Positions 1 to 64,000 of a DNA stretch of 64,000 nucleotides are shown piece after piece. Source of the stretch: Mesodorylaimus sp. YZB2_4 (lineage: Eukaryota > Nematoda > Enoplea > Dorylaimida > Dorylaimidae). Both the position numbers and the translations under genes were made by a program. The stretch spans positions 1 to 64,000 of the forward strand of contig JASANH010000073.1 of the NCBI GenBank assembly GCA_030248295.1, in the 5' to 3' direction. The notes below the pieces were generated by a model. The model worked only from the letters and a program-made list of their open reading frames with translations, did not search any database and was not told the DNA's origin. Every line of letters starts with the position of its first letter. The stretch's first letter is position 1.

Positions 1-276
1 CGAGAGGGCCAAACTGTAATGGTGTCGGACAGCACCTGATATTGTTAAGAGGATTGATAACACAGGACATACTGCAGGAACAGATTTTGTGTAGTCGCCG
101 GTGGGCTGATACAGACTTGCATGACATCATCCTCCAGTTGACAGAAGCATCTGATTGCTGCGAGTGACATGAGAGAAATAGCATTTCCAAGACATCGCCT
201 CATCTAATACTAGCAAGCAAATGTATAAAAAGTTACTTTAAAGTTTTAAAACACTGACAAATCAAGTTGGCTCGAT

Positions 277-1391
277 TCAGTTGCCAGAACTGGCTTCCCA
301 GCAGGTCATTTTCCTGCAGGTGTATCCATTTGGGCACTGGCTCGAAAAGACGCAAGACTGGTCTGTTCTGTAACCGAGGCCACAATCAGTTTGGGATTTC
401 AGTGCGGTACTGGCACTCACTTGTGTCGACGACCTGCCGCATCCTTCTGGCACTTGCTATTGACGCAATCGTCAGCCATTTTGCACTGGTATGCGAATAT
501 GCAGAATCCTGGCGAGTCACTGGCGACTGCGGGGTAGCGACACAGTTGGTTGGTGCATTTGCCTCCTTTGCTGCACTCGTCGTTGTTGAAGCATGGTTCG
601 CGTGTAGCAAATCCTAGGGTTAGAGCTATGTTGGATGGTCAGTCACGATTGCCAACATACTGCGTACTTACCATCGCAAGCGCAGATCGGGCACCCGTCC
701 GTACTCCACACTATTCCAGTGCATCCCGTGGTCTCGCAGGTTGTGGTGGGACAGTTCTCTACACAGATTACACGGCTTGCTTACCTGAGAATAGGATGTA
801 TAGGAGGAAGCTTACTGACAGTCGTGACCTTGGAATAGTCACGATCATAACAACGTCCGTTAATGCAGATACTGCCGGCAGCGACAGTAGAACCTGAGAA
901 GTTAAGATTTGTACCAGCATTCCTGGCGGTCCGAAAAGATCGATACTCCCAAGCTGGGAGACGTCAACCACTCCGGTTGATGTCTCAGCCGGCAGGTATA
1001 GCCGCCTGGTCACATTTTTTCAGGGTTTGACACAACGAGGCATTATGACACAAAATTTGATCCTTGAGCGGGTTTCGAACCCGCGCCTCTGATCGTGAGA
1101 TTGCCAGTCCTTTGGCAAGAATCTTTGCACTGCGACATACTGCACGCGGATGAGTGTGAGGGGACTATCTCGTCGTCAGAAGTTTATGCGCAGTTTGAAC
1201 AAGGCTTTGTAATTTTTAGTTAGTAGCAAGCTACACTTGATTTTAGAGGCGCGAGTTGAAATCCCACCCGAACCACAGTTTTTTTGTGAGTACCCTCTTT
1301 CGAAGCATTTCGTGCTCTGCGCATATGCGAAATGATGAAAAGCGACTTACTTACCAATCACGATAAAAAGCAGGTTAGCCAACTTATGCAT
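277..1391 (-). CDS. Secreted cysteine-rich EB-module-like protein, copy 1
   Basis: Five exons on the minus strand: 1355-1391, 816-893, 672-758, 421-613, 277-367 (486 nt, 161 aa). Each boundary has GT/AG and the phases join. Exon 1 encodes a signal peptide starting MHKLANLLFIVIG. The mature protein is a string of short Cys clusters, including CPICAC and REPC...DEC...KC...QLC, then three units of the form CxFxxQCxxxxxCxxxxC, resembling EB or WAP-like extracellular modules. It is a paralog of the gene at 2471-3549: exons 1, 3 and 4 are identical in length (37, 87 and 193 nt), but exon 2 is 78 instead of 249 nt, removing a Gly/Ser-rich linker, and the protein stops one Cys unit earlier. Intron 1 (about 460 bp) holds two repeats. 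Function unknown; secretion is the firm inference. Confidence 0.75.
930..1005 (-). repeat. Interspersed hairpin repeat R (copy 1)
   Basis: Contains the GATCGATACTCCC / CTGGGAGACGTCAACC / GGTTGATGTCTCAG order seen in about ten other copies in the window (25465, 27000, 31293, 31500, 32433, 40981, 44975, 46545, 51490). It lies inside intron 1 of the Cys-rich gene. Confidence 0.65.
1060..1150 (-). repeat. tRNA-derived SINE fragment
   Basis: On the minus strand it carries GCGGGTTCGAAACCCGC, a T-stem/B-box-like sequence, but no tRNA acceptor stem can be folded around it. Likely a SINE head in intron 1 of the Cys-rich gene. Confidence 0.4.
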
Positions 1392-2470
1392 TCTCGCTGC
1401 TGATAACTGAAAAAGAGGACTGGTAATCGACTGTGCAAAATATGACTTGACCAACGAAACAAAAAGCTGTGCTAGCTTTTCAGTGTGCTGGCGCGAGTAA
1501 TAGGCCAGGCTAGTATTCTGATCAGAACGTCGAAGTCATGCAGCAGTGCAAAAGTGCAAACACATCCTTCATATAATGGGAGACATTAGGTCAGCTATGA
1601 ATCAATAATTTTTTCCTTCGCTAGGGATTGATTAAAATCTGTTTTTGTTGGCCGTTTAGAGCTGCAAAAAAACAGTTTCTCGAATGAAAAATGTACCCAC
1701 GTCTGTTTGCTTCTGTGAGGCCCAGGATTCTAAAAACGCCACCCCTAATATATTTTAGTGTTTGTTTGGCCTGATTTATACGCTTTTTACTAATTGAGAC
1801 CTGGCACTAGTGCCTCCTTCAACCAATGCCTACGCCACTTTTTTGCCACCGATCTAGTGGCGCTTCCGCCCATTTAAACCACGTTCTGCTACCAATCTTT
1901 ATCGTTGATCGTTTAAGCCGGCCATGACTGAACTCTGATACAGTACCTACTGATCAAAGTGCAAGGGCTCGTCATGAATTGATAAAATACCAAAACTACA
2001 GTTGCACGAGATGCTAGATTCCCGGCGCACATTCTGCCGCTGTTAAGCTCACGACATTGAATGAAGTTGCTCATGAGCAAGATACCATGAAAAAAGAAAC
2101 GTGAAAAATGCAGCAAAAACGCCTGGGCCACCATTCCGCGGGGTTTTCCACCTGTATCCAAGGACATATTCTCTATCCCACGAGTACATGGTGAGCCACG
2201 ATTGAAACCCAAAACTCATGATTTTTCACAGCAGTGGAAGCTAAGTTTCGGGTCGCTTCGAGTGAGCGCAATGATTCCTTATACGGAATGCAGCATTACA
2301 TTTATGAGCAAGCGGCATTATTCACCAGTCCGCAGTTGGTGCACCGAATCAGGATCAGAAAAGACACCACGTGCATATTCTTTATTCATCATTCTCAGGC
2401 ACTCGAGTGCACCTTAGTGCCGGATGCTACTTAAGTATGGTGGTGATGGCACTCTGCCACTGATAACGCA
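1392..2470. other. Intergenic, no supported gene
   Basis: Spacer between the two Cys-rich paralogs. A 99-codon minus-strand frame at 1913-2212 is open, but has no recognisable motif and no splice partner. Nothing else seen. Confidence 0.5.
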
Positions 2471-3549
2471 TCACTGACAAGTCATGTTGATGCACTGCTG
2501 GCCCTGTGGGCAGTCCGACGGGAACACACAAGACGATGTGCCGTGCTCCTTGCCCGTCTCAATGCACGACATATTCGTGCAACTGAAATTGATGCTTTTT
2601 AGTTTCAGTCTAGTACAGAAGACTCAACAGTTTCACCTGTATTTCGTCGGACACTGGTAGTCGAACACGCACGAGTGACCAGTGTGTGCGGGCCCGCCCT
2701 CCCAGCACGTCATTCCATCACAGTTGTATCCACTGGGGCATTGATTCACGAAAACGCACGGCTGGTCCAACCTAGAATAAAACCGTCACTAGCTGAGGTC
2801 TGCTTTGCATGCTGACTTACAAATGACGGCGACCAGCCGAGTCCAGCTCACACTTTTGGCTGACGCAGTTCTCGGTCTCTTGACATTCATGGGCAAACGA
2901 GCAGAATTGTGGCGAGTCCTTTGGAGCAGGAGGATAGTGACACAAAAGGTTTGTGCACTTGCCCTCTTGACCGCACTCTTGATCGCTCGAACATGGCTCG
3001 CGGGTGGAGAATCCTAAGAGATCGCAGATATCTTGGCACTGCGGCAGCCAGAACATCTGTGCTTACCATTGCATGCACAGATGGGACAGTTGTCACTGTT
3101 CCACACCAGTCCATTGCAATCCGTGTCCTCGCAGGCGGTAGTTGGGCAATTGGCTGAAAAGAAGGAGTAGGAGGGAGTTTGACAGCGAATCTTCGCCACT
3201 CACAGGTGGTGACCAGCTTGGAGTACTGGCGATCGTAGCACCGGCCATTGATACAAGTGCTGCAGACTCCATTCGAGCAAGACACACTGGAACTACTTCC
3301 TCCTCCGTAGATGACTGTACCGCCATGACCCGACCCATACCTTCCAATCACAATATTACTTTGCTTATTTCTAAAATTTGGGACCTTTCGGCCCGTTTGC
3401 GGACCAGTTATCAATTGGGGTCCATTTCCAAAAACGACAAGTGCACTCGAGCCTGAAGAGAACACAACCAATTAGAGAACACATAAGAATGCTGCAGCCC
3501 AAGGTAACTTACCAGCAACGATGGAAAGAAGGACAACCAAAGTATGCAT
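2471..3549 (-). CDS. Secreted cysteine-rich EB-module-like protein, copy 2
   Basis: Six exons: 3513-3549, 3204-3452, 3067-3153, 2821-3013, 2637-2771, 2471-2582 (813 nt, 270 aa); introns 49-60 bp. Exon 1 is a signal peptide, MHTLVVLLSIVAG. Exon 2 encodes a Gly/Ser-rich stretch (GSGHGGTVIYGGGSSSSVSC) followed by CSNGVCSTCINGRC. Exons 3-6 encode Cys clusters: NCPTTACEDTDC and CPICAC, then four to five short units of the EB type (CVFxxQCPxGxxCxxMxC). The last exon ends CINMTCQ and a TGA at 2471. Likely a secreted multi-module protein of structural or protease-inhibitor character, but no exact family is recognised. Tandem paralog of the gene at 277-1391. Confidence 0.85.
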
Positions 3550-3624
3550 TTTCCTGTCCAAGAGCTAAAACAGACAGCGTCATTGAGAAACCTGCCCCTC
3601 ATGTCAAGTAATGCCATATTGTTC

Positions 3625-3762
3625 CCCTAGCCAAGCACCAAACAGCGCACTCGAGGGCTAAGGAATATTTGATAATCATTTTTTTCCCGGCCGGGAGTCG
3701 AACCCCGTCCTCCAAGTGAGAGACAGAAGCCTTAACCCTAAACGCCAGATCTCGGCTCAGGC
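3625..3762 (-). mobile_element. tRNA-derived SINE, B subfamily
   Basis: Same order as the fuller copy at 33815-33987: GCCAAGCACCA, GCGCACTCGAGGGCTAAGGAA, ATTTGATAATCAT, then GGGAGTCGAACCCC (B box reversed) and a degraded A-box end. Runs on the minus strand. Confidence 0.7.
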
Positions 3763-5309
3763 CAACCAGAAACGTCAACTGTCAGAGAGCGTTAAACAAT
3801 TTCTACCCCTTTATGAGCCCCAAAAATTTTTTATAACTTTGACTTGGAATCGAATAGGACTCACTAGGACTCAAGAAAGTGACTTTTTTGGAATCAGGTA
3901 AACCAAAAAGAAAGTAGCATCCACTAAACCATTTTTGGTTTTTTCAGTCATACTTTTTTTTATCAAAGATTGAAGAACTTTCTTATATTTTTACCATAGC
4001 AATTTTTTGGAAAAAGAAAATTTTTCAAAGTATTTTCAATCGTTATTGTACGATTGATAAAAAGCAAGCTGAAGGTTGTTGTAGACCAGCTAGCCAGAAA
4101 ACAGTTGAGCGACTGAAACTTTGTAAATCTACAGGCTAATTAAGTTTTTGACGAAAAACTTTCAAACTATCCTCCAGGTCGCTCCAGGCTCAATTTATGT
4201 CCAGTCATGCACCTACCCACACACATCAACCAACTATCAAGCAAAAAAACAGCCAATTTTTCCAACATTTTCGTACAGCTCCAGGATTTTTTCAGAGCCG
4301 TTACACAAGTCGTCTTTTTTCACCAACTCTGGTGGATCTCGGACCAAAGTGAAAATTCGGATACATTATTCATGGAGTTATAATCTAAATTTAGATTAGA
4401 GCAGAAGTTAAGTGGCTTTTAAATTTATAGTCTACAAATTAGAAAATGTATTTTTTAAGTTGATGTTTGAAATGTAGCTGCGAAAATAACCTTTATGGTT
4501 TTGACCTTCACCGACATGTTAGAGGTATTTTAGTGAAGTTATACAAAGTGGATGGAGAAGAGCACAGCTGTTTGTTAGTTTTATTTTCATAAAAATCTAC
4601 TGTCGGTTCAATAACACAGCATACTGTAGGTTGAATATGCTGTGGTCGAAATGGCAACATATTTTGTAAAAAATCCAGGGAAACCACTAGATTTTTCCAA
4701 AGTAAAATGCGTAACATGCAATAGTCATATCATTTCGAAAAAATTCGCACGCCATTAACTTAATTTCCTCCAATGTCAGTCATTATAGCATGAAGCCTGT
4801 TCCAGTGTAAGGGCCTAAATTATAGTCGGTCGCTCGCAAATTCGCGGGCTATTTTTCTCAAAATTTTTAGCGATACCCTAAGTTAATGTCAGCGACATTT
4901 TTGAGGAGAAACATATGGTCTATTAGGCAGATATAACTTCGAGGCTTATTGTTCGCTTTCAGTTTCTATCGAAGATTTTTCTTTAGTTTTTTCGATTCCA
5001 GCGGAATTTTTATTAAGTTCAATGAAAAAGGTAAAAGCAAAACAAAGACCAGTCGATAAAGCATATTTTTTTCTTTAAATATTGTCGCTAACATTATTTC
5101 TCTTTATTGCTGAAAATTTCGAGGATGATTGCCTGAAAGCGGGTGAAGACGCGAAAACTTATTTCGACAGGCGTGTGAGCATTTGACGCTTATCGGACCC
5201 TAAAGTTACTCGACCTTCACTTGCGCATTTATTCTTCTGCACAATTACCCTTACCCGAAACTAGAAAAGACAGGCTTTCAGTAAGGGCTGACCAAGGGGT
5301 TAATAAGCT
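3763..5309. other. AT-rich intergenic, no supported gene
   Basis: Mostly AT-rich sequence. Short frames at 4148-4399 and 4508-4717 show no protein-like character or splice partners. Confidence 0.5.
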
Positions 5310-7155
5310 CAAATTCTTGACCCATGATGCGCCCATGAGTGGTGATAGTGACGAAACAACGCTTTTTTGTGCAGACTTGATTTTAACGGAATTATCCCAA
5401 AAAACGTTATTTTGAAAAGGCTTCAGCGACATTTGTAACTTCTTTTATTTCTCACGAAACACAGGAGTTTTTAGTACAAACTTAGATTGACACATCGTGG
5501 AAAGTGAAACAAATGAATTTTTTCAGCGATTTCCAAAGTAAGCAGCCCAAGCCGCACTCTTTTCATAAACGGCACGTTGGGCGGGAAATTCAAATGGCTC
5601 GTACTTGTGGCACTTTGGTGACCTCTACTTTTTCCCCTCTATTTTCACAATTAGAGGTCAATTCTAATTAGGAAATAACAAGTCGATGCCATTTTTGAAG
5701 CTCTATCCGAAAGTAAATGTGTGGTTTCACGAACTATCCTGCAAGATTCTCAAAAATGATTTTTTCTGATAATTCCCTGATTTTATATGCAGTTCTTTGC
5801 ATATTCACAGTAGATATCAAATGTAAAGCTTAAGTATAGACGATGGGGGGGGGGGGGGGGGTCATGGTGAAAGTCGGAAGAGTTGGACATATTTCAGCCT
5901 GTCAAACCCCGTTTCCCAGTTCACAGGAGGTCAAAAAGTGGTCGACTTGGAGGTCCCTCCCACTTTGGCACCAAAAATCTCGAGAAAAAAATTATAAGTT
6001 ATTCGAGACAATCATTCGATTCGTCATTCGTTTGCGAACATGCTGATGTGTCGTTGATCGGGAAAGACAAACAGATTGGGGAGTTATGGCCGAAATCGCC
6101 GAAGCACTTTAAAAAAAACGTTTTTGGGGATAATCCCGCGAAACAAAGTAGTTGAGGAGACCAGAAATCGCTGTTTGTCTTTCCCGATTAACGACACGTC
6201 AGCGTTTTCGCAAATGAATGAGGAATCGAATGATTGTCTCGACTAACGGCCAACTTTTTTTTCTCGAGATCTTTAGTGCCAAAGTGGGAGGCCTTTAGTT
6301 GACCACTTTCAGACCTCCTGTAAACTGGGAGACGGGATTTGACCAGGATGAAATAGGTCCAACTCATCCGACTTTCAGCATGACTCCCCGCCCCCCCCCC
6401 CCCCCCCCCATCGTCTATACTTTAGCTTTACACTTGATATCTACTGTAAATATGCAAAAAACTGCATATAAAATCAGGGAATCTTTAGAAAAAAATCATT
6501 TTTGAGAATCTTGCAGGATAGCTTGTGAAACCAGACATTTATTTTCGGATAGAGCTTCAAAAACGGCATCGACTGGTTTTTTCCTAATTGAAATTCGACC
6601 TCTAATTGTGAAAATAAAGGGAAGAAAAGTAGAGGTCACCGAACTGCCAGAAGTAGGAGCCATTTGAATTTCCCGCCCTACGTGCCGTAAAGAAAAAAGT
6701 ACGGCTTGGGCTGCTTACTTTGGAAATCGCTGGGAAAAAGTTAATTTTTTTCACTTTTCACGATGTGTCAATCTAAGTTTGTACTAGAAAATCCTGTTTT
6801 TCGTGAAAAATAAAAGGAGTTACAAAGTCACAAACTTGATCGAGTCGAACTTCGAGTCGAACTTGATCGTGATCGAGTTACAAGTCACAAACTTGATCGA
6901 TTTCGATAATTTTTAATACTAGCATGTCCTACCTATCAACCTATGATACTACCAAACGATTTTGCAAAATAATTGCTGGTTGTCGAGATATGCAGATAAA
7001 ACCGTTTCGCCCTGTGTTATAACATGCGTTGGGTCTGTGGACCCAAGAGTTCGACCAACTAAGGGTTAATGGGATAATCCCGTTAAAATCAAGTCTGCAC
7101 GAAAAAAAATTGTTGCGTCACTATCACCACTCATAGGTGCATCGAATTCACACAT
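5310..7155. repeat. Large fold-back (inverted repeat) element
   Basis: Left arm about 5310-6075 is the imperfect reverse complement of right arm about 6172-7155; the spacer is about 96 bp. Matched landmarks are the GGGAAAGACAAACAG inner ends, a G17 run (5845-5862) facing a C run (6391-6410), GTAAGCAGCCCAAGCCG facing its complement at about 6705, and GAGTGGTGATAGTGACG facing its complement near 7115. The right arm has an extra block of about 200 bp (6830-7050) with repeated CTTGATCGAG. Part of the spacer (6137-6172, ending ...CCAGAAATCGCTG) recurs inverted at 7414-7450. No coding capacity seen. Confidence 0.85.
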
Positions 7156-7603
7156 GAAAAAAAAAATCAAAAATTGTAGCTCGGCAAGTGTTTCGCATGG
7201 GTCGAACCTAAGAGAGACCCTGTCCTGCAATCAGCATCAAATCACAGTTCTGCAGAATTTCGATTTCCAAGTCTCTACACTTTCAGTTTTTTTCTGCTCT
7301 CTCACATTAAACGCATCAATTTGTGGTTAATCGATACTGATGCTGGTGGTCCATTGCTTGGTCAGTGCCTAGAAACTCTGGTTAATTTATGAGAAATCAC
7401 ATTAAGGAGCGAAGCGATTTCTGGTCTCCTCAATTACTTTGTTTCCGCAGATGTCGTCAACATAAGCCGCAAAATTTTCATCGCAAAAACATGTAGTCGC
7501 TTTAATCTTCAATAATTACGCCACATTTTGACACCAATGAAACTTATCTGTCCTTAGGCTTCATAAAAACTGATCATCGACATGAATCGACGGCTTCAAA
7601 CCT

Positions 7604-7825
7604 TCAACCTGGCATCCTGTGAGACACCTTGGACAGATACCCAGTCTCCTCGTCGATGTCTCTGGCCTCCATTAACGGCACTGCCTCACGTTTGGCGAAA
7701 TATCTTGGTAAGTGGACACCCTCTGCCTCGGCCAGGCCAATTGTGCGGGTGATGGGTGGTTTGTGCAGTTGAGTGGAAACCAGACCAGTGCACAACACCA
7801 ACAAAATGACCACCGTTTTGAACAT
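7604..7825 (-). CDS. Small secreted KR pro-peptide, member 1
   Basis: Single exon, 73 aa. Signal peptide MFKTVVILLVLCTGLVST, then a short pro-segment QLHKPPITRTIGLAEAEGV, a dibasic KR site (AKR) at about residue 46, and a C-terminal peptide beginning EAVPLMEARD and ending HRMPG. It aligns along its whole length with four other genes in this window (21093, 24918, 27463, 34350); the closest is 34350-34589, which shares QLHKPPITRTIGL and the HRMPG end. The layout (signal, pro-part, KR, tail) is that of a secreted peptide precursor processed by a furin/PC-type protease. Function unknown: hormone, defence or secretory peptide are all possible. Confidence 0.85.
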   Translation of the reverse strand: MFKTVVILLVLCTGLVSTQLHKPPITRTIGLAEAEGVHLPRYFAKREAVPLMEARDIDEETGYLSKVSHRMPG

Positions 7826-7963
7826 TCTGGTTCAATAATTGAATATCGCTGAATTTCCTTCGCTTCGCTTGGATTTTTGGATATACCCTTTGACAGCCGT
7901 CGATGGAATTAATACTGCTCGAACATAAACATTTAAACTTGCTTGTTGAAACATCTGGTTTTC
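7826..7963 (-). promoter_or_regulatory. Promoter of KR pro-peptide member 1
   Basis: Reading toward the gene: CAGATGTTTCAACAAGCAAG at 7939-7962, a TATTAATT box (7907-7914), then GACGGCTGTCAAAGGGTATA and GAACCAGAATG at the start. The same blocks in the same order precede the member at 34350-34589. Confidence 0.7.
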
Positions 7964-8820
7964 AAAAACTTTAAAGAACCCCTAAAAATTTCTCTGCTGA
8001 TCAATCTAAAAATCCACATTTATAACCTGTTTTCTTTGAGTATATACATGCCCTCCACGTTACCGCATAGGCCGCGTGTACATTCCCAAAGAAAACAGAG
8101 TAGTTAGGGTTGACAAAAAGTTCATTGTATGTAGACTGCAATGTTTATCAGCAGGCAGGAGAAATTAGCCAATCAGACAATGCTTAAGAACGATTTTCAC
8201 CAAAACGATTCGACAAAAATTTTTGATTATTCGCACACTTTGCAGAATCTGCAATCCTGACATTTTTTATCAGAATCTGAGTTCATCGTTGACTTTCAGA
8301 TTACGTGATCTTTGTAGGGGGGGGGTGGGGGGGGGGGCCCCCCCCCATGAGGACACAACATCAGTCAATAACAACTTACGCAACTAGATGACTAGAAGTC
8401 AACCTGAAATTTTTTATGCAGCCAGTCAACAGGAGGAGCACGGCTGATTTGTGATAGGTCTTGCATGTGACTGGCCAGTTCAGGATTTGGTGATCTAACC
8501 CTGATCGGCTGTCTGGTCCTGAATCATGCGTGCAGCCAAAAAAGCTGTGATTAGCCTTTAGTAATTGGGTGACTGGCCAAGAATATAGTCGAAGGCAACT
8601 ACGTTATATTTTGATCACTCAAAAACTCGGTGATCCATCTCTCCCCCCCCCCCACCATTAGGATATCATTCAAAAATTTTGCGATCGATTCCTAAATAGG
8701 TCATCAATCAATTACATATGACACCTAATTAGTCCCTTATCAGATGATTAGCCCTCAAGTGACCTTCAGCTAAATAGCAGGTCCGGCGCAAAACTTGTAC
8801 ACCTTACGCCAAGGTCCAGT
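7964..8820. other. Intergenic with G/C-run hairpin
   Basis: No gene seen. 8317-8347 is a run of G (interrupted by one T) directly followed by a run of C, a self-complementary hairpin. A C run lies at 8641-8654. Confidence 0.6.
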
Positions 8821-9051
8821 CTAACCCTGGCGTTGATTTGATGTTGTTCCATGAAATCTTAACATATCTCGAAACTCAAAGAAGAATTCGTTCAGACTTT
8901 GGCGCTCTACAAAAAAAAATGGAGTAAGCTTCACGTTTTGTGAAATTAACGCAAGGCGTCTGAAGTCATCCTTTTTGTGACCACAGTAAACCTCAAAATC
9001 TTGAATTCCATCCACGAACTCTAGACGCAATGTGATGCGGTCATACTCCAC
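8821..9051 (-). CDS. Possible terminal exon, unknown protein
   Basis: An open frame of 76 codons ending TAG at 8821 reads VEYDRITLRLEFVDG...FFFEFRDMLRFHG, with alternating charged and hydrophobic residues like a real beta/alpha domain. It is preceded at 9052-9060 by an acceptor-like CAACTGTAG. A candidate donor (CCTG/GTAACT) lies about 66 bp upstream, but the exon before it could not be resolved. Family not recognised; could be a chance frame. Confidence 0.3.
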   Translation of the reverse strand: MEYDRITLRLEFVDGIQDFEVYCGHKKDDFRRLALISQNVKLTPFFFVERQSLNEFFFEFRDMLRFHGTTSNQRQG

Positions 9052-11367
9052 CTACAGTTGGTTGCGTACAAAATACGAGTTATCATGGGATCTCAGAGAA
9101 GTCATGTGTACAAGTTACCAGGTCCTAAAAGGCAATGATTCTAATGCCATCATGAAAGTTCATGGTTTATTGTAAGTGTCAAAACTTGCATTCGTGGTTG
9201 TAGTGGATTCATCGGTTAAATTTGGTAGCCACATAATAATTACATTTGTATTAGCATTTGATGTGCAGATAAAAATTGCTTTGCATTTGACTATGATGTG
9301 CAAATATGACCATTCTAAAGGTATCGAGGGAGCCTTGAGCGATTTTTTTTTCGCTAACCAGAACGGCTTCTCAGCCAAGCCGATACGATTGCATAACAAA
9401 CAATGAAAAAACAGAAGCGTGCACTCGAGGAGACAGCCCGTACGTCACTGAGTCAACAGATTATTCTGCGACAGAATCTTGTGTCGTGACACTATTTGCA
9501 AAGCAAATGTTGCTCCCTGGCGCAGGCACAAATCGGAGTCTATCTGATGCTTACACAAGCTTAGTCAGTTTTTCACCGTTTTTTTGTTTTGTAGCACTTT
9601 GCACCAATGTCAGCAGGAGTAGGCACCGTGTATTCAAAGGTTACATGAGTTGAATCTTGCATTTTTCCCAACCCTCCTTAGCTCGGTTGTTTCGACTTAT
9701 GGAAACTGGGTCACGACGCAATAAAAAACAAGGATTTTCTATGCTTTAAAATGACACACCTTTCTTGCACATGTTTGCAAACACGGAGTCAGTTGCCCTC
9801 CCTCTACCACTGTCTACCATTTACCGCTTCTCCTGGGTTTTGTTTCGGAAAATTTTCATGGTGATTTGATGGTGTCGAGTAAACACCAAGCGAGTACGTG
9901 ATCAGACGCAAAAAGTCTATAAAAGTCATGAAATCTTTCACCAGTGACAACCACGCCTTACTCATTCCCAGTACACACCGCAGTGCGGCGAGCTGAGTAA
10001 CCTTTGTACTCTAAAGTGTCTGTCTAGACACCGCCGTCAAGCTGTCGGCATTGTTGAGACTATGCACAATAGTCAACAGATAAAGCCTAGCCAGTTTTGG
10101 TACAATCTTACAATCAGGCCTGCTGTCTCGATGGAATTGAAACTGGAGACAGAAAAGTTTGTAACACCTAGACCTTTCACAGATCCGCATTCTATAAGCA
10201 CTTTTGGTAGGTGAAACTGAACGGCCATGACACAATAAAAATGCAGACACTCCCTCAATTAATGATACAACCCTCTGCATCAACCTTCAAACATCAACCT
10301 TCAAACATCAACCCCTCGGAATGATGTTTCAGGAATAGTCTTGCCGAGTTTTAGTCCCCACAATCTCTCCTGTGCCTGTCACGCTCGGTTGCGCCTCAAA
10401 GATGTGGATTCCTTCCTAACTATTGGCGTGTTGTCAAGAAGGGATGTGCGTGTTGGCTCGGCTAAACATTCTTGCCGAGGGGATTGCGAGGACACCTGTT
10501 CACAGTCAGTGTGCATACGTACCTCCTGAAAGGACAACGGTGTGCTCGCCTTGGCACACGTCCCAACGTCAGGCAAATTCAATGGGCGGGGCACGTGGGT
10601 GGCTAATTACTTATATAGCTCGCCAAGTTTTGCTAACCTACGTCATCGATGGATATTATATCCGCACTGTCCACGAGTTCACACGTAAGCCATAGATGGG
10701 GCAAAGTTTAGTCTTGAAATGACGCTATAGTGGAGGAGCAAGTGGCGCAAGACATTGCCCCTATCTGATCGAAATGTTGCTGCTATGCTTTGTGCTAAAA
10801 ATGGTCATCTAAAATCGACTGGACTGCTTTTGTGCCCATCGATATGCCCGATTGCAGTCTGCTTCATTGAAAATAAAGTCTAGGCCATGGACTGAGACCA
10901 TGAGTTGACCAAAAATAGAATGTGCAAGGAGTTCAACAGAGGGAAACCAGAATTCCCAAAAACATACAAAATAAAATCATTCATCATTTACAAATTCTAG
11001 ATTTCATTCACTTCACCCGTTCCATTCCCAAACGCGGCTTCCATGAATGCACAGATAAATATGATGCACAAAACTGAACTCCCCGTTCGAACATGGTTTG
11101 GAGATAGTGAGCAAATAAAGACACCAGATTTGAACCAAAAACGTTCCGAGAGAGCAACCAAAAACTATCTCTGCTAGCAGCTATCACCTTCCAGACCAGT
11201 CTGATCATTCGAAAAATAACAACTCGTCGAAACTGACCGACCAAAAGTGAATACAATATAATCACGGCTCGGTGATACTGTTCTTTGCTGTGTCCTCGAC
11301 ACAAAAGCGCAACTTTTTTACACTCATTTTGTCAAGGTGATTCAATTAAAAAAGTTCCAAGAAGAAT
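9052..11367. other. Intergenic, no supported gene
   Basis: TATA-like elements occur at 9927 (plus, CTATAAAAG) and about 10612 (minus, GCTATATAAG, followed by CACGTG), but no convincing coding exons follow either. The overlapping short frames between 10011 and 11304 lack splice support. Confidence 0.4.
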
Positions 11368-11879
11368 TTACGAATTTTTAAAATCTGCTGGTTCGAGTAC
11401 TCGAAGAGTAACTGAGCTCGAATCGTGTCCTAATATAACCTTGGCCACGTCCTTGTGGTTCATATGCATGACCGCCAGTTCGTTGACGCTTTCAACAATA
11501 TGACCCACTCGAAGACCCGCTTCGGCCGCCGGTCCCGTCGGATCGACTGTTTGTACGTAAGTGGGCCCCTCGCCACGAAGAACGAATCCATAACCAACGT
11601 TGTCACTCTCGATCTGAAACGCAACTTGTCCCCTTTTTGTTCAGAGAGAGCGAGAGCCACAACTTACCACAAGGGTCCTCGCATTGAACAGATCTTTAAA
11701 ATCATTCCATAAAGCTAAAATACACCATTTTAGCCATGTTAGGCAGACAGGGCCAAGAACCACTTACCAATGACAGCAGAAGTTGTATCAGGCGAATCCC
11801 CCACACTGTTCGTCCGTTGAAGTACAAGCACGGACGAGACTGGTGGTTCAGAAAAATATTCAGGGTTACTCTTCATCAT
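11368..11879 (-). CDS. Single-PDZ-domain protein
   Basis: Three exons on the minus strand: 11768-11879, 11668-11714, 11368-11613 (405 nt, 134 aa). All junctions are GT/AG and in phase, and an in-frame stop precedes the first ATG at 11879. Residues 1-45 (MMKSNPEYFSEPPVSSVLVL...) look disordered. From about residue 50 there is one PDZ domain: RTLVIESDNVGYGFVLRGEG with the GYGF carboxylate-binding loop, then VQTVDPTGPAAEAGLRVGH, IVESVNE and a final strand SSVTLRVLE. The protein ends seven residues later (ADFKNS region). PDZ domains bind C-terminal peptides of membrane proteins, so this is probably a small cytoplasmic adaptor. The PDZ type resembles those of RGS or RhoGEF proteins, but no second domain is present. 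Confidence 0.85.
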
Positions 11880-13719
11880 GGTCTCGATTTAGACCTAAGA
11901 CACTGCGGCCGATATGTCCTGGTCACGAAGCAATGTTCCCGCGCAACAGCCGTCGTCTCGAGTAGTTGGCTCGGTTTCAAATAGGGTAGGGGCTAACCAA
12001 CAACGTCGACTTAGGCAACGGCGATTGAGCCAAGTTAGGCGGAAGAGAGAAAACCTGCGTTGCCACCTGCGTCGATCACTAAAACGTCCAGACTATGTCG
12101 TTGGTCTGCTGAAAGAGTATTCTTTTTTCAAAAGGCTGCCCGTTTCGACGAGACGGCGCCGGCGTCGACTGCCTCGCCTCGTGTGTGTACGGCCTGTTTC
12201 AATAAACGCAGACGGCTGCCTCGTGGGCGACCAACAATAGCTAACGTTAGATGGCATAGCATGGACGGGCTGGGCCAGCAGCGGGCTAAAACCAGCGACA
12301 CCGGAAGCAAAATGCTAGGACCTGTTGCGCATAAATTTCCACCACCACGTGTGCTTTTGCCGGCGCAACGCCCCTCCAACTTCCCCTACCTAGGTAAGTC
12401 GTTGAAAACGAGCTGCTCCCATTTAAAAACGGGAAGGCAAATACCACTAGTAGTAGTAAAAATTGGTAACTTTCGAATAAAACTCCCCATCCCTCGCGAA
12501 ACAGGCAATGACTGCCTTTCAGTCCTGTGCATTCATAGCGTCGACGAACGGTCACATTTGACGCATGGACAGCTCGCAGACAGGTTGGCAAGTGGGCCAG
12601 TGTGGTCAGCACGGGGTGGAACCAGTTTGTAGCGGATTAAACTGACTTGTAGGACGTCAGCGAGTAAAGGTAAAGGAAAACAACTCGTGCCCCCTGGAAT
12701 GCCCGGTATGCATTTCGTCCCGGAGTCGGTTGACGTTTAAGAGTATCAAGGGTTTCGATAACATGCCTTATATACTAGATGGGATGCTGAGTTTGTTTTT
12801 GATGTGAGACACCATTCACTGCATCGAGATTGAGAGCGACAACCAAAACCAATGATGCCACTCTACTGATCGAGTCTAAACATAAAAAAACACGTTGCTT
12901 ATCTTCTTTGTGCTCACAGCTTGTTCAGCTGCCTTATAAGCCTAAATTATAGCAAAATATGATACATTTATTTGATGAACTAAAAAAGGTCGTCTCATTT
13001 CGTAAACGAATAAATATATTTTGCTGTCCACTGAGAATGCTGCCCCGTCTTTCCGTTTCGAAAACAAGATGATATTGGGTAGGCGTGCTTGCACAGCTGC
13101 GCTGTCGAGCCGGGTTGAAAAAGTTTGCAGGGTGGACCCAGGAGATCTCACGCAGTTGCCGGCACGATGATAAGATGCGCGAGGATAGTAGGTATATTGG
13201 AGTTTTGTGCGTTTTGTGTAGCAATGTCAGCAGGCATAGTGCAAACACAGTTAAACTTTAGTGATCTCAAGATAGCACTAGACGGTGTATCCGCTTTTTA
13301 TTGTCGAGGAAAGATCCATTCTCGCAGACATGTTGCCATAATGTTACTTTTACAATTTAGGTATGGTCTAGACAATGTATCGTCGTCGTCGGCCCAGCGT
13401 ACACTTTCAGAGCATGATAAGGACTGACTGTGAGTCAATAGCTTTCCCTTCGAAAACTCCACAAAAGCATGTTTGGTTATTGCGACGCACTTGTGCGAAA
13501 TAATCCACATCTGGGGGGGGGGGGGGGGAGGCATCGACTCAGTCACATGTTGTTTTTCTATCACACAGAGTGCGCAATAAGTAATCAGACTAAATTTCGC
13601 GCGAGATTGCGCTAAAACAAGTCTACTGCGGCAGTCGTATACATCTTTCGAATCTCCAGCTTTTTCTCCATAAGATAGGCGCATTTGAAAGCGAGCAGGT
13701 TGTCTTTTTCCTGATGAAA
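11880..13719. other. GC-richer intergenic region
   Basis: The first 700 bp are CpG-rich and may contain the promoter of the PDZ gene. A 190-codon plus-strand frame (12060-12632) contains a good donor (CCTAG/GTAAGTCG, about 12390) and an acceptor (GCGAAACAG, about 12503), but its product has no recognisable feature. A run of G occurs at 13513-13530. Confidence 0.4.
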
Positions 13720-14720
13720 AATGGGATTAAACACACCTGGTGCTCTTATTGGTCTGCATAGGCCCAGATTTTGGACAAGTGAAATTTTAAGAATGCTTGC
13801 AGCGCCGAAACGAACTGTATCTATTAAAATCAAACAGTTTGAGGAGATTAGGGACATCAAGCGCCGCCCAAGAATCGGTCGACCAATCGTAGCTAGCATG
13901 GTAAGAAATCAGGATATCATCCGAAAGAGGATCAGTCGGAATTGGATGTGATCAATGTCAAAATCGATTAGTATCAGAGGTGGATCAGTCCAAAAGATTG
14001 TTAAAGTCATCTTGGATACCACCTGTACCAGGTCTTGGAAGCTCATTGCCTCAACGATCTAGTGGAAGCTAATGGATTTATCAAAGCACAAAAATGAGGG
14101 GCCTCGTAGCTGCTGGCTGCCATTGAATAACTCTTTTCGCGAAGAAGAGAATTTTCACTGTTGATCAAGCCCATAACCATCAGAACGATAGATAATTGGT
14201 GCCAGCAGGTCAGAGAACTTCTGCAAACGTGGAATTTACGGAGGATTTTTTTTCCCTGTATTTGGAATGGTTTGGGTTGGAGTCAGCGCAACTGTCAAGA
14301 CCCTCGGTTTTTGTGAATCGAGGAGAGAGAATCGATGACAAAGTATACCGAGAACCAAGCTTAAGTCGATGCGTGGGCAGAAAATCACCTAGAACCTGCT
14401 CGTTGGACGTTTCAACAAGACCAAGCGTCTTCGCGAGGAGCTATAAAACACATTGGGCACCTGGCATGAGTTGCTTCCAGCAATGTGGGCAAAGATATCT
14501 GGGGTTCTAACTCGCCAGATTGAAATGAGTTCGACTACGCGATCTGGTCGATCTCGTAGCGAAAAGTCTGGTCTACAAGATAGGGTAGCGTCGAATCGTT
14601 CGAAATGCATTGTTGAAAGCTTGGAGCATAATAACCTATTAATTCCATCCAGCATTTGAATGCATGTATAAAAACTGATGGAGATCTTTTTGAACACTTG
14701 TTATTAGTTTGGAGTTGTCA
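13720..14720 (+). pseudogene. Decayed Tc1/mariner transposase
   Basis: Three separated pieces in different frames match Tc1/mariner order. At 13780-13951 is an HTH region (LAAPKRTVSIKIKQFEEI...RRPRIGRP...KRISRNWM). Near 14260-14320 is MVWVGVSATVKTLGF, the block around the second catalytic Asp. At about 14490-14560 is DIWGSNSPD, stop, NEFDYAIWS, the conserved SPDLNPxDYxxW block. Stops and shifts interrupt every piece, so it is dead. Confidence 0.75.
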
Positions 14721-14936
14721 AGGGTAGTCAGCTTGTGCTGTCCTTGTGATATGGATGTGGCGCCATTATTGTCCTGTGTGACAATGTTGTCTGCTAGTAA
14801 GCAGGTGTGCGTGATGTTGAGCGATAGTGGATGGAATTGGAATGGAAGGCGGTTGTCTCGCTATAAGTGGTGAATTGTGCCGCCAGTTAGAGCAAACGGG
14901 TACTTATTTACAAGAAGAAATAAAGAGATATGTTGG

Positions 14937-15290
14937 TGCCATTTTTCTTGGGTAAGTGTGCTTGTCTTACCAAGATTAAGTCTCCATACTTGGCCAGTGG
15001 CCGGCCTCGTGACCTGGTGGGTTGGGCGTCTGCCTCTCACGCCAGGTGCGCAGTTACGGGCGAGTGTTCGACTCGCGGGCCGGTAAATCATTTCGAGTAA
15101 AATGTGTCCCTTCACCCTAGCGTGCGCATAAGCGTTTGGTGATGTGGTAAAACATGAACATGAACATGAACATGTCATATGAGAGAGATGTCAGTGATGA
15201 GAGAGATGTTGGAGATTAGAGAGATGTCAGTGCCATTGTTTTTGTGTAAGTGTGCGTAGGTCTCACCTAGGTTGAGTCTCCATACTCGAT
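14937..15290 (+). repeat. Direct duplication around a SINE
   Basis: The stretch at 14937-14995 (GGGTAAGTGTGC, CTTACCAAGATTAAGTCTCC) recurs at 15231-15290 (GTGTAAGTGTGCG, TCACCTAGGTTGAGTCTCC). The SINE at 15000-15178 lies between the copies, with AGAGAGATGT repeats after it. Confidence 0.6.
15000..15178 (+). mobile_element. tRNA-derived SINE, A subfamily (fullest copy)
   Basis: The head has a tRNA-like A box (GACCTGGTGGGTTGGGCGTC) and B box (GTGTTCGACTC). The body is AATCATTTCGAGTAAAATG / CCCTTCACCC / GCGTTTGGTGATGTGG. The tail is AACATG repeated as CATGAACATGAACATG. Truncated relatives lie at 36955, 41078 and 58525. Confidence 0.8.
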
Positions 15291-15631
15291 CTACAGTAGC
15301 GTCACACATTTGTCCTCCCTTCAACTCATAACTTAATACTTTCTGTTTTCACAAAGCATAGGTCACAGAACACATACCTTATATTTGTATTCGAGACATG
15401 GTTTTATCAATTCTGCTAACCTCAGGCAAAGGCCTGAAGAACAAGCTCACAAGCCTTTACTGGGACAGTTGTAAAGCAAGGTTGCGAGGAGGACTTTATA
15501 GAAGTTGCCGTACAATACACTCGTCAAAACACGACGTGTCATACATGTTAAAAAGCTGCACAACCACAAACTACCCATGTGCTAAATTTCACTGACAGAG
15601 TTAGCAATGAGGGGCGACGTTCGTAGGGGGA

Positions 15632-16697
15632 TCAGTCACCACCACCGCCGCCATCACAACCACCGCTGTCACAGCCACCTCCACTGTCCCCATAACCACC
15701 ACCATCACCACCGCCCTCGGAACCCCCGCCTGTATCACAGCCACCACCGCCACCGCCGCCACCACTATCGCCTCCTCCACTTTCTGACCCAGTACCACTG
15801 TTACATCCTCGACCATCAGTGTCACCCCCGCTACTTGATCCCCATCCCCCATCGTACCCACTGTTGTGACCATCTGCCAAAAATGAAGGCCAAAAGCTGC
15901 TGGTCGATCCATCGCCATGCGAAGCAGCCAAGCAACCTGGGTCCGAAACTGTGCCAGTCATCGGATCCAAGATGCAGCTGCTTTCGAAACTTATCTGTTC
16001 TGACAGATAGTTGCTATCCGTGACCGTGCTCATGGGGCTGCCATCTGAAAAGCCATATGATCAGCAGTCCGCAGTACTGTAGTTTGTTAGACTTACCACC
16101 TATGCCATGACAATGGGTATAATTATCTCGATTGTGGCACTTTTCCGAGAGCACGAAAGATGACCACAGTGCAAAATAGTAATCAGATTCGTACCCATAC
16201 TTATTGGCCGTCCTAAACCGACTAGGTCTATATGTAGTCTTTGACAGATACGTTCCCTCATCCGGCCATTTAGAATCATTAGTATGAATATTATGGTTGA
16301 ATTTTTCCCGATTATCTGTTTCCGCTTTTTTAAATCTTTCCAAAACGCCCATGCACTCTGCAAATTCCTTCATCCACGTCTCCAATTCGTCCAAACTACT
16401 CAAAGCGAATTCTTGCTGCTCGACTCTTCCCGTACTTATTTCGAACATTGGAATGACCAGAGCATAAGGAGCGAAGCGTCCGCGCAATTTCAAAAAACGA
16501 CCGTCAGTGTCTTGAAATTTTTGACAATGAATAGCCAGAAATATTTTCTTTAAATCAACTCGTCCCTTCACTCGCCCATCGCCCTTGGCATACAATAACT
16601 TCCCACTTTTCTCATCCAGAGATAGAAAATACTTTTTCCAAAATGATTTGAAAAATTGATCTTTCCATTTGTACACCACGCCGACTATTGGAGCCAT
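15632..16697 (-). CDS. PH-domain protein with Gly/Ser-rich tail
   Basis: Two exons, 16097-16697 and 15632-16044, with a 52-bp intron (GTAAGT...TTTTCAG); 337 aa. Residues 1-115 form a pleckstrin homology domain: GVVYKWKDQFFKSFWKKYFL, a GKLLYAKGD turn, GRVDLKKI, and the C-terminal helix ELETWMKEFAECM with the invariant Trp. PH domains bind phosphoinositides or protein partners and recruit proteins to membranes. Residues of about 115-205 are polar without a recognised domain. The last 75 or so residues are almost only Gly, Ser, Asp and a few Cys (SGGGDSGGGG...CDTGGG...CDSGGCDGGGGGD), unusual for a cytosolic PH protein. The reverse strand of this tail gives an artefactual His-rich frame. Confidence 0.85.
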
Positions 16698-17126
16698 TTA
16701 TGGTAAGGACAATACAAGTTTCTTCAGCGACTTCAAGTTCATCCTTCGTTCAGCTTTATATGAACTTTTTTCAGCCTGACGCAGCTGTAAACTGGATTTT
16801 GGCTTTAGAACGAAACGAGATGGTGAATTGTTGAGTGACAGTGGCGGCAACCAATTGCTCTTGCGCAAGAGCCTGCACTGTACAGTTTGGTTATGAGAAC
16901 TTGGTTCAAGTGAAAAGAATTAAGTGCAGATTGAGGACCACCCCAAGTTAATAGAATTCTGTCGATGTTTGTTGTGAGTCACAGCCCATCGCGTCATTTG
17001 TATGACACAGATCGAAGTGATGTCTCAAATTGTAAATCGTAAGCTCTTCTCATTGTCACATGCTAGGCTCAGGCCCAAGAAAGATACAAGCTCGCAAAGA
17101 ATGATTCATTGTATTGCACTATCGGA

Positions 17127-18250
17127 ATAGGAAAAATTGGCAATATTTTTGCAAGCCCGGAAAAAATCCCAGTTTGTTTATGCACATGCAATTGGCGGCA
17201 TGAAACTTAAATTATCCAAATTAGAACATAATTTTGGCTACTTCTATTGTAGATTATAAACATATGTTCTAGAAACAGTTTCAATCATGCGAATAATTGA
17301 GTCAGCAAGTAATTAAGCAAAAGGCAATTTTTTGGCATCTGCTTTGCACTATTTCTGTTCGCCTTGCTTCCAATAGTAGTCGCAGCTACAATAACTACTG
17401 CATCATATCCTACATAAAGCATAAGTCAGATCACCACACTTGAATGAAACATCACCGCCATATCTCCCTGCCTGAAAAAATAGTCTAGCCTGCGAGACTT
17501 GACACGCTGCTGGTGCATCTAGGGTGGGTATTTAGGTCAGAAATTCAGGCTCTGGTTGGTCGCGGATTTCACTGTTGTGCCCCCGTTGTTAGTGAAGGTT
17601 GGCGTGGGAGTGTTCACCACTGAGCGATTCTGTTTTTTTTCCACCAATAAGGACACTTTGTTTTTTTCTTGTGCAAAAAGCATAAGTCAGCTCACCACAC
17701 TTGACTGAAGCATCACCGCCATATCTCCCTGCCTGAAAAAAAAACTACCCTGCCAGACTTGACACGCTGCTGGTGCCACGTGGTCTTGAAAAGCCCCTAG
17801 CTAGCCGCAAGTCAGATCACCACGCTTGACTGAAACATTACCGCCATATCTCCCTTCTACTATCGCAATAGGAAAAATTGGCATTCAGGTTCATACTTTT
17901 TTTTGCAAGCCCGGAAAAAATCCCAATTTGTTTTTGTACATGCAATTGGCGGCAGGAAACCTAAATTAGCCAAATTAGAACATAATTTTGGCTACTTCTA
18001 TTGTAGATTATAAACATATGTTCTAGAAACGGTTTCAATCATGTGAATAATTGAGTCAGTAAGTAATTGAGCAAAAGGCAATTTTTTTTGGCAGCTGCTT
18101 TGCACTATTTCTGTTCGCCTTATAGCTAACCGCAAGTCAGATCACCACACTCGACTGAAACATCACCGCCATATCTCCCTACCTGAAAAGAAGACTACCC
18201 TGCCAGACTTGACACGCTGCTGGTGCCACGTGGTCTTGAAAAACCCATAG
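17127..18250. repeat. Imperfect direct segmental duplication
   Basis: 17127-17480 (ACTATCGGAATAGGAAAAATT ... CATATCTCCCTGCCTG ... GACACGCTGCTGGTG) recurs at 17866-18250. Extra partial copies of its last 100 bp are at 17681-17790 and 17810-17860. No coding content. The rest of 16698-18260 shows no gene. Confidence 0.8.
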
Positions 18251-18261
18251 CCTTGAAAAAC

Positions 18262-18390
18262 CCGCACTTGCGATTGGAAGAACGGTTTGACTCCCGCCTA
18301 GGTAAAAAATAATTGTCAATTACGTGATCCTGAACTCTCGAGTGGTGCTTGGCGCTTGGCTATGGATGAACGATGCTATGACATGACTCA
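18262..18390 (+). mobile_element. tRNA-derived SINE, B subfamily, 5' truncated
   Basis: Contains GGTTTGACTCCCGCC (B box), ATAATTGTCAAT, CTCGAGTGGTGCTTGG, CTATGGATGAACGATGC and the tail ATGACATGAC, in the same order as 33815-33987 read on its minus strand. Confidence 0.65.
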
Positions 18391-18584
18391 AACGCGGTAT
18401 CTTGATTATTCAATCATCTCACACACTTGACAGTATTTTCAAATGTGCAGCATCTGGCAGCTGCATTTACAAATCTATGGGGTATTTCCAGCTAGCGCTA
18501 TTTGAAATACACATCGACTATGCCAGTGCAAACAATGAACAATACCAAATCCAAATATAAAACAATTAAAGCTTACTCAAAACC

Positions 18585-19590
18585 TTATTTTTTTAAACCC
18601 AATTTGCGAGCGCTTTCGCTGACTTTTCCAGTCATTGTTTCTTTAGCACCTTTAATCATGCCCTCAACCTTTTCCATTGATAAGCGCCTACGACTGACAC
18701 CCGGTCGATCAGCCGTTTTCTCGCCGGCTCTGTGCTGATTACCCTCCCACACATTGCCCTCGGCACCCATGCGGCTGGCACCTTGCGAATCTTCGTACTT
18801 CTTTTCAATCTCTTGCTCTTTTTCCTCATAGGGCTCGAACGGGCGTTTCTGAGGGTCACGTGCGGATGCTCCTTGAAGTCCTGTCGTAGTTTTTATAGTT
18901 TCTTTTAAATTCTGAGCTTTGTCTTTGACCACGTCGGCCATGTGCTTTGCTTTTTCTCTGATCGAGCCAGACAACTTGCTGATATCACCTGCTTGGGTCT
19001 AAAAAGTGTCATATTTCCCCAGATGCATTAGTAGAACAAAATAATCTTTGATAAGTGATAGAAGACATAGGTCGAGTTTAACCCTCCCTCTATTCCCCGT
19101 GTGTGAGGAAAGTTCCAAAAGGCTGTGAAACTGTCAACGGAAAAACTCCAGGAAAGTCTTCAGGATTTTGATTTTGCGCCAAGAAATTTCGGACACCCAC
19201 CGCTGCTCTAAGCGATAAATTATCCTGACGACTTCAAACTTGACGAGAAACTACATTTCCAGCCTCTTTCCACTGGCCTAACTAGAAATTCAAGTTCGAA
19301 ATTATCTCTAATAGCAAGATTTCACAGCAATTTGAAACGGTTTTTTTTGAAAACATTTTTCAGGCAGGCGTCACCAGAATAGAGGGGTTGTAACACAAGC
19401 AAAAGTTATGAATCTTCTGCTTAGACTGCAGTATGGGTCAAACACTTACCGATGGTCGATCCTTGTACTTGTCAGTGTGTTGTAATCGATAACCAGCTGC
19501 CGCAGTATTCTCAAAAGTTTGAGTTAATCTGATCATGTTCATTTGTCGCATAGCAACACGGGCCGCTGGTAAAGCTCTGTTAAATTCCAT
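18585..19590 (-). CDS. LEA-like protein with probable mitochondrial presequence
   Basis: Two exons, 19450-19590 and 18585-18998, with a 451-bp intron (TCG/GTAAGT ... TTTTTAG/ACC); 184 aa. The first exon gives MEFNRALPAARVAMRQMNMI followed by RLTQTFENTAAAGYRLQ: rich in Arg, Ala and Met, with no acidic residue after position 2 for about 25 residues, fitting a mitochondrial targeting peptide. The rest is highly hydrophilic, Lys/Glu/Ala-rich and Cys-free: SIREKAKHMADVVKDKAQNL, KETIKTTTGLQG, and the C-terminal helix KVEGMIKGAKETMTGKVSES. This repeated amphipathic A/K/E/T pattern is that of group 3 LEA proteins, desiccation-tolerance chaperones known in tardigrades, rotifers, brine shrimp and nematodes. 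No strict 11-mer register is kept, so LEA-like is safer than LEA. Confidence 0.65.
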
Positions 19591-20096
19591 TTTTTTCACA
19601 ACAAAGTTGGCTTAAAAAATGTTCTCAGATTCTTATTCGACAACTCGCAGATGTCTGAAGAAACAGGGGCGAGCTCTTTATGTAGGTCGCCATGTTATCT
19701 GGGCCATGTTCCAATAAACATTGCGGCCATACGATTGATTCTTCTGCGGCGCAACGTCTCTTCAAATAGCACAAATTGTTGTACGCTCTGAAAAGTGTAA
19801 GCATCGTTGCCCAGAATAACAACGTCGTAAAAGTAGCCTAGACAGATGCAAAAACAAAACTAAACGTGCATGTTTCGCCAACATCGACAAGGGCTTAGGC
19901 AGCGGATTTCCCACGTTTGCAAGTGTTGATAAAAACGCTGGACTAAAATCCTAATATTATCCTGGTGAAAAGATGAATAGTTTTTCTCAAATGCACACGC
20001 ACATTTTGGCTCACAGCTAAAAAAGCTTCTTAAACTTTCGAACAGTGGGGCCAATGCGCGCGAGACTCGTCTGTTTGTTCAAGGATGGAATAAAAA

Positions 20097-20175
20097 AATT
20101 AGAACGTCTGGGGTTTGAACCTGGGGCTTCTCGATTGGTAGCTGATACATTTCCAACAAGAAAGCTGCCACTTGG
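20097..20175 (-). repeat. tRNA-like SINE head
   Basis: On the minus strand: a B-box-like AGGTTCAAACCCCAGACG preceded by CTTGTTGGAAATGTATCAGC. No acceptor-stem pairing, so not a tRNA gene. Confidence 0.4.
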
Positions 20176-20354
20176 CGTGTGTGGCACTTCATGTGTGTGG
20201 GAGGTAGAGTAAGCCAAAGTGCGATCACACTTGCACTAGTCGTGAACAGACGGACAAAAGGTGTTTTTGACAGTTTGTCGTCCTTTTTTCATGGTGAGCA
20301 TCAGCAATGGTCATGGGATGGTAAAGTTCCAAAAGTTCGCCAAAGGGCCTTGTT

Positions 20355-20420
20355 CCAGCTGATATAGGTGGAATAAAACCGCCAGCTAGCTGGTGGTTAT
20401 ATTCCGCCTATATCAGCTGG
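20355..20420. repeat. 66-bp near-perfect palindrome
   Basis: Two 33-nt arms starting and ending CCAGCTGATATAGG / CCTATATCAGCTGG meet with no spacer at CAGCTAGCTG; 30 of 33 positions pair. A further CAGCTGGTG repeat follows at 20440. It could extrude a cruciform or form an RNA hairpin. Confidence 0.85.
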
Positions 20421-20960
20421 TGCTAAATGCATAAATGCACCAGCTGGTGATGCAACTATGGTTTGCGGGCTCCAACTATGGATTGTCAAAAATGTGTTCC
20501 AGCCCCCGAGTCCATGACATCACGTAGTCTGTGGCTTTTTCAAGTCTATCATACCCGACCATCCCGAGGCTAACTATTCTTGTACGTTGCGAAACACTAC
20601 AGTACTGTACATTTAGACGCAAAGACGACGAGCTCACAATCACTCGTTTCTGCTTTCAGCTACCGTTTTTTAATGTGCCTTCAATAGATACTTGTTATAT
20701 CAATTGAATGCTGCTCAGTCTCTTGGGCGAGCCACTGATTTTTAAACATTATGGTCTGCTTACATATAGCTTTTACACCGTTTAAACCCAAAAATATCTT
20801 CTGGAATCTATCTATCAAATAACCTCGGCGCAACAGATTGCTCTTGAATCAACAACCATCGTGAGGACTAAAACAGGCAATGGCCAGTGTAAGCTAGATT
20901 GCGTTTGTGCTTGTGTTTGATCAACAGACAATACATTGGTTTTTTGCGGCGTCTGTGGTT

Positions 20961-21092
20961 TTTTCAGAATCAGATGTTTAAAAAAAAAGAAGGGCTGATT
21001 TTTTAATTCGCAATATAAATGCCCTCAACGGCTGCCAGTAAGCGTATCCAGAAAAGAAAGGCGACTGAAAATATTTGAAATTTCGAACCACA
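20961..21092 (+). promoter_or_regulatory. Promoter of KR pro-peptide member 2
   Basis: TTTTCAGAATCAGATGTTTA at 20961-20980 is the shared upstream motif (with its CAGATG E-box). A TATAAAT box at 21014-21020 lies 79 bp before the ATG. CAACGGCTGCC and GTATCCAGAAAAG downstream of the box also match the other members. Confidence 0.75.
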
Positions 21093-21308
21093 ATGTTCAA
21101 ATCGGTGTCTATCTTGCTCGTTCTCTGCATCAGCCTAGTTTCGACTTTTCAACTACTGAAGAAACCATCGATGACCCCGTTGGAAATGAGCAACAGCGAA
21201 CAAGCCATCCTCGCAAAACGCCACGCTTTGCCGTTTCAAGACACCGGAGACGATTTTTCTGAGGATATGGAAGGTCCAGATAAGATGACACGGTACCGAC
21301 ATTGGTAG
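21093..21308 (+). CDS. Small secreted KR pro-peptide, member 2
   Basis: Single exon, 71 aa, and the only plus-strand member. The start at 21093 (MFKSVSILLVLCISLVSTF) was chosen because all other members begin MFK at this point. The pro-part is QLLKKPSMTPLEMSNSEQAI, the dibasic site is LAKR, and the tail begins HALPFQDTGDD and ends RYRHW. The KRxAxPF pattern is conserved with the other four, whereas the tail is the most diverged. It is flanked by its own copy of the family promoter. Confidence 0.8.
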   Translation: MFKSVSILLVLCISLVSTFQLLKKPSMTPLEMSNSEQAILAKRHALPFQDTGDDFSEDMEGPDKMTRYRHW

Positions 21309-21737
21309 GTTTTATTGAGGAAATGAAGAGCCGACCAGTTAAAAGTAGTTGATGTTGAACAAGTGCTGTGCCAAGACAGGATCAGTTGTAATGATAATAA
21401 AATTAGGTGGAATTTCTTTAAAAGAGTGAACTGGCGAACTTTTTAAGGATTACTGAATGCATATGTACTGGTATCACAAAAAGGTGCAGGCTTACAGTAC
21501 TCGCCCAAGTCTAAATGATCTATTGTTCAGTCTTACTAGTAATGCTACTGGACCGTTAAGTTTAGTCCAGCGCGACAGGTGTCAAAATGAAGGCAGGAAC
21601 TGGAGAAGAATTTTGATGGCAGCATGCTGTTCTGGTCAAGCATGACACGCCATCGGAGTCAGCAGCAGAATTTGAACTCCACGCTCTACGCTGAAAAAAA
21701 TTTAACATAAATTTAATGGACTGGTGAAACTGTAACC

Positions 21738-21826
21738 GCGTCGTGGCATAGCAGGTAAACGTCTTGCTCTCACGCTGTGCCTACTTACAGCGAAGGGTTC
21801 GATTCCCGCCCGGCCACAACGTTTTC
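21738..21826 (+). repeat. tRNA-like SINE head
   Basis: A box TGGCATAGCAGG and a perfect B box GGTTCGATTCC, with a Ser/Leu-type long variable arm. The ends (CCGCGTC versus CCGGCCAC) do not pair as an acceptor stem, so this is a SINE or tRNA pseudogene. Confidence 0.5.
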
Positions 21827-21903
21827 CATCTTTTGCACTGGCAGTAAAGTTGAATATATCTTTCTATAACAATGTTTCATCTCAGGCCTAGAAAATACAA
21901 GAA

Positions 21904-22642
21904 CAGCGTTGCTAGATGCAAAATTGAAAACTTGCTGCCAGGGACCTGAAAATCCGCTAAAAATCAGCTGTATATGTTTAAAAATCTGCTTAAAAATTCG
22001 CTAAAGTTTATCGCAAAACTGAGCTATTTCAGCAAATAAAGCATGGAGTACAGTCGATAACGTCCTATGAGGAAAAGTTTGCTCACACATGCTCAAAGGC
22101 TGTACCATCTACCACATATTTCAAGAATTTTATACTAGACTTGGGGCCAAGGTCAGGGGGAGGAAAAAAATTTCTATTTATACCAAACAAGGGGGACAGA
22201 TGAAAGGGGAGCCGCCTTTATTACGGGGGTACCGCCTTTGAGACCCACACTTGTGCCAAAGGCTGGACTGTGGTTAGGCCTACTGTAATACCGACTGAGC
22301 ACTCAACTATGACTTTGTTGTCAGATACGGTCTTTTATGTAAAATCGTAGACCCATAGTCGAAATTCTTGTGTTGCCTACCCCATCCCTTGTCAACACTG
22401 ACCCTTCAGACCTTAACGCACGGACAAAACTGTCTCAAAAGTCGCAGAAAAATGGGCGAGCTGTCGCACAGGCCTTCCCGCACAGGCTACTTGAACATAT
22501 ATTGGCAAAAATCCGCTAGAATCCGCTGAAAACCCCAAAATTAGCTGCAAATTCCGCTTAAACACTCAATCCGCTGTTTTTACTGCCGCCGGACAAAAAA
22601 CCCGCCAGATCTAGCGGATTCTAGCTGCATCTGGCAACGCCG
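21904..22642. mobile_element. Non-autonomous hAT-like element, family A copy 1
   Basis: 739 bp. Terminal inverted repeats CAGCGTTGCTAGATGCA and GCATCTGGCAACGCCG. Flanking 8-bp duplication TACAAGAA / TGCAAGAA (7 of 8). The ends are filled with repeats of ATCCGCTaaa on one side and its complement on the other. No transposase frame. A second copy is at 37363-38114. Confidence 0.85.
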
Positions 22643-23254
22643 TGCAAGAACTCTACAGCATCTCCTACTGTTTCGGGACTTTTCGTAAAGCAGATCTTTT
22701 CTCGGTGCTGACAAAAATATCTGATTCAAGTTGATTAGTTTCAATGAACTCATAAAGAAAATTGCTGTAAAACGAGCGTACCTACATTTATGCACCTAGA
22801 ATTCTTTAAGAGCATACAGATCTTCTTGTTATATTTGAACTTGTCCAATCAATACTTATTTTAGCTTTATGACCACGCGCTAATAGTGTCAGCTGAAATA
22901 AGTTTTGTTCACAGTACATTTGCCCTAGTGGCACCCTAGCGAATAAAAACTCAACTGTCCTCGACATGTGGAAAATAATTTTATGATCCACGAATTTAAA
23001 TTCACCAATCAGATTTGCTGAAATGACAGACGGCTCTCGGAGACTTTCATATAAAAAGCCTCTCTTCTTTCGTCTAGAAAATGGCACAGGGTGCGTGCTG
23101 AACTCGCCAAAACGTGAGCGCTAAATACTGTATCTCGCACATTCTTAACAGGTGGAAAATCGGAGCTCATTTTTTCACGTTTTGTGAGATATAAATCGTT
23201 GGTAATTATCAGTTGGTAAGTTCTTGTTGAGTCACCGTCCATCACCACACGAAC
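22643..23254 (+). promoter_or_regulatory. 5' region of GPCR gene with TATA box
   Basis: No gene of its own. TATAAAT at 23190-23196 is 59 bp before the GPCR start codon. Overlapping minus-strand frames here lack support. Confidence 0.4.
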
Positions 23255-24371
23255 ATGAATTGCACAACCACTGAAGTCCCACCGACATCATGGTTCGCAC
23301 CAAATGCATATCATAACTCGAGCGACTGCTGGCCATGGTTACACGTGGATGAAACCACATTCAATGAACTAAAATTGAACTTTTTAAAAAAAATTGAGTT
23401 TTTTAATTTTGTTGATCACATAATTCTTTTGTTATTTGTACCAATCGGAATTATTGGCTCTTTCTGCACTTGTATTGCAGTTTGGCGAAAAGCAATCGTC
23501 AAAAAAGAGCGTTTCTACATATATTTACATGTTTGTGATAAGTGCGCTAGACCTTTTGTACAGTTTAGGTATCGGCCTCTATGAACCTTTCAAGAATATT
23601 TTCAAATATTCTTACAGTTTGTGTGTGTTTCAGCTCATCGTAGGATGTCTGAGCTTAGGCTGGTCTTTGGGGGCTGATATGTGCACACTTATGTTAGCTA
23701 TCGAACGCTATGTCGCCATTTGCACACCTTTAGCTTACGATCCACAAAAGAAAAAAATATTCTCACTTCTGACTTGTGTTCTTGCATTCTTTGGCATTGC
23801 TGCTCGTTTTATCGTTAGCGTTTTGACATTTTGGGTGGTCGAAGTAGGGGCTGATCAAACTGGTTCCATGGTCTATAGCTTTAACTACACTAAACATGTC
23901 AGCGCGTTGTTGTTTTCTTGGTTCCTTTTTTTCACGAATACTGTTTTACCGTTTTTACTACTTTTTTTCATGCTCTTCTTTTCTCTGCATATTGTATATA
24001 CAGTAGCCAAACGACATCTGTCGCAAGTGCACGCCAACTCGTCGGCTGCACAGAAACAGAATGTGCAACAACAGTCCTCAGCCATGTCGCGTCTTTTGCT
24101 CGTTCTGGTGGTTTTATTTACTTTTTTTCAAACTTCGTTCTGCGTATTAGCTTTGCTCGCATATTTTGATAGGAATCATATCGTAGAATACACAAGCACT
24201 TTTGATGAAATTCTGCATTTTATTGAAGCTAAATACGTGGTCAACGCTGCGTTTTGTATTGAGAATGCGATGGAGTGCAGCACACGATCGCTTGGCTTTT
24301 TTCTATATTTCATGTTGTCGAAATCTTTTCGCGACCAGTTCAGAATTGCTATAGGCTTAAAAAAAGATTGA
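23255..24371 (+). CDS. Rhodopsin-family GPCR with one frameshift
   Basis: Starts MNCTTTEVPPTSW with N-glycosylation sites NCT and NSS. TM1 is around DHIILLLFVPIGIIGSFCTC. TM2 is FVISALDLLYSLGIG, with the conserved LxxxD form. TM3 ends in ERY (the DRY motif): CTLMLAIERYVAICTPLAYD. TM6 (LLLVLVVLFTFFQTSFCVL) is preceded by a loop with a Gln-rich stretch. TM7 ends SLGFFLYFMLSKSFRDQF, in the place of NPxxY and helix 8. It is most like invertebrate peptide receptors (FMRFamide-receptor type). The reading frame moves by one base between TM1 and TM2. The A6 run at 23501-23506 is the obvious site: with five A the frame is continuous and no other lesion is seen. No splice signals explain it. Assembly error, polymorphism or a young pseudogene are possible. 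Confidence 0.8.
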
Positions 24372-24917
24372 GGTGTTGGTTTTTTGTATGAAATCGAATG
24401 TGATTTTGAAGGGGAAGGTTTAAAATTATTTCATTCACAATCAGACAATGGTACAATATCTTATTTTATCCCCTATTCTTTAGTGTCATAAATCTTATGG
24501 GTGTTAGTTGACCGAGGACAGAGTGAAGTGATTTTTTCTATTTCTCCAATGCTGGTGGTGACGAGTATTTTTTCTTTTTTCCCTGTCAAGATAAAGAGAA
24601 TTTGATCGATACTTGGGATTGTGATTGTGCATCCTTGCGTGACCCTCCTCCATCCTCCTCTGCAGCAATGCGCCCTGCATGCTATGCGGCATAACCAAGC
24701 CAGCAAGGCTAACCACTTTGTTGAAACTCCTGAAAGTGAACGTCCGTGGGACTTCACTGTTATAACGGCAAAGAAACTCAACTCTCACACGACAGGCCAT
24801 GAGGTTATTTCGCTATCACTGGCAATTTTTGTCACATTTTGACACTACTCATATATTTCTTATGAATAATCACGTCTTACACTCGCACAGGTCACCTCCT
24901 GTAACTGCTTCACTGGT
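24372..24917. other. Intergenic, no supported gene
   Basis: 3' flank of the GPCR facing the 3' end of the next peptide gene. Several overlapping short frames on both strands, none convincing. Confidence 0.5.
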
Positions 24918-25142
24918 TCATTTGATGTATCTTTCCCGCTCGACGGGAACGCGGAAGCCGTCATCGAGATTTCTCGGCTGCCTTAATGGCATAGCCTCAC
25001 GTTTCGAGAAATGGCCTTGTCCACTGATACCTTCGCCTTTTCCCAGGGTCTTTTCGTGGGTCATCGATGGATCCTTCATCAGTTTAAAAGTGGAAACAAG
25101 ACCAGTGCAGAAGACGAGGAAAATTGTCGCTACTTTGAACAT
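24918..25142 (-). CDS. Small secreted KR pro-peptide, member 3
   Basis: Single exon, 74 aa. Signal peptide MFKVATIFLVFCTGLVST, pro-part FKLMKDPSMTHEKTLGKGEG, dibasic site FSKR, then EAMPLRQPRNLDDGFRVPV and a basic end RERYIK. It shares TLGKxEGxxGQ with member 4 (27463-27684). Additional RPRN/RERY basic spots in the tail could be secondary cleavage sites. Confidence 0.85.
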   Translation of the reverse strand: MFKVATIFLVFCTGLVSTFKLMKDPSMTHEKTLGKGEGISGQGHFSKREAMPLRQPRNLDDGFRVPVERERYIK

Positions 25143-25270
25143 TTTAGTTCAAAAATTCAAATCTATAACTGAATTTCCTTTGATTTCTGGACATGCTCCC
25201 TGTTTGGCCGCTTGGAATATTTATACTGCTTCAAATTAAAATAATCTAACTTGCTTGTTGGAACAACTGA
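25143..25270 (-). promoter_or_regulatory. Promoter of KR pro-peptide member 3
   Basis: Toward the gene: CAGTTGTTCCAACAAGCAAG (25250-25270), TATAAATATT (25216-25225; 83 bp before the ATG), GTCCAGAAATC and GGAAATTCAG. Matches the family, except that the E-box core is CAGTTG instead of CAGATG. Confidence 0.75.
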
Positions 25271-25464
25271 AAAATGGGAGGTGTTTAAAAGTTTTACTTT
25301 CAATAAAGGTAAACTGGACGCAGCTGCACTGCGAAAAACACATTTATCGCCGATCATGACGATGACACTCATGGCGGAGGAAAGGCGGAGAGTAAAAGAA
25401 AAGACTGAACCGTGGGCGTGGAACAAAACTGGAGAACGTGGCTGATGGCAGCGAGGCAGTGAGT

Positions 25465-25540
25465 CTGAAACATCAACCTTAGGGGTTGAGCTTCCCTGCC
25501 AGGGGAGATCGATTATTCTCTCCCACTCGGCATGGCTAAC
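25465..25540 (+). repeat. Interspersed hairpin repeat R
   Basis: GAAACATCAACCTTAGGGGT TGAG, CTGCCAGGGGAG and TCGATTATTCTCTCCCACTC in the family order. Confidence 0.65.
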
Positions 25541-25619
25541 AGTCGCGCAATGCACTGGAAGCCAGCCTTTGGCCCGATAATTGTCTTCGCTGACTCTTTG
25601 CTGCTGCAGAAGAATAGTG

Positions 25620-26580
25620 CAGGGCCAGCTTCGACCAAACCCAGGCCAGACATGGGTAGCTACAACCTTACTCAACCTGGAAACCAAGCCCAGTCAGAAC
25701 ATTTTGTGGGGCGGATCAGGTGGTCCACTTTTTCATGCCGCGCAAGGCCTAAACCATCGAGCCGGCCGAACCTAACCAGGACCAGCTATATTTGGAGCTT
25801 AAGCAAGCCGAACTGGCTGAACCTGGATCAACCTGCGTACCCAGTATTATTCCACAATTTTCACACTCTCTGACTGGCACTGCATCATCATTGTACATTT
25901 GGACAAAAATGACCAGCTTGCGATTCTAGGGCTGCAATCGAATCGATCAAGCTGTTGAGCTTTGCACACTTTGTCTGCTTTTGGATTCAATAGCTGGTTC
26001 GGTCGAATCTGGTGTAGGTCGACCTGCACTTACGACTTACACTTCGGCCTACGATCGACCCAAATCAGATTCGACCTAGAGCAGACAAGTTGTAGCAGAG
26101 CTCAACAGCTTGATCGATTGCAGCAAAGATCAACCGAATACCCCTGATTTGACCCAATCGGCCTACATTAACGACCTACTGTACACTTCGGTCGAATCTG
26201 GTGATTTTGGTTGATCTTTAATGCAATCGATCAAGCTGTTGAGCTCTTCCACAACCTTTCTGCTGTAGGTCGATCGAAGGCCAAAGTGTGCCAAATGTCG
26301 CCTGAAATTCTTCTACACCAGATTCGACTGAATCGACCTACACTTACGACCTATACTGTGCACGTCGGCCGAATCTGGTGTAGAAGAATTTCAGGCGACC
26401 TTTGGCAGATCGGATCGATGCGTGCCTTCATCTGAAGCATCCTCAGAAAACGAAAACCATTGGTCCTGTAAAGATCATGAGCGCCAGGTTCGACCGAGCC
26501 AGCTTTTGAAGCTGAACTAGAACCCAAACCGGAGCAAGCCAGCCAAGCCAGGACCAAAGGAGCGAACACATGACATCCGA
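25620..26580. repeat. Complex repeat with nested inverted copies
   Basis: AATCGATCAAGCTGTTGAGC at about 25937 recurs inverted at about 26100 and direct at about 26224. A clean palindrome has arms 26303-26332 and 26369-26398 (GAATCTGGTGTAGAAGAATT and its complement) around a 36-bp loop. Flanks (25620-25830 and 26480-26560) carry degenerate AGCC/GAACC repeats. It resembles a transposon with repeat-rich ends, but termini and target duplication were not resolved. No gene seen. Confidence 0.65.
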
Positions 26581-27462
26581 GGTGACCGTGACTGACAAAT
26601 GGTCATTCAATCGCGCTTGCCTGACAAATATCTTGTGACAGTGATTCGCCTTTTTTGCGTCAACTGGGTATACAGTATCTGTCTGTGCACTGTGCTCACA
26701 ATCAGTGCTGTCAATGATGTACAAGCACTGTAAAACCGTCTTGATGCCGTTGTCACGACTGTGGTGGTGGCATTGGAAAATATTGCATTCGTGATCATGA
26801 TTCGTGATTTTATCGTCTAGTATTTCGCTTTTGTTTTTGTTGTCTATACTCCTGAAGGCGCATCTGCTGCTTCGTGTACAGTAGATGATACTTCTACTGT
26901 CTATTTCGCATTGCTATTTTAATTCTTATCCAAACAAATGACTGTTCACCCGACGGATAAGCGAATTCATCTCATCTGATCAGACGTGTAACCAGTCTAG
27001 GCAAGTCTTGCGACTACCTACGGCTTGAACATCAGCCCAAGGGGTTGACGTCTGCCAGCCAGGGGAGCGTATCGATTACTCTCTCCCACTCGCAATAGCC
27101 TACCAGGCATGAGGGTTACACATGAGTCTGATACAGTCATAATCGAAAACGGGAATGGATTGGAATAACATTTGCCTCACACACTCGAGTTTCTGAAGGA
27201 CATTCATCAGTTTGTACAAGCATAGAAGATGGAATAAGGTGCCATACCCTTTGTAGGGAAGGTCTGGTTTGGGGTGCGCTTCTCGAAGAGACATAATCTA
27301 ATTAAGATCTTAGGTGATTATTGAAGACGACATGTTTCGTCAGAACAACGCATATGCAAAGTTTTTTAAACTTCACTTTCGATTTTATTGCAAATTCACC
27401 CCACTCTGACAATCAAGTTTATTACTTCCACGAAATCCACCTGCTCCCACTGCTCGACGGGG
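26581..27462. other. Intergenic, one R copy
   Basis: No supported gene. Repeat R (plus) occupies about 27000-27105: AGTCTTGCGACT, GAACATCAGCCC, GGGGTTGACG, CAGCCAGGGGAG. Confidence 0.5.
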
Positions 27463-27684
27463 TCATTCGACTGTTCTTAGTCTTTCATCGGGCACTGGAA
27501 TACCATAAATACCCCTACGCTGTCTGAATGGCACAACCCCACGTTTTGTCAAATACGTTTGTCCACTGGCACCTTCGCTCTTTCCCAGGGTCAGTGCCTG
27601 GCTCATGGCCGGTTTCTTTAGAAGTTGATCCGTAGAAGCCAGACTGATGCAGAGCACAAGCAAAATAGTCACTGTTTTGAACAT
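27463..27684 (-). CDS. Small secreted KR pro-peptide, member 4
   Basis: Single exon, 73 aa. Signal peptide MFKTVTILLVLCISLAST, pro-part DQLLKKPAMSQALTLGKSEG, dibasic site LTKR, then GVVPFRQRRGIYGIPVPDER. A second dibasic RR within the tail could release a shorter C-terminal peptide starting GIYGIPVPD. The 5' flank matches the other members. Confidence 0.85.
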   Translation of the reverse strand: MFKTVTILLVLCISLASTDQLLKKPAMSQALTLGKSEGASGQTYLTKRGVVPFRQRRGIYGIPVPDERLRTVE

Positions 27685-27812
27685 TCTGGTTCAATAATTG
27701 AAATCGCTGAATCGCTGTGCAATTCTAAACATGCCCTGCTGAAGCCAGAGTGGCCATTTAAACTGCCTGGAATAATCATTTAATCTTGTCTATTGAAACA
27801 TCTGATTTGCAA
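27685..27812 (-). promoter_or_regulatory. Promoter of KR pro-peptide member 4
   Basis: Toward the gene: GCAAATCAGATGTTTCAATA (27784-27810), TTTAAAT (27756-27762; 78 bp before the ATG), then AATTGAACCAGAATG at the start codon. Confidence 0.7.
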
Positions 27813-28145
27813 AAACACAGGAAAAAAATGCAATAAGCATCCGTTAGCAATCAAACAAACTAGTCTGAGTGAACCCCCGATTTTTATTAGTTCTGAAACA
27901 TGATCATGCTTGCAATTTCTATCGTCAAACAAACGAGTCTGGTCTGGACTCGAATAAAGTAAATTCATAAATGGGTTTTTTGGATACATCAGATTGCTTG
28001 GTGCATTTGCATTAAAAAATGTCACCCGCTTACTTTAGCGAATAGGCGCTGAGATTTTCTTCTGTCACTTTTTTGCGTACAAGCAGGCAGACGATTCGCA
28101 AGGTGGTTTGGGCTGAGTCAAAGTGAATGGAATGCCGCTTCCAGG

Positions 28146-29692
28146 TAGCGTTGATACAGTTTTGGAGAAAAGATTTAGCTTCAGTTAAGTTAAGTGAATC
28201 TCAGAATAGATTTAGTTCCAGTTACAGTTAACTGGATGTCAAATGATTCAGTTAATTGAATTTAACTGAATGATTCAGTTTTCCCTTGAAAAGCATTTCG
28301 CATCAAGATGTAAAGACTTGACGAGAACAATCTTCACTTTTCTTCATTCAAATAACTATTTTTCCGCATTTAAGACTTTGAACAGCTCACAAGGCGCAGT
28401 AAAGACCAAAGTCAACACCAGAGGGTCCTTTACGAACACAGCGATGCACGACCATGTGTCAACAGTCCACCCACCAACAAATTTGCGGACAGACCAAGTA
28501 CCTGAACCTTGTAACCGTTCTAATTCGAACTTGCCACACCTCATGATTGTAATTTGTTTTGGTCCAAAAGAAAGCTCTGCGCAAAATATTTAGCTCGTCA
28601 GGCCAACTACTCAGCAGAGGTCAGCGGCCGAAGTCCTGCAAATTTTTGGAAACATTCTCGCTTCGTCGGGTCTATTGAGCAAAAAGATTCAGAAACAGAT
28701 GGCTGGAAGACGGAACCAAAGCCCATAACCTGAACAGCGGGTTCAGAAGAGCCCTGCGAGGCTTTCTCAACTTTCTGTCGCCTCGAAACACACGCATTCA
28801 AGAAACCTGCAAGATTTTGGGAGCTGATTGCTGCTGACCAGCTGGCCATAAGGGCCAAATATTTTCAGTAGAGCTTTCTTCCACACCAGGAACTTGGAAA
28901 TCATCGAATGAGCATGCCGAGTTTAACTTACTGGTTGGCAAAGCTTTCTAAGATAAAAAAGGTGCAACTTTAAAATGTTTGTAATAAAATGATTGAAATC
29001 GAAGAAGCCCTTTTTCATATACTGTAGGTACTTTCATTTTACTTTAATTTATACCGACTGCTTTTCAACATGGACCTCGCCCAGCTTATAACTCTTTCCA
29101 CTCAGCGCTAGCCTGCAGGAAATGATGAAGCACTACAATATTCGTGAAGATTTTGCAACTTCTCTACATTTGGACCGAAATTCGAGTGGATCGATTTTTT
29201 CACGATAACTGGCGTTTTAAAAGGAGATGGGTAGGCCGGTTTCTGGAGGCGAGTTTCTGGTACCAAAAATGCAGGCAGGTAAACAATCTTTACGAGATCA
29301 GATAACACGTTTATGTCAACACATTCATTGTTCATCAAATGAAGTGTGCGCCAAGTGCGGGTGCGAGCGGAGGGAAGAACAGGCTTGAAGACACATCTTC
29401 TTGAACGTCGGTATCCGACAATGCTTCACGGAAGGTGTCCAAGGTTGCTCGCAGGAATTCGTCTAGCTGCGTTTCGTTTTTCTTTGAGATCTGCACGAAT
29501 ATCCGCAAACAGATTACTAATTTTCAAAAGCTAGTAGCTCGAAAACTGAATTTAACTGATTCTAAAAAGATTCAGTTACAGTTAAATTCAGTTTCGGCGA
29601 GGAGATTCACTTTCAGTTAAACTTGACTGAATTAAAAAAAATCAGTCAACTGATAGGTTCAGTTTCAGTTTTAGTCAACTGTAACAACGCTA
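28146..29692. mobile_element. Non-autonomous hAT-like element, family C
   Basis: 1547 bp. Perfect 8-bp duplication CTTCCAGG at 28138-28145 and 29693-29700. Ends TAGCGTTGATACAGTT and AACTGTAACAACGCTA. About 130-150 bp at each end is packed with variants of TTCAGTTAACTGA. Internal frames (28270-28593, 28607-28858, 29108-29338) are short and unrecognised; no transposase seen. Confidence 0.85.
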
Positions 29693-29949
29693 CTTCCAGG
29701 ATATAACCATAAAAGTCAGCGGACAATTTTAAAATGCGACTTTTGGACATAACTCACACCTAAATAGTGCATATCAAAGAGAATTCACACCGCTACGGGT
29801 CGGCTCGATGGCTCATGGACCTAGTGCTCAAATCCAGGATAGCTCTATCTGCATCAGACATAATTCAAAATTTAGACGAAAATATTGATGAAATATGCCA
29901 GGAGCCGACTCGATGAGACAAAGTTGCTATGTGCCATGTTTATGTTTCA

Positions 29950-30310
29950 GCACCAAAACTGCAGCACCAAAACTGCAGCACCAAAACTGCAGTACCAAGA
30001 CTGCAGCACCAAAACTGCAGCACCAAAACTGCAGCACCAAAACTGCAGTACCAAGACTGCAGCACCAAAACTGCAGCACCAAAACTGCAGCACCAAAACT
30101 GCAGCACCAAAACTGCAGCACCAAAACTGCAGCACCAAAACTGCAGCACCAAAACTGCAGTACCAAGACTGCAGCACCAAAACTGCAGCACCAAAACTGC
30201 AGCACCAAAACTGCAGCACCAAAACTGCAGCACCAAAACTGCAGCACCAAAACTGCAGCACCAAAACTGCAGCACCAAAACTGCAGCACCAAAACTGCAG
30301 CACCAAAACT
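29950..30310. repeat. 14-bp minisatellite
   Basis: About 26 head-to-tail units of GCAGCACCAAAACT. A variant GCAGTACCAAGACT occurs at 29990, 30046 and 30158, spaced 4 and 8 units apart. Since 14 is not a multiple of 3 and no stop arises in any register, all six frames are open through it; the resulting long frames are artefacts. Confidence 0.95.
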
Positions 30311-31292
30311 GTTTCAGCACCAAAACCAAAACTGCATTTTTTGCCAAATATCAGTCAGCATTAAAGTTGAAAATTGGCTTACGCTATACTCCACAGGAAA
30401 AGTATGTCAGACTCAGACGGCAAAAAGGCGCCTCTCATTCTGCATATATGTTCACTGTGCGTGTACACGACTGCAATGTGCTATTGCCTGCACAGTGTGG
30501 GCCAAGGGGAGAATGTATCGCGGCTGGATCGGATCATGCGAAATACTTGTAATCTTTCTGAAAAATCAGTAGAGCACCAACTTTTTTTGAAAGGCCGCTC
30601 CCCAAGATAAACACGCATTCTGATCAGGTGCCATGGCACAAGCAGCGCCCCACTCAAGGCCCCATCATACTGGGGAAATTTGTTGGGAATCGATTTTGGA
30701 AAGGCAATGTAATGGAGTGCCCTAAAATCAAGCGGTACTGCTCTACATAAGTGGACTGAAGCGATGAGGACATCGCATGCTGGACCAGCTTCACTCAAGC
30801 AGTTTGTAGGTTGAAAAAAGAAATCATCTTCAGTTGATCTCGTTTTATAAAAACATTCTGTTACATTTTTAAACGCCCCTCGTAGTGCATTTTGCAAGCT
30901 GATAAAGTAAAGAAGTTCCGTACTGCTCACAAATGACTGACCATAACTTTAATGTTAAACGGATATTTCCACTTAGTTTTACTCCTCACTAATATTTCAG
31001 CCGTCCGACTCCAAACTATTTGCGAAATCTGAGTCATTCATATTTTCTCTGGTCTCTAATAACAATAATGGCAAGATGACTCGCAACTCTAATTATAAGA
31101 AAAAAGCAGAAGATAGAACATTGTTTATCTCACTCACTGCACAGAGTGGTGTGAAAAATGGTCAGTTGATTGCAAGCGCTTATTACAAACACCGTTTGCT
31201 TAGAATTTCGGATCAGATAGCTCAGAATGGATCTAGATTTTTGGGCCAGCCATGAATAAGTGACTGAAAGCGGTGGGACAAAAACTTCGAAA
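30311..31292. other. Intergenic, no supported gene
   Basis: A 149-codon minus-strand frame (30481-30930) is open and protein-like in composition, but carries no motif I recognise and has no splice support. Confidence 0.4.
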
Positions 31293-31410
31293 AAACCTGG
31301 GCAAGTCTCGCGACTTTGTCTGCAGATGAAACATCAACCCGATGGGTTGACGTTTTTCAGCCAGGGAGGATAAATTCTATCGCTCTCGCCATTATCCGCT
31401 CCGTTCGCCG
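31293..31410 (+). repeat. Interspersed hairpin repeat R
   Basis: Reference copy: AGTCTCGCGACTTTGTCTGC, GAAACATCAACCCGATGGGT, TGACGTTTTTCAGCCAGGGA, CTATCGCTCTCGCCATTATC. Its last 80 bp are repeated exactly, inverted, at about 31500-31580. Confidence 0.8.
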
Positions 31411-31499
31411 TGGGTTACTACAATACGCTTCATGCGCTCGTATGACAACCATACATATTGTAGGTACAGCGCATATCAATAATATCGATGCGAAAAGTT

Positions 31500-31695
31500 G
31501 AAGCGGATAATGGCGAGAGCGATAGAATTTATCCTCCCTGGCTGAAAAACGTCAACCCATCGGGTTGATGTTTCATCTGGCCATCGGGTTGATGTTTCAT
31601 CTGGACCATGGCGAGAGGAAGAGAATTGATCTCCGCTGGCTGGGAAACGCCACCCGTCGGGTTGATGTTTCATCCGCAGACATAGTCGCGAGACT
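31500..31695 (-). repeat. Interspersed hairpin repeat R, compound copy
   Basis: Inverted perfect copy of 31323-31402, then a partial tandem (CATCGGGTTGATGTTTCATC twice), then a second more diverged copy ending TAGTCGCGAGACTTCCC. Confidence 0.8.
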
Positions 31696-31723
31696 TCCCT
31701 AATTCCAGTCGCAGTTTTTCACT

Positions 31724-31838
31724 CTAAATTCTCTTCACTTGCCACTTTGAACCTTTCTGTTTCTCATCCCGTGTTTCAAAAGGTCGTTGTCAGTTCTCGT
31801 CCTCGAAGTCTTCAAAAAGAATTGAATTTTTTGTGGGA
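31724..31838 (-). pseudogene. Duplicated 3' fragment of acetyltransferase gene
   Basis: Nearly identical to 32553-32663, the last 37 codons of the GNAT gene at 32553-33212. The duplication includes the R repeat just downstream (31606-31710 versus 32433-32552). The match stops abruptly at GAATTTTTTGTG. Confidence 0.85.
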
Positions 31839-32432
31839 GTAATCATACTGCATCAAATGGGAGTAATCATACTACAATCCACCTATTAGCGGCTTCACTG
31901 AGGAAAGTTTCTTCTAGCCTGCAATACCACCAACACCATATGAAGCATTCAAGGTATTTTTTCCTGATCCCATGCTTGGCTAATCGGATATTGGACAATC
32001 GGATATCAGATCAGATCGAATCGAAAGAAATGATCACGTATTCGAATTGCTTTCACGAATTTTGTAACTCGCAATAGTAAGTAGTGCTGCTGCTTCACAA
32101 GGTTCTTCTTGGAGTGAGTTTCTTGTTCTGACAGTGAATAAATTATACCCAGGAGTGTCTGTAACATGCAAGAATAGGCGGCAGGGCCCATCCTTGAGTG
32201 CGCAAAGTCCTACTATAATGGCTTGTCCGCTTTGACGCAATGACCAGTATACTAGTAATTATTACTATCGATTGCACTGATTAGGGGCTTGAAAAAAACA
32301 TTGACTCTCATAACTACTGGTCCCATATCACTAGGAAATCAGCATAAAACTGAAATTTTTCTGCTATAAGGGGTCTTGCACAGTTGGGGGTCCACCTCCC
32401 CTTAAAAAGAATAGGCGCAGCAACTTTTCGGA
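31839..32432. other. Intergenic, no supported gene
   Basis: Between the duplicated fragment and the R copy downstream of the GNAT gene. A GGGAGTAATCATACT short direct repeat is at 31835-31870. Otherwise nothing seen. Confidence 0.5.
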
Positions 32433-32530
32433 CCATGGCGGGAGGGAGAGAATTGATCTCCCCTGGCTGGGAAACGCCACCCGTCGGGTTGATGTTTCAT
32501 CCGCAGACATAGTCGCGAGACTTCCCTTAT
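32433..32530 (-). repeat. Interspersed hairpin repeat R
   Basis: CTCCCCTGGCTGGGAAACGC, CCGTCGGGTTGATGTTTCAT and TAGTCGCGAGACTTCCC, abutting the 3' end of the GNAT gene. Confidence 0.75.
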
Positions 32531-32552
32531 TCCAGTCGCCGTTTTTTTCACT

Positions 32553-33212
32553 CTAAATTCTCTTCACTTGCCACTTTGAGCCTTTCTGTTTCTCATCCCG
32601 TATTTCAAAAGGTCGTTGTCCGTTCTCGTCCTTCAAATCTTCAAAAAGAATTGAATTTTTTGTGACGAATCCTAATTTTTCAAAAACTCTTTGCGACATC
32701 CAATTTGATGCAACCACACTGCAATATCCGCATCCAAAGTCTCGTCCAACTCGAATATTCTCCTTGCATAACTCTGCAGCCAATCCTCGTCCTCCATAAT
32801 CGGGGTGGACAGCGAGGGCGGCGAACTGGAGCAGTTTCTGGCACAACTGGCCTTGCTCATCGACAAATACTCGGGCCCAGTCCTTGGTCAGGAGGTCCTC
32901 GATAGTCCTCACATGACCTGGTGGAATAAAATCATTTATTGATTCCCCGGTCCTAAAACTGTCCAAATTCAAAATTCTAGATAATCGAAACCCGATAACT
33001 TCAAGTTTTTTGTTCACTGCAACGTGTGAGTGAGGGAATTTCAGACACTCGTCAACCAATTTTTCCCAACCGGCCTTGGCATCTCGCCATCGCACGTTCA
33101 AAGCCACTCGTACGGGCTCCCATTTGATATAAACTCGTTCTGCCAACGATAATATCCCCTCTCGATGAGAAGATGTGGCGATCAAGATTGTGACAGAATC
33201 TTCTCCGCTCAT
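32553..33212 (-). CDS. GNAT N-acetyltransferase, arylalkylamine type, copy 1
   Basis: Single exon, 219 aa. GNAT fold order is visible: N-terminal AERVYIKWEPVRVALN (the EP motif typical of invertebrate AANAT-like enzymes), central VIGFRLSRILNLDSF, acetyl-CoA-binding motif A LAVHPDYGGRGLAAEL, and motif B VASNWMSQRVFEKLGFVTKN. Such enzymes move acetyl from acetyl-CoA to aryl-alkylamines (dopamine, serotonin, octopamine) in cuticle formation and amine turnover; the substrate here is not provable from sequence. It is the paralog of 38472-39137, with a decayed relative at 35090-35469 and a duplicated 3' fragment at 31724-31838. Confidence 0.9.
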   Translation of the reverse strand: MSGEDSVTILIATSSHREGILSLAERVYIKWEPVRVALNVRWRDAKAGWEKLVDECLKFPHSHVAVNKKLEVIGFRLSRILNLDSFRTGESINDFIPPGHVRTIEDLLTKDWARVFVDEQGQLCQKLLQFAALAVHPDYGGRGLAAELCKENIRVGRDFGCGYCSVVASNWMSQRVFEKLGFVTKNSILFEDLKDENGQRPFEIRDEKQKGSKWQVKRI

Positions 33213-34349
33213 CGAATCTGAGGGGGCGCTCTTTTAGCAAAGACACCAGGGAAGTCTGAGTTTGGAGAAAACTAAGCAGGCTGACAATTTAAACGGCTTG
33301 GCTTAGTGGAATTTAAACCAAGTAAACATCAGTCAGTGCAAAGTGTCACCGGCAGTGGCTTATCTCCGTTTCGGCCACTCAATGCGACTTAATAGGGCTG
33401 GCTGACGATAAGCTGGAGTACCTCGCGCCACGATGATTTTGAAGAGAATGTTCTGGTTTTTTGAAACCTCGCATTATTTTGATAAATTCTGTGCAGATTC
33501 TAGCTGACTTTTGGCACATGAGCCATTTCCAAGCAAGTTCGCGCTTACTATCAGCCTGGAGAGGCTGTCATCCTTGCAATTAGCTGGCGCAGTCAAAGTG
33601 AGAACATTTTTTAAAAATTTTTCGAAAAACCCACAAAAAATTTTCGTGCGCTGCTAGCTGACACTCTCCCCCCCCCCCCCCAACAATCATGTGAAGGGGT
33701 TCAGCCAGCGACTTGTAGCAGTTAGAACCTCATCCTGCCAGTGTTACTGTTCGGCTAGTCGCGATTCAGCCAGCACTTCTTTATGGCCAGTTCGTGAGAG
33801 GGAATGTTTAAAGTTTTCATGTCATGTCATGCTTTATCCATAGCCAAGCACCATACAGCGCACTCGAGGGCTAAGGAACACATATATTTGACAATGATTT
33901 TGTACCGAGGCGGGAGTCGAAACCTGCCCTCTTAGTGCGGATCTAGCGTGAGAGGCAGACGCCTCAACCCGCTAGACCACGACCACGTTTTTTGGCATGC
34001 CCGAAACTGATATAGTACGACTGGTCAACAATGGTCAAACTTGCGACAGCAATTATCAAGAACTAAAAGCTTGGGTGATTTTGCAGAAGCGTCAGATTGT
34101 TACTGATTCAGTTATCAGTCATCGCGATTCCCAAAAGTCACAATACAGTGCCAGTGTAGTTGTGCAGTGTCTCCTGCTTCTTTTTTCTCATCTCAGATAC
34201 CACGCAGATGAATTCGTTTTTTCAATCATATTCTATCGCTTTCGCCTCCAATAACTTCGCCATACCTAAACATTATTCATCCACTTTTTTATCACTGCCT
34301 TTCTAAAAACTGATCTTGACATCGAGCGGGTGGGTTGAAACCCCAGGCC
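33213..34349. other. Intergenic with SINE
   Basis: No supported gene. C run at 33667-33681 and SINE at 33815-33987. Short frame 33997-34254 unsupported. Confidence 0.5.
33815..33987 (-). mobile_element. tRNA-derived SINE, B subfamily (fullest copy)
   Basis: On the minus strand: head GTGGTCTAGCGGGTTGAGGC, GTCTGCCTCTCACGC, B box GGTTTCGACTCCC; body AATCATTGTCAAATATATG, CCTCGAGTGCGCTGTATGG, GCTTGGCTATGG; tail of ATGACATGAC type. Confidence 0.8.
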
Positions 34350-34589
34350 TCAACCTGGCATCCTATGTGCCAAATTTGGATAATACTCGTAGGGATACCC
34401 AGCATGGTCGCCGATACGACTACCTCCGGACTCTCCGAATGGCACAGCCTCCCGTTTGGCGAGGTAGGCTGGTCCGTAGACACCTTCGGCCTCGCCCAGG
34501 CCAATTGTGCGGGTGATAGGTGGTTTGTGCAGTTGAGTGGAAACAAGACCAATGCACAGCACCAACAAAATGACCACCGTTTTGAACAT
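34350..34589 (-). CDS. Small secreted KR pro-peptide, member 5
   Basis: Single exon, 79 aa. Signal peptide MFKTVVILLVLCIGLVST, pro-part QLHKPPITRTIGLGEAEGVY, dibasic site LAKR, then EAVPFGESGGSRIGDHAGY and an aromatic stretch PYEYYPNLAHRMPG. Closest to member 1 (same pro-part and HRMPG end), but its tail is longer and Tyr-rich. The terminal Gly could in principle support C-terminal amidation. Confidence 0.85.
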   Translation of the reverse strand: MFKTVVILLVLCIGLVSTQLHKPPITRTIGLGEAEGVYGPAYLAKREAVPFGESGGSRIGDHAGYPYEYYPNLAHRMPG

Positions 34590-34718
34590 TCTGGTTCGAT
34601 ATCTGATTATCGCTGAATTTCCTTGGATTTCTGGATATACCCTTTGACAGCCGTCGATGGAATTTATACTGCTCGAACATAAACATTTAAACTTGCTTGT
34701 TGAAACATCTGATTTTCA
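34590..34718 (-). promoter_or_regulatory. Promoter of KR pro-peptide member 5
   Basis: Clearest copy. Toward the gene: AATCAGATGTTTCAACAAGC (34692-34717), CAGTATAAATTCC (TATA 34661-34668; 79 bp before the ATG), GACGGCTGTCAAAGGGTATA, CCAGAAATCCAAGG. Confidence 0.8.
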
Positions 34719-35089
34719 AAAACTGTGAAGGTAACCAAAAACTTGAGTCTGTTAATCTGGAGCCCATATATGGGTAGTGTAGAAAAACCAGTTCGTTCGC
34801 TGTTTGGAGTACGGCCAGATGATTTAGCTGGATGATCTTAACTCGTTGTGTAAGAACCAGTCTGTTTTTTTCAGACATAATTGCGAGTGGTAACATCAGG
34901 GATTTGGACCACCTGACTCGTAGTGCCTCCTAAACCAGGCGCATGATTAGTCACGGTACAACTCTGACCAAAGAAAAGGCAGACACTTCTGACCCTTAAC
35001 TGAACTGATCGGTAATTTTGCATAACGGATCCGACTAGCTCTTCTGGAATGTTGCTGGTTGTTGCATTGTTCATTGTGCATTATGAAAT

Positions 35090-35469
35090 TGCATTGTTCC
35101 TGATTTTCTCGCCTTCCTTATTCACGAATATTGTCGACCAACGTTTGGCAGGTCGATCAGCAATAGCTTTGACTGGATGGCGTGGTGACACAGTTCGATA
35201 CAACGAGTCGCCTGGCTGGTAATCCCCAAGATCTATGACTTTGGATAAAATGATTCCACCGCTATTTAATTGGGGTCCGCGGCAACATGGGTCAGCCCTC
35301 GTGCTATCCAGCTATCGACTTTCTCCACCCAATGTGTTCTGATATCATCCCAATCTGCTTCTGTGCCTGACGATATCGGCTCAAATTTTAGAGGGACAAT
35401 TTTGATTATATCAAGGATATCACAGCGATAGATAAGCATTGCCACTTGATATGAGTTGGTAGAACACAA
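35090..35469 (-). pseudogene. Decayed GNAT acetyltransferase
   Basis: Two frames together align with the N-terminal two-thirds of the neighbouring GNAT genes. First is ILDIIKIVPLKFEPISSG ... GLTHVAADPN (matching the EPIS and SHVAL blocks), then a stop. A shifted frame then gives GGIILSKVIDLGDYQPGDSL ... IFVNKEGEKI (matching VGFRLSRILDLQTYKPGDSL and the NDEGK block). The acetyl-CoA-binding third is missing. Clearly non-functional. Confidence 0.8.
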
Positions 35470-36629
35470 GTGACGGCGGGTTAGAATCCGGAATGGTCAT
35501 ATTAGCATGTTAGGAAAACAGCATCTGTCAAGTTAGGTCTCATCAAAAACGAATCTATTGGCAGGCCGACGCGCCAATGAAAAGTATACCAGCACACCTG
35601 ACAGACTAGATCAGATGACTGCGCACAATCGTCAAATTAAATACAAAAACGTGTTTAGTCGTTTTGGGGTGAAAACAGGAATCAGCACTGTCGCACGGCA
35701 CTCTATACAGTAAATAGCGCGACAAAATTCCAAATCTTATTGCTAACGTTAGTTGCACAACATTTTAGAATTCTCTGCAACAGACCTCGTGTTGGATTGA
35801 CACTTCTTATCATTGTTATCAACGCACGCCGCGTAAAACCTGAGGGTCTGAGCCAGCTTTCTAAAATCTACAGAAAGAGGTAATCAAACAGAATAGCACA
35901 GTCTGTTCATCGAGCTCATTTCGCTTGCCCCGCTGAATAAATTGACAATCTAGCCTGCTCGATTTCCGACTTTGACGCGCTCATAGCACAAAATGAATAC
36001 ATGATGGAAAGGCTGAATCCGTACTAGGTACCTATTCGAATTGGAAATGTACCCGGAGCTCCAAGACTGGCAGCAGCTTTTGTGTCGCCAAACAACTTTT
36101 AAACCACTTATTAAAAAACCCGCTCCTTAGAAAAACTGTGTACCGTCGAGTCCATAGTATCACCGACCCCACATGGGACGAAAATGTGACAATATCGAGA
36201 CTGTGACCGATGTGAATACTAGTTTGACCAGAACTTTACTTTTATGCGTTGTATTGCCCTGCCCATAAATGAACGAGTTTTCTTTCAAGAAATCCTAGTT
36301 TTTGACGATTTTGCAATTGTTTCAGATTGCCCAAAAATGCAAATGTGACTGTTTTGTGATTCTTATTTCGCTTGGCACAGAAATTTATGCGACTCCAACA
36401 ATAAGAGGACTAGGCCAAATTCAGTGTGATAATAGGCGAACTCAAAATACACACAAAGTATAGGGAAAAAATTCGGGGTTTCAAATACCCGCAACAGCCA
36501 TGCAGCGTCTTAATTTTTTTATCATATTCTTGCAAAAACAGGACTCATAGTAGCGATAACACACCGTCAATCCGCGCTCAGCAGCAGATGCTTTGTGCTA
36601 TAAGTGGTTTGGATCAGCATAGATCAGCG
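35470..36629. other. Intergenic, no supported gene
   Basis: No protein-like frame or named repeat recognised. Confidence 0.5.
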
Positions 36630-37340
36630 ACCTTGGTGGCTATCCACCTCTGCTCCCGCAGCGGGAGCGGCCATGGGACCGTGGGACCCGAAGGAGTTTT
36701 GCGGGACGGAGTCTGTTTTCGTGCGGCGGGTGGGGGCGCAAAAAATGGCATGCGGGAGCGGGAGCGGTGTGGGTACCGCCCAAGAAGTTAAACTCCCGCC
36801 ACGTTCTCCCGCTTTGTCTGCTGTGGTGTTTTGACAATGCAAACTGCAGTCTCAAATAAATCCGAAAAATGTTGATGATCTCTTTCCTAAAAGTAATGCC
36901 GATTTGCTTTAAAATATCTCGATTTTGTGTCTTGGTTTGCATGCCTTGCATTCCATGTACGTTCATGTTTATGTTCATGTTCATGTTTTACCACATCACC
37001 AAACGCGCATGCGCACTCAAGGATGAAGGGACACATTTTACACGAAATGATTTCCACGTTCGATCCACCCGGCTGCTTTTGCGCATAAAGAGAGAGAAGC
37101 TGGGCTTTAATAGCTTTTGCTCTGCGGACGGGCGGAAGCGGGAGTGACTTTTCGTCTCATGAGCCGGAGTAGGCAGCTTTTTCTGAAGTGCAGGCGGGAG
37201 TGGACGGGAACGCCTTGGAGGAAAAACCGCGGGCGGGAAGCGGGAGTGATTTTGGTGAGCCGGGGGCGGGTTTGGGAGCATGCCACGTTCAACCCACTCC
37301 AACCCCGCCCCTAACTGGCTCCAGCTCCGGCGCCACTTAG
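36630..37340. repeat. GC-rich block with GCGGGAGCGGGAG repeats
   Basis: Two arms (about 36645-36800 and 37125-37325) rich in GGGAGCGGGAG and GGCGGG variants enclose AT-richer DNA and a SINE. It begins GGTGGCT and ends AGCCACC. The architecture suggests another hAT-like element, but no 8-bp duplication was found. Confidence 0.5.
36955..37075 (-). mobile_element. tRNA-derived SINE, A subfamily, truncated
   Basis: On the minus strand: CGTGGAAATCATTTCGTGT, CCCTTCATCCTTGAGTGCGC, GCGTTTGGTGATGTGG, tail AACATGAACATGAACATAA. Confidence 0.75.
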
Positions 37341-37362
37341 GGAGCCACCGTGTAACCCTAAG

Positions 37363-38114
37363 CAGCGTTGCCAGATGCAAAAATAAAAACTCGCTGCCAG
37401 GGACCTGGAAATCCGCTAAAATTCCGCTGTCTTATCTTAGAAATCCGCCACAAAATCCGCTAAAATTGTTTCTGCCAAAAAGCGATATCTTAGCGACTAG
37501 TTTTGAACAAAACGCCAAGTAGAACAAATAGCGTTCACTCACGCATCGCCAACACCGCACGTCTATTCAAAGTGGGCCATGCTGTCGGCGAGGGACACCG
37601 CAAGCGGAAGGGGAAGGGGTTAAAGGACAAAATGGGACGTCCTGACGTCCGCGACCACCATACTCTGTTTAAATCTTATGCGAAATGTGCAAATTACTGA
37701 AGCGCACACAATACTGAAGAATAAGGAGCCAAGGACGAGCGGATCGAGAACTTTGACTTTACTTCGTATCGACTGACGAGCTGCTCGTGAGCTGAACTGA
37801 ATTTGTTGCCGAATACAGTAGATAGGGCTGGGAATGGTCGAAAAATTAATTGCGTTTCCATTTCTCACCCCCACTAGTATAGTCGATCCTTCAGATCACA
37901 ACACGCGGACAAAACTGGCTCAACAAGTCTTAGAAAAAGGACTTGCTGTTTCAAAAGTGGGCACATATAGGCTGCTTCATCCAGACTTACACCAATCCGC
38001 CAAAATCCGCGAGAAAACCTAAAATCCGCTGAAACAGTCAATCCGCTGTTTATCCAGCTGTCGGGCAAAAAATCCGCCAGATCTAGCGGATTCTAGCTGC
38101 ATCTGGCAACGCTG
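37363..38114. mobile_element. Non-autonomous hAT-like element, family A copy 2
   Basis: 752 bp. Perfect 8-bp duplication ACCCTAAG (37355-37362 and 38115-38122). Termini CAGCGTTGCCAGATGC and GCATCTGGCAACGCTG. ATCCGCTAAAA-type subterminal repeats as in copy 1 (21904-22642). No transposase. Confidence 0.95.
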
Positions 38115-38471
38115 ACCCTAAGGAAACGTGATAACATGCGGAATCACTGAGTACTCTGCACCAGACCAGTACGCACTGACTGATAGTTTGCACCTGATTT
38201 TTGAAGCTGTGGAAATACGTCACAAAAATATTCTTTTCAAACTAGAGCCCCATTTTTATGAAATAAAACGTGTACATTAGCAATATTATTCGCACATTGC
38301 AGCGTTGCTTTCCAGTTTTATTTTCCAGAACTACAGATACTGGCATAAAGTTGGAGACAGAATATTCTGGATATGCAGAAATGTTCAGTGAATCTAGTGA
38401 AATCCGCTTCAATTGAAAGCAAAAACTGCTTAATACTTGACATTTTTTTGTAAAATCTCCCTGAATCTTTC

Positions 38472-39137
38472 TCAACCAGTTCGTTTTCCAAGCTTCAAAA
38501 CATACGCTTTTGAATACTTTTGCTTCGGATTGGTCATTTGTACTTTGTCCTTGTACTCGTCATATTCAACTTGTTTCCAAGTAGAGAATCCAAGTTTTTC
38601 AAAGATTCTTTGTGATATCCAATTCGATCCAACCACCAAACAATATTCGCATCCTAATTGTTCCGCCAAAGCCAAATTTTCTTGACACATTTTCTCGCCC
38701 AGTCCGCGTCCGCCATAATCGGGATGCACTGACAAGGCCAAGAATTGGAGCACCTTGCGACTAGGTTTCCCCTCGTCATTGAGCAGGAACTCGGCCCAGT
38801 CCACAGTCAATCGATCGAGAATAGATCTGACCACACCTCCTTCAACAAATTCCATCAGTGAATCGCCCGGTTTGTAAGTTTGTAGGTCCAGGATACGAGA
38901 TAGTCGAAATCCAACGATTTTGTTGGAGCTATTCAGGGCAACGTGAGAACAAGGCGGGTGGGCCAGGGATAGATCCACTGTTTTATTCCATCCTTCCTTG
39001 ACACGTTCCCAAGGTGTTTTTAATGCCTCTGAGATAGGTTCGTGCTCGTTGAATGCCTGTTCAGCCAGATCCAATATGCCGTCCTTGTGGATCGGTTTGG
39101 CCACTTCGATTCTTACATCGTCCTGCTGCCAAGCCAT
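38472..39137 (-). CDS. GNAT N-acetyltransferase, arylalkylamine type, copy 2
   Basis: Single exon, 221 aa. QAFNEHEPISEALKTPWERV at the N terminus, VGFRLSRILDLQTYKPGDSL in the centre, motif A LALSVHPDYGGRGLGEKMC (the acetyl-CoA pyrophosphate loop), then EYCLVVGSNWISQRIFEKLG (motif B). Same family and strand as 32553-33212, about half of residues matching by eye. Both appear intact, so substrate or tissue divergence is likely. Confidence 0.9.
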   Translation of the reverse strand: MAWQQDDVRIEVAKPIHKDGILDLAEQAFNEHEPISEALKTPWERVKEGWNKTVDLSLAHPPCSHVALNSSNKIVGFRLSRILDLQTYKPGDSLMEFVEGGVVRSILDRLTVDWAEFLLNDEGKPSRKVLQFLALSVHPDYGGRGLGEKMCQENLALAEQLGCEYCLVVGSNWISQRIFEKLGFSTWKQVEYDEYKDKVQMTNPKQKYSKAYVLKLGKRTG

Positions 39138-39481
39138 CTCACCTGTTCACCATCCGATTGCACTTGCTCCCCGACCAGTCGAGCTGGAATATAAAGGGGA
39201 GGGGGTTATAGAAAGAGAATTGCATAACGGGACAAGTTCTTCAGTGCGAATGACGTCATTTGTAGACTTATGGCAACGCACTCTGAATGTGGTGCGGTAC
39301 TATGTACGTACAGTGGGCAGCTCACTGTGAGCTTAGAAGGCTGAGACCTTTATCACAAGATAAAACTGCCCAATAAAACCAGATACATCCCACTATCGCA
39401 AGACTAGTCCCTGGCCTTAAATTTATTGTCTGGTATCGAAGTAATCAAGGCGACCTAGTCGCTTGAGTGTGCGGCTTCACC

Positions 39482-40199
39482 TAGTGTTGATATCGTTAGC
39501 GAAAAAAGATATCGTTTATCGTTACAGTTAACGATATCCTGCCAAAAAGATATCGTTACCGTTAATCGTTAACGCGTTCCAAAAAATATCGTTAACGCGT
39601 TAAATATCGTTAGTTTTATTATCAACCCAGCGTGACATCAAACTTACTGCATTTTACTTGGATCGAAAAAGCATATATGCACGTGTTGTCACAACAATGT
39701 CCCACGAGCATATTCATTAGCAGTGCTGCCAAACAAAGTGACTGGATCTGTTATATTAATACAGTCTTCGTCATCAGTATTATTGCCTTCTCCCGAATTC
39801 GACATTATTTTGGATATCAATATCGAAAATTTCTTAATGAAGAAATTTCTGATAACCAATCAGGCGACATGCAATGACACGCTGACGTCGAATGCCCAAA
39901 CACAAAAATTTATATAACCCCACACACGTTTTGTCCGCCGTTGGGGAACGATCCCCCCCCCCCCCCCTATCAGCAGACATCTCATACTATATTGCTGGAA
40001 ACAAGGGCAGATTTTAAATTTGACGCTTGAGTTGTGTATGCACAAATAACGCGTTATTCGACTCAAAAAAGATACCGTTACCGTTATAACGCGTTCTCTG
40101 AAAATAGATATCGTTATCGTTACCGTTAATACCGTTAGCCGAAAACGATGTCGTTAACGCGTTAAATATCGTTAATAGCGTTAACGCTTAACAACACTA
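39482..40199. mobile_element. Non-autonomous hAT-like element, family B
   Basis: 718 bp. Perfect 8-bp duplication GCTTCACC (39474-39481 and 40200-40207). Termini TAGTGTTG / CAACACTA. Subterminal arrays of ATATCGTTA and GTTAACGCGTTAA on both sides. A C14 run is near 39954. No transposase. Confidence 0.95.
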
Positions 40200-40207
40200 G
40201 CTTCACC

Positions 40208-41129
40208 GCATGCAGGCTAGCGTGCTGGCGAAATTGGAGAGGGCACAAGGCCATGGGAGGCGCGCACCGAAACCGAGCGTAAAAATAAGGTTCGGGATTT
40301 GCGAAAAAAATTGCTCACAAATATTTTTCTGGGTGAATTTTAATGGAGATTCCTGATGGATCTTTTTTCTCTGGGCTGGGGAATGCTGTGCGACCAAGAT
40401 CACCCCTCCCCCCCCCCCCAGTCAGCTTTTATCCTGGCGAAAAAGCTGAATTGTGACTGGTCGCGGGGAAAATCTCGCTCTGTGATATTGAGACAGATCG
40501 CATTGGGTGACACGTACTTGGGCTGTGGTGAAGGTTGTTTGTCTGGTTGCCTTATATATCCAACCGCCTTATGCAGTATAGTCTAACTGTATAAGCTGAG
40601 AATGTTAAAGCACCTGCACTCTCTATATTTTGCTTCTGATACTGACATCCGCTGCAGAAACAGCGCATCCTGCTAAACAGGTAAGCAACACAGCACCAAA
40701 AGGCATTTTTGGCCATTGTAAGCACATATCGATTGGCTAGTCAACAAAGTTTTCTCGTGTCGCTGCCTTTTTCAAGCTTTAATCAGTCGGAATTTTTGGG
40801 CCTTTTAGAAATCTTGATCTCAAATAAATATCTAAACATACTGTACCTTTTTAAGGATATGATTTAAATATTATTATCCATATATCTTTCTGAGATATAT
40901 ATGTCTAAATCATATCTGCAGTATATCTTTTTAGGTCCATGTCAACATTAGTGCAGCACACTGTTGGCTTCCATGCTTGTGCATTCTCTCCGGGATGGCT
41001 GAAACCCGTCGGGGTGACATTTCACCCTCCCACGACGAGAAGTCCTGTCTAACCTAGAGATTATAGAGCCTGCTAGGCGGCGTGCATGTCCATGTTTATC
41101 CACATCACCTTGCAGGGGTACGCGCGATT
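40208..41129. other. Intergenic; possible 5' exon of next gene
   Basis: A TATATATCC element near 40552 is followed by a possible non-coding exon ending AAACAG/GTAAGC at about 40680. It could be the first exon of the gene at 43197, but this is not proven. Repeat R (minus) at 40981-41040 and a SINE-A tail fragment at 41078-41120 follow. Confidence 0.35.
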
Positions 41130-43071
41130 CAGTGTTAGATCTGACCTCGAGGTCAGATTCTGTCACAACCCTGATTGACCGACCCTTGGTCAAAGTCAGG
41201 GTCAAGGTCAGAAATTTTTTGGGGTCCAGTCAAGGTCCGGGTCAGGTCACAAATTTCTTGCACCCGGTCAGAGAATCCTGACAGCTGAAAAACATAAATT
41301 TAGTGAAACGTTTGTGAAATAATTTTCAAGTTCTTGCTTTCCTGTGTTGGGATCTGGGAGCAGTTTCACAGTTTTAAATCCCCAGGGATGTCCTGAATTC
41401 TAGGACAGTCCTAAATCACTCACTATCAACTTGGAGTCTCACCCGAGGACACCAAGCTGTCTCAAGTTTAGAACCACCTCGACCATGTCCTAAGACATTT
41501 CGTGGTGTATTCATCTCCCAGCAGCGCTGCCAGGCGCAGGGCAATTGCCTTGATCTGAAGGAAATTTGAGCTGAAACTTAAAACGAAATTTTGAGAGCAA
41601 TCTTTGGGCGTCTTCAGGTTTCAGCACTTTGCCTCAGCTCTCTCAACCCGCAAAAACGGTTCTTTGTCAGCTAAACTAATATTCTGTAGTCCTTTTCTAG
41701 CCATTGAAGCCAAAAAGGTGAGACAGAACGCCATCATCATCATTTTACTCCTTCCACAAGCAAATACATGCACTTGACAGGAGGGGCACACATAAAATCA
41801 ATAAAAGCTCACACGCGAGATCGAGTTACTAGCAAGCCTGATGGTCCCGTAAAAGTCCCCGTCCCTGAAGTCCCGTAAAACAGTCGCAGAAAACACAAAA
41901 CTCTGAATGTGGACTCAAAATTATATCTTGGGAGAACCAACTGATGTGGTTCACACAATCGCCTAGGACGGTCAGATTTTGTGTATAAAACGACGGGGAT
42001 TCCCGAATCATTAAAACCATGGTAAATCTTATAAAATAAACGCAGTTTGGGCACGTTTACACAGCTCGTATAACGTGGACCAGCCTGCCTTAGCCAAGGC
42101 GTCCTAGTGATAGAGAAAACTTGTTCAAATAGAATCGCACAGTAAGCTTCGATTAGTTATGAGTTCCCAGCTCACACGTACAGTGTGTACAGTATTTCAC
42201 ACGTTAAAGTTTGTGGTCGGCTAAAATGTCTGGTCATCTGTGTTTGCTGTGAAACAAGATATGACGTCTTAGGACGCACCTATATCTACGGATAAGGCAC
42301 CTCTGGGACAGCTCCTGTGACACGCCCCAAACTGGTGTCTCAGTGTTGTCCCAATTTCTGTCCCGAAAGTGTCCCGAATTTTTACCTCCAGAAATTGGGA
42401 TTCCATTGTGAAACTGGCCTCTGCTGATTGTGATGCTTGTGCTATTGCAGTTATCTCACTCGTCCAGTAACCTGCCAGCCCAGCTGCGTGGACTATTATG
42501 TGCCAGCGTAGCCATGGCCGTGGCAGCCTCTCTCTCTTTCCATTTGTTCATATATAAACTTGGCTTCACTGGCAAAGGTAATTACTCTGGCTGTATTAGC
42601 CACTTCCAGCCGTAAGGCGCCTTTTCTTATGCGGCAGGCAGTTGAAACAGGAATTGATGTTACAGCGAATGAGATGTATTTTTGATTTTCAATTGGTGTC
42701 AGCTCCTCTACTTTTCTTAAAGACATCAAAAACAGCTTCATATCTTTTTGAGCTTGATAAAAATTCAGGTTCTTGGACTGCCCGTAAAATATCACTTGAT
42801 GCCAGGAAATTGTCAGCTGTAGTAAAATTTCTTGGTAAAATTGCAAACACAGAGAAGTTTTGTTGCTGGTGCCGATTAGAAGCGAAATTTTTTGTCCGAT
42901 CAATGTCAAAGTCAGAGCCAGAAAATTTACAATTCCTCGCAGGTCGATGGTCAGGTCAGAAAAGTTTTTAAGGCCTGGTCAGGGTCAGCATCAGGTCAGA
43001 AAGTTTTTTTAGGAGTCGGTCAAGGTCAGGGTCAAGTCAGACAAAGAAAAACCCAGGTCATTGGAACACTA
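41130..43071 (+). mobile_element. Non-autonomous hAT-like element, family D copy 1
   Basis: About 1.94 kb, with ends CAGTGTTAGATCTGACC and CCAATGACCTGGG... reversed (ending TTGGAACACTA). The first 150 and last 160 bp are dense in GGTCA, TCAAGGTCA and CAGGGTCAAG repeats. The whole body is found inverted at 52282-54276. Internal frames differ between the copies and are interrupted. The target duplication is weak (GCGCGATT / GCGCAAGC). Confidence 0.75.
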
Positions 43072-43196
43072 GCGCAAGCAATGGCGCAGGATCAAATAAG
43101 AAAAAAAAAAGATTTTATGCATCACAGTTTTCACGAAACAATAAAAATTTTTTGCTTTACAGGCAAACAGTTTTGAAGAGTTGCTTTTTAACGTAG

Positions 43197-44050
43197 CGTG
43201 GCGCCAAACGTAAATCTGGTTAAATTGCTGGAGGACTCAACAACTGCATACATGATCGCTGCACTAAACAACCTTTTCGCCCATAGCGCTGGCATCATTC
43301 CAGAATACAATGGACACAATTCCAAAAACGTGCGTTCTATTTTTGTATGCCATCTGTCTGACATTGTTGGATATGTTTGTCTAAATATGGATTCGAAGGA
43401 ATACAAATTCAGGCGAAGTTTATTGCCCCTGGACGAGACGAGTGACTGAAACGATATATATTCCATAAAACCTATCGCAGCCGCCTTTTCAAGACACTAA
43501 AACCAAGACCTGTCCAGTTTGAACGTGTGCATACCCGATTTATCATTCACTCACGCCGAGGACTGATCCACTTAGTATATATCCCTGATGTGCAGCCATT
43601 CATAAACATAGTCTCGTTTCTGAATTCAACGCAATGGTGTCCTCGAGTAAGGATGTATCTCTCTCATATAATTTGAGCCAGTGCTTATATCCACTCGTCA
43701 AATTGAGGGCTGTTAAAAAACTGCCCACAAATGTTTTGGAATCCCTAATCAAATTGGATAATATTCTAAAACTGTGTATCCGACTTTGCAAGGATACTAA
43801 ATCAGAAGATAAACTGCATTTGGTCTCGAAGAAGCTGTCTGATCCATTTGTATGCGATAATAAAGTTCTGCAAATGCATTTTGCCAAGTCGCCATATTGG
43901 GAACATTATTATCAGAACATGTGTGATATTGTGATTATCCTTAGTCGTTGTCTGGTTGAGGGGGAACCATTCGAGCGCCGATACGTGCCACTGGCCGCGG
44001 CGATGACCCAAACCAGTACATTCCATTTGTGCCCACAACTCCTCGTCTAA
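43197..44050 (+). CDS. Unknown protein, two exons, 5' end unresolved
   Basis: Exon 43197-43441 follows an acceptor TTTTTAACGTAG. A 154-bp intron (GTGACT...GATGTGCAG) joins in phase to 43596-44050. The product runs VAPNVNLVKLLEDSTTAYMI, ALNNLFAHSAGIIPEYN, then TIHKHSLVSEFNAMVSSSKD, LPTNVLESLIKLDNILKLC and ending FHLCPQLLV: mostly helical, with no motif I can name. Either the true start is in an upstream exon or translation starts at the in-frame ATG at 43249. An AATAAA at about 44160 may be its poly(A) signal. The upstream intron would contain the family D transposon. Confidence 0.5.
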
Positions 44051-45260
44051 GTCTTTTGGCGCTTTTTTTTTTATTGAATATCTGCATTAGGCTGTAAAAA
44101 AATGGGAGATTTTGATCAACCTGTATAATTTATGTGTTTTCGATTTGCTAAACCGGATGGAAATAAATTATGACTTCCACGATGTCTGTTTGCTTCAACG
44201 CCTCGCCGACTGCCACAGGACACGTTTTCAAGGCCCCACTGCCACTGCGCCGTCGTTTCAGCACACAAAACAACGTGTCACAAGCGAATGAAAGCGAGGA
44301 ATTGACGGTTGTCAGTGGGAGATTCGTACTGGCGGCAAGAAAAAGCGACCACTCAGACAGAATCGTATTTCAGTGACTAGTCTTCTTGTTCGTCTGACTT
44401 GTTTTGCAGAAAGTATGGAAAAATTAAATGCTTTATTGGCACAGCGAACTGGTGCGCAGTGGCATCACGTTGGCCAGGCACAGAAAAGGACGTGTGTAAC
44501 AATGAGTTAGCTGCATGATGATGCGCGGGTTCACCCAAAGTCAAGTACACTGTTGGGTAGACGTCCATGTTCATGGTTCCACGGGGGTATTAATGTGTCC
44601 AGTCTGTGTGGCTGGCCAATCGCTTTCTTCAATGCCTAGAAAATTTGGGAGTTCAGCAACGAGCTGTCGATATCCGATGCGAAAGAACACATCTGACACA
44701 GGGATCCATGGTGTCGTTTCGAATCAAATATCGAATGCGGCTGCGGTGATGCAGCGGCTCTTCTCTTTTTTGCTTGGTTGGACTCGTACAAGGTTCGATC
44801 CCCGGTGATGGAGGTCGGTTTGTGAACCATGTCGTTGCCTACCAAAATATACGTCAGAGCACGACAAGACTATTCCAGAGACCATATAACTCCTATGCAA
44901 CCATGTCTGGCAGGCCAAAGAATGCGACTGACCGAAGTCGGTGGCATGAAAGCTCGGACTGAACAGGCATACCTGCGGCTGAAACGCCAACCCGAGAGGT
45001 TGACGTTTCCCAGCCCTGTCGTCATGGCCCGTCAAGCGGCGGGGAGGTTACTCTTTCATCAAATTAATAGGCTAAAAATTTTCATCAAGTAAGGACAACC
45101 AAAATGCGGGATTTTGTGAACTTTGAATGACTCAGTTCGCCCTGAGGTAAGAAAAACTGGTCGATGAGCATCGCCAGAAACTAGATGTGTAAACTTAAAA
45201 GTGACGCAGGTACTGACGTCAGGCACAGCGTAACAAGGCTATCACACGTCTGGAAGAGGT
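44051..45260. other. Intergenic with SINE head and R copy
   Basis: No supported gene. 44755-44830 has a B-box-like AAGGTTCGATCCCCGG, a SINE head. Repeat R (plus) is at 44975-45030 (GAAACGCCAACCC, AGGTTGACGTTTCCCAGCC). Confidence 0.45.
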
Positions 45261-45268
45261 TATATAAA
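45261..45268 (+). promoter_or_regulatory. TATA box
   Basis: TATATAAA, 54 bp before the closest downstream ATG that opens the frame at 45322. Confidence 0.5.
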
Positions 45269-45321
45269 CTCATGGTTTGAGTCACTTATCGCTGTCTAGT
45301 GACGCTAAAACATTTGTGACC

Positions 45322-45768
45322 ATGTCCTACGAAGATCCAGTTGCTGAGTGGGTGCGGCCTGAGCAGCCTCAACCTCAGCCTCGGTCATATCCATCAAGTG
45401 GTCCAGGGCAGGTTCAGTGGACAAAGCCTGACACTGGCAGGACGCCATCAACAACCCCATCGCAACTCAAACAAACTTTGGCCAAATCAAAAAGCTACCC
45501 AAGGACGTCAGACGACGCGCAGAGCTCTTTGGTACCAGACGATCTGCCCGTGAGAATGGGTCAACGAAATAAGCCGGTAGTGCCTGACAAATTATGCCAG
45601 AATGGTGGAATTGTTGCATCGGAACCTGAAAATCCTTCAAGGCCAGCCGAATCGAGCGCAGGTGATCCTATTAATTCGAATGACAATTCCTGGAAGGGTC
45701 GCCCGCTACAGTCCATTTATGTGCAGGTGATTGAGGCTGGCGATGAGTACAGTCCGAGTGATGAGTAG
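45322..45768 (+). CDS. Disordered Pro/Ser-rich protein, unknown
   Basis: Single exon, 148 aa, from ATG 45322 (MSYEDPVAEWVRPEQPQPQP). The frame is open further upstream, but this is the first ATG after the TATA box. The composition is Pro, Ser, Gln and Asp rich with no hydrophobic core, signal peptide or Cys cluster; it ends VIEAGDEYSPSDE. Likely an intrinsically disordered, hydrophilic cytosolic protein. No family recognised. Confidence 0.55.
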   Translation: MSYEDPVAEWVRPEQPQPQPRSYPSSGPGQVQWTKPDTGRTPSTTPSQLKQTLAKSKSYPRTSDDAQSSLVPDDLPVRMGQRNKPVVPDKLCQNGGIVASEPENPSRPAESSAGDPINSNDNSWKGRPLQSIYVQVIEAGDEYSPSDE

Positions 45769-46894
45769 ATGTCGGATCAATTATGCTTCATCATGCACAC
45801 GATCGGCTTATGATCACCATAGCGTCAGATCGATATCGAGTTAGCGCAAGATTCGCCATTTTTATATAAAACCACTGTATTTCTTAGAGTAAACACATTT
45901 TGTATTGGATTACTCATTTTTAGATGTAACTAATTCGCCTCACTGCCAGATCGGATCGACTCAGCTGGTCTGAAAAATCACAATCTGGAAAATTCGGATC
46001 AGATCATCCAATCTGATATGATAGAAAATACTTTATGTCTTTCGAAAAGTTGTGATGACTTTTTGTTCAATTGAACAAACATTGAACACTTTTTGTTCAT
46101 TGAATGTTCGAAAAATTTCAAGTTTATTTCACATGATCTGGTCCAAAACTTATCCGATTCGATCCGGGCCCAGACAAATTGGCCGATCCGACAAACCATG
46201 AGCTTCACCCGCTCGAGAGAAGCGTGGTTTTTCTTTTGTAGCAATGAGGGATGTAGCCAGTTGCGCCATTCCCGATTGCCTTTAACTTGTCTTTGAACAA
46301 AGAAAGAGCTTTGAAATTTTGAATTGGAAAGCCCTGTCCGTGATGATCGATACAAGTCCGATCTGACGTGCAACAATGAAGGCGGCCCTCCATACTGCTT
46401 GGGAAGCTGGACTCGTCCTGGGTTCAATGCCCATTGAAGAAGCTCAGTTTGCGACCTAGCAGCTAGCCTGCAGATAAATCCGCTGACCAAGTACCTTCGA
46501 GGTGCTCCGAGTTGAGGGACGTAAGCCAGACGAGTGTAACCAGCATTCGTGGGCGGTCATGAGATCGATACTCTCCCTGGCTGGGAGACATCAACCTTTT
46601 TCCGTTGATGTTTCAAGGGCATGTATACATGTAGTCGCATGTAGTCGCGAGACTAACCCGCCTCCAGTCGGGATATTTGTTTCAGAGACTTCCGTCTCGA
46701 CTATCTCCCGCCGCCTGGGCGCGCTGATTACACGAGGGGAGATTCTTGGCTATCAAAAACTGAAAGGATTCAAAGCCCACCCGCCATCGTGCGAGAAAGT
46801 CAGCTGATATTAGGTTTATCACGTGTCACTACAGTTGAATAGGGCTCGCCGAAATGACGCTAATGGAAATAGCGCAAGTACAAGTGGCGCATCT
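45769..46894. other. Intergenic, repeats only
   Basis: Degenerate GATCGGATC/AATCTGATC repeats (45950-46190), a SINE-like B box (CTGGGTTCAATGCCC, about 46420) and repeat R (minus, 46545-46665). The 163-codon minus frame 45999-46490 runs through these and is not supported. Confidence 0.5.
46545..46665 (-). repeat. Interspersed hairpin repeat R
   Basis: GATCGATACTCTCCCTGGCT, GGGAGACATCAACC, GTTGATGTTTCAAG and TAGTCGCGAGACTA in family order. Confidence 0.75.
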
Positions 46895-48024
46895 GAGGCC
46901 CAGCGCCAACATTTAGCATGGTCAACGGTGTCCAGCTAGATCTTTGCACTTTATCCCCCTCGCCTTTGTAAACCTGTGAAATTATTCCAAAATAACAACT
47001 AGAAGGGAGATAGCCCAGCCTCGACAAAGCTCCATATACCCTGCTCAGTATCCACCCCATTTCGTCCAAGAAAAATGTATAAAGTTCTATTGGCAACCCA
47101 TCACTGCCAGGTGACTTTTTTCCTTGAAAAGAGCGCGCCATTCTTTACCTCGTCTTCTCCCATCTCCTTTCCAAAACCCTTTCTGTCTGCCTTATTCGCC
47201 ACCACAAACTCCTTTCCTGCTCTCTCATCAGTTTTCCCTACGCTCGTGAACAACTGGGCATACTGCCTCCTGATTCCCCCTAATAACCTCGAGTTGGTCT
47301 TCATACAAAGACCCGTCTTCCCCACGTATGGCGTACACTGATCTTCTTTCAGCCGAATTCTTTTGCATAAGTTTAGCAGTGGTCAGTGTGAACTGGTCCG
47401 CGGCTAGATCCCTGAAGTGAGTCTTCACCAGCCTCTTCCTAATTTCTTTCCTGTCAAAAGCTCTATGCCTATCACGCACATCCAAATATTCGGCCTTTAG
47501 AATTCCACTTGTTTTGTGCATAGCCCATAATTCCTTTGCTTTCTCCAGCTCCTTTTCTAGCCAAAGACGTTTTTTCCTGTTCTCTAGTTCTACAGTCCTT
47601 TTCCTTGCATTACACAGACCTCCTATTCCCATTTTGCAATGCTCCCATTGTAACAAGATATCCTTATCAGTTGCATGACACCTTGAAACGCATGCAGCTT
47701 ACTTCTCATGCACTCCGGCAATAATTTATCTTTTCTAAAGAAGTCTACATCCAGTTTCCAATAAAAAGACCCTTGTATTACCTTCGCAAAAGAAAAATCA
47801 CACTCTATCTCAAAGATTTTATGGTCAGATAGAACCGCATTTGTAAATTTGTGTTTTACGTTAGGAATCACCACGTTTTTAGTTGCGGTTATTCTATCAA
47901 GTCGGCCCTGTGTTTTAGTGCTGTGGGCGAGATGAGAGAACTCCCGACTATTAGGATGATGAACTCTAAAAATATCCAGATTTTTGAATTTCGAAGAAAA
48001 TCTTCGGAATTCTTCCAGCCCCAC
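46895..48024 (-). pseudogene. Truncated, frameshifted LINE (L1/Tx1-like)
   Basis: Reading on the minus strand from 48024: the C-terminal part of an apurinic endonuclease (GRLDRITATKNVV, then NAVLSDHKIFEIECDF, the S-D-H catalytic block). Next comes a linker rich in Glu/Lys/Arg (47656-47228, VKTHFRDLAADQF), then, after frame changes, the reverse transcriptase start KKSPGSDGLPIELYTFFLDE and SSWTPLTMLNV. It stops near 46900 before the YADD block. The 5' end abuts the GATC minisatellite. Dead copy. Confidence 0.85.
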
Positions 48025-48044
48025 CTCTGGATAATTTGTGGGAT

Positions 48045-48415
48045 CACTGCGATCACTTCGATCGTTGCGATCACCGCGATCACTGCGATAACTGCGATCA
48101 CCGCGATCACTGCGACCACTGCGATCACTGCGACCAATGCGATCACTGCGATCGCTGCGACCACTGCGATCACTGCGATCATTGCGACCACTGCGATCGC
48201 TGCGATCGTAGCGATCACTACGATCGCTGCGACCACTGCGATTATTGCGACCACTGCGTCCAATGCGACCACTGCGATCACTGCGATCACTGCGATCACT
48301 GCGTCCAATGCGACCACTGCGATCACTGCGATCACTGCGATCACTGCGCTCGCTGCGATCACTGCGATCACTGCGATCACTGCGACCACTACGATCACTG
48401 CGACCATGTCGGAGC
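48045..48415. repeat. GATC-rich minisatellite (9-bp unit)
   Basis: About 40 degenerate units of GCGATCACT / GCGACCACT, including self-complementary GCGATCGC. Starts immediately beyond the 5' break of the LINE. Long frames through it (CDHCDH, AITAIT types) are artefacts. Confidence 0.95.
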
Positions 48416-49164
48416 AGTCATTATTTTGTAGAATATGAGCCAGACACTGAGTTGGGCATTCCTGAAAGGGAATCTTTCAGAGATTTGTGAAAAGTGAAGT
48501 ACAATTTACCTGCAGGTCCGCTAATCTTAAAAAACTCGCAAACCCTACGTAATTGATTATTCCAAAACGATTATGGCTAATCCATCGAGTTACAACGATT
48601 CTTTTTATTACCCTTCCCCCCTCCCCATTTTTTTTATCGCCCATCCCTTAACGTTGCTGCTTCGCGGGGGGGCGGCCCCCCCCCCCCCCCCTCGTGCCTA
48701 CTACCAATAATTGATCGGTAAGTAGAGATTACCTGTTGATCGAAAGGAATAAAATCGTCTGAAGAGGTTAGTTATGATGTATTACGCACATATTCCACCA
48801 ATTAATGAATTAATAGAATATGTGCTAATCAGTCTAATTAAAACACTGATAGTCATCTTTGTACCCCACAGGAGCACGAGGACTCGGAGAGAAAAAGGGC
48901 GTTCAAGCAGCCGCTTCCAAGGTGCCAAGCTCGTTTTTTTAGCCGTGACGCAAGCCAGTATGTCCCGCCTGTTGTATCAAATTCGACGGATCCGCTAGTC
49001 ACCGCGCTGTTCAGCTATTCACGTACATACCTAGATCATATCCAATCGATATACAACATTCGAAAATAGTAAAAATCGGCCATCAAATCTTTTTTATAAG
49101 TCAGCCAGTTTTACAACTAGCACTGCTTCTCGATTCTGATTCAGAGCTCAGATGATCAAAAAGT
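48416..49164. other. Intergenic with G/C-run hairpin
   Basis: 48664-48691 is a G run with one C followed by a long C run. No supported gene. Confidence 0.5.
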
Positions 49165-49960
49165 TTCCTGTCGTGTCCAACAGCCAGCAGCAACGATTGA
49201 AATCCGTGTTCTAGTCAATAGAATCTTCTTGCATCCGCTGACATTTTCTGCCAGAATCGGACCAGTGATCAAAGATTAGAGCGCTAACGACTTGGGTGGG
49301 TCCAATCGGGAACAGAAATAAGAAAATGGATGCGCCATTTTAAGCGAATAATTTTATGGGAACATCAACTGTTAAAGTCAAACTTTACAGAACCAAAAAT
49401 TTTCAAATGCATAGCAGCAAAAGAAAGCTGCGTGGAAAATAATGGACCCGCTGGGCCACGGTCAGCGACTAAAGTCCCGTGAATTTCTGAATTCTTAAGT
49501 TTTCTTGGGATTTATAAAAAAACCCAAAAGCCTTGTATTGGATCAACTCGAAGGAGCCCTGCGTGTTTCTCTCGAAGCTTGGGCTCCTTACCACACAAAA
49601 ATTCACAAGTAAGAGTATATGGGCGCTGAACATTGGACCAGCTGGTGAAGCGCCTCCAACATTTTTCACTGATTTTTTTCGCACAAAGGAAAATTACGAT
49701 TTTTGGTTTTGTCAACTTCGACTTTTACGGCTGGCGATATTCCCATAAAATTATTCGCTAGGAGAAGTGCATCCGTTTTCTCATTCCTGCTCCCACGATT
49801 AGACCCTCCAAAATCGTTAGTGCTCTAATCTTTAATTTGTCGGTCTGATTCAGGATGAAAATGGCAGCGAGTGCGAAACAGTATCGGAAGACGATTCTAC
49901 TGACAGTAAAACATGGATTTCAATCGTTGCAGCTGGCTGTTACAATCAGGAACAAATTGC
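49165..49960. repeat. Fold-back element
   Basis: Left arm about 49165-49410 (CAACGATTGAAATCC, AAAGATTAGAGC, GCGAATAATTTTATGGGAA) is the imperfect reverse complement of about 49695-49960. The unpaired centre is about 285 bp. Confidence 0.8.
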
Positions 49961-50691
49961 AATTTTGGTTTTGTCAAGTTCGACTAGAGGATGGCCATGC
50001 TCTCATGTGAGTCACCATTAAATTGGATTGGACTAAATTATTATCCATTTCAGCCCAGGGTCGACCACACTGACTTTTCGACCGTATCCGTACCTGATGA
50101 GGCGGCAGGGCTGAGTCCTACCAACAAAACATTTCATTTTAGCAAATATAAAAAACTTGTTCTAAAGGATTTTTTTAAAAAGATTTAGATTTTTCGACAC
50201 TGAACGAAGAGGTTCCGACTGGTTGGGAAGAAATACGTCCTTGACCCCTTATGAAGCAAAAAGTCACCAAATTAATACTTAAATCATTACAAAAGTCGAT
50301 ACAGCCGTACTGGCCTACTTTCAGCGTTGTACCCGGACTGCGTCGTACCAACCATGGGCCATGGGCTGTAGCCATTGAGCCACCCTGGACACAGCATAAA
50401 CTTTCGAATTAACCTGCGACAACTTCTTACGAATACTTTAACTTGGCACCCTGACGCCAAAAAGTGTCGCAAACGAAACTGCTTTTACGGTTAGAGCAGT
50501 TTGGCATCCGCATCAACAACATTTAGCTGCCAGTAGAAACTGGTTTGTCTCGATCACCCCTTCACCCTGTGTGCATATTTCAAATCTTCTCCAGGACCTT
50601 TGTGAGTGCGCGGGGAAAAGGCCGAGTATAGTTTCTTCTGATAGAACTAAAGCGAATTAGACATTGTTCGAAGAAAGTGAGTGTTAAAAAT
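49961..50691. other. Intergenic upstream of DEG/ENaC gene
   Basis: No supported gene. It should contain the promoter, but no clear TATA box was found. Confidence 0.4.
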
Positions 50692-53600
50692 ATGGGCACA
50701 AAACTTATTACCGCGCCTTTAGAAAATTATGAAATGAATGAGCACAACGAATTAAAAAGAACGATGCAAATCCTGTCTAACGAAGTTCAAGAATTGAGAA
50801 CACAAATGAGGACGATGCGAGATTATTCCGGCAATAATTCCTCCAGCAACAAGAGTAAGATGTTTGAGATAGTGTTCCAAGTAGACACCGGATAAGGTCG
50901 GGGTCAACCCGAGCCGACCCGACCCGAGTCGGGTTGACCCGAATTTGGTATAAGTAGTTGAACTTCCTCGCGGTAAAAACCATTCACTAATGCTCAGAAG
51001 GTGGTGGCGTTGGTGTAAAGGTGATTGTGAGGAAATATGAGATGGAGACATCTCACGCACGCGAATCTTCATCTTTTGTTATTCCCTAGTTATCCTTAGT
51101 AAATATTTCCCACAATAGTGGTCGAATAATTTTTTGAAAACCTCAGATCTATAAGCGAGTAGGGTTTGTCCACTGGAGACAAGATTTAACCAATCCGAAT
51201 AATAGGCGTGAATAATAAAGACAACTCGGTCATAACTTTCGGAGTCTGAGACAGCTTATCCTTGGTTGAACAAAGAAATACCTAAATATATATGAACCCC
51301 AGGCTAGAGTTGCATCTAGTCTTCACAAAAGATATTGCTCACAAAGTCATATTGTGCTGGACGCTAGCTCCTGTCAGAACCTCCACCACTGATGGAGGGA
51401 TGTGAGGGTGTAATAGGCGGAATAGTCCTACATTGGAGATTCCGCGGGGAGCGCATGGACTCAAAAACCCTTTAGGCAGGTCACCAGTCATAGGTGCCCG
51501 AGACATCAACCCGACGGGTTTCAGCCTCGCCTGGAGGAGCGTATCGAGCGGCCAACGAAGGCAACTGATACGCTGTATGCGGCGGCCAGTCAAGGCAACC
51601 GCATACTGCTCCGTGCATAAGCCGGCCTGTTAAGGCAACCAGATACACTACCTTCTCCACAGGCCAAACACGCCTACTACAAGGGTACCTATGACTTTTG
51701 AACACAGCAAACTGTTCTGCAATTGTAACATGGATGGTGGTCAAGGGGGCTATTATTGGTACATATTTGGTGATTGTCTACAGACTATACTGCTCTCCCA
51801 GCCAGGTATACCCAGGAAGTTATGTCATATTCAGGAATCAAATGTGATTGTAGATACCGTACGACCTGCTAAAAGTTATCAATTCCTTCTTATGTTAGGT
51901 GTATGGTTAGTCCCACTCATTCATTAGAGTTGACGAGAATGTTTATGAGAACTCTCACATATGGACCTCCCTTTGCAGAAATTACTCAGAAAAGTTGGTC
52001 ATTCTCACAGCTTACAATTTGTCTGACATTCTTGGAAGATACGCAGAATAAGAACGTGGAATGGAAGACTTTGTGCATGCATTCATGTAACATATACTGC
52101 AAATCCTGGAGTTGAACAACTACGAAACGGTTTCTGTAGTTGCTAATGGTAGTAACTCGCAAAATTTCTGTATTTTTGACCGGTTTGACCCGATCTTTAA
52201 AAAAAGTGACCCGACCCGATTTTGACCCGACCCGACCCGACCCGACCCGACCCGAAAATACCTGACCCGATCCGGGGTCTAGTTCCAAGGACCTGGGTTT
52301 CATTGCCTGACCTGACCCTTACCTTGAGCGACCCCGCAAAAAACTGTCTGACCTGACCGTTGACCTGCGAGCTGTAAATTTTGTAAATTGGTAAATTTTC
52401 GGCTCTGACTTTGACATTGATCGGACAAAAAAATTTGCTTGTAATCGGCACCAGCAACAAAACTTCTCTGTGTTTGCAATTTTACCAAGAAATTGTACTA
52501 CAGCTGACAATTTCCTGGCATCACGTGATATTTTACGGGCAGTCCAAGAAACTGAATTTTTATCAAGCCCAAAAAGATATGTTAAGCTGTTTTTGATATC
52601 TTTGGGAAACCTAGAGAAGCTGACACCCACTGAAAATCAAAAATACATCTCATTCGTTGTAACATCAATTCCTGTTCCAACTGCCTGCGGGATGAGAAAA
52701 GGCGCCTCACCAGGCTTGAAGTGGCTGGTAAAGCCAGAATACCCTGCTCCAGTGCAGCCAAGTTTGGATATGAACAAATGGGAAGAGAGAGTGGATATGC
52801 CACTGATGGGTGGCGGACGCGAGCTAGCACCAGGCTGGCACATAATAGTCCACGCAGCTGGGCTGGCAGGATACTGGACGAGTGAACTGCAATAGCACAA
52901 GCATCACAATCAGCAGAGGCCAGTTTCACAATGGAATCCCAATTTCTGGAGGTAAAAATTCGGGACACTTTTAGGACAGAAATTGGGACAACGCTGAGAC
53001 ACCAATTTGGGGCGTGTCACAGGAGCTGTCCCAGAGGTGCCTTATTCGTAGATATAGGTGCGTCCTAAGACGTCATATCTTGTTTCACAGTAAACACAGA
53101 TGACCAGACATTTTAGCCGACCACAAACTTTAACGTGGGAAATACTGTACATACTGTACGTGTGAGCTGGGCATCCATTACTGGTCTAAGTTTGCTGTGC
53201 GATTGTATCTAAATAATTTTACTATATCACGAGGACGCCTTGGCTAAGGCAGGCTGGTCCACATTATATGAGCTCTGCAAACGTCCAAAATTGGGTTCAT
53301 TTTATTAGCTTCGCCATGGGTTTCATTATCTGGGAGTCCTCGTTTTATACACATAATCTGACCGTCATGTTAGCAGGCGACTCTCTGAACCTCATTATTT
53401 GGATTTTCCGAGTCATAATTTTGAGTCCTACAAACAGATTTTTGTGTTTTCTGCGACTGTTTTACGGGACTTACCACCATCATGCTTCCTAGTAACTTGA
53501 TTCCGCGTGTGAGCTTTTATTGATTTTATGTGTGCCCCTCCTGTCAAGTGCATGTATTTGCTTGTGGAAGGAGTAAAATGATGATGATGGCATTCTGTCT

Positions 53601-56600
53601 CACCTTTTTGGCTTCAATGGCTAGACAAGGACAACAGAATATTAGTTTAGCTGACAAAGAACCGTTTTTGCGGGTTGAGAGAGCTGAGGCAAAGTGCTGA
53701 AACCTGAAGACGCCCAAAGATCGCTCTAAAAATTTCTTTTGGAGGTTCAGCTCAAAATTGCCCCAGATCAAGGCAATTGCCCTACGCCTGGCAGCGCTGC
53801 TGGGAAATAAAGGCACCACGAAATGTCGCAGGACATTGGTCGAGGTGGTCCTTAAGTTGAGACAGCCTGGTGTCCTCGGGTGGGACACCAAGCTGATTGT
53901 GAGTGATTTAGGACTGTCCGAGAATTCAGGACATCCCTGGGGATTTAGAACTGTGAAACTGCTCCCAGATACCCGCACAGGAAAGAAAGATATTTAAGTT
54001 TTTGATCAACACTTCACTAAATTTATGTTCTTTCGCTGTCAGAATTCTCCGACCAGGTGCAAAAAATTCTGACCTGACCCTGATCTCGACCGACCCGTCA
54101 GAAAATTTTCTAACCTGACCCTGTCTGACCTTGACCGACCCTTCAGAAAATTTTCAATCCTCACCCTGACCTTGACCGGACCCCAAAAACTTTCTGACCT
54201 TGACCCTTACTTTGACCAAGGGTCGGTCAATCAGGGTTTTGATGGAATTCCGACCTTGAGGTAATTTCTAACACTAGTTGAGATGACACTTTCTAAACTT
54301 TAGTAAAACTGCTTTGATTGGCTTAGATGGCATATCTTACCACGTGGCCGATCGAGTTGGCATTGTTGGCTTGAGAGAGGCAGTCACGTGGGAACAGAGA
54401 CCGCTGCAAATTATTTGGGCCATTTTGGTTGTACTGGGCGCAGCGGCGACCTTCTTCTACGTTTCCAAAAGTACTCAGGAATATTTAGATCGGCAACCAA
54501 CAACCAAGGTTGGTACATGTTTTCACTCGTTTAGCTCGCTATCGAACAAATCCCTGATCCAGAATACTGCAGAGTACAGCCAGGCGTGACACGGGCCTGA
54601 AAAAGTAGACCCAACCTGACCTGGTCTTTCAAAAAAATTGGCCTAACTCAAACCCGACCCATCAGAACCTTGACCCGGCCTAAACCCACGGATTTCTGAC
54701 CCGCTCACACACAATAATGCAAAACAGACATTCGCTAACAGCATCAGGAGTTCGGATAAGCTTGAGCGATGCCGATAGCGCCCTTACTTCTCATGGTATA
54801 CATTTAAAATTTTTTGAAATTTAGGGAAAAACTGGAGGGACTTGCGCTGTTCTGAGTGAAAAAAGTGCTCCTATAAGACTGGAAAACCAAGAAAACCAAA
54901 AAATTGAGGGGAAACAGGAATTATTTAGCCAAAATCAGGAAGAAGATAGCGGCCGCATTTTTATGATCCAATCTTGAATCACACACCTTTTCGATTTACG
55001 GGCTTATCTTGCAAGAAGTCGGGAAATTTGTTGAGCCCAGTTGAAAATTCGTGCGACAGGTAAAAATCATTAAAGGAAAACTTAAAATTTTGTCCAGAGA
55101 ACCTGGAAAAATCATCTCTCGCCCTCAAGTCTAGGCCACACATTTAAAATAAGTGTTTGTGATCTTCTGAAAGGCTGAAGCCACGGAAGAGGCAAAAGCA
55201 AGAATAGCAACAAGTTCTGGCCAATTTTTGAAAAACACGATTTGAAACCATGAAATCAGGGAAAATCAACAAAAATTCTGCCCTTACAGGTGCGAGTGAA
55301 AGCGGCTTGAAGCTGCAAATTAAAAATATTCTTTGTACAGGGCCTGTACTGGTCTTGACAATCGCACATGAAAAAGCATACAACTAGTAACATTCTTACT
55401 CGTAGATAACGTTCGATAGACTGCCGTCTTACGAATATCCGCCATTGATTGTCTGCCCACCCTGGTGGTTTGATCACGAAAGGCTGGTTTCCATGAATCT
55501 TCCTCCAGAGGCTGTGCAATACGCTCTGGCTTTTGCAAATTTACCCGACACTTATGATATCTCAATCCCTAATATGACAGATAGTGATAACTTTCTTGCG
55601 GAAGCCAGTGAACAAGGCGTATCGGACTATCTCATCAAAAGGCGTGATTTATTTTGGGAATATTACGGACAACATAACTACACTTCAGTGATGCAATTTT
55701 TCAAAGATTTAGCCGCAAATGCCACTTTTCCAGACGAAAGCGGGGAACTCGATGGTAAAGATACATTTGCAGTAATAAGTTGCATTGAATGCAATAATTC
55801 TGCACCCCCAGAAAAAGTGGTATTTAGCAATGCCATTTGCTATTTCTTCCATCTCAAGAATGCCACTCCCAAGTCAGTTGATGAACCAGCAATTATTCGT
55901 CTGGTTAACAGGGAAAGAACTGGCGGTTTGCTTCAAGCTTCAAAGAAAGATTGGTTGATTGATTTCGCCTCCAACCTTAATCAGAACGGACCTTCCATAC
56001 CTCTCAAGCCATCGAGGCCATACGACATCAAGGTCAGTGGTCAGAAAATAATTATGTTAAAAAGTTCACCATCTTGCGTGGACACTGAGTACAACAAGAC
56101 ATACGATCAGCGATTGTGCACCGAGGTTTGCTTGCGACAATTAATGGATGATAAACAAGGTGCATTCAAGGGCTATTATTCATTCGAGGTTACGGAGGAT
56201 TTGAAGCAGGTTGCGAACAATTTCGATATCATCCTGAGTCTTGGACAGCTATTGAAAAAGCACATTTTTGATTATTGGCAGGATTTCAATGGAACATTGA
56301 CTAAAAAAATATTAAATAACGAGACGCTATCCGATTTTAAGTTTCCGGAAGTGAATGAGACTGCTTTGATGGAGGCATTAGACAAACAGCAACCAACTGA
56401 GAAACAATTGCTTGAATGTTACTCCTCTTGTCTTCCAGCATGCGAAAGAATTAATTACGATATTTCTGTGATGCATGGTTTCAGTGAGACAAGTGACGGA
56501 CTGTCAGAAAACGCATCGATGATTAAATTGTCCATCAAGCACACAGCCCTGACTCAAGGCGGAATTGTGACTTGGCAAGAAATGAATTCAATAACATTTG

Positions 56601-56752
56601 CTGAATTCGTTTCAAATGTTGGAGGAACACTGGGAATATTTTTGGGCTGCACAATCCTGACTCTGGCCCAACTGATTTTGTCAGTTGTCAGTTACGCTTT
56701 GGAGAACCGAAAGCAGCTGGATGTAGGTGTCTGTGAAAGGAAAATTGGCTAA
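50692..56752 (+). CDS. DEG/ENaC-family sodium channel subunit
   Basis: Three exons: 50692-50854, 54327-54508, 55406-56752 (1692 nt, 563 aa); phases 1 and 0 match exactly. Exon 1 encodes a cytosolic N terminus with a short coiled coil (ELKRTMQILSNEVQELRTQM). Exon 2 has the pre-TM1 segment GISYHVADRVGIVG (place of the HG motif) and TM1 (LQIIWAILVVLGAAATFFYV). Exon 3 begins with the post-TM1 consensus SYEYPPLIVCPP, then a large extracellular domain with many N-glycosylation sites and the Cys-rich CYSSCLPACERINYD block. TM2 is SNVGGTLGIFLGCTILTLAQ, then a short tail. Subunits trimerise into amiloride-type Na channels used in mechanosensation, peptide or acid sensing. The filter position reads G-C-T rather than G/S-x-S, and the usual Glu after LTL is Gln. 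Intron 1 (3.5 kb) contains two transposons. Confidence 0.88.
50882..52281. mobile_element. Non-autonomous hAT-like element, family E, nested
   Basis: 1400 bp. Perfect 8-bp duplication GTTCCAAG (50874-50881 and 52282-52289). Termini TAGACACCGGAT and ATCCGGGGTCTA. Ends carry GACCCGACCCG repeats. It lies inside the terminal repeat of the family D copy 2, so it inserted later. An R copy sits within it (about 51490-51560). No transposase seen. Confidence 0.9.
52282..54276 (-). mobile_element. Non-autonomous hAT-like element, family D copy 2
   Basis: About 2 kb, the inverted homolog of 41130-43071 along its whole length; for example CACGCAGCTGGGCTGGCAGG matches inverted 42470-42495. Its outermost bases (TAGTGTTCCAAG, 50870-50881) are separated from the rest by the family E insertion. 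It ends TTCTAACACTA at 54276, 50 bp before exon 2 of the channel gene. GGTCA-type repeats at both ends. Confidence 0.8.
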
Positions 56753-58079
56753 AATGTGATCGACTCGTTGGTTTTGACCTTGGCGTCAGGTTTCCATACT
56801 CTTGCAGTATTTTTGTGGATGTTGATGGTTGCGGCTTAGTGAAGTGTTGATTGGCTGGCTATTGCCAGCTGACTTGCACATACTGCGTTCCATGTATTAT
56901 TTAATAGACCGATCACATTAGCGGGTCAGTTGTGTCATGGAATTTTCCTTCTCACTAGAAAAATCTCTTCGTATGTGGTACACTGATGAGCATGATATTC
57001 ACCAACACCAAGGTACTAACTCACGAACCATGTCTCTCAAATTCAAAGGCAGAAAGAGATGGATGGTGCTAATGGGAAGGATTCGTCTCCATTAGGGCTG
57101 TGCCATGCCAGACGTGGTGTATGCAGATGCCAACATCACAGATCCGCAATACAATATCCTCACTATTCATATCCTCAAAATGCTATTATTGCCATGTATG
57201 TGTCTACCCAAAATCGCCCTGGACGGCGGTGCTCTGAGGTTTCCGAATTTCCTGGAATGCGACTCGTTCAGACCAGGATTCAGTACCACTTACCAGAAGA
57301 GCCGCTCTTGCCCACTGGCTGGCATGGGTAGGACATACAGTTTCGAACGGTAAGTACAGGCTTCTCAGTAACGGGGCTGTACCACTTTACAGACAGATCT
57401 AATGGGGCGCTGGCTGCACGACTTCTTCTGCTAAATAGTCAGGAGATAAATCAGTTTTTTTAACTGACAAGTAGCGAGCAAATGCAAAAAAGGAAGCGCG
57501 TAAAAGAAATAGAAAATGTGGGGTTGAACCAGCTACCTCTCAATCGTCGATGGGACTCTCTTCTGATCAGGCTACCGGGGCTGGTCCCTGAAAAGGTAAA
57601 ATAGTCACTAAACTGTTTTTGAGACCGCATTGCAAAGTGCCTTAGCCTGGTTGCACGACTATAACAGAGCCGCCCCAACTCACTTAGATAGAAGTACGTA
57701 CATAAGCATCGTTGTGTTGGCGCTGCTCGCTTACTGCCGGATCGACCAATGACAGCTAAGGGGCGGCTGCGCGGAGAGGCGGAGACTGTACTCGTTCTAC
57801 GAAATCGCCAGTCGTCCTCGCTGCTGGTTTGGTACTGTACAGAATATACGTGATTACCCCGCTTGTCCTCCAGTGCTCGAGCTATCGGAAATGCAGCCTA
57901 ACAGTTTGACATGAATAAAGTACCATAATAAGTTTCGATCAGGCTGTGATTTTTGAGGCACAGCACAGTACAGCTTACTGTACTGTAGGTGATATGGGCA
58001 TGGCGAGATTCACGTTCCGTTTTATGTTACTCTTTTCAAGAGGTTTGGAAGGATGTGTATGGAAGTCACAAAATTCTCT

Positions 58080-58975
58080 GAGTTTTAGGAACAAGTTTTT
58101 TGGGCCAAACTAGTTTCTAGCAAAAAACGAAAAAAGGTTTTATTATTTCCAAAAAAGTCTATAACGACAGACTCAAAACTTTTGGACCAGCCAATGCACA
58201 CATTGGAACCAGAGCTTGGTCTACACGAAAACCACAAGCAAGAGGAGAGGTGGCTTAACATGTTAGGCAATGCACACAACTTGTAATTGCTCGCACACAT
58301 ACTGTATGTATGCATTGATATGTCAGCATCCCTGCCACAAAGCTTGTGTTCTGTGTATGTAGTGCGACTGTTCAGACAGGCTCCCCAAAAGCAGCTGTGC
58401 TGTTCCACACGAGCAACCTGCATACTGTTTGCTAAAGCTGTAGCGCTGGGAAGGAAGTAATATTGCTTATCGTTACATGCCTAAGTCTTGATGGACACTG
58501 AAAAATCTTTTCCCCTTCTTCCAAATTTATGTTCATGCTCATATCATATCAGTAATGATACATTCAAGGATGAAAGGGCACATGACACGAAATGATTTAC
58601 CTGGCCGCGAGTCGAACACTTCCTAATAACAATAAGAGCATGCGCTACCACGCATAGCCCGAGAGTTAGACACCCCTAGCCTACTTTGTGGACCACAAGC
58701 ACAGGATCATATGACCCTCTGCTCGTTGCCACGATCAGTCGTCCCGTTAATATTCATGCAAAGAAAGCAGCTTCTGCTCAGACATTTTTTCTAAACCATG
58801 GTTGCTTTGTGCAGTGGCCGAGTAGACCAGTCATCCTAAGCCCTGGTTCCACTCTGTGCATTGGCTGGTCTAAAAGTTTTGAGTCTGTCATTACAGGCTT
58901 TTTTGGAAATAATAACCTTTGCTCTTATTCCGCCTGTCAGCAGAAAAATCAGTTTTTTTGGCTTCCTCCCATGTT
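58080..58975. repeat. Fold-back element
   Basis: AAAAAAGTCTATAACGACAG, CTTTTGGACCAGCCAATGC and TTGGAACCAGAGCTTGG (58150-58220) recur inverted at 58845-58915. The loop of about 620 bp contains a SINE. Confidence 0.75.
58525..58672 (-). mobile_element. tRNA-derived SINE, A subfamily
   Basis: On the minus strand: GTTCGACTCGCGGCC, AAATCATTTCGTGTCATGTG, CCCTTTCATCCTTGAATG, tail ending ATGAGCATGAACAT. Confidence 0.7.
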
Positions 58976-60144
58976 TTGGTTCTGTGGTGACGCTTGATCG
59001 GTCAAATCGAGATTTTGCCTCGTCGATCTTCTGTTGCCCTTCTGAATCTTTTCGATCTTTTTTTCGATCTTTCGATCTTCTTTTTCCTTTTGCATCACGA
59101 AACCAGAAACCTAGAGCATTGAAAAAGTATCGTCCTGGAGAATGTGTCATCTTAAACTAACCAAGTCAAAAGCCAAGTAGGTGAGTTTCAGAGACACTGA
59201 CGGAAAACCAAGCACTGCTACTGGCCATGAGCAGAGTTCCTAATAAAGGATTTAGTAGACTTTTGCTGAACTTTCATCGAGGTCCAAAGTGACGGTAAAA
59301 GTAAATAATGTTGCCAGAAATTGACATGAAATATAGTTAGAGAGTCAAGTTGGGTATACATCAGTCCAGATCGAGTTACCCCACCACCCCCTCCAGGTAA
59401 TCGTAGACTGATTGCTCATTAAAAAAAGTGAATTCCCGTGTCTGTGAAGAGAATCTGAAACTTGGAGAAAGCAAGGCCCGCAATAACCTTTGTTAGTTAG
59501 AATCATCCGTTTTTTCACGACTTTCTCCCATGTTTTTAGTTTGTAGTGACACTTGATTGGTCGTGTCTTTTCCATGAAACCAGAAACCTAGAGCAGGCTT
59601 TAAGCCCCACAGATCAATACAAATTGAAACTTTTTCCATGTTTTTTTCGATCCCAGCCGTAACGTGTTATCGAATTTTATAGTGCATATATTTTCTGAAT
59701 AGCCCTAAATTTTCTGCGCAATTTTCCACGCGATGCGCCTCTTTTCATGGCGGATGTAAATTTCTTACATCAATCAAATCCCTACTGCCATAAAAGAGGG
59801 GCTGGCTTTCTACACGGTTAAACACGAACTGGAAAAGCGACTTGATATGCAAGTTTTTTATGCAATTAGATAAGGCAGCTCCAAAAACTTTTTGATTTTT
59901 ATAGATGCATTTTTGACCACCATTTAGAAGCAGAACTCATGTTCCTACGCTTCATTGCGTTGGAAATTTCGAAAGATACAAAAACCTTCGTTTCAATTTC
60001 AAAGAAATGACGAGTCTTGCGTGACCTGTCACTGGTCGTCATAACTACCCCTATTAGCCGATTTCGAGACGTAGAGCTCCTCATATTGACCCTCTTCTCC
60101 TAGCAAACGGGTCCCATTCTGCGTTTTTCATTCCAACTGTTCAG

Positions 60145-60153
60145 TATATAAAA
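60145..60153 (+). promoter_or_regulatory. TATA box of KChIP-like gene
   Basis: TATATAAAA, 55 bp before the ATG at 60200. Confidence 0.65.
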
Positions 60154-60199
60154 TCTGTCCGCTTAGCGCAGGTATTCAAGCTCTTAGGCTTAGGCAAAC

Positions 60200-62058
60200 A
60201 TGGTTTTCATGTTCATTTGTGTTTCTAGGCCAGCCATGCACACGCATTCATTCGCGGTCACAAGTGATAGAAGGAAAGCCAAGGGTATTTCTATCAGGCA
60301 ATATGTTCGCACTCGATACCCGCCACCCAGAAAATACTCAGGCCCACTGGGTGCAATTTATGAAGAATTATATTGGATATTTCGACAAGTGGCATTTTGG
60401 CTTCGATATGATTGGCAAAGTGAGAATAATTTATATGTGCAAATAATAATGGACATCAAAATTTTTAGAAATATCACGTTTTTTAGCTAGCGAATTAGAG
60501 GATATCGATGTGCAGATCGTGGCACGGAAGCCGGATAGTATCGATGCTTTGTGTCTGACAACAAAGTTTACTCGGTCTGAACTCAAAGGGCTGTACAGAA
60601 GCTTTAAACAAGTAGAAAAGTTTATGTTTTCCTGCGTATAAATCATTGAGGGTATTTTTCCTAGGAATTTCCTGCTGGCTTCATTAATCTTACGCGATTT
60701 AAAGAAATCTGTGTTAAAGCTTTTACAAATCAAGGTTTGTTCTAATTTTCAGTTTTCTTAATTTACTAAACATGGACAATATTTCAGGATCCGAAGTCAG
60801 TAAATATCCAGAAATTATTTTTAGTGCATTTGATGCGGATGACGATGGGCAAATTGGATTTGGGGTAGGACTGGTGTGCATCCCTCAAATTTCGAGTGTG
60901 TGCCATGCCAGACAGACACCAGCGTGGCTGCCTAGCATGGTACACACTCGAAATATGCGTGCGTGCCACAGGATCTTTGTAACAGGTTGTCATATTGTAG
61001 GAGCTAGTGGTCGGATTATCCGCTCTGTCTCGCGGCACTTTGGAAGAAAAGTTGGAATGGTTATTTCAGCTGTACGATTTTAATAAAAATGGAAAAATCA
61101 CTCAGGATGATCTTCAGACAGTGGTGGCTTCTATTTATGATTTATTGGGCAAGGGTGTCTGGCCTCCTTTTCATTGCCAAACTATTTCTCGACGCGTCTT
61201 AGAAATGCAGCAGGTACTGTAAATTTGCTGGGTGGCATAAATATCTTCAGAGAACTCGGATTGCAGAGACTGACCCAGGGCCATCTCACAGAAATGGTTA
61301 GGCCTGACAGCATGAGTCATGCTTCAGCTCGGTCTGTCTTTCTTTAGGATCTTTACCGGCTTCCTGAGGTCTTACATGGGCCGCAGTTATTACTGTAGGT
61401 ACTGTGCAAAAAATATTGACATAGCCCATCCCGAAGACAGCTTACGTTATAGAAATTGGACTTGGATCAGGACGGCGTAATTGGTAAAGAAGAATTTATC
61501 CAGGCCTGCTCGCAAGTAAGTCTGCTGCTGTTTTTTGAGAATAGTGGACCCCGGATTAGGTCGGGTTGGGTGACTTTTTTGAAAGATTCGAGCGGGTCGA
61601 AAAAAAAACAATTTTGTAAGTGACTACCATTAACAGATACAGAAACCTTCTCACATGCTGTTTTGGATTGATACTAAGGATTACTAGGGAATAACAAAAA
61701 TGAAACAGTCGCACAGTCGCCTTTACACCAAAGTTACCACATGCTTATAGGATTTGTGCTAGGTTACTATCTCAATGAACTTCAGGCTGCTTATAAAGAA
61801 TTTTTAGGGTCTTTTGGGTTGATTTCGCGTTATCCCTTCGTTTAAGTAGTTTTATTCGCATCGAAGCACACTCAGACATCATCAACCTTTTTCCTGAAGG
61901 GCTCCACATACGACTCCCAACTGACTTCACTAAAGTGCCCACCAACCGCTCTTACATTCGCGCTGACTCATGATTCAACTTGTTGCTTCATAGTTCACTC
62001 ACCACCCAAGTTTCAATTTCAGGATCCCGCTATTCGCGAATCACTGGCAGCTTTTTGA
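60200..62058 (+). CDS. KChIP-like neuronal calcium sensor (EF-hand)
   Basis: Seven exons: 60200-60419, 60487-60611, 60665-60734, 60788-60864, 61001-61213, 61453-61515, 62023-62058 (804 nt, 267 aa), all GT/AG and in phase. The variable N terminus of about 73 residues (MVFMFICVSRPAMHTHSFAV...) is basic. The core follows the Kv-channel-interacting protein order: FTRSELKGLYRSFKQEFPAG (degenerate EF1), FSAFDADDDGQIGFGELVVG (EF2), LYDFNKNGKITQDDLQTVV (EF3), KLDLDQDGVIGKEEFIQAC (EF4), end DPAIRESLAAF. EF2-4 keep Ca-coordinating D/N-x-D/N-x-D/N-G spacing. KChIPs bind and traffic Kv4 channels. There is no N-myristoylation Gly at position 2 for this start. Introns grow from 53 to 507 bp; intron 4 has a hairpin and intron 6 a transposon fragment. 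Confidence 0.9.
60889..60954. repeat. Intronic hairpin in KChIP-like gene
   Basis: Arms ATTTCGAGTGTGTGCCATGC (60889-60908) and GCATGGTACACACTCGAAAT (60935-60954) pair at 19 of 20 positions around a 26-nt loop, inside intron 4. Confidence 0.75.
61544..61745 (-). mobile_element. Deletion derivative of hAT family E
   Basis: TGGACCCCGGATTAGGTCGGG followed by TGACTACCATTAACAG matches the inverted right end of 50882-52281, then jumps to sequence matching inverted 51000-51110. Sits in intron 6 of the KChIP-like gene. Confidence 0.7.
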
Positions 62059-63827
62059 AGATCGCGTGATCTTATTGCATGACCAGTAACTTTGTCGATC
62101 AACACAGTACTAGTAATTTCTGCAAGCTTACGGTGATGGAATGACGATGGCTGTACTATGAAGTTGAATCCTTTTTGTCAGTGCATGTAAGGATTAATGA
62201 GACGCACTCGCGCCTGCATCAAGTTTCTGCTGTCATGAGCCCGCCTGCAGCCGATAGCATTTTTGGATTGTATTTGCAAGACAGACTGTGGCCATGCAGG
62301 CTGGAGCCGAGTACTTCTGATCAGTGCCATTTACTAGCATAGCGTGCCCTTCCAGTTCAGAGTGAACACATTCTACTGTAAAGGAGAATTTGATCAGCCA
62401 CACTGCACATGCAGTACGCGCGTATCCAACAAAGCGTTTTGCGCACACAAACTCTCGGCCCGGTTGTAGCTGGATCAATCGTTATAACGAACGTTTCTCA
62501 AGTCATTTGTCCATCAAAGACACGTTTGTTTGCACTGAGGCAACCTGATCAGTGTCCCATTTCATCATCGATATCTGACTCTGAAAGGTGATCTATTTTA
62601 ATATCTATTCAATATAGATTATTTTTCTTCGTGTCATTCTGTGTTCTGAGTGCTCGATTTGTGCTTTGCAGTCGAAGCCATTCATCAGAATACAAACTGT
62701 AATCGCGTAGTCTAATTTTAATAAATTTTTTCTCATACATTAAGAGAGGGTTTCTGAGAGACCCAACCGAGGGCTGGCCAGTCGATTTTTTTGACCCCCA
62801 CCCCTTCTTGTTATGTGCTCAATCGGAAGTACTCACAAAACTGATTGTCTTAGAAGAAGTAAATTTTTTTAAAAAATGCATGTATGTGGAAATATAGCAC
62901 ACTATAGGTGAAAATTGGTCGCTAAAATTACTGATCAGCGCATCTGATCAGCAGCTGAAATTATTGATCAGTATTGGCTAAAAAAGCTTGAATGAAGTTC
63001 AGTTATTTCACATGTGCACAATAATCTATGGTCGTACGGCGAAATTTCGCGCTGTTTTGTGATGTAGCGGCCCTAGGCTACTATTTCAGTGCAAAAACAG
63101 GGTTGGACGGTTTTAATAATTTGCCCATAATCGGCTGATAACAGCCGGTTTTTGTTGAATATCTTATAAACGGTTACAGCCAGAGTAATTTTTTAAAACA
63201 ATCGGATTTCTCGGAACGTAGCGGTCATTTCTGTATTTTTAAAAATTGTTTTAGGACTAAAAATGAGCAAGCTATGATGTTTTGACCAAAAGTGACCACT
63301 TTTCACCTATAATGCGCTATATTTCCGTATATAGGCATTTTAAAATATTTTTCCTCCGCCAAGACAACCAGTTTTGTGAGTCCTTCTGATTGAGCACATA
63401 GCAAAAGGGGTCTAAAAGTCGACTGGCCAAGTATATTTCATTTGGGTCGAGTCTCTCGGTAGCTTTCTCTAAAACTTTAGTTACTTGAGCTAGAGCTATA
63501 TTCCTTTATCGATAATTTGAAAGGCGGCTCTTAATTTGTTGAAGAATGTTCCAGGCACTTTTTTAAAAGTCTCCACTGAAATTAGCAAATTCCCCAGAAG
63601 AAACCTCGACTGAACTTTTCCCACATTTATTTGATTAAAAAACTGAACTAACCGACACCAACAACAAAGCAAATTCCTTAAATTACTGAAAGCAGACAAT
63701 GCAGACCTCATATTATAATCTAGCCAGATAATCCAATTTATAAGCTACCAGAGCACAACACCGCCCAAAACCATAATCAGTAGATATACAATTATTTCGT
63801 AGGTTCCGATCGTGTCGTCTAGCTCGG
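62059..63827. other. Intergenic, one possible exon
   Basis: Apart from the possible exon at 62233-62375 no gene is seen. 62750-62900 and 63280-63430 are partly inverted copies of each other (TGCTCAATCGGAAGTACTC versus GAGTCCTTCTGATTGAGCAC; both near TGGCCAGTCGA/TCGACTGGCCA), a further fold-back pair. Confidence 0.5.
62233..62375 (-). CDS. Possible terminal exon of a Cys-containing secreted protein
   Basis: After an acceptor CCTTTACAG the frame reads VECVHSELEGHAMLVNGTDQ, KYSAPACMATVC, QKCYRLQAGS and TGA. The Cys spacing recalls single-domain von Willebrand C modules, but only four Cys are present and no upstream exon with a signal peptide was found. Could be chance. Confidence 0.3.
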
Positions 63828-64000
63828 CTAGCCTTTCACTGAAATATCGCTGTCAGAATCTTTTGCCAAAGATAATTTACATCAACTTACCGCACAGCTT
63901 ATCCTCACCAGCCACGTATCCAGGAAATTTGCTGCTGCATTCGGAACCTGGATCCCCGGTGACGTAGGATGGGCTGCCATTGTTACCGCCAGCTACCACA
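63828..64000 (-). CDS. CAP-family (SCP/TAPS) protein, 3' end only
   Basis: The window cuts this gene. The exon from 63891 to beyond 64000 reads VVAGGNNGSPSYVTGDPGSE, CSSKFPGYVAGEDKLC and ends at GTAAGT. After a 52-bp intron (TATTTCAG) the last exon 63828-63838 adds VKG and a stop. The pattern GGNNGxPxYxxGxxxxxCxxxxPGYxxxxxxLC matches the C-terminal end of CAP domains (cysteine-rich secretory/pathogenesis-related proteins), which are secreted. The rest lies outside the window. Confidence 0.6.

Follow-up and report, generated by a model that had tools for sequence, protein, structure and literature searches.

A question raised by this locus is whether five very small open reading frames dispersed along it belong to a single family and, if so, which part of their products is the active one. 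The window, i.e. the whole 64,000-base stretch analysed here (contig C124, bases 1-64000; the assembly comprises 145 Mb in 1067 contigs), contains these frames at 7604-7825 (minus strand; 73 amino acids, MPG tail), 21093-21308 (plus strand; 71 amino acids, RYRHW tail, with AATAAA 88 nt past the stop), 24918-25142 (minus strand; 74 amino acids, RERYIK tail), 27463-27684 (minus strand; 73 amino acids, RTVE tail) and 34350-34589 (minus strand; 79 amino acids, a Tyr-rich tail with an MPG end). All five are uninterrupted and of the 71-79 residues given in the initial annotation, and all five show the layout described there—a signal peptide, a short pro-part, one dibasic KR and a divergent tail—with KR invariant in the full-length alignment. 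With the 34350 protein as query, a search of its own genome recovered the other four at E values of 9.1e-24, 3.4e-10, 2.2e-6 and 3.0e-5, which excludes chance likeness. Two details of the original description have to be loosened, however: the motif KRxAxPF is exact in only two of the five proteins (21093, 34350), whereas KR-x-[AV]-x-P-[FL] fits all of them, and the near-identical signal and pro consensus holds more loosely for the 24918 protein (MFKVATIFLVFC.., LMKDPSMT).

Nor is the family confined to the five members first proposed. Two own-genome searches each yielded the same 12 loci on three contigs, and two more, with other members as queries, returned 10 and 11 of these and no others. 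Besides the five window genes, C124 carries a sixth at 91209-91433; C220 has two loci, at 31842-32096 (stop included) and 36570, and C347 has four, at 54880, 59010, 56802 and 10406. Eight of the 12 are intact and have KR, a ninth is open but lacks it (C220:36570, in which ER replaces KR and the end is different and longer), and three, i.e. the C347 copies other than 54880, are broken by frameshifts or stops. Twelve alignment columns, K45 and R46 included, are invariant among the eight intact members, which form group i (7604, 34350, 91209; LHKPPIT pro-part, HRMPG tail), group ii (C347:54880, C220:31842; the same LHKPPIT pro-part, VQRHRR..IEIA tail) and group iii (21093, 24918, 27463; LLKKPxM-like pro-part). 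The MPG ending, initially assigned to a single gene, is thus common to three, and the C220 and C347 members have a basic-aromatic stretch (RHRRYGWGPRR, RHRRWAW).

The genes also resemble each other upstream. In all nine open genes a TATA-like box lies 78-87 nt before the ATG, with an E-box, CAGNTG, 42-45 nt upstream of the box, although these patterns were fixed only after the alignment had been viewed and some genes have extra matches elsewhere. When up to three mismatches are allowed, the block ATCAGNTGTTTCAACAAGCAAG occurs 14 times genome-wide, including nine occurrences in front of family loci, none of which is the 21093 gene, and the reversed pattern occurs once. In the window, the shared proximal promoters comprise those of the 24918 gene (25143-25275, minus strand; E-box CAGTTG at -127, TATAAAT at -83), the 27463 gene (27685-27810, minus strand; E-box at -120, TTTAAAT at -78) and the 34350 gene (34590-34730, minus strand; E-box at -122, TATAAAT at -79), as well as that of the 7604 gene (7826-7985, minus strand; E-box CAGATG at -132, TTAATT at -87), whereas the promoter of the 21093 gene (20970-21092, plus strand; E-box at -122, TATAAAT at -79) is clearly alike by alignment but too divergent for the pattern. 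Uninterrupted frames with a shared promoter block directly upstream suggest that the genes consist of single exons, as had been proposed, and a poly(A)-like signal is found within 300 nt past the stop in five of the nine open genes.

At the protein level, each of the nine open genes encodes a hydrophobic start stretch (KD 2.75-3.51) with small residues at -3/-1, and eight of the nine have KR, i.e. the generic features of a neuropeptide precursor, signal and dibasic site, are present as judged by hydropathy and the -3/-1 rule. The tails of the eight intact members are devoid of cysteine; three of them end in HRMPG, six have x-P after KR, and in the five window members the tail starts with x-A/V-x-P. 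For the eight-member alignment, AlphaFold2 predicted a helix at residues 2-20 only, i.e. the signal helix, with a mean pLDDT of 56.9 overall and of 45-52 in the 10-residue blocks beyond it; the tails are thus without a predicted fold.

Do the segments before and after KR evolve differently? This was examined in four pairs that were picked for alignable tails and share genes, and hence are not independent. Nonsynonymous change per site amounted to 0.02-0.10 in signal plus pro versus 0.26-0.30 in the tail, i.e. the tail was 2.9-15 times faster (p = 1.6e-7, 2.6e-3, 2.5e-3 and 8.9e-6), which rejects, for each of these pairs, the idea that all segments evolve alike. The constant front and fast tail of the initial annotation are therefore borne out by both alignment and segment rates. 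The further proposal of a bioactive precursor under diversification is upheld for architecture and tail rate but not for positive selection, since nonsynonymous and synonymous rates in the tail did not differ significantly in any of the four pairs (p = 0.061, 0.25, 0.17 and 0.58); N was below S in signal plus pro alone (p = 0.0048-0.058). In the pair C347:54880/C220:31842 the synonymous rates of the two segments are similar (0.14 and 0.20, p = 0.71) and the nonsynonymous rate is up 6.8-fold. The pair 34350/91209 differs from the other three in that its tail has a significantly raised synonymous rate as well (0.55 versus 0.16, p = 0.0052), and part of the contrast therefore reflects divergence of the DNA itself; the tail may be relaxed or drifting at this level. 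An omega of 0.37-0.55 in the tails of three MPG-tail pairs points to some constraint on these tails.

Comparison of groups i and ii hints at a mosaic. Signal plus pro is 87-95% identical at the DNA level and the promoter 70-75%, and the tails (z 0.3-2.2) and 3' flanks (z 1.1-3.0) come near to shuffled sequence. The C220/C347 genes are set apart from those on C124 by 9 of 14 informative sites in the promoter, none of five in signal plus pro, six of nine in the tail and 10 of 25 in the 3' flank, the test for a mosaic being weak (Fisher p = 0.053). Such a front block fits homogenization by gene conversion or else very strong constraint.

We therefore consider it rather probable, though far from certain, that these genes represent a lineage-specific family of secreted prepropeptides, in which a cut at KR would yield a variable, linear peptide alongside a constant one, the former being the diversifying product. 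What we infer from the sequences about secretion, KR cleavage, trimming, amidation, cell type and tail activity would fit together as follows. The signal peptide (approximately residues 1-18) would route the chain into the secretory pathway, where a furin/PC-type convertase would cut after the single KR. The N-terminal product of this cut would be constant and 23-28 residues long, the C-terminal one variable, linear, cysteine-free and 25-38 residues long. The common short E-box/TATA promoter could turn the genes on together, the simplest case being a single type of secretory or gland cell. Duplication, both tandem and dispersed, combined with homogenization or strong constraint of the front, would keep the latter constant while the tails diversify. 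Further trimming may occur, as the x-A/V-x-P tail start of the window members has the dipeptide form removed by dipeptidyl aminopeptidases, and the terminal Gly of the MPG tails could be an amidation signal; neither the dipeptide ladder nor the Gly amounts to more than a hint of later trimming, and removal by dipeptidases would not apply to every member, because the two intact ones on C220 and C347 have no x-P dipeptide. Among the points against the prepropeptide reading as a whole are the similar N and S rates of the tail and the loss of KR or the frame at four of the 12 loci.

Alternatively, the conserved pro-part itself (e.g. QLHKPPITRTIGLGEAEGVYGPAYLA, with an N-terminal Gln able to cyclize and KR at its end) might be active in the manner of a hormone or neuropeptide, with the tail being a free-running C-terminal spacer. 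There is a minority chance of this, and it would account for the front being both the sole segment in which N falls below S in the four pairs and the one so nearly identical between groups on different contigs; a precedent is provided by the I2 and I4 conotoxin superfamilies, which are described as having the mature peptide right after the signal and the pro-part at the C-terminus (PMC4278219). On the other hand, the pro-part of the 21093, 24918 and 27463 proteins itself differs much, and the motifs kept in several tails, i.e. the HRMPG end and x-P after KR, would not be needed in a free spacer. It is unlikely that the products serve as secreted defence (antimicrobial) peptides or are seminal/accessory-gland peptides, instead of being signals or venom-like secretions: fast tails, tandem clusters and the basic-aromatic stretch of the C220 and C347 members would suit such roles, but net tail charge, which lies between -5 and +2, is below zero in six of eight members, and this is unusual among cationic antimicrobials. 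Least probable of all is a young, relaxed family heading for loss, with a functionless tail behind a front kept alike by gene conversion. The three broken loci, the one without KR, the indistinguishable N and S of the tail and its raised synonymous rate in one of four pairs would fit this, but all six C124 genes have kept frame, KR, promoter and start context, and N is below S in signal plus pro.

The unexpected part is the linkage of these peptide genes with orphan receptors. Between two of the window genes, and 553 bases from that at 24918, lies an orphan rhodopsin-type G-protein-coupled receptor (GPCR) gene (23255-24371, plus strand), whose frame is broken once near 23520. It belongs to an expanded subfamily; counted by hand, no fewer than 39 loci, spread over 15 contigs, reach an identity of 50% (110 of 310 candidates having been scored), and most of the subfamily's long copies have uninterrupted frames. 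Upstream of the window copy, CAGGTG is found 41 nt before TATAAA, near the spacing in the peptide genes, and the mean z of this region against the family promoters is -0.2. Eighteen of the at least 39 copies lie on C124 (eight), C220 (eight) and C347 (two), which together amount to 560,552 bases, 0.39% of the assembly; peptide genes were found on these three contigs only, all of which carry the receptor subfamily. The distance from a peptide locus to the nearest receptor copy, weaker copies included, is 0.55-60 kb; seven of the 12 loci have such a copy no farther than 16 kb away, and for the two C220 genes the distance is 55-60 kb. With contig sizes partly interpolated, the chance of such three-out-of-three linkage is approximately 3e-5 for independent contigs and approximately 0.03 should they form one region.

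Duplication of the whole region was rejected as the cause, as its acetyltransferase neighbours do not show the same pattern: close relatives of the neighbouring acetyltransferase were not among the matches on C220 or C347. A DEG/ENaC channel subfamily is found on C124, C347, C126 and mainly C50, and because it also has a C347 copy, passive common descent of parts of the region may still explain the linkage. A promoter common to peptides and receptors was likewise rejected, since, for six GPCR genes, the 250 nt of upstream sequence did not align with the eight family promoters (mean local-alignment z of -0.2 to 1.0, best single value 3.7, versus a mean of 15.1 for the region upstream of 21093 as a control). 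The only profile match of the receptor was to a trace-amine receptor, a weak one at E 3e-4; at what we take to be position 3.32, counted back by hand from the ERY/ERF motif, four sequences have Thr, Thr, Ala and Ala, and the absence of Asp there makes an amine ligand less likely. Three copies, one of them with a stop, gave omega values of 0.12-0.39, and in these copies dN was higher outside than inside the membrane (regions set by eye), but since dS was likewise higher, the receptors show no trace of diversifying selection.

Could the peptides be ligands for these co-clustered receptors, e.g. as individual or sexual signals, with diversifying tails and duplicated receptors evolving side by side, much as in linked pheromone-receptor loci, but in an animal? 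We regard this as quite improbable. Basidiomycete pheromone/receptor (P/R) mating loci involve lipidated pheromones and Ste3-type receptors. Much as here, small peptide precursors and GPCR genes are reported to share a locus there (PMC8305134), but these loci are fungal, whereas here the genes are those of an animal and the resemblance is one of physical linkage alone. Nevertheless, the physical mixing of peptide and orphan receptor genes provides a short list of candidate ligand-receptor pairs.

The family itself is apparently undescribed. In agreement with the initial annotation, no described family was recognized in the libraries searched (Pfam, NCBIfam, PDB and a protein collection). Pfam gave no match for any of the eight members; a sub-threshold hit of one of the eight to the bacterial LrgA model of NCBIfam (E 0.055) and a PDB match to MerP (E 0.27) were taken as chance. 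Neither one member nor the eight-member alignment found a homologue in the protein collection, which seems poor in animal genes; this says little about animals, because the ordinary acetyltransferase of the window gave only four relatives there, all metagenomic. A search of the literature on tardigrade neuropeptides and receptors and on linked peptide-receptor genes, made by subject rather than species name and hence a weak guide, turned up no description of this family.

With which known systems can it then be compared? Generic neuropeptide precursors have a signal, a dibasic site and possibly a C-terminal Gly for amidation, and the present precursors share all three features (the Gly in the MPG tails), but match no described family in the searches made, and it is the released C-terminal peptide that would vary most. 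In prepromelittin, x-A dipeptides precede the mature peptide. Similarly, x-P dipeptides stand before the presumed mature peptide in the Ibin/Mibin peptides of insects (PMC12882233). The likeness lies in these dipeptides, but in our family they follow an internal KR rather than the signal cut, and the two intact members without x-P depart from the scheme.

Most conotoxin superfamilies of cone snails have a cysteine framework in the mature part, and amphibian-skin precursors also combine a constant front with diversified tails. A search of Pfam (all eight members), PDB and the protein collection, i.e. general rather than conotoxin-specific libraries, found no match that would place the family in a conotoxin superfamily by its signal and pro sequences. 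Conotoxin superfamilies are described as being defined by similar signal and propeptide regions (PMC4278219), and conotoxin genes have been ranked among the most rapidly evolving known (PMC3823881). The architecture is nevertheless of a known kind, best likened to that of conotoxin precursors: both have a constant front and a fast tail (here in all four chosen pairs, p = 1.6e-7 to 2.6e-3), whereas the tails of this family, for which no sequence relation to conotoxins was found, are short, linear and cysteine-free. What the family would add is thus a conotoxin-like split into constant front and variable tail, realized with peptides that are free of cysteine and predicted to be unfolded.

The expanded subfamily of orphan rhodopsin-type receptors is represented on all three contigs that carry the predicted secreted KR prepropeptide genes, with copies at 67931-69052, 82094-83215, 121951-123075 and 129847-130962 on C124 (the contig of the window, JASANH010000073.1), within 91661-152364 on C220, and at 8292-9407 and 83306-84418 on C347, and in most copies of this array the reading frame is uninterrupted. 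Three of the C124 copies share an identical protein stretch reaching from approximately TM2 to the start of TM4. This local identity suggests gene conversion among the receptors as well, a process that is one of two candidate explanations, next to very strong constraint, for the constant signal-plus-pro block of the peptide genes.

A different GPCR is present at approximately 105-110 kb of C124 in two nearly identical copies of opposite orientation, i.e. a recent inverted duplication. Three small contigs, C614, C888 and C908, carry GPCR pieces whose scores and spacing agree exactly or almost exactly; the likely explanation is that the assembly includes either alternative haplotypes or duplicates of recent origin.

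The E-box/TATA-like promoter block common to the open peptide genes has a copy with two mismatches at C5:801501-801522, distant from every known family member.

The window itself also contains two minisatellites, one of 27 copies of a 14-bp unit (29948-30326; three open frames on the + strand) and one of 40 copies of a 9-bp unit (48042-48403). Its other protein genes include two uninterrupted GNAT acetyltransferase genes (32553-33212 and 38472-39137) with 45% likeness to each other; two further stretches, 31727-31834 and 35108-35326, are GNAT fragments. A charged, hydrophilic, LEA-like protein of 118 aa (18585-18941) had no match in a PDB search, and Pfam returned only LTI65/LTI78, below threshold (E 0.06). 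Finally, a DEG/ENaC (ASC) channel is encoded in one open frame at 55493-56752 and has about seven relatives with at least 50% identity on contig C50.
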